From the NCBI GenBank assembly GCA_016647705.1, contig JAENRU010000432.1:1-64000 (forward strand): a stretch of 64,000 nt of DNA, read 5' to 3'. Within the stretch, counting starts at the first letter, position 1. Every line of letters starts with the position of its first letter. Positions 1 to 64,000 of this stretch are shown in pieces. The translations under genes were made by a program, and so were the position numbers. The DNA is from Eucommia ulmoides. Lineage: Eukaryota > Streptophyta > Magnoliopsida > Garryales > Eucommiaceae. The notes under the pieces were generated by a model. It ran no database searches. It had not been told where the DNA came from and saw only the letters and a list, made by a program, of their open reading frames with translations.

Positions 1-229
1 ACGATCCACGGTAAAAAATGATTAAAAAATCTTAGCCCATGATTTAATCTTATCTGATGACAAAAAATGCCTCTTGTATCATTCAATTTCGGCCGTTGGA
101 TATTCGATCCAATGGTTCAAAATGTCTTAATTATAAAATGTCTCCAAATGTAATCTCAACCGTTTGATATTCAATCCGACGGCTCAAAATGTCTCAAAAT
201 GTAAATATGTTGTGATTTATAAATAGATA

Positions 230-260
<31 letters not shown>

Positions 261-1287
261 CGCTGATAGGCATGCGTTTCTACGGATTTTTTTTTTGATT
301 TTTTTAACCGTTGGGATGAACGCAACTTTTGGAAGTTTTACTCCAAATTGGCTCGTTTAAATATCCAATTAAACTTAAAAATTAATATTGGATATCTAAT
401 TTAAAAAATAACCATTCAATTTATGAAATGATGGCTTTGATTTTTGATTCCCAATTTTGAAAACATTCAATTTTAGGCCCAACTTTTGTTTGGTAAAAAT
501 AATTGTACAATTAACTAAATTTGGGTCATTACAAAATATGAAATTTAGGCTTTAAAATTTTAATTGACATATTCCTATTTTTATTTAAAAAAATATCAAA
601 CATTGCAAGAATAGTGAATATAACATGTTTGAAATGTGAAATGATAAATGAGCTATGATTTAGGAGTTTAATAAGTAGTGCAATCTCACAATCAATACCC
701 CATTCAATTTCGAGATTTCATAAGTTAAGCTGATGTGTTGAGTAAACGCTGGAGAGGTAAAAATGTCGTCCCTCAAATTTAGGTAGGTTAGATTCTAAAT
801 GTTTCTTCACAAAAAAGAATTGAAAAAATTACTATTCAAAAAATAAAATTAAAAATAGATTAACGTCTCGCAACAGGATAAAACAACAAAATTCCCATTA
901 TAAAATCCCATCTTAGCAAAATCTTTGTTTGAGTATATTTTTAGAGTTAAAATTTTATTGATATTTCCGAGGCGAAATTAATATAGGGTTAATTACACTT
1001 TACATCCCTGTGCTTATACCGAATTGCATTTTGTATCTTTATATAATTAGCATTTACATTCCTATTGCTTAAGTCTTTACATTCCTATTGCTTAAGACTT
1101 AATTGCACTGGGTAAGAATATTACAAAATTAAAGTTAATTTTGCCATTTTATTTTAAAAAATAAGGGTAATGGCGAAATTAACCATAGTTGTTTCCTTTA
1201 AAAGTCTAATTGAACCTTCACTTGTTTGAATTGAGTTTTCGCAGTGCAAAATTTGACTTTTGAATAAGTGATTGTGTATATATACTT
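1..1287. other. AT-rich stretch without a recognisable gene
   Basis: I see no coding region. The stretch is AT-rich, with a short (TAA)n run near 226-257. Around 980-1110 lies the wording typical of degraded Mutator-type termini in plants (a 'gggttaattacactttacatccctg'-like phrase, given here only as a pattern). It may be the 5' flank or terminal region of the broken transposase gene that follows. Confidence 0.4.
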
Positions 1288-1737
1288 ATGACAATTAATT
1301 TCACAACAATTTATTTCGTTGTAATTGGGCAATTTCAATTCGTTGTAGTTGTATGGAGATGTATGATATTGGAAGGAATTGAGTTTAAGGTGTCATATAG
1401 TATGTCTGCGGTAAAATCGTTAGATATTTGTTGGAGAATTACATTAAACGAATTGATTGGGATGTTACGACTTTATATCCTTGAGGATGGAGTTGATCGA
1501 ACTTTGAAATTAAAGTGTATGTTGCCGATAGTTAATATTGGGCCGGAAAATTATAGATACATGTTATTTTCAATCGGTGATGACGTGACATTAGACCATG
1601 TGCTTCAGTTACCTCGTAAAGTGTCATCGCTACTAGGTGTTGAGGTGTATGTCGAGCTAGAGCTGACATTTGATTGCGCTTCATATTCATTATTTGAAAT
1701 AGAATTTAATAATCCACTGGACCAACCAGAAAAATAA
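1288..1737 (+). pseudogene. N-terminal part of a MULE (Mutator-like) transposase, detached
   Basis: A 149-codon open frame whose middle (GIEFKVSYSMSAV... through LKCMLPI and a 'VEVYVELE' end) resembles the poorly conserved N-terminal domain that precedes the MuDR DNA-binding domain in plant MULE transposases. The matching downstream parts lie on the same strand at 7270-9423, after an LTR remnant. I infer that one transposase gene was split by that insertion. The match is by general layout, not by a catalytic motif, so the call is moderate. The frame ends in two consecutive stops where the retroelement sequence begins. Confidence 0.45.
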
Positions 1738-1849
1738 TAGTATTTTAATAATTAATTACTACTCGCATACCGAAGTCACCTATCGACACCCTATCTCGAG
1801 GTCCACTACTCACTAGACAACTTGCACGTCTACAGAACCTATAACCTAG

Positions 1850-1861
1850 ACTCTGATACAA
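1850..1861 (-). other. Primer-binding site of LTR copy 1
   Basis: On the minus strand the LTR end GTGACA is followed after a few bases by TTGTATCAGAGT. This is close to the initiator-tRNA-Met complement TGGTATCAGAGC that plant LTR retrotransposons use. It marks the LTR at 1866-7118 as a 5' LTR and gives the direction (minus). Only about 120 bp of internal sequence (1738-1849) remain beyond it. Confidence 0.6.
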
Positions 1862-2930
1862 CAAATGTCACATCCCACCTCGGGCATCGGGCATCCAAGG
1901 CCGCGTGACGTCGACCTCGACACTTCTTGACGAAACCAACCAAATATAATACATAATCAGACGCATGCGTACTGCTATCAATATTGTTTTTTTTTTTCCA
2001 AAAATAATATCTATTTACTCATTATTACAAATATGGGAACACACCCGTCCCAAATATATACAACAAGGAACAAAGATTTTTCTTGGTCCCTGAGAAATAC
2101 TTTGGGTGTTTAATTGGCCCCTAAGAAATACAATTTGACAATTTGGCCCTTAACATTTCAAAATAGTGTCCAAATGGCTCTTGGATCGGGTTCTGTTAGT
2201 AAAATTTGGGGATTTTGGATGGAAAAAGTCACGTGACAAGCACGTAACGTTTGGCCAAGGGTAAATGCATCATTTCATTCTTTCTAATTAAATGGGACCT
2301 ATTTACATATTTTATTTAACTTAAGGAGTATAAAATGTAATTAACCCTTACCTCCTTCAACCACAGCCTTCTCTCTCTTAAAAAAAAAAGGGCTGTATCT
2401 TTCTTTCCTCTCAAGAGCCGCCGCTGTCGCCATCCATCCAGATCCGCCGTTGCCATCCACCAGTCGCGACGGCGTCCCCTCCCGCCGGTCCCATATCCGC
2501 CATCGCCATCCACCCATCCATCCACCAGTCGAGGCAGCGCCCCCCTCTGATTTGCTACGCATGGCTGCTGGAGAACAAAACGAGGAAGTACTCCTCATTC
2601 TCTCTCGCATTCAAGGTCGATTCTTTCTCCTCAGCGCAACAGATCTAGGGGTTTTGATAATTTTATCAGATGCTGTTGATTATTTTTTTCCTATGCTATT
2701 GATTGAATTTATTTATACAGGATTTACCTTCATATAAATCTGCCGATCTATTCATGTGTTTGTTTTGGCTCTTGATATAGATGTTGATTTATGTGCTTCT
2801 TTTATTTCTTTCTGTACTGGAATTGGATATGTTTTCAATTTCGGGTCATGCTTCTTTTTCATTGGCAAGGTTATCCAATTTATTCCTGTTTCGATTTCGA
2901 AATAGAAATCGAACCCTAAGGTTCGATTCG

Positions 2931-3157
2931 GCGGCCACTGCTGCAAGCTCACAAGAGAAGGCCCTCAGGGAGATCAGAATAAAGACGGCACTCGTTATGT
3001 TGCTGCTGCTGCCAAGATTGGGAAACTGCTCGGGGAGCGCCTGCTGCTCAACGACATCCCTGCTGTTTCTGTTTTTCTCAAGAAAGAACAGAAATATCAT
3101 GGCAAGGTCAAGGCTGTGATTGATTCCCTGAGAGAAGTAGGCATTAAATTTGTTTGA
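2931..3157 (+). pseudogene. Captured C-terminal fragment of a ribosomal L18 (uL18) family gene, organelle type
   Basis: The frame at 2978-3157 ends with a stop after ...SLREVGIKFV and contains AAAAKIGKLLGERLLLNDIP and SVFLKKEQKYHGKVKAVIDS. This is the pattern of the C-terminal half of plant mitochondrial-type uL18 proteins, including the 'A.AAK.G..L..RL...DIPAV' core. Just upstream a different frame reads AASSQEKALREIR, the usual preceding segment, so a one-base frameshift lies near 2978. It sits inside the Pack-MULE without the rest of the gene, so I call it a captured and broken fragment. The family assignment rests on motif recall, not on a search. Confidence 0.6.
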
Positions 3158-3484
3158 ATCAAGATTAAATTTCTATTTGGATTCTGACTGTGAAACTGTT
3201 TATCTTGTTCATGAGAAAAATGAATACCGTTTTTACCTTTGAAATAGTGGCGTGGAAGTTGAGCGTAAAAGATAAAGCTTTATCATTTTCATGCCGTCTT
3301 CAGTATGTATCGAAAGACCAACCATTTCTAAAAAACTTTGTAGTAGATTTTTTAGATGATCCTGGTATATTGGCAAGACGATTGGTGTATTAGCTCATAT
3401 TACTGCCTCTCGTTTGTATTGGTGGACAAAATGTTTTGAGGTGTCCAGAATGGTTGGATTCATATGTTGGGTGAAGTTTTCAGA

Positions 3485-3850
3485 ATATTTTCAAGTAATT
3501 GTCTTCGATTTCAAGTAATTGTCTTCGAAATCGAAACCTAAATCGAAACCCTATATCGATTTCGATGGTGTTTGTCGTTTTGGTGGCGATGTTCGGCAGT
3601 GTTCTTTGTGCCATGATCTTCGGTTTCGATTTCGAAATCGAAATCGATTTCCTGTTTTGATTTCGAAATCGAAATCGAAATCGAAATCGAAACCTAGTTT
3701 CGAAATCAATTTCGAAATCGAAATCGAAAACTAAATCGAAACCCTATTTCAATTTTGATGGTGTTCGTCATTTTGGTGGCCATGTTCGGCGGTGTTCTTC
3801 GATTTCGAAATTGAAATCGAAACCCCAAGGTCCGATTTCGGCGGTGTTCT
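3485..3850. repeat. TTTCGA hexanucleotide / palindromic repeat tract
   Basis: Runs of ATTTCGAAATCGAAATCG and its reverse complement fill this tract, densest at 3620-3745. The unit TTTCGAAA is self-complementary, so the tract can fold. Shorter pieces of the same motif occur at 2885-2930 next to the captured gene piece. After 3860 it turns into GTT/GGTG-rich low-complexity sequence to about 4000. Confidence 0.8.
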
Positions 3851-5309
3851 TCATTTTTGATTTCGGTGTTTGTCGGTAGTGTTGTTTGTTTTGGTGGTGG
3901 TGTTCGTTGGTGTTGATGTTCGTTTTGGTGAAGGTGTTCGTTTTGATGTTGATGTTCGTTTTAGTGGTGACGTTTGGCGGTGTTGATGTTTAAGGCCCTA
4001 ATTTTCTTGGAACGGAAACAGTAAGACCCTGTTTGTTTAGTATTTTTGTTTTCAGATTTGTGTTTTAATATGAGAGCGAAAAAAAAAAATATGATCATGT
4101 TTTGCTCTCTTATTTTTAGCACAAAATTCTTAGAATATAATTGAATTATTCCTTAGTTTTGTTCCTATTTCTTCTTTCATAAAGGTTTATATTTGGTTTG
4201 GTTGGATAAGTCATTCCTTTTGTATACCTTAGGATTTTTAATTCTCCTTTTAATGAAAAAAAAATCAAATAATATTTCCAAAAAAAATGTTGTTTTGTTC
4301 CCATAAATTCTATTTTGTTCTCATAAATTTGTTGTTGAAATTACACGTTCAAATTTAGCAATATTTACATTTACCGACAAAGAAGAAGATGATGAAATTT
4401 GTTTATTTGAATATGGGAGGGTCCTATTCGTCGGCTTCAAAATTTGTTCCCAAATTTTGTTTCAATATGGGAGGGTCCTATTTGTGTTCCATATTTGTTC
4501 CAAGATTTGTGTTTCAATAATTTTTTTCACTCTCTCTCTTTCTCAATTGAGAAATGAAGCCATGTAGGAAAAATAAGAAAAAAAATATTTTGAACTCTTA
4601 AGTTTAGATAAGTTTTCAGAATTAGCCCAATTGAATAAAAAGACGAAAATACCCTTAATGAAATGTTGACTGTTAGTTGACTTAACAAAAATCGCTTTAG
4701 GGGTCAATTGGACACTATTTTGAAATGTTAAGGGTCAAATTGTCGAATTGCATTTTTTACGGGCCAATTGAACACCCAATGCATTTTTCAGGGACCAAAA
4801 AGGTCTTTATCCCATACAATAAAAACCACAATATACTGAACCTTCCCCGGTTCGCCTCTGACCGGCTCACTCTTAAAATGACAACACCTCCGGACTCTAC
4901 CTAGTATCAGTAGTAGAGTCACTTCTAGCTGCGGCACCTAAAATCAAATATTTTATTAGTGTACTGTCTTCATAATATAAAAATATTTTATGGATTAAGC
5001 ATGAGTATTAAACACCACGTTTCAAAATATAATATAATATAACCACGTGCCATACGGAAATTCAGTTTCCCTGTCACCAATGAGATAAACTAATATATTT
5101 AAAATACCCAATTCAAACATTTTAAATCAACCAACCCAATCATTTTAAATCAACCAATCCAAACATCTAGTCACATAATAAAATATTGCACATCACTCTC
5201 CTACTAGCCATAAGATCATTTTTACCCCACGATCGAGAGTTACGACGGTACCATAACTTGTACAATTATGCCATCTAACGTGGTTATCAGTGCCAGGGTC
5301 ATTTATTAT

Positions 5310-5720
5310 CCCCAATAGTAGGGGTACCACCTGCAGGATTTGCACTCTTGACGAGTCAATCAACCACCTGTAGAACTAATCCTCCTGAAAGGTCATAATA
5401 ATCAACCACCTACAGGACTAATACTCCTGACATGTTATAATATCAACAACCACCTGCAGGACTAATTCTCCTGACAGGTCATAATAATCAACCACTTGCA
5501 GGATTAATTCTCCTAACAGGTCATAATAATCAACCACTTGCAGGACTACTCATCTTGATAAGTCATAATATCATCAACCACATGTAGGACTGACACTCCT
5601 GACATGTCAATAACAATAATCAACCACCTACAGGATGTACCCTCCTAACAAGTCAAAACTATCCCGCAGGACATACCCTCTTGACGGGATCAAAACTATG
5701 GCATAGTCGGACAAAAACTA
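5310..5720. repeat. Minisatellite in LTR copy 1 (about 45-50 bp units)
   Basis: Eight or so imperfect units with the core CAACCACCTGCAGGACTAAT, followed by TCTCCTGACAGGTCATAATA. The units drift strongly in sequence and length. The array lies between the two arms of the conserved inverted repeat of this LTR family (4958-4973 and 5828-5842). Confidence 0.8.
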
Positions 5721-6798
5721 CTTCCCACATTTAAAACCTACTTGATCCACATAAGTCACAAAATCGTCCATTTTAATAAACACATTTTTCCACAATTTAT
5801 ACGAAAATAAAATTTGTAAATTTACATAGAAGACAGTACACTCACCTCGTTTTCTGTACTGCAAAAATACCGACGTCAAAAACTACTGGGATGCTGGCGC
5901 CTGTGAACCTAACAGCGATAGGGCCTAAATTAACATTTTATTTAAAATAAACCTAATATGCAATGTATGGCCCTAACATGCACAATTCTCCATTCCCCAA
6001 ATTTAATTATGAAAAATTATTATTTATCCCATTTCACTATGTTAATATTCACTGTACAACAATTATTAAAATTAACGATTACAAAAATTATTATCACGAT
6101 TGTGGAAATTTTAATGCAAATAATTTTAATTTAACGAAAATAATAATCGACTGAAAATTTACCTATTCCGAATCGCCTCTTCGGGTTTTATTTTTGTTTT
6201 TGTGAAATTATTTTTTTTTTTTTTTTTCGGTTCTGCTTCAGCCGACGACCTCTTTTCCTCTCACACCAACCTTCACCGCTGACCCTCCTTAACGATCAAC
6301 TCACACCATCGCTACCTCGTTGATCACCCACTGACTGAACCCACCACACACATACATACACAGCAGCACACACACACGACGAACACGGTAACCCACTGGC
6401 AAAACCTTTTTCTCTCATCACCAACTCTGGCGACCTCACCCATGATGATCACTCCCACCGGATGAGCAAAACACCGCCGATGACAGCAACGATCACACAC
6501 CCACACACATATGCATGCTGAACAGGACACACAAACTCACCGAATGATCGGCGATAATCACCGGATGAACACCACCACCACACCCACCCACTCACCGGCC
6601 GACGACAATCGACAACCTACTGCTGGACGAATGACGCCATCCACACACCGAACACCCACACCACCGAACGTCTGCGACGATTAACCAGCCGACACTTATA
6701 CACCGTCACTAAAACACACCTACCGTCGGCTGCTAAACAGCCCACCACCGAACCGCCTTTTCTCTCTCTCTCTGTTTTCTCTTTTTAGGTGATGATAT

Positions 6799-6840
6799 CG
6801 TGTGTGTGTGTGTGTGATATATATATACATACACACACAC

Positions 6841-6895
<55 letters not shown>

Positions 6896-6915
6896 CACAC
6901 ACATATACATATATT
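6799..6915. repeat. (TG)n/(TA)n/(CA)n compound microsatellite
   Basis: TGTG, ATAT and ACAC runs follow one another, with a (TA)n core of about 40 bp at 6850-6891. It lies in the 5' part of LTR copy 1 (minus orientation). Open frames here (Tyr-Ile and Cys-Val runs) are translation artefacts. Confidence 0.9.
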
Positions 6916-7269
6916 AATTTTTCTAAATTACATTAATCTCCCCTAATTATCTTTAAATTATCATTTAAGCCCAAAATCTAAAATTAATATTTCTAAAATT
7001 ACTAATTGACCCCTAAAATTTTAAATTAAATAATAAATGACACAATCTACTCCGTTATTTTCTAAATGTTCCAAAATGCAGCTAATGATTAAGCATGTGC
7101 AGAACTTAGGGTTTTACAGTTACACTCTCTGATCGCCATACATTCCCGAAGAATATCATCTCCATACCGTGATTGACCATAATACAGCACCAGTTCTGTC
7201 TCTCTACATCACCATCATTCGCCAATTAGTCCACCGCATGACAACAATTGCGTTAGGTATGATGGGAAC

Positions 7270-9423
7270 GTGGAGGATAGGACGAATACAGTTAGTAGTT
7301 TCTACGATGTCGAACAGATAAAGTTAGATGATGCTTTTGCGTTGGAAGAAGAGGAGAATGGTGGGGATGAAGATGAAAATATGGTTGTTGAGCTGAGCAC
7401 GCAGGGGAGTGAACAATTGCAGTTGCACAAGGTTCTTTCATTCTATAATTAGTTGGAATTGGGTGATGACGATGACATGACAAAGTATGAGCCAAAATTG
7501 CGGAAGAATTTATGGATCCTGGAAATGGACAAATTCAGTGGCGGCATGGTATTCAAGAACAAGAAACTTGTCCAGAATGCTGTCAAGTATTACGATATTA
7601 TGAAAAATAAAGAGTATTGTGTGGTGGAGACGCACCCTAAAGTTTGGTCGATTAAATACAAGCATGTTTGCGGGTGAAGGATGCGGGCGACTTTAAAAAA
7701 GAGTCACGGAATGTTCTAGATTACGCAATACAATGGGCAACACATGTGTTTCTATAATCATACGACCCTGGATCATGAAAACTTGGATTCGAGTGTCATT
7801 TTGACATGATACTTGGACAAGTCAAAAAGGATCTGAAAGTGAAGATGGGCTTTATCGTTGCCTCTGTGAAAGAGTCTCGGGAATTCAGAATCTCCTATTG
7901 AAATGCTTGGTTGGCTAGATTTAAAGCCATTGAGACCTTTTTCGGCAATTGGGACGAATCGTATTGGAAGTTGCCGAAGTTCATGTTGGCATTGCAACAC
8001 TTTAATCTTGGGATGATTGTCAAATGGAATATCGTTCTGACCGCTCAACCTGGCTGTTCGACGTTCGACATGGTGTTTTGGGTATTCCAACCTTCTGTGG
8101 TCGGATGGAGATATTGCCGGTCTGTCCTCACGATTGACTAGACCCATTTGTACGGTAAGTACGAGGGAAAATTTTTGATCGCCATTGGGATGACACCATC
8201 CAGTAAGTGTTATCCTTTGGTGTTCGTGTTAGTAATAACGGAGGACCACCGCTGTTGGTCTTTTTCGATGCTGAAGCGTTATATTATTAAAGATTGTCTG
8301 GAGGTCACGTTGATATCTGATAGATACACTGGCATTATTAGTGCGGTCAGAAATTTATGGCTTAATCAACCGAATGAGCCCGCTCGGTATCATTGATTTT
8401 ATTTGCGGCACCTTTGCAACAATTTCAACAAGATACGTAAAAATCAACAACTAAAAGATCTTGCTTGGAATGTGAGTGTTGCGATACAAGTTCGGAAGTA
8501 CATCGCCATCATGGAAGAGATTAAAACAATAGATATGCTGGTGTATACGTGGTTTGATCAAGTAGACAAAGAGAAATGGACCAGGGCACACGATGATGGT
8601 AAACGTTGGGGCGTGTTGAAGACCAACTATGCCGAAGTATTCAACAACTAATTAAAAGGTGCAAGGAATGTCCTAATTACAACAACCGTTTTGATAACTT
8701 TCTACAGATTGGTGAAATACTTGGATGTCTGTCGATAGGAAACTTTAAAGGACTTGGCCATGGATTTGGGGTACGTAAAACATGTTATTGACAAAATTCA
8801 AAAATCTTAAGTTAAGTCCAAAACATACAACGTCCAAATATTCAATTAGTAAGGTTTTTAAATTTGCAATTTATTAATTACTTATTTTTTTATATTTATA
8901 ATACCAGTGATGCAACCCGTTATCTAGTTTGATGTGTGTGTGTATATATGTGTGTGCACGTGTGTAAATATATTCAACAATAGGGAGAATGCATGTTACC
9001 ACATGAAAACGAGAAAGACTTTGGCCTATGGTATTGTTACACACAAAGTTATTTTAGGGGATAACCTTGATTGCACTTGTGGAAAATATAAAATTTTTAG
9101 ATATCCATACTACCACATGCTTGTGGAGATCGAGTATTATGACATTGATGCATTCTGATACATTGATCCTGAGTACACAATAGCGAACTTATTGAAAGTG
9201 TGAGAGTCATCGTTTTAATCAATCGTTCACGAGGACTATTGACCGGTGTTTAATTTTTTTATCCTTCTTTCTAACAAGAATAGACTTCGAGTTCTGAAGC
9301 GCAGACGACCAAAATCCACTTTCAAAATGAGATGGATGTATCTCAGAGGACAATGACAAATTAGTGTGGTTGTGTGCTCAAACTGGTCATGATAGGCGGA
9401 TATGTCCATCTCGACCCCAATAA
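7270..9423 (+). pseudogene. MULE (Mutator-like) transposase, main body, degraded
   Basis: Domains appear in the right order through several stops and frame changes. First comes an acidic linker (7270-7450). A MuDR-type DNA-binding segment follows (7534-7740; FSGGMVFKNKKLVQNAVKYY ... KYKHVCG). The MULE transposase domain spans about 8120-8650 (THLYGKYEGKFLIAIG, then VTLISDRYTGIISAV, then RHLCNNFNKI). A SWIM-like zinc finger lies at 9040-9150 (LDCTCGKYKIFRYPYYHMLV, with Tyr where the third Cys should be). A CCHC-like knuckle ends it (9360-9420; CAQTGHDRRICPSRP). The codon after the first catalytic Asp (expected Gly) is a stop, so the gene is dead. The N-terminal part lies at 1288-1737. Confidence 0.8.
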
Positions 9424-9822
9424 GTATTCTCAATTAAATTTGTTTGTTTCATTGTAATGGAGACAACATTTTTTCTTTTTAATTTTGGTTTTATGATTGT
9501 AACAACATTTGCATTGTGTTGTATTCCATTGTCACTTAGTTGATAAATGTAATATTTACTTCGTATAATATTAGTTGATGAGATTTTAGTTTTGTACTAA
9601 TAATTTTTACACAAGTTTTTTGATTTTTTTATTGGAAATGTAAACGGAAAAAAGAAAAAAGAAAATGAGAATTAAAAAAATAAAAGGCCCAAGTGTGATA
9701 ATTACATTTCAAAATTCTAAATGAAATTGAATTTTATTTCATTTTAGTACAATATTTTATTTTATTTTTTGTAGACACTCCAATTTTTTCATATTCTTCT
9801 AGTTATGGATTAGCTTGCACCT
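9424..9822. other. AT-rich spacer between transposase and plant-mobile-domain genes
   Basis: No gene or clear repeat. It is a non-coding gap of about 400 bp between two transposon-type genes on the same strand. Confidence 0.4.
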
Positions 9823-10605
9823 ATGGATCAGTCATTACTTTATTTGTAGAGTGACCACAGGTCTGTAGCAGTTTGGGAAGAACGTGGAGGGCAGATTGTA
9901 CTAAATATATATTTCATCATTATATTCAACTTTTTTTTTCTTTTATATTTTTTTATTTGATTGTCTTTTACTTTATATTTTAGCATTCTTCTCGGCTTTA
10001 CTGTTCTGAGGTGAGAAGGTTTCTGGGTCGATGGGCAGGAAATATACCTGGCCGAGTGGTACAGTTGATACAGGCCACCGGGTTGCATGGTGTTTTTCAG
10101 TTACGGAAGAATCAATTAGACTACTCTTTGATTACCGTGTTGGTCGAGAAATGATTTCAGGAGACACATATGTTTTATCTTCCGACTAGAAAGATGATAG
10201 TAATACTACATGACGTAGCAGTGTTATTCGGGCTGCCCGTGAACGGGCGAGCAATTACCGGCCCTAAGGACACGTGGTAGCGCACAAAATATGCAGCTAC
10301 TTACACTCGCAAGTATACGAGGTCTAAGTTTTAGTATAGTGTGATTGTTAAGATCGGGTTATCGTATTCACAGGGATTGTTGTCGTTACTATCGAATACC
10401 ACGTTTGTCGTGACCTAATTTTATCTAGGCGAAAAACAAATGTATTTAATTAATTAAACTAATACTAACATATCCTAAATTAACTACACTATTATGTTAA
10501 TATGTTTTAGGGTGAATAATTGTATAGGGATTAACGTGTTTACAAATACATGTTCGATTTCGATTTACTCGCGTTTACGTTGTTCGACCTATTTGACAAC
10601 CTCGG

Positions 10606-10990
10606 TACGTAAACTCCGCCGCCACCTCTTCCAAGTGTAAGATGGGGAAATACATGACTTCGAGTCAACGGAGAAGTCCCCCTCAACGTCTTAACGACCC
10701 TAGGTCACGTGAGTCTCGTCCAGCGTCATTGATTGCACACAATCCAACTCCCTCCCGGGTTATTGGATCGTCGCGTTGTATTTACTCTATCGACAATCTC
10801 CATTCTAAAACTCCCTCGCTACCTCTTTCGAGTGTAAGACAAGAGATATAACGCAACTTCGAGTTAATGAAGAGATCCCCCTCAACGTCTTTATGACCCT
10901 AGGTCACGTGTGTCTTGCCCTACGTCATCGATTGTCCACGATTCAAACCCCGACCGGGTTATAGAATCGTGGCGTTTGTTTACCCTATTC
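10606..10990. repeat. Two diverged direct repeats of about 197 bp inside the solo LTR
   Basis: The wording ACTCC..CGC.ACCTCTT.C.AGTGTAAGA at 10613 recurs at 10810. The blocks that follow (GACTTCGAGTCAACGGAGAA / AACTTCGAGTTAATGAAGAG, then CCCCCTCAACGTCTT, CCTAGGTCACGTG and CGGGTTAT) repeat in the same order. Confidence 0.75.
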
Positions 10991-11498
10991 CGAATTCGGG
11001 GTTTTGTCAAAATCTCGTATTCTCCATTTATCAATCCAAGCATAATAAACAAACAATACGATAAATACAATCAAACTACAAAGAACAATCACAAACGAAA
11101 CACCAAAATCACCCAAATGACGTATTTATAAATATAGTGTTAATCCCTACTACAATCCATATTTAACTCGGGGCCATAGCCGCATATACAAAAAAATAAC
11201 GAGCTAAACATGCTCACATGCTCCTAAGATAAAGAAATAAGGAAAAACGATCGAAGAACTTAGCCTCGTCCGAAGATAAACCGCTAAGAACGCTCCACGA
11301 TCGATTCGCCGTCTTCCCCACTTCGGGATGCGAGCTCCACCACTAAAATTCCTAACCCTTGGCTTAACTATAACCTAAGGGGCTCAAAAATGCAAGAGAG
11401 ATGAGAGAGATCCGGCCAAAGGGGGAGGAGAGGGGGATATTTATAGCAAAAATATCCTAAAAATATGTAAAAATATCTAAAGGCTGTGCAGGGCAAAT

Positions 11499-11780
11499 TC
11501 GCTTAGGCGGTGGAAATTCCGCCTAGGCGGAGTTAGGTCGGTTAAGTCTGATCGCCTGGGCGGTGAAGTAGGCGGTGGACTGGAGAACATTCTGTTGAAA
11601 TTTTGCCTAAGCGAAGAAAACTTCGCCTAGGCGAGCGGCTGTCAGTAGCCCTTCTTCGTCCTCTGTTGGATTTCCGCCTAAGCGGTAGAATTTCTGCTCA
11701 GGCGGTCGTCCGTCAGTAACATTTTGCTCTTCTCTGCATCTTCATCGCTTAAGCGGTGGTCTGGACGCTTAAGCGGTGGG
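11499..11780. repeat. Cluster of CGCCTAGGCG-type palindromes
   Basis: About ten variants of the decamer CGCYTARGCG (CGCTTAGGCGG, CGCCTAGGCGG, CGCCTGGGCGG, GCCTAAGCG, CGCCTAGGCGAG, CGCTTAAGCGG twice, and others) lie within 280 bp inside the solo LTR. Several pairs can form hairpins with one another. The tract is GC-rich against AT-rich surroundings. Confidence 0.75.
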
Positions 11781-12959
11781 TCTGTTTCGTCTTTTAGCCT
11801 CCGAGCTTGTTTATCCACCGTAACTTCAAACCGCTTTGGTTCGATCTCATCATTTTAGCTCCAGTTTCCTATCTTTTTGACCCACACACCTGAGTTATAC
11901 AAAAAAGTATAAATACTAATTAAAACATAATAAAAATAACTATAAACATATTCAAAAACTAACCAATTCAGATTGGAAATAGATAGGTTTTTCACACCTA
12001 TCAACACGCGATCGGTCTCACGTTGGCAGGAACTTTCCCATGACTTCCTCAGTTAGACATCGCTAGAGGACAAAATTAAGTGTGGCAGCCTGAAGCTAAA
12101 ATGGCTATAGACCACTTTCGATCACGTAGCCGCTGACGATGATGAGCGCATTATGTAGTGTTATGCCCGCACATATTTCCCGATATTGATCGGCACAATG
12201 TTGATGCAGCATAAATCGAATAATTTTGTCAAGTTAGGCTACGTACCACTGCTCTACGATTTGACTGGGTCGCAGATGTTAGGGCAATGTCACGCTGGCG
12301 GTGTTGTACTGGGAGCTATGCCAGGCATCATGTAAGGAGACATAAAAGGTGGTCAGACCCATCTTTTTGTTAGAGTGTTAAGCCTGAGAGCGGCTCCCGA
12401 GACTACATCATGTGTCTCTATCTATGACGGCTAATGGGATGGGTGACTTAGAGATCGGGGACTTCAGGTTCCCAGGCTCCTCTAGGGGGTCCTGATATGT
12501 GATTATATAACTAACTTGTATGCATTTCAAATATTTCATTTTATTTAGTAATATTTAGTGTTGGTCTTTGCGTATAGCTGGAACGTGTCTTTTAATCTGA
12601 ATAGCGAGCTGATGCATGTATTGGCCGTGTATCGGGATCAGTTAGATCGATTACGGGATGACGAGGTCAGTTATCCATTTACTTAAGATGTTACTTATGT
12701 CTATTTATTTATTTATTTTTATATTTATTATTTAATTAATTTGTTTGTATATTGTTTAGATAGGTGATCTGGATGCCTTATCCAGCTGGAGCGGCGGCGG
12801 CGGCCGACGAAGCGGATTTGCTCTTTCCAATTTGCTTTTTAAAAATTTCTGTATTTTTGTTTTGTTGATTTGAAGTATAATTTGGTTAAGGGTATTTTGA
12901 CTTAGCTTTTGAATATTGTGAGAAGTTTTTTAAAAAATAAAAAATTATAATTATTAATA

Positions 12960-13716
12960 ATGGTGTTTGTTCGGTGAATGTGTTGAGAAATTAAAAAAAT
13001 ATGGATATAGAGAATAAAGTTAAAATTACACTTATAAAATTATCAAACTATCTAAAAATAGATGATGTAATAGATTGAGTATTTTGAAAACTGTTACATA
13101 AAATCATTTTCAAGTTGTGTAGTTAAAAGAGTAATAGTTGAATTTTTGTTTTTGAAAACGAAACCAAACATCACCATGATATCTAAAATATGGAGATACC
13201 TTAGGAAGAATGAAAAGTGATTGGCTTCTTGGGTTGAATTTGGAAACAATTTTGTTCTGTTCTCATAAATTTGTTCTGAAAAATGATTTTTTTTTTGTTC
13301 TTGCATTTTTGGGAACATGGAAAAAAATAAATTAAATTTATAAACAATAAAATTATAATATTAAAAATAGGTAATGTTTTAGGTCGAGTATCATGAAAAA
13401 TTATTTTGTGAAAGTGTTTTTGAGTTGTGCTCAATGGCGGAGCTGCTTGGTGCCCAGTGTGGACTTAAGGCCCTGAACTTTTGAAATTTTTTATTATTAT
13501 CCCTATACTTTTAGAAAAAAAAATCAATAACAATCTCTTAAATTTCACATAAACTCCCTGAATTATAAAAATATCTGGATGAGAATTTACTCACCCCCAA
13601 CCAATTTTCTGGATCTACTTGTGTTATTGAAAGAGTAATAGTTGTATTTTTTGTGTGTTCAAACAGTATCTCAAAAAAGCAAACCAAACAAGGCCTTAAT
13701 CTTTTTGTTCTTCCAG
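12960..13716. mobile_element. MITE copies and a nested small element in the outer part of the left arm
   Basis: Copies of a 'GTTTGGT ... AAAAACGAAACCAAACA' type miniature element occur at about 12960-13170 and 13330-13690. The second is interrupted at about 13430-13615 by a roughly 190-bp piece beginning with TGGCGGAGCTGC. The same nested arrangement occurs reversed at 62890-63250 in the right arm, so it predates the duplication. I see no gene. Confidence 0.5.
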
Positions 13717-14340
13717 ATGCGAATTCACTGATTCTACTGGCTGCTGCTCAGATACTCTATGAGATCACCTCTAAGCATAATCCAACACGAATAAACTGAT
13801 TCAAAAGACGATTGAAGCCTGCAAGTTGAAGTGATACGACTCTGCCTATTGTTGAGAGCACAACCTTTTCATAGTCGTAGAACCTTCCAATCTCTTCTTG
13901 TTATTTTTCTTATGGGTTTGTTATTTTGTTTGTTGGTTTATATTCTTTCTTCTTTCTGTTTGTTGGTTGGAACCAATTGCTGTGAGGGTTTGCTGCACTA
14001 TTTGGGTGTGGTATATAAACTATGCCATTTGGGTGTGATATATAAACTATGTAACGAAACTTGATGGAAGAAAATAAGAAATGAATAGATCTTCTTCCTA
14101 ACTAATTCTCTCATTTCTCTTCTCATCTTTTCCCTCTGTTTATGCCTTTCTCTTCTCATCTTTTCCCTCTTTTTGTTTGTTTTTCTTGGAGCCAACACTC
14201 ACTCGAAGAGTGATTATCTCGACTAACCGTTGTAGTCGCAGGTTGGTCGTATCATGAAGTCTAATAAGAAACCTGAAAGTAAATCCCCACCCTATGATAA
14301 TCCTAAGAAGACGATGGAAAAAAATTGGCCTAAACTAGTA
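13717..14340 (+). pseudogene. Broken copy of the last exon of the unrecognised gene at 62437-64000
   Basis: After a pyrimidine tract and AG (13715-13716) the sequence reads ATGCGAATTCACTGATTCTA, matching the exon start ATGAGAATTCACCGATTCTA of the right-arm gene. SLILLAAAQILYEI-like coding follows with stops. A 423-bp solo LTR (13832-14254) cuts it. It resumes with TCTAATAAGAAACCTGAAAG and ends near ATGGAAAAAAATTGGCC. The right-arm exon continues for another 150 bases or so; here that part is lost. The upstream exon is absent because the inverted duplication ends before it. Confidence 0.75.
13832..14254. mobile_element. Small solo LTR (423 bp), TSD TGAAG
   Basis: It starts TGATACGAC and ends GTCGTATCA (TG...CA with 9-bp inverted termini) and is flanked by TGAAG at 13827-13831 and 14255-14259. 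The right arm has the site unfilled (AAGTTCAAGTCTAATGAG, reversed, in 62437-62798). The size suggests a copia-type LTR. The insertion happened after the arms were duplicated. Confidence 0.8.
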
Positions 14341-14621
14341 GTTTTTTTTTTTTTTTGGGTTGTAAATATTGTGGTAGGTTGTAGATGGGGGTGGGGGTGG
14401 GGGAACAGGGTTCCATTTTTGTATGATTAATTTGTAAGCTTGATGTGAATCCACATCCAATTTGTAGATTATTCCAGGAAGAAGCAATAGAAAATTCTGC
14501 TCTCTCTCTAGTTTTGATATGTGATGTCTCTCTTTGGAGTTCTGAATTCTAATATGATCTCTCTCTCACAATAATTAATGTTCTCTTTCTTTGCAGTTCT
14601 AATATGATCTCTCTCTCTTTT

Positions 14622-17427
14622 GTGGCAATGTTAATGGCGTTTTCCTCCACATTTGTCTGGTGATAAATTTAAGATTTAATTTTTAAAGTGTTTCCAAGAG
14701 AGTCGAACCTGGTTGACAAATAACTCTTCTTGATAGCTATTAGCATTAAGTAGAAGGAAACCAAATTTATAAATAAGAGAAAATTTAGAAAACTATAGAA
14801 AGAAATTAGGGAGAAAATTCGCTTATTCATTGATACAATTATAAGGGAGCAAACACTTTTAAATAGGAAACGAATAACACACGGTTACTAACCCTGGAAT
14901 CCATACGATGAATGAGTTTTCTAATTTATTCAAATCACTATTTTCCTAAATTATTCAATTTTCTAATAAATCCAATCCATAACAAAATTAACCTTAATTT
15001 ACTGACACTCCCCCTCTAGTTGATGCAAAGATATACATCATGCCCAACTTGCTCACTTGAAGCTCGAAGGGCTGTCTCAATAGTCCCTTTGTCAAATTAT
15101 TTGCAACTTGCTGTGTGGTGGGTACAAATGGAGTATAAATTATTCATTCTTCAAACTTTTCTTTTTATAAAGTGTCTGTTCTCAACACGTTTTGTCCTGT
15201 CTTGTATAATCGGATTATGAACAATGTTGATAGCCGCCTTATTTTCACAATACAACTTCATAGGAAGACTTACTGGTCTTTCAAGTTCTTCTAGAACCCG
15301 TTTTAGCCAAAGAATCTCACACACTCCTTGTGTCATTGATATGAATTCCGCCTCAACACTACTAGCAACAACACTACTTTTTTCTCCTCCAAGTGATTAG
15401 ATTGCCCCATAGAAATGCACAATATCCCGATGTTGACCTTCTATCAGTGATCAAACCTACCCAATCAACATCTGTATACACCTCAATTTATCTCTTCTCA
15501 TTTTTCTTGAAGAACAATTTTTTTCCTAGTGTGATTTTCAGATAACGAAAATTTCGATACATAGCTTCTATATGTTCTTCATACGAAGAATGCATAAATT
15601 GACTTACCATACTTACAGCGAAAGCAATTGCAGGACGTGTATGTGATAAGTAGATCAGTCTTCCAACTAGTCTTTGGTATCTTCTCGTGTCTACTGGGAC
15701 GCCATCTTTTACATCTCGAAATTTAGCATTAGCTTCTATTGGGGTGTTAGAAGGTGTGCAACCATTCATTATAGTTTCTCTCAAGAGATCTAGAATGTAC
15801 TTCCGTTGTGAAACTACAATGTCCTTTTTTGACCTTGCCACTTTCATTCTAAGGAAATACTTTAGTTGGCCCAAATCTTTAATCTCGAATTCCTTGGCTA
15901 GCCTCTACTTCAATCTGCTCATGTATTCTAAATCATCTCTAGTCAGAATTATATCATCTAAATAGACAATCAAAACAGAGATCTTGTCTTTGGTAGATTT
16001 GTTTGTGAAGAGAGTATGATCAGATTGTCTCTGCGTATATCCTTAACTCTTAATGAACTATTTAAATCTCTCGAAACAAGCTCTGGGAAACTGTTTAAGA
16101 CCATATAGAGACTTCTTTAGTTTTCATTCCTTGGTACCAAACTTCCCAGTAAATCTAGGTGAAGGCTCTATATAGACTTCCTCCTCTAAGTCTCTATTCA
16201 AAAAGACATTCTTCACATCCAACTGATTCAGAAGCCAAATAAAATTAGCAGCAACAGACAAGAGTACCCGAACTGTATTTAGCTTCGCCACTGGAGAAAA
16301 AATCTCAAAGTAGTTCACTCCATATGTCTGAGTGAAGTCTTTAGTTACAAGACGAGCCTTGTATCTTTCCAAAGATCTATATGAGTTGTACTTCACGGTA
16401 AATACCCATTTGCGACCAACAACAATCTTCCCATCAGGAAGATCCACTTTGTCCTAAGTAACATTATTCTCCAGAGCTCTCATCTCTTAAAAAATCGCTT
16501 CTTTCCACTTAGGAATATTTAGAGCCTCCTGGACACTATTAGGAATGACCACACTAGACATTTATGAAATGAAGGCACAATATGAAAATGAAATATTTTT
16601 GTAAAATACAAAATTTGACAAAGGGTGTTTGGTACAAGACCTAACACCTCTTCTGAGAGCAATGAGAAGATCAAGCTGACTAGACGAATTTGACTCAGAA
16701 TTACCTTGAAGAATCATTGACGAGTCATCATGTATTTGATGATCCAACCTCTGATTAGATTCTTGGTGGTGCTGTGGGATAATGCCTTTTTTTTTTTTTT
16801 TTTTTGTGTTAGATACTCCTTTGAATATACAAGACCTTTATACCATTTTACACACATATTTGTAGTTTCAATATTTTGATTTTGAGATGGCATTATCAAA
16901 GGTCGTTCATTATTAGGTTCAATATCTTCAACATTTAATTCATTCTTTTCCCCAGACTTTATATTTTCCATATCGTTTTCTTTCGGTAATTGGGTGTGAG
17001 AAACATCATCTTGAACAAATTCAAAATATGAACCATTTAAAAAATCATCTTCACTAGTGCTCTCTCCCTGAAGATGGGAATTGATGTAGTATGATTGTCT
17101 TTCAAAGAATGTGACATCCATAGACACAAACATTTTTTTGGAAATAGGATCAAAATATTTATAACCTCTATGATTTGTAGGATAGCCTACAAAAATACAT
17201 TTATGTGCCTTTGGATCAATCTTAGAACATCTAGGATCATGACTATGAACAAAGGCCACACTTCCAAAAAAAAAAAAAGGGAATATTTGTTGTGAGTCGA
17301 GTGGTGGGAAAACATTCGATGAAAAGTTTTATAGGTGTTTTAAAATTCAAAATTCTTGTAGGTAGCCTATTAACCAAATAAGTGGTTGTTAAAATAACTT
17401 CTCCCCAAAGATACTTAGGAACCTTAA
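14622..17427 (-). mobile_element. Truncated Ty1-copia retrotransposon (3' part)
   Basis: On the minus strand a copia pol region, cut off inside the integrase domain at 17427, is followed by a purine tract (CTAGAGGGGGAG) and an LTR starting TGTCAGTAAATT at 15007 that runs to about 14622. It is inserted in the left arm only: host sequence matching the right arm ends near 14620 and resumes near 18745. The truncation point abuts LTR copy 2 exactly. Confidence 0.75.
15100..17420 (-). pseudogene. Copia polyprotein fragment: integrase end, reverse transcriptase, RNase H
   Basis: In coding order on the minus strand: the integrase C-terminal region with KAHKCIFVGYPTNHRGYKYF (near 17200); RT start with GRKWVFTVKYN and RLVTKDFTQTYGVNYFEIFS (16447-16300) and QLDVKNVFLNRDLEEEVYIE (near 16190); the RT end with GQLKYFLRMKVARS (15874) and RLIYLSHTRPAIAFAVSMVS (near 15640); and RNase H with LYCENKAAINIVHNP (near 15250). 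The catalytic YVDD block near 15970 survives only in pieces. Stops and frame changes separate the parts, so it is dead. Confidence 0.8.
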
Positions 17428-17606
17428 TGTAAGACCCGATCTTACATGTACATAATTTTTAATTGCGTCTTAAAAATAATAATAATAATAATAATAATGG
17501 AGACTAGAGTGTCATTTAAATATCATATTTGAATTTTATGGGTAACTTTGATTTATAAAAAAATGATTTTAAGAATGTTGGGGGTTAGATGTATAATTAA
17601 AATAAT

Positions 17607-17643
<37 letters not shown>

Positions 17644-18740
17644 TATGTAAATGTATACGTATATATGTGAGTGTATATATATATATAATATTAAAATCTA
17701 TATAATAAATCAGGACTGGGATATTTACGGCCGTCGAATGAGGGACAAAACTCTAAATATTTTAACCGTTAGATCAAAATAAATCTATATATAAATATTA
17801 AAATTAAAATTAGGGTTTCCTCTCTCTCACGTGTGTCCATCGGCCATCTCTCTCTTCTTCATCAAAACCAACATCTCTTATTGTCGATCCATCACCGTGC
17901 ATCACCATCTCCGAGTGCATTCATCGTCGTTCTGTCGCCGTGAATCACCATCAGAGCGTCTTCGTTCCAGGTTCATCTCTCTCCTTCTCTCTCTCTCTGC
18001 CTCTCTATTTTTCAATTTGAGGGTTAAGGGATTCCACATCTGCTAGAGAAATTGGGGTTAAACCCTTTTCTCTCTTTCTTTCTCTCTATCTCATGTCTAC
18101 CACTTACTCTCACTCGTACTTTCTCTTTACAATCATCTTTCAACATTGATACCTTCTCTACTTCCAATAATCGTCATTGTCGTCGCCTTCATCTCTTCTC
18201 TTTTTCAGTCTCTCGCGATCCATTCCCTCTCAGCCTCCTTCGCCATCCCCTTGCCACCGCCATTGCCACCTCCGCTTCATTTTGTCATGATGCCATCGCC
18301 TCGCCATCGTCGCGTTCAATCTCTTCCTTGCTCCTCCGCCATTCCCTGCCGAACTCTTTCCCTCTCTCTACACATATCGATTCCTCTATCCATCACCCTC
18401 TCTATATCCTGGTACGTCCCAATCTGTGTTTTTCTATTTCAAAACCCTCTATTTTGACGATGGTCGAGGACGGTGAAGATCAACGATGGTTGGATTTGGA
18501 TAGAGATCCAACTATCACTTTTTTCTACTTTTATTTTGCCTATATTTTGATAGTTGTTCTTCAGTGACAAATTTTACGTTCCTTCTTAAAAATTTGTTCT
18601 TTTTTTGAGTGGGATTTATAGAGTTTCTAAAACGTTTTCACTCAAATATGTATTGTCTTTGACAGAGAAAAAGAGTTCGTGATAGATATGTTCATAATAT
18701 TTGATATATGCCCATGTGAATATATATGTTTATGTATATT
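17428..18740 (+). mobile_element. LTR copy 2: 5' part of the recurrent LTR family
   Basis: It begins TGTAAGACCCGATCTTACAT, close to the start of copy 4 (TGTAAGACCTGGATC) and copy 3 (TGTATAAGATCC). It contains (AAT)n at 17477-17500, (CA)n/(TA)n at 17609-17690, and a CT-rich tract at 17820-18450. The conserved 20-mer and minisatellite of the family are missing, so only the 5' portion is present. The right limit is set by where host homology to the other arm resumes (about 18745). Serine- and leucine-rich frames at 18052-18567 are products of the CT-rich tract. Confidence 0.55.
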
Positions 18741-19036
18741 TGAATAAATTCAATCTAAAAAATGGCACAAGGAGTGACCAGAGTACTTTGAAACAGTGCG
18801 TAAATATATTCATTATGTCATTTTCAAATTCGATAGATAAAAAAAATTGACTGAATATATATATTAAGGATCAAAAGAGCATATAAAAATTATTATCAAA
18901 TTGACTATTATATATTTTTCTCCATCAAAATCTTATGAAAATCACCTTCTATTTCTAATGACGAATAAAACCACAAAGAAGATCGATACTATTCTACCCA
19001 AACAAAGTAAATATTCTCTATCGGACATCCGCTCTT

Positions 19037-20124
19037 TCAATAGAAAAGAAGTGAACCGATGAACAATGCCAAAACCATCCTGATTCCCACTCTTTTCTTT
19101 CTGTCAAAATCCACCTTGAGAAACTGCAGAGTTTTTGTCAACATTTACAGTTAAATTCAACACCTATATCTCTATTGTTTTCTTTATATTTTAGAAAATG
19201 AAATATATAACGTTAAAATCAACGTCAAACATTGTGATTATAAAAATTTCCAAAAATTATATTCCACGTGACATTTTTTTTTTTAATTTTATAGTAAGGT
19301 GTGTCTGGGTCAATTTACGCACATCTTGACTAATCAATTCTCAGGGTAATCTTGAGGGCGCATTCTTCCACATCGATTTAGTGCATTTATGATTAAATTC
19401 ATAATTTAATTTTTGGATTGTTTTTCATGTGTCAAATGATTAAATTCATAATTTATACTTGACAAAAAAATTGTGCAGTTTCCCTTATCAATCGGACTAA
19501 TATCTCTTGGGTCCATATGACATGTTGATGTAGTGCATTATAACAAATTTTAAGAGGAAAACTTAAAATAATAATCACACGCATCGATTTAAAAATTGTA
19601 TGCAAATCCGTGAGACCGTTCTGATAAAATCAAATTAGTTAAATATCGAAACGGAAGCATAAAATTCATTATATTAGTAAAAAATTCTTACCCAACTCAG
19701 CTCGAGGGGAAGCAACTCTAATGAAAATTTCTTGGACTCCATTGATGACGTCACACATGTCAATGAGATCATCAAACCAAAGCAAACACCCACTCCCACC
19801 GTTTCTTATATCCAATAAGCCATGCACGAACAGTTCTTCAAGCATTCCCCTTCACATTCCTTCAGGCTCATGCTCTTGTTATACCAAGAATTTCTCGTGT
19901 CCGGCAATTTAACGTTGGAATATCTGGTAAACACATCTCCGGCGTTGTTCCGGCAATCCAACGTTGTCTTCCGAACACACCCATTTGACCAATCGGATTT
20001 TTCCCAGTCCTTTGGGTTTCTGGGTTCGAATTTGTCCAGGCATCTACAGATGGGGGAGTTGCCGGGGTTGCAAATTCCGTTGAGGCGACAGATATCGCCG
20101 GACAGCGTCACCGGCCGCTATTTA
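19037..20124 (-). pseudogene. Gene B remnant: S-domain receptor with internal deletions (left arm)
   Basis: On the minus strand, 20124-19692 holds the end of an S-domain exon: an EGF-like piece (GICNPGNSPICRC) and PAN-type cysteines (LKECEGECLKNCSCMAY). Compared with gene B' of the right arm, the signal peptide, lectin and S-locus domains are gone: the promoter-side sequence 'TAATTATAAATAGC' joins directly to a piece just before the EGF part. A second short deletion follows, and a third breaks the frame after SCMAY. Exon 2 (19123-19037) has a stop (GGF*) where B' reads GGSDG. It cannot make a receptor. Confidence 0.85.
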
Positions 20125-20321
20125 TAATTACATTTACTACCCTCTAATTATGCTCCACGTTTTATTTGAGTCTCAAAAACTATAAAAATTTAACAAATTT
20201 GCTTCAATTGTGCACAACCACCTAACTTCTTTTCCCAATTTAGTGGGATATCAGTTGAATTCTCATATGAATATGTCAATAATCTTATTAGTTTTTGACG
20301 TATCCCGGATTTTTAGAAAAA

Positions 20322-20403
<82 letters not shown>

Positions 20404-21191
20404 TTTTTAAAAATATTTAAAAAGGGATTTTTTTAAAAGCGCTGATTTTCTCGTAAATAACTTAAATCAATTTTAGAAAAATGAGTCGTCATCTAGTATT
20501 GAGTTTGAATGATGTGTTAGATCATTGGATTTTTTTTAAAATAATTTGAAAAATGTTTTAAATAAAAATTTGACTCCAAAAGCACGCCCAATCAAAATTT
20601 CGTTTTAAAGGTTCCGTAGAATTCTCATATGAATATGTCAATAATCTTGTTAGTTTTGTTTGTTTAATTATTGTCATTATTATTATTTTCTCTACCAAAA
20701 CCCTTTTTATATATATATATAATTATTTTGTATTTTATTTTTTATTTTATTTTATTCCATGAAAAATTATAATTTTGATAGTCATTAATGTGGTTCGCCA
20801 AAACTTAATTTTGATTTTCTATTTTAAATTCTGAAAATTATACCAATTTGTAAAATATATTAATAAATGTCTTTATTATCTATTTTTTGGGGGATCAACA
20901 GGGATTATCCCAAATTGTGAAATTAAAGTTAATTTAGTATCTCACATCAGCCAATTAGCACTAAAAATTATGTTTTTTGGTAAAAAAAAAAAAAAGTTAT
21001 TTAAAAGCAAGAAAAAATTGATCCAAAAATATGTCTAACTCCACCAAAATAAAATTAGTATGCACAAAATAAATCTCCAAAAAACATTTCTCCAGGATCA
21101 GTACCTTATGCTCTGAAAGATCAGTACAAAAGTTTTATTCCAATTGATTATTATTTTTTTTTATTTTTGTATAAAGAACGAAAAAAGATTT
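20125..21191. other. Intergenic region between genes A and B, left arm
   Basis: AT-rich and without a gene. It holds a (TA)n run at 20328-20399. The sequence at 20880-20905 (GGGATCAACAGGGATTATCC) is the empty site for the TRIM element found in the right arm. The rest matches 58048-59517 in reverse. Confidence 0.6.
20328..20399. repeat. (TA)n microsatellite, about 70 bp
   Basis: Pure TA dinucleotides. The corresponding place in the right arm (near 59283) has only a few TA units, so the run expanded in this arm or collapsed in the other. Confidence 0.9.
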
Positions 21192-31722
<10,531 letters not shown>

Positions 31723-32393
31723 CAGATAAACAGCAAAAAACAGAGTAGAGAAACAGAGGAAGAAAGAATTAAAAGAAAAACAGGAGCTAATTCAAGTGTT
31801 TTTTTATTTTTTTTTCCAAAAACTGGGTTATAGATCCACCGGCCAAACAGAAATTAATCTGGGTATAAAGAAACAGAAATTTGGGAATAAGTAGAAGAAA
31901 CTGTTTCTGTTGTGTTCCATGGTTTTTTAGAACAAATTTGGGAAAAACAGAGCACATATCTGAGAACGATCTCTCATTCTCTCCCTCTGGTTCTGAATCT
32001 CATCTTTTTCTATCTTCTATCCATTTCTCATTAATTGATAGGTGTTTTTGGACCCCGTGTATTGGAGGATGCATGAACAGCTTTGTATAATTACACCTAA
32101 CACCCTCCAACTATAGGAACCTTTTCTATATAGTCCTTAAACTATCAACTTGACAAATTGATAGTTTAGGTGGCGTTTCTTCTATTCTGTTTCTGCTTCT
32201 AATAAACTCGGATGAAAATTTTATTTCTACTCTAGAGTGTTCGGGGAATAAAAACATGTTTCGTAGCGATTATTGTCCTGAAATTATTTTAATTTATGAG
32301 AACAAAAAAAAGAAACACATTTGGCGGCAATATTTGTTCTTTTCTTTTTCTTTAAATGTATGGTGGTTGGTGGGGTGGTGGTTGTCGACAGAG
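31723..32393. promoter_or_regulatory. Upstream region of gene A (minus direction)
   Basis: About 670 bp between the gene A start codon and LTR copy 3. A TATATAG sequence on the minus strand (about 32118-32130) is a possible TATA box about 400 bp above the ATG. A purine-rich leader (31740-31790 as read on the plus strand) precedes the ATG. From about 32170 a short fold-back element intrudes. No second copy of this upstream region exists in the window. Confidence 0.35.
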
Positions 32394-34540
32394 TGTATAA
32401 GATCCAATTTTACAAGTGAATATTTTTTAATTATATTTTTTAAAAGTTTAAAAATATTTGAGTCTTATTTTAATTTTTTTAAAAGTTGTTATAGTATTTA
32501 CCATTTAGTTTTTAAAATTTTAAGATTTAATATGTTAATTTTTATTTGATTTTTAAAAATATAAAGATTATTATATTATTTGAAATATAGTTTTAAGAGT
32601 TTTGGGATATAATTAATATATTTATTATTTTAGAGATTTTCTGTGTAAATATTAAAAAAATAAAAATGAGTTGTGTTATCTTCTTTTGAAGGAAGACATC
32701 ACAATTATGTGTTGTATCGTTCACTACATTGCACGTATTATTTAAAAAATAAAAATTAATATATAGATATATAAAAAATATATATGCGTGGGTTTGGGAT
32801 ATATAGATATATTTAATTGGTGAAAAATTAATTTAAAATAAATTATAAATTTATTAAAATGACATTTTTTATAATTATTCACTAATAAATTTTATTAATA
32901 ATTAGTTAATATTTTTCCATATATTAAATTATTAAGTGATAATTTTTGTCATTGTAGTTGTCATATTTTAGTTTGTACCATTAATATTGATATAAGAAAA
33001 TATGGTGTTTGATTTTAATAAATTTCATATAAATTATAAGAGAATTTTGGGGATGGGAAATAGTGCATTCAGTTTTCATGCATTGCATTCCATATTAAAT
33101 GTATTTAGATAAATTTTTAATTTTAAATCATGTCATTTGTTAGGTTTTCAGGCAATGATTTATACGTTAGTTTTTTTACGGCAGTGTGACAACAATACAA
33201 TTATTGAGGTGAGTGTACTGTCTTCTATGTAAATTGTCAAAATATTTTCATACTAAATTATCAAAAAAAAAAAAGAAGATTTATTAAACTGGACAATGTT
33301 AAATAGATCAAGTAAAATTTTAAATGTGAAAATTGATTTTTGTTATTATGCTACTACGCCATAGTGTTTGTCCTGACAAGAAGATGTATCATGTGAGATG
33401 TTGTTGATCCTACAGGAATGTAAGTTCTGCAAGATGTTGTATGACTTGAAAGGAAGGCATGTCCTGCAGATGTGTGTGGGACTTGACAAGAGGGGAAGTT
33501 CTGCAGATTGTTAGTATATGTTGTTGAGTATCATTATGATATGATGGTTTATACCACGGGGGTACTATACCATTAGAGATTTTGAATGACTCTGAAACTG
33601 ATAACCTTAGATTGCACAGATGTATAAATTATTGTAATCATGAGGTATGTGATCCTATGGCTAGTACTGAAGTATGTGCGTGGTATTTTACTATATAAAA
33701 GTAAGTTGATCCGGTGATTTAAATTCAGTTGTTCCATTTTGATTAAATTTATGGGATTTGTATACTGCTCAGTGTATGACTATATTCTATTTTTGGAAAG
33801 TAAATTATGACAATTGTACTTGATTCATAAATTATTTTTATATTATGAAAACAGTACACCGATAAAATATTTTGTCTTAGGTAATCCAACTAGAGATTAA
33901 TTCACTACTGGCGTTAGATAGAGTGAGAGGTTGGTATGCCTTTTGAGACTATCAGGGTAGTTATCGGTAATAAGAGGTTCAGTCTTTTGTGAATTTATTG
34001 TAGAGTAGTTATATATGTATATTTAGCGTATTTTGGTTGGACATATGGGATATGTGGTATGACCACTGTGCTACCCTGGCGTGGTTTGAGTATGTAAAAT
34101 TTTGAAAATTTATGTTAGTTGTCGATGAAGTGTATATATATATATATATATATGTCGATTCATGTTATATTTGTTGGGTTGGGTAATGTCTTTTTTTTTT
34201 TTTTTTTCCCGATAAGCAGTTGATTATATTAACGAGGGGAAGAATCTCTTTTACTACATAACAACAAAATACCATGTAGGCGATAAAAACCCAACAAACA
34301 ACACCCACAAAAGTTTCAGTAGAGGACCGATAGCCCCTAACAAGGGATCCTCCTAAAACCAAACAAAGAATCCCAGGGGTCAGACCCAAAAACAAAACAT
34401 CCCCTAAACAAACCAGAATAGCTATACTCTACACCTACCTTACAAGAAACCAAAAAACACCACAAATTTGTTGGATTGGGTAATGTTAAGGCAAGTTCAC
34501 GCTTCGCCTTTGGCTTGGGGCTCGAATTGGTGGTGTGACA
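32394..34540 (+). mobile_element. LTR copy 3 of the recurrent LTR family
   Basis: It begins TGTATAAGATCCAATTTTAC (compare copies 2 and 4) and ends GGTGTGACA. It has the family 20-mer AGGTGAGTGTACTGTCTTCT at 33207-33226, a short minisatellite at 33360-33530 with units around CCTGCAGATG/GACTTGACAAG, and the reversed repeat arm at 33845-33860. GGGTGGTGG occurs at 34541-34549 directly after the end and at 32373-32381, 12 bp before the start. In GT-rich sequence this may be chance, so the exact left limit is open. A poly(A) retroposon (34190-34465) lies inside. Confidence 0.65.
34190..34465 (-). mobile_element. Short poly(A) retroposon (SINE or 5'-truncated LINE) with 21-bp TSD
   Basis: A T-run of 17 (34191-34207) is the reversed poly(A) tail. 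It is flanked by a target duplication at 34169-34189 and 34466-34486 that reads TTTGTTGG(G/A)TTGGGTAATG, with one mismatch. The insert is 276 bp. Such long duplications plus poly(A) are diagnostic of L1-type target-primed integration. A 76-codon frame inside (MFLGLTPGILCLV...) is probably non-coding 3' sequence. Confidence 0.8.
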
Positions 34541-35064
34541 GGGTGGTGGAGACCGGTTGGGTGGTAGGAACAGTTTTATGGGAGTGAATAAGAATCATCA
34601 TCTTTTTGTTTCTCATAAATACTCCCAAAATAATCTCGAAATTTTGAAAAAAAAAAAACGTATTTACCGAACACATTTTTGTATATTAATTCAAAAAATT
34701 TAGGAGCGAGAACAAAAATCAGGAAACAAAAACAGTAACCAAATGGAGCCTTAATGTTTTTGTTTTTATGTTTCTACTCCGAATAAAATTGGATGAAAAT
34801 CGTTTTTCGTTCTGCAATATTTTAAGAACACAATCATTTTTGGTAATTATAATATTAATTATTATCTCAAACTATCAAATTAATAAGAATTAATTTCAAT
34901 ATATTATATTAATTAATGAAATATTTATTTATTTGTTTGTTTATTGACACAAGTCACCCCCTTCTATAATTGTCTACATAGCAAGAAGTTGCCTCTCACC
35001 TTTTCCATTTATTGTTGCCATGTGGTCTCAAAGTTTGGTGTTTCTATTTATCGAAGGAAACAAC
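34541..35064. other. Spacer with a short fold-back element
   Basis: No gene. 34600-34830 holds one 'TTTTTGTTTCTC ... GGAACAAAAACAGTAACC' fold-back copy. The last five bases (ACAAC, 35060-35064) are the left target duplication of the copia element. Confidence 0.45.
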
Positions 35065-38000
35065 TGTTGGTTGTTGGCTTGATTGTCAACAAAATTGGGC
35101 TAACATTTTTCATGGTGTGAATAGATTTTTTACACATTTATTTGGTATGAAAGGGAAGAAGAAAAATGGGTCAAAAATGGTAGATGGAGTTATTCAAAAT
35201 TGGTTCCAACAATTGATTCCAACATTGCGGCTACCTCAATTGTTGAAGGTTCTAAGGATCTTATTCACACTAAGGATCTTATTCACACTAGATTATGAGC
35301 CTCAAGCATTCCCTATAAATTGAGACCATGAGCTTTGAAGAAAAATCATCTCACAATTGATGAAAACAATATCTCTCAATTGAAGAAGTACATTAAGAGA
35401 GAGAGTTCAATTCCTCAATAGCCACAATTGAATGAATTTTTGCACAAGTGTCTTAAGTTGTTTTAAGACCTTGTTTTGTATTCTTTATTTGTATTTTATT
35501 GTCAAATAAAGAAGTTCTATACTTGCTCCCGAGGAGTAGGCGAAATTGCCGAACCTCGTTAAAACTTGTGTTCTTGTTTGTGAGTGTGTGTGTTTTCTTT
35601 TCATCTCCCATAATATTTGTTCTGTGTTGGGTCTACCCGACACGCTTCCGCACAACAAGTGGTATTAGAGCTCCGGTTGAGAGCTTGGGATTATGGCGGA
35701 GATCGAATAAAAAACGGAGGAGATTGAATCGCCATCAACCTCTTCCAGTTCACAAACAAAACTGTCAATATCAAATGGCAAATTTGATATTGAAAAATTT
35801 GATGGAACAAACAGTTTTGGCATGTGGCAATGTGAGATGATGGATATGCTGGTTCAACAGGGTTTGGAAATAACCTTGGAGGAAAAACCAGATTTTATGG
35901 AGAAAGCAGAGTGGTTGAAGATCAACAAAATGGCGTGCGGTTCTATTCGTCTCTGTCTTGCAAAGAACGTCAAATACTTTGTAATGAGAGAAACGATGGC
36001 GAAGAACTTATGGAGAGTACTTGAAGAAAAGTACATGACAAAGAGTATTGAGAATCGGTTGTATCTGAAGCGAAAGCTTTTCCGATTTCAATACCAAGAA
36101 GGTACATCTATGATGGATCATTTGAATGACTTCAACAAGTTGATTGCCGATCTATTGAACCTGGATGAAGAGATCAAGGATGAGGACAAAGCCCTTGTGT
36201 TATTGAATTCCTTACCGGATTCATACGAACACTTGGCAACCACTTTGATCTACGGAAAAGACTCGGTGAAATTCAAGGATGTATCAGACGCGTTGATGAA
36301 TAACGAAGTTCGTAGACGTGACAAGGTGTCTCAAACTGATACATCTACTGCTTTGATGATGAGGGGCAGATCGGAGACCAAAAAGCACAACAAAGGTAGA
36401 AACAACTCTCGTTCCAAGTCGAGAGGAGTTTCATCAAATGACAGGAAGATTCCGGCAAAGGATGAATGTGCTTTTTGCCGTGAAAAGGGTCATTGGAAGA
36501 AGGATTGCCCCAAGCTGAAAAACAGGGGTAATACAAATGCAAACGTGACCCAAATTGAAGATGATGATTCAAATTTTGCTCTGGCTACTACAGCTGGAGT
36601 TGGCTCAGACGAGTGGATTCTTGACTCCGCGTGCTCCTATCATATGTGTCCTGATACGGATTGTTTCACCAGTTTAGATCTCGGTAGTGGTGGATCAGTT
36701 CTTATGGGAAATGATCATACGTGTGAAAGGAAAGGGGTTGGCGTGATCCGATTGAAGCTGCACGACGGAACCACGAGAGATCTGACCAATGTCTGGTATG
36801 TACCAGATTTGAAGAGGAATCTAATTTCTTTGGGTGCTTTGGAATCAAATGGTTTCAAAGTCATCATGGAAGCTGGATCGTTGAAAGTCACACGAGGTGC
36901 TATGGTTGTCTTGAAAGGCCTAAGGAGAAATAATTTGTATTTCTTACAAGGAAAGACTGTTATCGGTGGAGCTGCCACCGTAGAAACTGCTATTGATACA
37001 ACCAAGCTTTGGCACATGAGGCTTGGGCATGCTGGAGAGAAGGCCATGCAAGGCCTAGTAAAGCAGGGTCTTTTGAAGGGTGCCAAGACTTGTAAGATGG
37101 ACTTCTGTGAGCACTGTGTGCTGGGCAAGCAAACCAGAGTTAAATTTGGCACGGCCATCCACAAAACAAAAGGGATCCTAGACTATGTGCATACTGATGT
37201 TTGGGGTCCAACGAAGACTGCATCTTTGAGTGGAAGGCACTGGTTTGTTACATTTGTAGATGACTTCTCAAGAAAACTCTGGGTGTATACTATGAAACAT
37301 AAGTATCAAGTCCTAGAGATCTTCTTGGCTTGGAAGAAGAGGGTGGAGAATCAAACCGGAAGGAAGATCAAGGTGTTGAGATCGGACAATGGCGGTGAAT
37401 ACACGTCTGATCCATTTTATTCCTTGTGCAAACAAGAAGGAATAGTGAGGCATTTTTCTGTGAAAAAGACTCCACAACAGAATGGTGTAGCGGAACGTAT
37501 GAATCGGACTTTACTTGAAAAAGTAAGGTGCATGCTATCCAATTCCGGTTTGACGAAGAGTTTTTGGGCAGAAGCGGTTACTTATGCATGTCATCTAATT
37601 AACCGTCTGCCTTCTACTGTAATTGATGGAAAAACTCCTATTGAAGTGTGGTTAGGATCACCTGCATTAGATTATGATTCTTTGTGTATCTTCGGTTGCT
37701 CGGCGTTCTTTCACGTGATCGAAGATAGCAAACTTGATCCAAGGGCAAAGGAGGCCATATTTCTGGGCTTCAGCAGTGGAGTGAAAGGGTTCAGATTATG
37801 GTGCCCTGCATTGAAGAAAATGATCTTGAGCAGGGATGTTACTTTCGATGAAAGTAAATTTATGAAGAAGAAAGTGTCGAATGAAGAGAATAAAAAAGGC
37901 AGTCTAGTGCAGCAAGTGGAGATTCAAAGTCCAGTAGATTCTCCTTCAGAAGACACTTCTTCAGATGATGAAAATGACGGGGATACGGAAGATAGAATTG

Positions 38001-40413
38001 AGGTGGAGCCCTCTCCTCAAAGGCCTCCACAAATTGAAGAATCGATAGTAGCTAGCAAACCAAAAAGAACAATTCGAAAACCAGCAAAGTTTGCGGATAT
38101 GGTTGCTTATGCCCTACCAATTGTCAGTGAAGATATTCCAACCACATATAAAGAAGCTGTGCAAAGTTCTGAAAGTGTGGAATGGAATAAGGCCATGAAT
38201 GAAGAATTGGATTCTCTCCATAAGAATATGACTTGGGAACTCGTAGAGTTACCAAAAAGAAAAAAAGCAATTGGGTGTAAATGGGTATATGCAAAGAAGG
38301 AGGACTCTCATGGAAAAAATAGTGTGAGATTCAAGGCAAGACTGGTTGCAAAGGGGTATGCTCAAAAGGAAGGGATTGACTACAATGAAGTCTTTTCACC
38401 AGTAGTAAAGCATTCCTCCATTCGAATTTTACTTGCCATGGTCGCACAATTTGGCTTGGAGTTGGCGCAGCTTGATGTGAAAACTGCTTTTCTACATGGA
38501 GATTTGGATGAGGAAATTTATATGTCGCAACCTGATGGTTTCAAAGCTGCTGGCAAAGAACAAATAGTGTGCAAGTTGCAGAGGTCCCTGTATGGTTTGA
38601 AGCAATCTCCACGATAGTGGTATTTGAGATTTGACAAATTTATGAAGGTACATAACTTTACGCGAAGTCAATATGATCATTGTGTGTACTTCCGTAAATT
38701 GAAAAATGGTACCTTCATTTATTTGCTCTTATATGTTGATGATATGTTAATCGCATCTAAGAGTTTGGTGGAGATTGAGAAGTTGAAAGCCCAACTTCGG
38801 AAGGAATTCGAAATGAAGGATCTTGGCGAAGCCAAGAAAATTTTGGGCATGGAAATTACTCGTGACAGAACGGCTGGGACTGTGTGGCTGACACAGAAAC
38901 AGTATTTGAAAAATGTACTAAATCGATTTGGTATAGATGAAAATACCAAACCGGTTAATACACCTTTGGCTCCTCAATTTAAATTAAGTGCGGAACTGTC
39001 ACCGAGTACAAATGAAGAAAGAATGTATATGGCTCAAGTACCGTATGCAAGTTTGATTGGAAGCCTTATGTACGCAATGGTATGCACAAGACTTGATATT
39101 TCTCAAGCTATTAGTATGGTTAGCAGATACATGCATGATCCAGGAAAGAAGCATTGGGAAGCTGCAAAATGGATTTTAAAGTATATCAAAGGTACTGAGG
39201 ATGTGGATTTGAAATTTGCGAGAAATCAAATGGAAGTCGAAAGATTTCTCATTGGATATGTGGATTCAGACTACGCTGGTGATTTGGATAAGCGACGGTC
39301 TACTACCGGGTATTTATTTACCATGGCTAATGGTCCAGTCAGTTGGAGGTCTACTTTGCAGTCCACTGTAGCATTGTCTACCACGGAGGCTGAATACATG
39401 GCTGCTGGAGAAGCCATGAAGGAAGCCATTTGGTTACATGGACTGATTTCAGACTTGGGTCTTCATTAGAAACAGGTGGAAATATATTGCGATAGTCAAA
39501 GCGCAATACATCTAGCGAAGAACCAAGTTCATCATGCTCGGACCAAACATATTGATGTTCGATTCCACTTTGTTCGAGAAATTGTTGATGCAGGTGTTAT
39601 TCTTCTTACGAAGATTGGGACAGTCGATAACCCTGCAGATATGTTGACGAAAGTCGTTGGAAGCGCCAAGTTTCTTCACTGCCTAAACTTGGCCAATATT
39701 GTTCATACATAAATATGATTTTTGGAGGAGCAACTATTGGTTCTATTGGAGGTGTAGTATGAGAATTCATATTAACGTTGTGGTGATGGTGGCATTTGAA
39801 AATCTCGCCAAGGTGGAGATTGTTGGTTGTTGGCTTGATTGTCAACAAAATTGGGCTAACATTTTTCATGGTGTGAATAGATTTTTCACACATTTGTTTG
39901 GTATGAAAGAGAAGAAGAAAAATGGGTCAAAAATGGTAGATGGAATTATTCAAAATTGGTTCCAACAATTGATTCCAACATTGCGGCTGCCTCAATTGTT
40001 GAAGGTTCTAAGGATCTTATTCACATTAAGGATCTTATTCACACTAGATTATGAGCCTCAAGCATTCCCTATAAATTGAGACCATGAGCTTTGAAGAAAA
40101 ATCATCTCACAATTGATGAAAACAATATCTCTCAATTGAAGAAGTACATTAAGAGAGAGAGTTCAATTCCTCAATAGCCACAATTGAGTGAATTTTTGCA
40201 CAAGTGTCTTAAGTTGTTTTAAGACCTTGTTTTGTATTCTTTATTTGTATTTTATTGTCAAATAAAGAAGTTCCATAGTTGCTCCCGAGGAGTAGGCGAA
40301 ATTGCCGAACCTCGTTAAAACTTGTGTTCTTGTTTGTGAGTGTGTGTGTTTTCTTTTCATCTCCCATAATATTTGTTTTGTGTTGGGTCTACCCGACACG
40401 CTTCCGCACAACA
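35065..40413 (+). mobile_element. Full-length Ty1-copia retrotransposon, 5349 bp, TSD ACAAC
   Basis: The LTRs, 593 bp each, lie at 35065-35657 and 39821-40413. Both start TGTTGGTTGTTGGC and end CCGCACAACA. I count about ten differences between them by eye, nearly all transitions. The flanks are ACAAC at 35060-35064 and 40414-40418. A primer-binding site TGGTATTAGAGC lies at 35660-35671 and a purine tract (AAGGTGGAGA) just before the 3' LTR. The domain order gag-PR-IN-RT-RH is that of Ty1/copia. The protein wording resembles Tnt1/Tork-type elements. It is the youngest complete element in the window. Confidence 0.93.
35693..39712 (+). pseudogene. Copia gag-pol polyprotein, one frame with three in-frame stops
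   Basis: A single frame of 1340 codons. Seen in order: gag; a zinc knuckle CAFCREKGHWKKDC (about 36467); protease WILDSACSYHMC (36613); a pre-integrase LWHMRLGHAG motif; the integrase core (HTDVWGP, DDFSRKLWVY, LRSDNGGEYTS, TPQQNGVAERMNRT); RT (IGCKWVYAKK, QLDVKTAFLHGDLDEEIYMS, YVDDML); and RNase H (YVDSDYAGDLDKRRSTTGY, TTEAEYMAAG). The stops are TAA at 35708-35710 (codon 6), TAG at 38615-38617 (expected Gln in 'SPRQWY') and TAG at 39467-39469 (expected Gln after LH). There is no frameshift. The long frames on each side look intact, so inactivation is recent. Confidence 0.92.
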
Positions 40414-41154
40414 ACAACCTTGTTTGTACTGAGGGTCCTTTACAATTGAATTGCCAATTGTCCCTTTCCTATAATTATCTGGCCTTCACTTCTTGCAGCC
40501 CACAACCAACCGCCCAAAATTATAAGTTCGTATAAAGAAAGCTATAAAATTTTTATATGAACGTATAACTTGTCATTTGTAATTTTCCAGAAAAATTTAT
40601 AATTTCTTTCAGACGAACTCGTAACTTTGCTGATTGTACCGGGGTATAGGTTGTATGGTAGTCAAGACCTAATTATTTTGTTTGTTTTTGTGGTTTTTAA
40701 TTCCCTCTTGGGCATGGCATTGAGAAATTAATCACAACCTCAAATTAATTTTGGGAAAAAGAAGAGGATAATGATAAAAATGAACCAATGTCTGCTCACG
40801 ATCTATCGTTATGACAAATTTAGTATTTTGATCACTGATCTCAAAAACTAAAAAAGTGTTAGTATTATCACATGTCATATTTTTACATAGGAGAGTCACA
40901 TGAATTTATATAAATTTACGGTCTGTTTTGGATGGATAGAAGGAGAGGAAAAGGGAGGATAGAATGTGATTTTTAATGAAAATAAATTAAATATAAAATC
41001 AATTGTAAAATTAGAGAAATATTGAAAGAAAAAATTGATTTTTTCGGGAAGAATTCATTTTTTCCCCAAATCTGTCTTAATAATCTTCTCCCTTTGTCCA
41101 AATATACTACCTGGTCCCCCCCCCCTCCCTCATTCCAAACAAACCGTTAGATTG

Positions 41155-42765
41155 TATTATGCTTAATAACCATAATTTTCAACTCGGAAAAAACAAAGTG
41201 GTATCAGAACAATGTATATGCATATTATTAGCCTATTTGTTCTTATGAAATTGATAAATTTAAATATAAAGGCAATATAAATCGAATCAATCAGTGATGT
41301 GGTTGTGAATTTAGCATAAATTTGACATAATTTTAATTTTTAATTTAAAATTAATATTAATTTTACATTGGTGGGGTCAACCAAAGTTATATCTTAGATT
41401 CTTGAGACAGAGAAGTACGAATTGCCCCTTTCCTACTTTAATTATTTTGTTTGGTTTTGAGGTTTTTAATTGCCTTTTGGGAAGGGCATTGAGAAAATAA
41501 TCACAACTCAAATTAAGTTTGACAAAAGAAATTTACTTTCAATGGCATAACACAACCATTATGCTTTATAATTTTTAACTCAGGAGAAACAAAGTGGTAT
41601 CAGAACAATATACATGTATATTATTAGCCTATTGGTTCTTATGAAATCGATAAATTTAAATATAAAGGCAATATAAATCGAATCAATCAGCGATGTGGTT
41701 GTGAATTTAGCATAAATTTGGCATAATTTTAATTTTTAATTTAAAATTAGTTTTAATTTTACATTGGTGGGGTCAACCAAAATTATATCTTAGATTCTTG
41801 AGACAGAGAGAAATACAAATTGTCCCTTTCCTACTTTAATTATTTTGTTTGGTTTTGAGGTTTTTAATTGCCTTTTGGGAATGGCATTGAGAAACAAATC
41901 ACAACTCAAATTAATTTTGACAAAAGGGATTTACTTTCAATGGCATAATACAACTATTATGCTTTATAATTTTCAACTTGGGAGAAACAAAGTGGTGTCA
42001 AAACAATGTATATGCATATTATTAGCCTATTTGTTCTTATGAAATCGATGAATTTAAATATAAAGGCAATATAAATCGAATCAATTAGCGATGTGGTTGT
42101 GAATTTAGCATAAATTTGGAATAATTTTAATTTTTAATTTAAAATTAATATTAATTTTACATTGGTGGGGTCAACCAAAGTTATATCTTAGATTCTTGAG
42201 ACTTAGAGAGAAATAGGAATTGTCCCTTTCCTACTTTAATTAATTTGTTTGGTTTTGAGGTTTATAATTGCCTTTTGGGAATGGCATTGAGAAAATAATC
42301 ACAACTCAAATTAATTTTGACAAAAGGGATTTACTTTCAATGGCATACTACAACTATTATGCTTTATAATTTTCAACTTGGGAGAAACAAAGTGGTATTA
42401 GAACAATGTATATGCATATTATTAGCCTATTTGTTCTTATGAAATCGATAAATTTAAATATAAAGGCAATATAAATCGAATCAATCAGCGATGTGGTTGT
42501 GAATTTAGCATAAATTTGACATAATTTTAATTTTTAATTTAAAAATAATATTAATTTTACATTGGTGGAGTCAACCAAAGTTATATCTTAGATTCTTGAG
42601 ACTTAGAGAAAAATACAAATTGTCCCTTTCCTACTTTAATTATTTTGTTTGGTTTTGAGGTTTTTAATTGCCTTTTGGGAATGGCATTGAGAAAATAATC
42701 ACAACTCAAATTAATTTTGACAAAAGGGATTTACTTTCAATGGCAGAATACAACTATTACGCTTT
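41155..42765. repeat. About 400-bp tandem subrepeats (four copies plus partial)
   Basis: Start points (AATTGTCCCTTTCCTAC) lie at 41420, 41818, 42218 and 42618, a period of 398-400 bp. A partial copy precedes the first and the last is cut at about 42765. Each holds AAAGTGGTATCAGAACAATG, which resembles an LTR end followed by a tRNA-Met primer-binding site. Unit 2 has only one full subrepeat (about 44335-44766), which accounts for most of the length difference between units 1 and 2. Confidence 0.85.
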
Positions 42766-45223
42766 TTACATATATGTATATGCGTAGCAGATTAATAAAA
42801 AGTGATTTTTAATATAATATTTAAGAAAAAAATGATTTCTTCTAATTGGGAAGAATTCATTTTCCTTCCAAATTTGTCCTAATAATCATTCCTCCCTCCA
42901 TCCAAACACACAATCTGGTCTTTTCTCTTTTTCCCATTTTAACTCCCTACAAACAAACTGTTAGAAAGTATTTTTTTTACATATGTTAGGAGAAGATGTT
43001 GAACTCTAAATCTTTCATGAAGAAATTAAGTTAGATATCCATTAGGTTACAAGTCTTGAGATAAAAAGTATTATGTCTAATAACCATAGTTCTTGAACTC
43101 AACTCAAGAAAGTGGTACCAGAACAATGTCTACGCATATTATTGATCTATCTGTGTTTACGCAACTGCTAAATCTAAATGTATCACTTGGAGAGATTCGG
43201 GTGAATGTAAAGTACTAAATAATATTAAAATTTTAAAATCATATGAAAAAAATATTTTTATTTTAATTTTAGTGGGGTCAACCAAAGCTATATTTTAGAT
43301 TTTTGAGACTTAGAGAGAATCGCAACAATTTGCAAAAATTAGAAGTTCTTCTCCTTTACATAGTTTCCTCTCCACGGGCCACTATTTGTATCTGAAATAC
43401 CTATATTTATTCCATTTTTATATAATTTGAATCCCAAAAAAGAGTATTAGTAAACTAACACAAATCAATCCCTTTTTGTGAATTTTTTAATTATTATTTT
43501 GGACAAAGAAAACAATTACAATAAATAAAATAAAATTGTAAAATTACATAATAAAATATCGTTTGTAACGGTGATATTATATCAGTAATATTAAAAAATA
43601 TTTCATAACAAAATACGTTTCGAAATGTATAAATATTGTCAATTGTCCCTTTCCTACTTTAATTATTTGGCCTTCACTTCTGGCAGGCTACAGCCAATCG
43701 ACAAAAATTATAAGTTCGTCTGAAGAAAATTGCAAATTTTTATATGAACTTATAACTTGTCATTTGTAACTTTCCAGAAAAAAATTTATAATTTCTTTCA
43801 GACGAACTCGTAACTTTACCGGCTGTACCGGGCTGTAAGTTGTATTGCAGTCAAATCCTAATTATTTTGTTTGTTTTTGTGGTTTTTAATTCCTTCTTGG
43901 GCATGGCATTGAGAAATTAATCACAACCTCAAATTAATTTTGGGAAAAAGAAAAGGATAATGATAAAAATGAATCAATGTCTGCTGGTGATCTATCATTA
44001 TGACAAATTTAGTATTTTGACAGTTAATTTCTAAAACTAAAAAAGTGATAGTATTATCACATGTCATATTTTTACATAGGAGAGTCACATGATTTTTTAT
44101 AGATTTATGGTGTGTTTTGGATGGATAGAATGAGAGGAAGAGGGAGGATAGAATGTGATTTTTATTGAAAATAAATTAAATATAAAATAAATTGTAAAAT
44201 TAGAGAAATGTTGAAAGAAAAAATTGATTTTTTTGGGAAGAATTCATTTTTTCCCCAAATTTGTCTTAATAGTCTCATCCCTTCGTCCAAATACACAACC
44301 TGGTCTCCCTCTTGCCCCCCTTTCTTCAATCCAAACAAATTGTTAGATTGTATTATGTTTAATAACCATAATTTTCAACTCGGGAGAAACAAATTGGTAT
44401 CAGAACAATTTATATGCACATTATTAGCCTATTTGTTCTTATGAAATTGATAAATTTAAATATAAAGGCAATATAAATCGAATCAATCAGCGATGTGGTT
44501 GTGACGTTAGTATAAATTTGGCATAATTTTAATTTTTAATTTAAAAATAATATTAATTTTACATTGGTGGGGTCAACCAAAGTTATATCTTAGATTCTTG
44601 AGACTTAGAGAAAAATACAAATTGTCCCTTTCCTACTTTAATTATTTTGTTTGGTTTTGAGGTTTTTAATTGCCTTTTGGGAATGGCATTGAGAAAATAA
44701 TCACAACACAAATTAATTTTGACAAAAGGGATTTACTTTCAATCGCATAATACAACTATTACGCATTTTACATATATGTATATGCGTAGCAGATTAATAA
44801 AATGTGATTTTTTAATATAATATCTTAAACATGGATAAAAAAAAAAGTCGTTTCTTCTGATTGGGAAGAATTCATTTTCCTTCCAAATTTGTCCTAATAA
44901 TCCTTCCTCCCTCCATCCAAACACACAATCTGGTCTTTTCTCTTTTTCTCATTTTAACTCCCTACAAACAAACTGTTAGAAAGTATTATTTTTTTTTCTT
45001 TTTTATTTTTTATTTTTACATATATTAGGAGAAGAGGTTGAACTCTAAACCTTTCATGAAGAAATTAAGTTAGATATCCACTAGATTACAAATCTTGAGA
45101 TAAAAAATATTATGTCTAATAACCATAGTTCTTGAACTCAGCTCAAGAGAGTGGTATCAGAACAATGTCTATGCATATTATTGATCTATATGTGTTTACG
45201 AAACTGCTAAATCTAAATGTATC

Positions 45224-48200
45224 TGTAAGACCTGGATCGTTGCATATGCATAATCATGAGTTGTATTTTAGAACGTTTAGAAATAATGGGGGTAGAATGT
45301 GTCAAATCATATTTATTTTTAAAATTAAAAATAAAAAATTTGGGGCTAATTAGTGATTTTCAAAATATAAATTTCAGGTTTAGGTTAAATTATAATTTTA
45401 AGAGAAATTAAATCTTGAAATGGGGATTCAAATAAAAATCTAAAGAAAATTGGGGGGAGGTGATTGTAAATTGGGGAAAGGATTTATATATATATATACA
45501 CATATACACACCTATATATATTTAGACGGCAGTGGGATCCAAGCAAAACCCAAAATAGAGTAGGCAATCGACGTGGCCACTTATGGAGCAAGGATGATTC
45601 ACCAAATTCATACATATAAATGCATCCATGCAAAGCGGTGATCTAAAATCTAAAAGAAGAATCCAGAAAAAATAAGATGAGAGAGAGGGTATCGGCGGTG
45701 GTGGGGTCGTCGGACTGTCGTGAGAGTGAGTGTGTACCCCCGTCGGTGTGTGTGGGTGATCGTCATCGCGTGGTGGTGTCGCCAGTGGGTTAAGTGAGTG
45801 TGTGTGGGTTGTGTCAGCCAAATACATGAAAAAAAAATTGTAGAGAGAGAGAGATCCGGCGGTCAGGGGGTGGTGAGATCTAACGAGCGTGGGTGTGAGT
45901 GAGTTCGTTTGGTCATTGGTCGATTGTTGGTTGTGCCGATGGTGTGATGTTCCGTTCATTATAGGTGGTGTGGAGTGCCGATGGGGTGATTGTCACTATT
46001 TCGCCGTGGGTTGCCATCGGTCAGTTCGGCGGTGGGCTGTTCAGCAGCCGGCAGTGGTGTGCTGAGTCGATGGTGAGCTTTCGGTGATCGTTGTCGACGC
46101 TGTTATGTGTGTGTGCCATTGATTGCGTGTGAGTGTATGTGAGAGTCGACGGTGTGTGTTGGTTGTCTCTCCGATTGCTCATCTAGCGATCGAGTAAGTG
46201 TGTGTTGTGTGTACGTTCTGCTCTGTTCAGTTTTTCTGTTTTCTGTGTCGTGCAGCGTGTGTGTGTGTGTTTTTTCGTTATGTCCAACGGTGGCGGTCAG
46301 CGGTGTATATGTGTGTGTCGTTTGTCGGTTTTTGTTCGATGGTGTGTGTGTTGTTCGGTTGTTCGTTCCAATGTTGTGAGTGTGTGTACGACTGTGTTTT
46401 CTGAGCGTCGACGTGGTGCGTGTGTGGTGTTCGTCGACTTTGTTCGATCGGTAGTGTCTGTCGTGTCCGACGGCAGGTGTGAATGGGTGGATCTGTTTGT
46501 ATTTTGTCCGGCGTCAACGACGGTAAGTGTGTGCGTGGTGTGAGGTCACCGGCAATCGGCGACAGTTAGAAGAGAGAGGAAGGGCCGGCTGGAATTGAAG
46601 TGGAGCAGAAAAACAGGAAACAGAACAGGAAAAAGGAAAAGAAAGAAGAAGGGAAAAAAAGAAGAAACTACACAAATAACCCCAACAAATTCAAATTTTG
46701 TCTCGCGACCCGTGAACGATTCGGAATGGGTAACATTTTTCGTTAAGTTTATTTTAGTTTTATTAAATTAAATTCTAGCATAAAAATATTTAACTGGAAT
46801 AATAAATTTGGGACTGTTCGTATTACAAAATTTATGCAGTAATTTTTATTGAAAATGAAAAATTAACCGAATAATAATTTTACATAATAAAATGTGGAGA
46901 CGGGGAAATTGTGAAACTTAGGGCCTGCATTGCTTGATTAGGTTATTTTTGCATAAAATATTAATTTAGACCCTGTCACTATTAGGTTCACAGGCACCGG
47001 AGTCTCGGTAGGGAGTAGTCAGTGAAAATTTTGCGGAGCGGATAGCCAGGTGAGTGTACAGTCTTCTTGCCAACCTATTTATATATATATGATGGAAAAT
47101 GGTTGTAGTTAAATCAAATGATTTCAAAATAATATGGATCAAGTAGGTTTCTGGATGAGTTGAGAAAATAGATTTTCGATAAATTGTGTTGGTTTCGAAA
47201 AGAAGTTGAAAATGGTTTTTCGCTGAAATTTGGTGATTTTAAAAGAAAGTGAAAAATACCTAGTTTTCTAAAAATAAATGGTGGAAAAATGGTTTTGGTA
47301 AAATCAGACGTTTACTTTTAAAAGAAAGTGAGAAATATGATTTTCGGATAAAAAGTCGATTTTTGGAAAAGAGAGGTGGATATGTGATCTGACGATGTTG
47401 ATTAGACGATAACATTACGTTATGATTTGATGATGATGCTAGTAATTTGACGATGTTGTTGATTAGACGATACTATTGATTCGTAATTTGACGATGTTAT
47501 TGACTTCACGATACTATAGTATTTATCTGCTTCGGCGGAGTGATGTTATCCGTTTCGGCGGAGTGATGTTTATCTGCTTCGGTAGAGTGATGTTAGATAT
47601 TTATACTGCGCAGTGATTATCCGCTTCGGCGGAGTGATGGGTGTCCGTTAGGAAGACAAATCCTACGGGTGGAATGGTACCGTTACAACTCCTGATTGTG
47701 AGGTTAAAACGATCACTAGGGCTGACCAGTGTGTGTTTGAGGTGTGCGTTTGAGTTGTGTGCTTAAAAAGTGTGTTTGAGATATGTGCATGAGATGTGGT
47801 GTTTTACGTATATTGGCTTATTTGATATTTATTATCATAGTGATTTGTATGATTTTTATATTAGTTGAATTTGAATGGAATTTAATTATGTCGCTTTCTT
47901 TTTCCTACTTTTATACTGGGGATTTTATGAGCTATGTGGTATTTATAAATTTATACTTGATTCATTTAGATATTGTAGAATGAATTTTTATTATTATAGA
48001 TATTTTTACTAAGAAGGCGGTACATTCGCAAGTGAAGCAGTTAAGAGTCGGTCCCCTACTGGCGCTAAGTAAGGTCCTACGATGGAGTCGTGTGGAGGGT
48101 TGAGATGAGCTTTCTGAGGCGAACCTGTGAGGGGTTCATGATTTTATATTTTGCTGTTAGTATATTTGGGGAACGGGTGTGTTCTCATAACAGAAATATG

Positions 48201-48338
48201 TATAGATTCATTTAGACGATGGTTTATTTATATATATGCATATTGTCGTGTAATAAATAGTTGGTTGGTTGTTTTCAGTGATGTCATGATGTCGTCACGC
48301 CAGCCCGGGATGTCGGGATTTCGGGATGGGTCGTGACA
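45224..48338 (+). mobile_element. LTR copy 4: solo LTR of 3115 bp, TSD GTATC
   Basis: It starts TGTAAGACCTGG and ends GGTCGTGACA, flanked by GTATC at 45219-45223 and 48339-48343. The paralogous unit at 43170-43200 reads AATCTAAATGTATCACTTGG uninterrupted, which is the unfilled target. It contains a GT-rich tract (45690-46560), the family 20-mer with one change at 47048-47067, minisatellites at 47380-47660, and the reversed repeat arm at 48013-48027. No gag-pol and no second LTR. Confidence 0.9.
47380..47660. repeat. Minisatellites in LTR copy 4
   Basis: Two adjoining arrays. Units of the TTTGACGATGTTGTTGATTA type lie at 47390-47520. About 28-bp units around TATCTGCTTCGGCGGAGTGA lie at 47522-47640. 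A conserved GGTACCGTTACAACTC follows at 47687. The unit sequence differs from those of copies 1, 3 and 5. Confidence 0.75.
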
Positions 48339-49210
48339 GTATCACTTGGAGAGATTTCGGGTAAATGTAAAGTATTAAATATATTAAAATTTTAAAATCA
48401 TATGATTTTTTTTTTTTTTAATTTTAATTTTAATGGGGTCAACCAAAGCTATATTTTAGATGTTTGAGACTTAGAGAGAATTGCAACAATTTGCAAAAAT
48501 TAGAAGTTCTTCTCCTTTACATAGTTTGCTCTCCATGGGCCACTATTTGAATCTAAAATACCTATATTTATTCCATTTTTATATAATTTGAATCCCAAAA
48601 AAGAGTATTAGTAAACTAACACAAATCAATCCCTTTTTGTGAATTTTTTAATTATTATTTTTGACAAAGAAAACAATTACAATAAATAAAATAAAATTGT
48701 AAAATTACAGAATAAAATATCGTTTGTAACGGTGATATTTTATCAGTAATATTAAAAATATTTCATAACAAAATACGTTTCGAAATGTATAAATATTGTC
48801 AATTGTCCCTTTCCTATTTTAATTATTTGGCCTTTACTTCTTGCAGCCTATAGCCAGCCGACCAAAATTATAAGTTGGTCTGAAGAAAGTTACACGTTTT
48901 TATATGAACTTATAACTTGTCATTTGTAACTTTCTCGAAAAACTTATAATTTCTTTCGGACGAACTTGTACCTTTGCTGGCTGTACCGGGCTATAGGCTG
49001 TATTGTAGTCAAGCCCTAATTATTTTGTTTGTTTTTGTGGTTTTTAATTCCCTCTTGGGCATGGCATTGAGAAATTAATCACAACCTCAAATTAATTTTG
49101 GGAAAAAGAAAAAGATAATGATAAAAATGAACCAATGTTTACTGCCGATCTGTCGTTATGACAAATTTAGTATTTTGACCGTTGATCTCAAAAACTAAAA
49201 AAGTGTTAGT

Positions 49211-51169
49211 ACTTATACACATTTAATTAATTATTCTAGTAGGTGTGTGCATGCATGCGTATATGATCGGCGATAGGATCGCCGGTGGGTTTCGGTTTTG
49301 TCCGACGGTGGTGTTTCGATGGAGTGTATGTGCTTCGATTCTTGTTTCATGCAGCGTGTGTATGTGTGTGTTGCCTTGACTGCATGCGTGAGCGATCATC
49401 GGCCACGGCGTGGCCGACGGTGTGTGTGACCGCTACGGTGGTGCATGCCTGTGGCCTCCTCTGTTTTGGGTCAATAATGTAGGATGTGGGTATATGGGAG
49501 TGTTGTTCGGGTCGTCGTCCGTCGACCCTCGGCGATCGTGTGTGTGGGCGTTCTGGTTCAGTGTTATGCTTGTGTGTGTGTTTTACCCAGTTCGGCCGAA
49601 GACGGAAGTGTAGGACAGTGTATGTATTTGTGTAGTGTGTTGATCAGTGTGTGTATGTGTGTGCATGGGTGTGTTGTTGAAAAAAAAAAAAAAACTATTT
49701 TGGTAGCTGGTGCGTCACCAACAGGGGGGGCTGGTCAGCCGGTGATAGTGTCGGCGGCGGAGCACAACAGAAAACAGAAACAGGAAAAAAGAAAAAAAAA
49801 AGAAGGAAGAAGAAAGGAAAGAAAAAAAAAAAATTGCGCAAACCACCCCGAAAAATTAAAAACCTATTTCACGGCCCGTGAACAATTCGGAATGAGTAAC
49901 GTTTCCGTTAAGTTTATTTCAGGTTACTGAATTGAATTCTAATATCAAAATTTTGGAATCGGAATAATAAATTGGGACCGTGTGTATTACTAAATTTTAT
50001 GCAATTGTTTTTTTTAATGAAATAAAAATTACCAGGAACAGTAATTTTCATAAGTAAAATGTGGGAAATAGAAAATTTTGGAACTTAGGGTCTGCATTGC
50101 ACGATTTGATTATTTTGCATAAAATACTAATTTAGACCCTACCATTACTAGGTTCCCAAACACCAACATCCCGGTAGGTTTGGACGGTGCTGTTATTATA
50201 GCACAAGAAGCGAGGTGAGTGTACTGTCTTCTTGCCAAACTGATTTTTGTATATATATATATGATGATGACATATGTGTTTGTTTACACTGTACGATTTC
50301 ATAAATGATATGGATCAAACAAGTTTTTGGAATTGTGTTGGTTTCTAAAAGAAGGCTTAAAAATAATTTTCGTGAGATATGTGTGGATTATATTTCTCCC
50401 CGTAAGGGGTGTGAATTATATTTCTCCCTGTAAAGGGTATGGATTATATTTCTTCCCAAATGGGATGTGGATATTTCGTAGGAAGGCATTCCTACAAATG
50501 TTACGGTACCGTTGCAACTCCCGATCGTGAGGTTAAAACGATCACTATGGTTAGCTAGTGTGTGTTGTGGTGGAGTGGTAATTTGAGACGTGATGTTTAT
50601 CAATACGGGGTGATTTATTATTTATTGTGATGATCGGTACGATATTTATATTAGATGGTTTTGAAATAGATCTTACATATATTGCTTTATTTTCCCTACA
50701 TATATTGTGAAGACTTTTACACGCTATGTGACACCTAAATACTTATGCTTGACCCATATTTAAATGATGTAATATTTAGAATGTGTTATTATGTAAAAAT
50801 ATTTTTATTAAGAAGGCAGTACACTCCCAGGTGAAATAGCTAGGCGTCGGTCCCCTACTGGCACTGGGTAGAGTCCGACTATGATATAGCGAGCGAGTAT
50901 TTTTGGGAGGTGTTGTCTGAGGCGAACCTAGGAGAGGTTCATTGTTTTTATTTATTTTTTTTTTTTTTATTTTTTTATTATTATTATTATTATTAAAAAT
51001 TCAGGAACAGATGTGTCCCTAGTTAGATAAAATGTTTATAGCCTAATTTTGGTGATTGTATAATTATGATTGTCTACTGTCGCTTTCTAGTGGGTTTGTC
51101 CCTCAGAGAATGTCATGTTGATGTCACGCCGGCCCCATAGGTGACTGGTGTCCGGGGTGGGGGTTGACA
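49211..51169 (+). mobile_element. LTR copy 5, 5'-truncated
   Basis: The right end GGGTTGACA at 51169 is the family terminus. The 20-mer is exact at 50213-50232, the minisatellite lies at 50385-50475 (units around TATATTTCTCCC.GTAA.GGGT), GGTACCGTTGCAACTC follows, and the reversed arm AGAAGGCAGTACACT is at 50811. The left part begins inside the GT-rich zone, and no TGTAAGACC start or target duplication is found. Its 3' end coincides exactly with the start of the right arm of the inverted duplication. Confidence 0.75.
50385..50475. repeat. Minisatellite in LTR copy 5
   Basis: Three units of about 28 bp: GATTATATTTCTCCCCGTAA, then AATTATATTTCTCCCTGTAA, then GATTATATTTCTTCCCAAAT, each followed by GGG(T)GTG-like spacing. 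Confidence 0.75.
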
Positions 51170-54100
51170 TGACTTGCATTTTTCTTTTACTGGGTACAGG
51201 ACCCTCAGACAGGAAAACACTTTAGAACCGATCATAAAGTTGGACGCCTCTTTGAGCTTTCTCACCTCCAAGTCCTATCCATACCATCACCAAACCAATT
51301 AGCCGCATCCATCCCAACACTCTCACTTGTGGAATTGTGGCACTCTCGGTTAGGTCACACTTCTTCCAGTCGTCTACGTTATCTTATTTCTAGTGGTCAG
51401 TTAGGGTCATTTCAGCATGAGTCTTTTTATTGTATTCATTGTCAACTTGTAAAACAATCAGTTTTACCTTTTAATGAGAGTCAATCTATTTCCCTTGCAC
51501 TTTTTGATTCAGTACATTCTGATGTTTGACGACATTTTTCTTATGTATCAATGGGTGGTGCTCGCTATTTTATTATATTTGTGGATGACTATTCTCGTTA
51601 TACGCGGTTGTTTCTTATGAAAAGCAGATTTGAACTCTTTCAAATATATTATGATTTTTCTTCTATGGTTTAAACTTAATTCTCTTAGAATATCAAAGTC
51701 TTTCGTTCAGATTATGCAATGGAATACAAAAACCCTACTTTTCTAAACCTACTTCACAAAAATGGCACGCTCCTCCACCGCTCGTGCCTTGGAACCTCCA
51801 AACAAAATGGACGAGCTGAACGCAAACATAGACACATTCTTGACATTGTTTGTGCTCTACTCATTTTTTCATCATGTTCTGAGCATTTCTGCGGCGATGT
51901 TGCCTTAACTGTAGTGTATACAATCAATCGTATCTCTTCCGCCACAGTCCAGAATCAATCCCCATTCGAGCGCTTTTTTGGTAAACCTCCTGATTACTCT
52001 GAACTCAAAGTCTTTGGTTGCGCTTGTTTTGTTCTTTTCAAACCACATGAACATAACAAATTGGAACCAAGGTCTCACCTGTGTTATTTTATTGGATATG
52101 GTATTGAACATAAGGGGTATCGATGCTAGGATCTTATTTCTAAAATTTTTCGTATCTCTCATCATGTCATTTTTTGGGAACATCGAATGTTCTCTTCCTT
52201 ACGGTCATTTGTCATGTCAACCATCACTAAATCCAAATTCTTTACTAATCTATCTATTGAGTTATTTCTTGATAATTCAATTTCAGGTACTACTGAGTCC
52301 ACATAAGAATCACTAGCTAATCTCACCCCTTCAGTTCCAGAACCACCAGCTGACCTCAACTATCCAGACCTAGCTCCAGTTCCAAAACCACCAACTGACC
52401 TCACCCCTCCGACTCAATCGATCGTGCCTGCTGATATCCCTATGTCTGATGAGTCTACACCGACTCCCTCTGAGAGCCATCCTCCAGATCACTCCCGCAA
52501 ATCTACCAAGGTAACTCATTGCCCTTCTTATCTTGTTGATTATCATTGTTTTTCCACTATACTTCATTTGCATAAGTCTCAATCCTATAAAGAGGCTAGT
52601 ATCAATCCTCTTCGGCAAAAAGCAATGGACGAAAAACTTCAAGCCCTAACTAAAACTCATACCTGAGATATTGTTGATCTGCTTCCTAGAAAAACTCATA
52701 TTGGGTGCAAATTGGTATTTAAGATCAAGACATTTTATGATGACTCTGTTGAATGATATAAAACCCGACTTGTTGCCAATGGATTTGCTCAAGATTATAG
52801 CATTGACTATGAAGAGGTATTTTCTCCAGTGGCGAGGCTTACATCTGTCCATACATTTATTGTCGTCGTCGCCATTCAAAAATGGACTCTCTTTCAAATG
52901 GATGTCAAAAATGCATTTCTCAATGACGATCTTCTTAAGGAAGTTTATATGCATACCCTTCCTGGCCTGAATGCCCATCGAAATAAAGTTTGTCACATTC
53001 GTCGTGCCCCATATAGTTTGAAACAAGCTCCACATGCCTGGTTCACCAAATTCAGCACTACCATTCACCCGTTTTGGTTTACACCAAGTACTCATGATTC
53101 AACTCTATTTATTCGTCATACTGTTAACAATATTATCCTTCTTTTATTGTACGTAGTTGACATGGTTATTATTGAAGATGATCAACGTGGTATTTCTAAA
53201 CTCAAAAAGTTTCTCAGTGGACAATTCGAAATGAAAGATCTTGGCATGCTCATCTATTTTCTTAGCCTCGAAGTCTCACCTGGTTTAGATGCATATTTTA
53301 TCTCTCAGGCCAAATATGTCTCGGATCTCCTTTCCAAGGTTAGGATCACTGACTCAACCACTGTCACTACTCTTCTTGAGCCAAACATCAGACTTTCTCC
53401 ACTCGATGGTTTACCTTTACAAGATGTCACTATATATCGCCAACTAGTTGGAAGTCTTATATATCTCACTGTCACTCGCCCTGACATTACCTATGGTTTT
53501 CATCAGATCAGTCAGTTCTTGTCCGCTCCTCGAACCACCCATTACTTGGTTGTTCTTCACATTCTTCGATATGTTAAGGGTATTTTATTTCATGGACTTC
53601 ATTTTTCAGCACAATCTACTCCCATCTTACAAGCTTATCCTGATGCCGATTGGGCTAGAAACCCCACCGACAGACGTTCAACCACTGATTATCATTTCTT
53701 TTTAGGTAATTCTCTCATTTTCTGGCATAATAAGAAACAAATTATGGTTGTTCACTCCAGTACTGAAGTTGAATATCATGTCATGGCTGATGCAACTCAA
53801 GAACTTCTCTGACTTCGATAGTTACTCACTGACATTGGTATCTTTTCTCCTACTACCACTACCGTACACTATGACAATATGAGTGCTATTTAGATCGCTC
53901 ATAATGATGTCTTCTACGAGAGTACAAAACATATCAAGACTGATTGCCACTTCATCCGTTATCACATTCTCTATAATACGGTTCGTCTACAATCCGTCAG
54001 TTCAACCGATTAGACAACAAACATTTTCAGTAGGTCTCATCCACTCAGACGCTTTCACTCTCTAGTTTTTAAACTCAAGTTCACCTTCTACTTACCGCCT

Positions 54101-54277
54101 TGAATTTGTGAGGGGATGTTAATGTCTTATATGGGCTTGACCTACTCGGCCCATTAGGGCAAAACCCTAACCCCCACTTGCCTTATAAATAGTTGTATAC
54201 ATCATTGTATTATATGTATCTTTTTCTCATAATATCAATACATTGTTCATGTCTCCCACTTCTCAATTATCTTAACA
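51170..54277 (+). mobile_element. 3' half of the copia element in gene A' intron 1 (right arm)
   Basis: Begins abruptly inside the pol region and ends with a 161-bp LTR at 54117-54277, followed by ATTAA. Flanking intron sequence after the LTR (TACTTCAAAGAAGTTATC) is the reverse complement of the sequence beside the left-arm copia (25015-25045), so it is the same insertion. Coding pieces: ELWHSRLGHTSSSRLRYL; integrase with SKQNGRAERKHRHILDIV; RT with LFQMDVKNAFLNDDLLKEVY and LYVVDMVII (Val for the first Asp); RNase H with YPDADWARNPTDRRSTTDYH. Stops occur throughout. Confidence 0.85.
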
Positions 54278-56221
54278 ATTAAAATTGTTTATTTTTTTCT
54301 ACTTCAAAGAAGTTATCAAATGGTGCCTAACTTTTTTTTTTTTTTCAATTTTAATTTTAGTAGTTGAAGCTCTTTGAAACGTGATTTGGTGACAATTACA
54401 GTGACTAGTATCAGTTGAATTTAACCAATTATTTTGCCTGGATGAATTCAGTTAACAATTTATAGTTGAATTATAGAAGAAGATGATTAAATCTTTGAAA
54501 AAAATGACTTAACAAGTAGAGTTTTATTTATTTTTATTATTATTTTTTTTTAAAATAAGAACGCAAAATGGAGATGTGGATGTTGAATTTAACATTCAAA
54601 TATTCATTAAACATATTGCAGTTTATGAAGGTCGATCCAATCGGAAGAAAAGAGTAGCAATCATGATAGCCTTGGTGTTGCTCGTTGGTTTGCTTCTGAT
54701 GTGCCTGACCTCCATTTTGTATTTTCGGAAACGGAAAAAATCTCATTCGAATGCCCGAAATAGTAAGTTGATGGAGTTCAAAATAGTGTTTGTTTAATGT
54801 TTTTGTTCCCGCATTGTTGTTTATGTTCCATGTTTTTTGTGGGAATAGAGAAACAAATATGGAAACAAAAACATAATTGCAAAACAAACGCTACTTTTAA
54901 AATTGAGTAATTTAAAAAAAAATGAACAACGTTACCAAACAGTCCTTAAGGACGCATTAATATAGACGCCCTTTATTTAGTGTTTTTGTTTCCATTGGGA
55001 ATAAAAAAACTTATATTTTTTATTTCTCATATTTAAGTTTTTATTCTATGTTTTTTAACAAAAAAGAAAAACATAAAATCGAGAACAAAAACACTAAACG
55101 AAGGACCATTTTTGTTCCATGTTTTTAAATTTGCAGGAAGGGTGAGTCCCGATTTCAAAATAGATCACACCAATCAAACTCAAACTGAAGATCTAGAATT
55201 TCCGTTGTTTCACTTATCTAGAATCGTAAAAGCTACCAATAATTTCTCCATTGACAATAAGCTTGGAGAAGGTGGATTTGAACATGTTTACAAGGTAAAC
55301 AAAATCAAAATAAAATTAAAAAGGCGACGTTTGTTTAGTTCTCCAACTTTATAATGAAACAAAGTTACCTCTTAACTTTACACATACAGTCTAAAGGTTA
55401 ATAGCACTCTTACCTCTCGTGATTTGACCAAATTGCACTTTATTTCCTGTAGTATTTTCATAGACACTTATCCCAAAATCATATTATAACTGCTTAGGGT
55501 TTATTTGAAGATGGGCGAGAAATAGCAGTGAAAAGGCTCTCGAAAGCTTCAAGACAAGGACTAGTCGAGTTTAAGAATGAATTAATATGCATTTCAAGGC
55601 ATCAACATCGAAATCTCGTAAAGCTTTTGGGATTTTGCATCGAAGAAGAAGAAGATGAAATGATATTGATTTACGAATACATGCCCAATAAAAGGCTCGA
55701 CTTGCATATATTTGGTATGAAATTTCTCTTAAATACTCAAATATTTCAGTATCTAAGGTCATGTTTGGTTTATAATCAAAAAGCAGTTTTTTGAAAATTC
55801 CGAAAACTTATTTGCATTATTTTTTTAATTTTTTTTTTTTGAAAATAGATAAAAAACAAGGCAAAGCACTTGATTGGCCACAAAGATTTCACATTATCAA
55901 TGGAATTGCTCGGGGTCGTCTCTATCTTCATCAAGATTCGAGGCCTAGAATCATTCACAGAGATCTCAAAGCCACTAACATTCTTCTAGATTTGGAATTG
56001 AACTCAAAGATTTCGGATTTTGGACTCACTGGAGGCTTTGGAGGAAATGAGATGGGCGCAAATACAAGCAAAGTGGTTAGAACATAGTAAGAATCTAATG
56101 CCCCATTTGTTTAGCGTTTTTATTCGCAAAAAACTTGGAACAAAAACAAAAATATTGAAACACAATTTTTGTTCCGCACCCATATTTGTAAAACAATTTT
56201 TTTTTATTTTTGGGGGGGGGG

Positions 56222-56492
56222 AGTGGTAATTGGACTTTTCTCCTTGTAGTTTAACTAAATTACACTTTACACTTGTAGTATTTTTGCCATCACTTACTCT
56301 CTTGTGGTTTAGGTTAAAATAGAGGTAGTCATGGGCCCAAGGGCCTGCCCAACCTACCAAGCCCGACCCTATTTGTTTAAGGCTTGGGTTTTAATTTTAA
56401 GCCCATGGGCAAGGCTTGGGATTTGATTTTGAGACCCGATCAAATTTAGGGTCGGGTTTGGATAAGGCCAATTTTTTTTAGATGACTACTAA

Positions 56493-56568
<76 letters not shown>

Positions 56569-57005
56569 TCGTGCTTGAACTTGATTTATTTTTGTAGGGT
56601 CAAACTTAGGCATGAAAGTAGAGTCCGATCATAGGGCCGGCCCGGGTTAGGGCCTAGTATTTTTTTGTAATATCCTGTTTAAAGTTCGGCCCATGACCAC
56701 CCCTAGGTTATAGTGCAACATTACATTTTCTATTAAAGTTAACAGTCAAATATATATTAATTGTACCCCTGGTGGGGTGGGGTAATATTCGGTTGCAATA
56801 TTTTTTTCCCTTTTATTTTTTCTCTTGGATCGGGTTGGATCAGTTCAGGTTCGGTCTACAATTCTGTTAAATATTTAATAGTTACACTTAAGTCTGAAAC
56901 ACAACTGATCCTGAAGGGGAATGGGTGGAAAAAATAGCATGTCGTTTCAATGGACATAGGGGTGACTAAAATACCACTGGAGTATAAAGTGTAATTAAGC
57001 CCTTT
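56222..57005. mobile_element. Non-autonomous element in A' intron 5
   Basis: Right-arm counterpart of 22250-23150, bounded by TTACACTTTACACTTGTAG and GAGTATAAAGTGTAATTAAG. It contains a (TA)n run at 56496-56566 that is much shorter (about 20 bp, near 22830) in the left arm. Confidence 0.5.
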
Positions 57006-57407
57006 TTCTTATTCTTAGTTTTCTAAGAATAAAAACATTAAAAGAAAGTCACCTACATAATAATATTCATTAAATTCGCCTCTATTACCTATGAATACGT
57101 AGCTTATTAGCCTTATATTCTTTTGAAGCGTTATATGTCTCCAGAGTATGCAATTGGTGGGATTTTCTCAACAAAATCAGATGTTTTCAGCTTTGGTGTA
57201 ATAGTGCTTGAGATTGTTAGTGGGAAGAGAAACAAAGAATTCTTCCATCAAGAACACCGACACAGCCTTGTTGGACATGTAAGTAATTTTCTACTGGAAT
57301 TCTACACAAAGGTAATGATATTTCTAAAAAAAAACAAAAGGTTAAAAGAAAAGGTTGCGTTTGGACGTATGATTTGGTAAATTCATGGAATTTTAAAATT
57401 TAGAATT

Positions 57408-57690
57408 TAAGGGCTTGTTTGGTTTTGGTTTCGGAAGCAGAAAAAATGAAAAATTCAAATGTTACTCTTTTGATCGCAGATTTCAAAAATAATTTCAGAC
57501 AACAATTTTCACAATATTTAGATTATCACATCACCTAGTTTTAATGCCATACTTTTGTTATTTTATAAATTTAATAATAATTTTTTTCTCTATATCTATA
57601 TTTTTTTTATTTTTCTGCTACATAAACCGAGCAAACATTTTCAATATCATTTTTTTCTCAACCAATCACATCATTTTAATAAAAAAAAAT
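57408..57690. mobile_element. MITE in A' intron 6
   Basis: Same element and position as 21530-21825 in gene A. It begins GGGCTTGTTTGGTTTTGGTT and is AT-rich with no coding capacity. Confidence 0.55.
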
Positions 57691-58358
57691 TCCAAAAAAA
57701 CTAATCCTAAAAGACTACGGTGTTCAAATTCATAGGCATGGAGACTTTTCAACGAGGATAGGGCCTCAGAACTGATTGATCCAACGGTGGAGAACTCATC
57801 TCTTCTATCAGAAGAAGCGGTAAGATCAATTCATGCGGCTCTGCTATGCATTCAACAACGCCCAGAGGACAGGCCAAGCATGGCATCGGTGGTACTAATG
57901 TTGGGTAGCAAGGGCTCGTGGCCATTGCCAAAGCAGCCTGGTTTATTCACTGAAAGGAGTTTTGTTGAAGGAGAGTATTCTTGGAGCATCAAACCAACAA
58001 GTTCTTCAATCAATGAAATCATCATTACCGAAATGGATCCTCGGTAGATTTTTTTTTTCTTTTTTCATATAGAAAAGAAGTAATCAATTGGAATAAAATT
58101 TCAGTACTGATCTTTTAGATCATAAGGTATTGATCCTTTTACAGGTGGATATGTCATTTTTGGATATTTATTTTGTGCAAACCAATTTTATTTTGGTGGA
58201 GTTAGAAATATTTTTGGATCAATTTTTTCTTGCTTTTAAATAACTTTCTTTTTTCTTTCTTTTTTTTTGTTTTTTTACCAAAAAACATAATTTTTAGTGC
58301 TAATTGGTTGATGTGAGATACTATAATTAACTTTAATTTCACAATTTGGGATAATCCC

Positions 58359-58766
58359 TGTAGAAATTCAATGGGCCTAACTCACTCTCAAAAGACGTCT
58401 TGTAAGAGGAGGATTGCCCTTGCCTTTATATATAGCTCAGGATCAGGTAACACAAGCGATGTGGGATTCAGGGTGGACTTTGACAAACCTCCGCGAATGG
58501 ATATCGGGAGACCCAACATCAATGGGGACTCAACACGTCCCCTCACGTGTAGAGTAAATTTTGACAAATCACTGCGAACGGATATCGGGAGCCCATCATT
58601 GATGTGGGATTTAACATGCCCAACATCAGACAAAGTTTGGCTCTGATACCATATAGAAATTCAATAGGCCTAACTCACTCTCAAAAGACGTTTTGTAAGA
58701 GGATGATTGCCCTTGACTTTATATATAACTCAGGATCAGGTGACACATGCGATGTGGGATTCAACA
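58359..58766 (-). mobile_element. TRIM retrotransposon (408 bp), TSD ATCCC
   Basis: Terminal direct repeats of about 110 bp (58359-58468 and 58652-58766) enclose only about 180 bp. On the minus strand the 5' repeat starts TGTTGAATCCCACATCGC, ends TTTCTATA, and is followed by the primer-binding site TGGTATCAGAGC (58640-58651). The flanks are ATCCC at 58354-58358 and 58767-58771. The left arm has the empty site. This is the classical layout of terminal-repeat retrotransposons in miniature, which have no genes; the 91-codon frame inside is incidental. Confidence 0.9.
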
Positions 58767-58771
58767 ATCCC

Positions 58772-58966
58772 TATTGATCCCCCAAAAAAACATTTATTAA
58801 TATATTTTACAAATTAGTATAATTTTCAGAATTTAAAATAGAAAATCAAAATTAAGTTTTGGCGAACCACATAAATGACTATCAAAATTATAATTTTTCG
58901 TGGAATAAAATAAAATAAAAAATCAAATACAAAATAATTATATCAAAATAAAGGGTTTTGGTAGAG

Positions 58967-59013
<47 letters not shown>

Positions 59014-59502
59014 TAAAAAACAAAACTAACAAGATTATTGACATATTCATATGAGAATTCTACGGAACCTTTAAAACAAAATTTGGTTGAGCCGTGCTTT
59101 TGGAGTCAAAATTTTACTTAAGTTATTTTTCAAATTATTTTAAAAAACAATCTAATAATCTAGCACAACATTTAAACTCAATACTAGGTGACGACGCCTT
59201 TTTTTAAAATTGTCTTAACTTATTTACAAGAAAATCAGCCTTTTTTTTTAAAAAAAAATTCCTCTTTAAATATTTAAAAATAATATATATATAAAATTTG
59301 TTTATTTATTTTTTAAATATCCGGGATACGTCAAAAACTAATAAGATTATTGACATATTCATATGAGAATTCTACTGATATCCCACTAAATTGGGAAAAG
59401 GAGTTAGGTGGTTGTGCACAATTGAAGCAAATTTGTTAAATTTTTATAGTTTTTGAGACTCAAATAAAACGTGGAGTATAATTAAAGGGTAGTAAATGTA
59501 AT
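58772..59502. other. Upstream region of gene B'
   Basis: AT-rich, with an (AAT)n run at 58977-59013. It matches the left arm 20125-20880 in reverse. No gene. Confidence 0.5.
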
Positions 59503-59510
59503 TATAAATA
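59503..59510 (+). promoter_or_regulatory. TATA box of gene B'
   Basis: TATAAATA, kept in the left-arm remnant too (reversed near 20117-20124). Transcription would be expected to start 25-35 bp downstream (about 59535), which places the first ATG (59518) upstream of it and favours the ATG at 59545. Another weaker TATAATTA lies at 59478. Confidence 0.45.
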
Positions 59511-59544
59511 GCTGCCCATGCACAGTCCAAACACAGAGTGTCTA

Positions 59545-61481
59545 ATGGACTATCATTGCGCCGTTACCGGAATTCTTCTCTTCTCCTTTACGATCTTCTT
59601 CTCCGTTGCCGGATATAACATCACCACCACCCGATTCATCGGCGACGGCGAGACCATTGTTTCCGACAATGGGTACTTCGAAATGGGTTTCTTCAGTCCG
59701 GCAAGTTCCGTGAACCGTTACCTCGGAATCTGGTATAAAAATTTACCGATCCGGACGGTGGTCTGGGTCGCCAACACAGAAATGCCAATCGCCGGTAAAA
59801 AATCTGGCGTCGCCAAAGTCATCCTCCCCGGGATTATCGCCGTCGTGGATAGCAGCAGCGACGACAAAGTCATGTGGTCTTCCAACATATCGTCGGCCAC
59901 ATCTTCCCGCAATCCGATCGCGGAGCTTTTGGATTCCGGCAATCTGGTGGTGAGAGACGCCGGCGAAACTAACCCGGAGAATTTCTTCTGGCAGAGCTTC
60001 GATTATCCCGGCGACACGCTTCTGCCGGGGATGAAGCTCGGAAAAAACTTCGTCACCGGCCGGGAAGTTCACCTCACATCATGGCGGAGCAACGACGATC
60101 CGTACCCTGGCGATTTCACCTTCCACTGCGATCCGACCGGGTACCCGCAAAACGTACTGGAAAAAGGACCGGTCGAGGTTTTCCGATCAGGTCCGTGGAA
60201 TGGAATAGGGTTCAGTGGAATCCCAAGCCTGAAAAAAAACCCGGTTTTTAAATTCAAAGTGATCATCAGAAGAGAAGAGGTATACAGTAGGTTTGAGCTT
60301 CTCAACAGCTCCGGCTATTCAAAGCTGACGTTGACGCCGGCCGGCGATATCCGGCGCCAGAACTGGGTCGAATCGGAAAAAGACTGGAAAATCTTCCTCA
60401 CTTCTCCGGCGGACTCCTGCGATAATTACAAGCTCTGCGGCGGCAACGGAATCTGCAACCCCGGCAACTCCCCCATCTGTAGATGCCCGGATAAATTCGA
60501 ACCCAGAAAATCAAAGGACTGGGAAAAATCCGATTGGTCAAATGGGTGTGTTCGGAAGACGGCGTTGGATTGCCGGAACAACGCTGGAGATGTGTTTACC
60601 AGATATTCCGGCGTTAAAATGCCGGACACGAGAAATTCTTGGCATAACAAGGGGATGAGCCTCAAGGAATGTGAAGGGACGTGCTTGAAGAATTGTTCAT
60701 GCATGGCTTATTCAAGTCTAGATGTAAGAAAAGGTGGGAGTGGGTGTTTGCTCTGGTTTGATGATCTCATTGACATGCGTGACGTCATCAATGGAGTCCA
60801 AGAAATTTTCATTAGAGTTGCTTCCCCTCAAGCTGAGTTGGGTAAGAATTATTTTATAAATATAATTAATTTTGTGCTTCCATTTCAATATTATAACTCA
60901 TTTGATTTTATCAGACCAATCTCTTAGATCTGTATACAGGTTCGAAACTGACACGTTTGATTATTATTTTAAGACTTTCTTCTAAGAATTGATTAAAATG
61001 CACTACATCAACATGTTACTTGGACCCAAGAGGTGTTATTCCTCTTAGCAATGGGAGCTATTTCTTTTACTTGTCAATCAGAATTAGACTCTAATGGGGA
61101 ATACTTTAAGAATTAAATTTTGAATTTAATCTTAAATATACCAGATCGATGTGAAGAAGTGCACCCTTAACATCGTTCAGAGACATGATTAATCGAGGTG
61201 TACAGTGCGTGAGTTACCTCCAACATACCTTACTGTAAAACCTAAAATAAAAACATCATGGTATATAATTTTTGAAAATTTTCATAATCAAAGTTATTAG
61301 TTTGGATTTAACCAAATATATTTCATTTTTCAAAATAGGGGAAAAAAATAGAGATATTGGTGTTGAATTTAACAGTAAATTGACAAATTCTGCAGCTTCT
61401 CAAGGTGGATCCGACGGGAAGAAAAGAGATGGAATCAAGATGGTCTTGGCATTGTTCATCGGCTCACTTCTTTTCTACTGA
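59545..61481 (+). CDS. Gene B': S-domain receptor-like protein without kinase
   Basis: Exons 59545-60841 and 61396-61481, with GT-AG borders and phase 1 as in gene A, give 460 aa (469 from the upstream ATG at 59518). Seen: a signal peptide (LLFSFTIFFSVAG), bulb lectin (WVANTEMPIAGKKSG), S-locus glycoprotein domain (SGPWNGIGFSG), EGF-like part (GICNPGNSPICRCPDKFEPR) and PAN cysteines (LKECEGTCLKNCSCMAYSS). Exon 2, which in gene A encodes the membrane segment and then continues, ends here with a stop: SQGGSDGKKRDGIKMVLALF plus IGSLLFY. The protein thus ends in a short hydrophobic tail and lacks a kinase. It may be membrane-anchored, possibly through GPI, or secreted. No kinase exons follow downstream. 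The ectodomain is free of stops, so it may be functional. Confidence 0.8.
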
Positions 61482-61776
61482 AAGATCAATCTTTTTTATT
61501 TTATTTTTTTTCGTTATTAGAAATAGAAGGTGATTTTCATAAGATTTTGACGGAGAGAATTAGATTGTAGTCAGTTTGATAATAATTTTTATATGCACTT
61601 TTGATCTTGATGTACTGTTTTAAAGAACTCTGGTAACTCCCTATGCCGTTTTAGATAGCGTGTTTGAAGTTTATCTGTTTTTTTCCTCCTCGATAGACAA
61701 CTATTGCAAAATTTTGTTTGCATTTTTCTCGTCAATTATATATGTGTGTGTATTTATATAAAAATTAAAATAGAAA
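61482..61776. other. Region downstream of gene B'
   Basis: No gene. 61500-61680 pairs with 18745-18990 in the left arm. Confidence 0.5.
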
Positions 61777-61847
61777 TGGAGATGCGGGGTATTGATCCCC
61801 CTATCTCGCATGCTAAGCGAACGCTCTACCATCTGAGCTACATCCCC
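61777..61847 (-). tRNA. tRNA-Ala (AGC), possibly degenerate
   Basis: On the minus strand GGGGATGTAGCTCAGATGGT begins a cloverleaf: the acceptor GGGGATG pairs with CATCTCC (one G-U), discriminator A, D-arm GCTC/GAGC, anticodon loop TTAGCAT (AGC, alanine). It differs from the usual plant sequence: the variable loop is about two bases short, the T-stem has GGGGG opposite CCCCG (one mismatch), and the T-loop is ATCAATA. It is nuclear type, without an intron. It lies in the right arm, and the left arm lacks it because transposons occupy that place. Confidence 0.85.
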
Positions 61848-62436
61848 TTGATGGCTTCCTAAATTTTGTCTTATTGATAAACTTGGTTTCGTTCTACCTA
61901 ATGCATAATCATTGCAATACCTAAAACTACAACAGAGCGATCTTATCTAGCATGTCTCCCTAATATAAGATCTACTGTTTAAAATCCCTTTCCCCACCCA
62001 AAAAAAAATACTACAAAGAAAGAGAGATACAGACATTATATGAACTACACAGAGAGAGAGCGCATTTTAGAACTACAAAGAAGAGAGAACAGAAATTATT
62101 GAGAGAGAGAGATCATATCAGAATTCAGAGGAAGAGTGGGAAGTCCGAGCTAGGCCTGATCGGGGCTGAAGTCGGCGCCTTGCCTGCTTGACCGGGCGAT
62201 TTTTTTCCGGAGAATCTACTCCAGAGAGAGAGAGAGCAGAATTTTCTATTGCTTCTTCCTGGAATAATCTACAAATTGGGTGTGGATGATTCCACACCAG
62301 TCTTACAAATTAAGCATACAATGGAACCCTGTTCCCCTTCCCCCATCCCCCCATCTCTACAACCCACCACACTATTTACAAAAAAAAAAAAAACACTACC
62401 AGTTTCTAGTTAAATTTAACCGCGAAATCAAACGAA
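61848..62436. other. 3' flank of the gene at 62437, with GA-rich repeats
   Basis: Several GAGAGAGAG tracts (62025-62110, 62223-62240) and a probable 3' untranslated region. The left arm (14338-14620) matches in reverse but lacks the block with CCGAGCTAGGCCTGATCGGG (about 62140-62220). Confidence 0.5.
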
Positions 62437-64000
62437 TCATTTCCCTGATCTGCTCCAATCCATGCCCATAAACGTTCTCGGTTTCTCCTGACTTTCCCGA
62501 TTCTCCTCGTTCACCAACCGTTGCTTTTTCCTAACATTAGAATTGTAAAGCTTTGATTCTGAAACAGCGGTGTTTAATGGCGACTTGATTGATCGAGGAG
62601 TAGACCAATTTTTCTCCATCATCATCATCATCTTCTTAGAATTATCAAGGGGTGGGGATTTGCTTTCGGGTTTCTCATTAGACTTGAACTTGCAGGCTTC
62701 AATCGGCTTTTGAAACGGTTTATTTGGTGTTGGATTATGCTTGGAGGCGATCTCATAGAGTGTCTTAGCGGCAGCCAGTAGAATCGGTGAATTCTCATCT
62801 GAAAGAACAAAAAGATTAAGGCCCTGTTTGGTTTGCTTTTTTAACATACTGTTTTCAGTTTTAAAAAACACAAAAAATACAACTATTACTCTTTCAACAA
62901 CACAACCAGCGGGGATCCAGAAAATTGGTTGGGGAGGGTAAGTTCTCATCCAAATATTTTTATAATTCATGGGGCTTATGTAAAATTTTAAGAGATTGTT
63001 ATTGATTTTTGCTAAAAAAAAAGGGATAATAGTGAAAATTTTCAAAAGTTCAGGGCCCTGAATCCATATTGGGCACCAAGCAGCTCCGCCACTAAACACA
63101 ACTCAAAAATACTTTCACAAAACAATTTTCATAATACTCGATCTATCACATTATCTATTTTTCATATCATATTTTATTTTTTATAAATTTAATTTTAATT
63201 TTCTGGTTCCTAAATTTTCCCTGTTCCCAACAATGTAGGAACATAAAAAATCAGTTTTCAGAACAAATTTATGAGAACAGAACAAAATTGTTCCCAAAAT
63301 TCATGTTTATGATCCAAGAAGCCAATCATTTTCCACGCTTCATAAGGTATCTTCATATTCTAGATATCATCATGGTGTTGTTTAGTTTCGTTTTCAAAAA
63401 CAAAAATTCAACTATTACTCTTCTAACAACACAACTCGAAAGCGATTTTGTTGAACATTTTTCAGAATACTAATAGATTTATAATTTTGTAAGTGTAATT
63501 TTACCTTTATTCTCTATGTCCATATTTTTTTCACCAAACAAACGTCATTATTAATAATTATATTTTTCCTAATTTTCAAATTTGAAAAGAAAAAAAAAAT
63601 CTCAAAATATTCAAAAACTAAATCAGAATACCCTTAACCAAATTATACTTCAAAAAAAAAAACTTACCTGAAGGAGACGAGGAATCCAAGCACCTCTCAC
63701 CAGGCACCGAGCCTTTTTCACATCCCGCCAAGCTCATAGATGAGGATGGAACATTTTCACTATCTAAAGGCAAACTATTTGGACCTCTAGATGGAACCAA
63801 TTTGTGATCATAAATAAGTGTTTCCAATTTCAAATCAAAACCAGAATATACCGGTGGTGTATTGAGATTGTTCTCAACTTTAGCCCATCTAGCTTGACAT
63901 CCACTCCTACTTGTACTCAATTTGACAGCATCAGAACTAGATTTACAATGCCCATGTGACCAAGAAAAAGATGACAAACCACGTCGGCCAAACACAACCT
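62437..64000 (-). CDS. Unrecognised plant protein, C-terminal two exons (partial at window edge)
   Basis: The last exon 62798-62437 (AG acceptor at 62799-62800; stop at 62437) and the preceding exon, from the window edge to 63668 with donor GTAAG, join in phase (...LDSSSPS|DENSPILLAAAKTLYEIA...). About 230 residues are visible. They are serine-rich and polar, with a short helical block SPILLAAAKTLYEIASKH, then basic stretches (FQKPIEACKFKSNEK, VRKKQRLVNEENRE) and a conserved-looking end FMGMDWSRSGK. The Lys/Arg-rich low-complexity character suggests a nuclear protein, but I do not recognise the family. The 3' exon exists broken in the left arm. The intron (62799-63667) holds MITEs. Confidence 0.7.
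62820..63600. mobile_element. MITEs in the last intron of the right-edge gene
   Basis: Phrases GGCCCTGTTTGGTTTGCTTT and CAACTATTACTCTT.CAACA recur at 62821-62905 and 63370-63435. A roughly 190-bp element ending GCAGCTCCGCCACTAAAC (63075-63098) is nested in the first. They mirror 12960-13690, so they predate the duplication. Confidence 0.5.

What the first reader, a model, noticed from the sequence alone, without database searches (positions are those of the whole stretch)
12860..63655. Large imperfect inverted duplication of an S-domain receptor cluster
The arms 12860-27533 and 51170-63655 are collinear in opposite orientation: unrecognised gene, gene B, gene A, then a copia element in intron 1 of A. 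Each arm kept a different gene: A is intact on the left, B' on the right. S-domain receptor clusters evolve by such duplications, and reciprocal loss would leave a head-to-head pair of diverged receptors. The spacer (27.5-51.2 kb) is nearly all transposons.
Basis: seen in the sequence. Interest (0 to 1): 0.75.

Follow-up and report, generated by a model that had tools for sequence, protein, structure and literature searches.

The report
Two modules of a receptor-gene cluster
The two mirror-image stretches are real, but they are two of many copies of a repeating unit (one receptor-kinase gene plus one shortened receptor gene) in a large, shuffled plant receptor cluster, rather than one duplication that folded back on itself and then lost different genes.

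Summary
The antidiagonal is real: 12861-27537 and 63662-51166 are collinear in opposite orientation (9,988 aligned columns, 89.3% identity without gaps). Left keeps gene A, a complete-looking 837-aa S-domain receptor kinase; right keeps B', a 460-aa S-domain protein ending in a membrane segment, no kinase.

The proposed history fails. The window opens contig C64 (1.19 Mb) of a 947-Mb genome. A-B units recur in both orientations along 480 kb of C64 and on C101, C139, C140. Among copies held, trees group left with C101:107-128 kb and right with C101:81 kb or C139. The left B deletion lies at the same place in C101:127 kb. B's kinase-less stop is in 9 of 9 B copies whose exon 2 was held. The right arm ends at 51166 against a dispersed repeat.

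The left arm is 97-99% identical to parts of C101 and C140, where neighbouring A/B copies run the same way; a misjoin in the repeats at 43-51 kb is not excluded. New member of a known kind; interest low to moderate.

The parts
12861..27537 (-). left arm: one A-B unit (genes on minus strand; exon 1 of A lies beyond it)
   Evidence: self-BLASTN chain; 97-99% identical copies on C101 and C140
51166..63662 (+). right arm: another A-B unit (genes on plus strand)
   Evidence: relatives C139:22777-29198 (92.6-93.2%) and C64:221 and 244 kb (93 and 95%)
30426..31722 (-). gene A exon 1: signal-like N terminus, B_lectin, S_locus_glycop, PAN_2
   Evidence: open frame, Pfam, splice model
24642..24782 (-). 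gene A exon 2: transmembrane segment
24113..24270 (-). gene A exon 3
23693..23909 (-). gene A exon 4 (AVKRL lysine region)
   Evidence: motif recalled
23326..23563 (-). gene A exon 5 (HRDLK, DFG)
   Evidence: motifs recalled
21973..22123 (-). gene A exon 6
21192..21503 (-). gene A exon 7 with stop codon
   Evidence: DUF3403 at C terminus
18916..20082 (-). gene B remnant, left: last third of exon 1 (20082-19612) and exon 2 region; about the first 930 bp of exon 1 missing
54541..58048 (+). gene A' remnant, right: homologues of exons 2 to 7, no exon 1, one base fewer in exon 6
59545..60841 (+). gene B' exon 1: signal-like N terminus, B_lectin, S_locus_glycop, PAN_2
   Evidence: Pfam; splice model
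61396..61481 (+). gene B' exon 2: short membrane tail, stop TGA (no kinase)
25058..29791 (.). copia-type element in intron 1 of A, left; LTR pieces 25058-25220 and 29629-29791 differ by 15.3%
51166..54277 (.). matching copia-type element, right, cut at 51166
35065..40413 (.). young copia element with target duplication ACAAC; absent at the matching place of C140 (clean empty site seen) and C101
41172..42765 (.). 400-bp tandem repeat, 4 copies; further pieces of it to 49.2 kb; C64 and C140 part company at 43630
49250..51169 (.). dispersed repeat of about 1.9 kb, taken for an LTR because copies occur in pairs 7-8 kb apart; abuts the right arm
12861..14618 (.). unnamed conserved stretch of the unit, left (no gene shown)
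62051..63662 (.). unnamed conserved stretch of the unit, right (no gene shown)

Best explanation
The arms are two members of a family of repeated units in a large S-domain receptor cluster. A unit carries gene A, a seven-exon S-domain receptor-like kinase with an old copia element in intron 1, and some 8-21 kb downstream gene B, a two-exon S-domain receptor-like protein with a membrane tail and no kinase. Shown: such units recur in both orientations along about 480 kb of contig C64 and on C101, C139 and C140; among the copies held the arms are not closest relatives of each other; 11 of 12 B exon-1 regions examined are broken or cut while B' is open; gene A looks complete. Inferred: the cluster grew by repeated unequal exchange and inversion among units and their transposons, each unit decaying on its own, so that an intact A here and an open B' there is what chance and selection left, not reciprocal loss after one inverted duplication. 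Inferred function: A signals as a lectin-like surface receptor kinase; B', if expressed, is a kinase-less membrane partner or decoy of A-type receptors.
For: Copy maps (capped: 40 candidates scored per search): exon 1 of A has 14 rows of at least 1,200 bp at 86% or more, the window's own included, 8 of them on C64 with both signs; exon 1 of B has 20 rows at 90% or more, the window's two included, 15 of 915 bp or more and 5 with only the last third; kinase blocks. Ranks: for block 54582-56165 the left arm is 8th by score of 10 other full-length matches; for 12861-13832 C64:106388 is 90% (782 of 972 bp) and the right arm 80%. Trees: left copies join C101:113.7 kb (support 100/100) and C101:127 kb (95/90); right joins C101:80.7 kb (100/98) and C139 (100/99). 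The deletion in left B lies at the same place in C101:19 kb and C101:127 kb, and in C140 with nine more bases missing. TGA after the membrane segment in 9 of 9 B copies whose exon 2 was held, reached in frame in 6 of 9. Gene A: 837 aa, six introns all GT-AG, expected domains over their cut-offs. The intron-1 copia LTR pieces differ by 15.3% on the left and the copia parts of the two arms by 14.1%, so the element is about as old as the split of the units or older.
Against: C64:298.9 kb has a similar but not identical B deletion (22-27 bp differ) and does not group with the left arm in the B tree, where four of eight inner branches are weak. The LTR pair of the C101:75 unit differs by 10.8%, less than the 15.3% of the left one, which is noisy for a single old insertion. 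The window join itself could be an assembly error. No expression data; gene models rest on sequence alone.
Confidence: 0.85

Rival explanations
1. One inverted duplication produced the two arms and reciprocal loss then left A on one side and B' on the other.
For: Continuous antidiagonal and one open gene per arm.
Against: Closer relatives of each arm elsewhere; left B deletion at the same place in C101:127 kb; right A' lacks exon 1 because homology stops at a dispersed repeat.
Confidence: 0.06
2. The units are real but the inverted join in C64 is an assembly error: the first about 43 kb of C64 were attached in the wrong orientation through repeats.
For: C64 1344-35074 is 97-99% identical to C140:1420-35192 and C101:4450-38241. 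On C101 exon 1 of A at 7.7, 75 and 107 kb runs the same way in all three, and on C140 the next B-type copy runs with its A. C64 and C140 part at 43630, among repeats, and C101 has its contig end there. Of 40 places scored (3,357 candidates) only the window itself spans the 51166 junction. C64 and C140 both begin at the same homologous base.
Against: A-type copies in both orientations occur repeatedly along C64, so inversion is normal for this cluster as assembled; the 5.3-kb copia at 35065 is absent from C101 and C140, so C64 is a different molecule or copy.
Confidence: 0.3
3. The arms are two haplotypes of one locus joined head to head.
For: Position at a contig end; three near-identical copies of the left arm in the assembly show that haplotypes or recent copies were kept apart.
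Against: Arms differ by about 11% without gaps and by large indels, while the near-identical copies differ by 1-3% over long stretches and 0.5% over one 2.5-kb piece; the arms fall in different clades.
Confidence: 0.04

Closest known systems
S-domain (G-type lectin) receptor-like kinases, SD-1 type (type name recalled); solved relatives SRK8 (6kyw) and SRK9 (5gyy)
   Same: Gene A: B_lectin, S_locus_glycop, PAN_2, membrane segment, kinase, DUF3403; ectodomain best match SRK8, E 3.9e-107. Tandem clusters with partial copies and pseudogenes are usual: 72 of 144 rice genes are tandem duplicates (PMC7971086, passages seen).
   Different: Nothing outside the family was seen in gene A. The old copia element in intron 1 is shared by several units of this cluster.
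[quoted passage not shown]
   Same: B' has the typical S-domain order without kinase; such proteins are called ubiquitous in land plants (PMC3616866, abstract and passages seen).
   Different: B' ends in a short membrane segment from a second exon and sits in a repeated unit with a full receptor kinase.
SRK/SLG pair of the Brassica S locus, class II
   Same: Full kinase plus kinase-less S-domain gene nearby. BrSLG-325 has two exons, and in two class II haplotypes (three genomes) SLG lies downstream of SRK at 11.5-26.9 kb (PMC8709392, passages seen). A membrane-anchored SLG product in a class II haplotype is named in the title of a work listed among the references of PMC3616866 (title only).
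   Different: Many units per contig, B copies mostly broken, no SCR-like ligand gene recognised (inconclusive), no evidence on self-incompatibility; species unknown.

Membership tests
SD-1 S-domain receptor-like kinase (gene A) | B_lectin, S_locus_glycop and PAN domains followed by a kinase | tested here: met
   Pfam scan of the spliced model
SD-1 S-domain receptor-like kinase (gene A) | single membrane segment between ectodomain and kinase | tested here: met
   exon 2, mean hydropathy 2.78 over 18 residues; no trained predictor was run
SD-1 S-domain receptor-like kinase (gene A) | kinase residues (AVK, HRDLK, DFG, SPE) | tested here: met
   read by eye; the motifs are recalled
S-domain receptor-like protein (gene B') | S-domain order B_lectin, SLG, PAN without kinase | tested here: met
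   the first kinase exons after B' lie at 69-78 kb and belong to another copy
S-domain receptor-like protein (gene B') | expressed, secreted or membrane-bound protein | not testable with these tools
   no RNA or protein data; tail hydropathy only 1.27 over 18 residues
Brassica-type self-incompatibility locus | linked small cysteine-rich ligand gene (SCR/SP11) | tested here: inconclusive
   25 cysteine-rich frames in the window against 1-7 in ten mononucleotide shuffles; by eye about 16 of 25 lie in GT-rich repeats or in the S-domain; the other frames were not pursued
Brassica-type self-incompatibility locus | haplotype-specific polymorphism co-segregating with rejection | not testable with these tools
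   needs crosses and population data
single two-arm inverted duplication | arms are each other's closest relatives | tested here: not met
   on the copies held or scored

The most novel reading that the evidence does not exclude
The repeating unit is a working pair, a receptor kinase and its kinase-less membrane partner, amplified together as in SRK/SLG but outside a known S locus; B' is the copy that selection kept, acting as co-receptor or decoy for A-type receptors of the cluster.
Probability: 0.12. Interest if true: 0.6.

Novelty: new member of a known kind. Interest (0 to 1): 0.3.

Why it matters
It corrects a tempting story: an antidiagonal in one window looks like a single inverted duplication with reciprocal loss, but the rest of the genome shows a many-copy cluster in which two units of opposite sign would look like that. 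The cluster is useful as a case of a receptor kinase and a kinase-less S-domain protein multiplied together, with one B copy still open and showing a hint of constraint: 10 synonymous and 6 non-synonymous changes on its branch, binomial p 0.0008-0.004 against no constraint; the broken C139 copy has 6 and 7, p 0.05-0.13. Numbers are small, one outgroup was used, and the copy was picked because its frame is open.

Tried and rejected
Reciprocal loss after one inverted duplication: rejected on the trees, the shared deletion and the shared stop of B. Arms as alleles: rejected on divergence. B as a receptor kinase with distant exons: searched with a receptor-kinase protein and with A exons on C64 to 114 kb; the first kinase exons after B' lie at 69-78 kb in another copy. 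SCR-like ligand: nothing convincing, inconclusive. The unnamed stretch: no Pfam match at E up to 5 for its 221-aa right-arm frame. tRNA-Ala at 61777: a member of a dispersed tRNA family, not followed further. Literature: 'G-type lectin' with 'inverted duplication' and 'receptor kinase' gave 0 papers; that is one search of one open-access library and no claim of absence in print. Rows left out before counts: matches under 500 bp or at 97% or less, under 400 bp or at 85% or less; C139 is not in the kinase tree because it lacks exons 3 to 5.
Full report
WHERE IT IS. The window is C64:1-64000 of a plant genome of 946,670,599 bases in 391 contigs (that it is a plant is inferred from the genes). It starts at the very end of contig C64, which is 1,187,500 bases long.

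THE OBSERVATION. BLASTN of the window against itself shows the antidiagonal. A chain of 11 blocks runs from 12861/63662 to 27537/51166: 9,988 columns, 89.3% identity without gaps, 9,814 of 14,677 left bases and 9,681 of 12,497 right bases aligned. Identity with gaps is 79-88% in the seven large blocks. Most of the unaligned left part is at 14.6-18.9 kb, where by eye two frames look copia-like (not scanned).

GENE A (left, minus strand). Seven exons join with six GT-AG introns into 837 aa (one search was a first try with wrong boundaries). Pfam finds B_lectin, S_locus_glycop, PAN_2, kinase and DUF3403 above their cut-offs. Intron 1 holds a copia-type element whose LTR pieces differ by 15.3%; in the C101:75 unit they differ by 10.8%.

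GENE A' (right). Exons 2 to 7 have homologues at 54541-58048, but exon 1 is missing and exon 6 has one base fewer. The homology between the arms stops at 51166. There a repeat of about 1.9 kb ends (49250-51169): 32 other places match it over 1.6 kb or more at 86-92%, in at least five cases as pairs 7-8 kb apart, which is why I take it for an LTR (40 of 9,388 candidates scored). With the junction as query, only the window itself of 40 places scored spans it (357 candidates).

GENE B. On the right, B' has exon 1 (59545-60841) and exon 2 (61396-61481): 460 aa with the three S-domain parts and a short, moderately hydrophobic tail, then TGA. On the left only the last third of exon 1 and the exon 2 region remain. 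Exon 2 with its TGA was found in 9 of 9 B copies whose exon 2 I held; three of these nine are near-identical copies of the left unit, and three of the nine have a shifted frame before the stop. So the kinase-less form is most likely ancestral to the cluster. Of 12 B exon-1 regions examined, B' alone has an unbroken full-length frame; five of the 12 are of the cut kind. Of six A exon-1 regions, four are unbroken, three of them near-identical. Ka/Ks (own script, Nei-Gojobori): exon 1 of A left against C101:75 0.46, against C101:107 0.29, against B' 0.38; B' against C139 in three pieces 0.58, 0.19 and 0.17; kinase exons 4, 5 and 7 left against right 0.35, 0.77 and 0.44. Changes polarised with one outgroup (C64:317 kb): B' branch 10 synonymous and 6 non-synonymous, C139 branch 6 and 7, two ambiguous. 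Against no constraint the B' counts have p 0.0008-0.004 depending on transition bias, the C139 branch 0.05-0.13. Small numbers; suggestive only.

THE REST OF THE CLUSTER. Exon 1 of A has 14 rows of at least 1,200 bp at 86% or more: eight on C64 (30, 238, 287, 337, 367, 403, 439 and 477 kb) with both signs, three on C101, one each on C140, C139 and C10 (40 of 82 candidates scored, so a lower bound). Exon 1 of B has 20 rows at 90% or more (40 of 78 scored). The kinase blocks tell the same. Outside the window lies a true head-to-head inverted pair of A-type pieces, C64:69092-72172 against 76483-73366, 89.9% over 3,161 columns; matches at C64:207-215, C64:306-314, C139:34-42 and C101:136-144 kb have the same order and signs.

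WHO IS RELATED TO WHOM. Left: window 1344-35074 is 97-99% identical to C140 and C101. Next for exon 1 of A come C101:106.7 kb (97%), C64:286.5 kb (95%) and C64:366.9 kb (94%). Right: C139:22777-29198 at 92.6-93.2%; C64:243.8 kb at 95% and C64:221 kb at 93% in the kinase block, where the left arm (92%) is 8th by score of 10; in block 56600-58700 the best is C64:223 kb at 92% and the left arm covers 1.76 of 2.1 kb at 89%. B' is 97% identical to C139 and to C8:79.897 Mb; the latter lies about 26 kb from the end of C8 and is 99.5% identical to C139 over the 1,901 bp fetched. Trees of 8 and 11 rows put left and right in different groups; in the B tree four of eight inner branches are open. The left B deletion lies at the same place in C101:19 kb and C101:127 kb, and in C140 with nine more bases missing; in C64:299 kb it differs by 22-27 bp.

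ORIENTATION. On C101 exon 1 of A at 7.7, 75 and 107 kb runs the same way each time; on C140 the next B-type copy (61 kb) runs the same way as its A. Of these three contigs only C64 shows an inverted neighbour for the left-type unit. C64 and C140 part at window 43630 among repeats, and C101 has its contig end there. A real inversion and a misjoin both fit. A copia at 35065-40413 with target duplication ACAAC is in C64 only; C140 has the clean empty site.

LITERATURE. PMC3616866 (abstract and passages seen): S-domain kinases are among the most rapidly expanding receptor families, and kinase-less S-domain proteins are ubiquitous. PMC7971086 (passages seen): half of the rice family are tandem duplicates, with partial copies and pseudogenes. 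PMC8709392 (passages seen): Brassica class II S locus with a two-exon SLG downstream of SRK. Seven paper searches were made.

VERDICT. The inverted pair exists in the assembly; as a biological event it is best read as two units of opposite sign in a many-copy receptor cluster. Ordinary in kind, with one point worth a look: a receptor kinase and a kinase-less membrane S-domain protein multiplied together, one B copy still open.

Noticed in passing
L029 and L030, that is C64:69092-72172 and 73366-76483 (outside the window): A true head-to-head inverted pair of A-type gene pieces, 89.9% identical arms about 1.2 kb apart; matches with the same order and signs occur at four other places on C64, C139 and C101.
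   Followed up: partly
window 35065-40413: A copia element with LTRs 1.7% apart and target duplication ACAAC that is absent at the matching place of two near-identical contigs: a polymorphic or copy-specific insertion.
   Followed up: yes
window 1344-35074 versus C101 and C140: Three copies of the left arm at 97-99% identity in one assembly; too many for two alleles of one locus in a diploid unless one is a recent extra copy.
   Followed up: partly
C8:79894538-79898668 (L038 is part): A copy of the right arm's B end lies about 26 kb from the end of the chromosome-size contig C8, which suggests where the cluster belongs; yet no C8 row for the A exons appears in the capped lists, although C139 has some.
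   Followed up: partly
window 61777-61847, minus strand: A tRNA-Ala (AGC) gene, one of a dispersed family, in the right arm and in the C8 copy (95%) but not in the left arm or the matching part of C139.
   Followed up: partly
window 6357-6536 and 46100-46400: GT-rich stretches that give long cysteine-rich reading frames in several frames, probably repeat artefacts.
   Followed up: no
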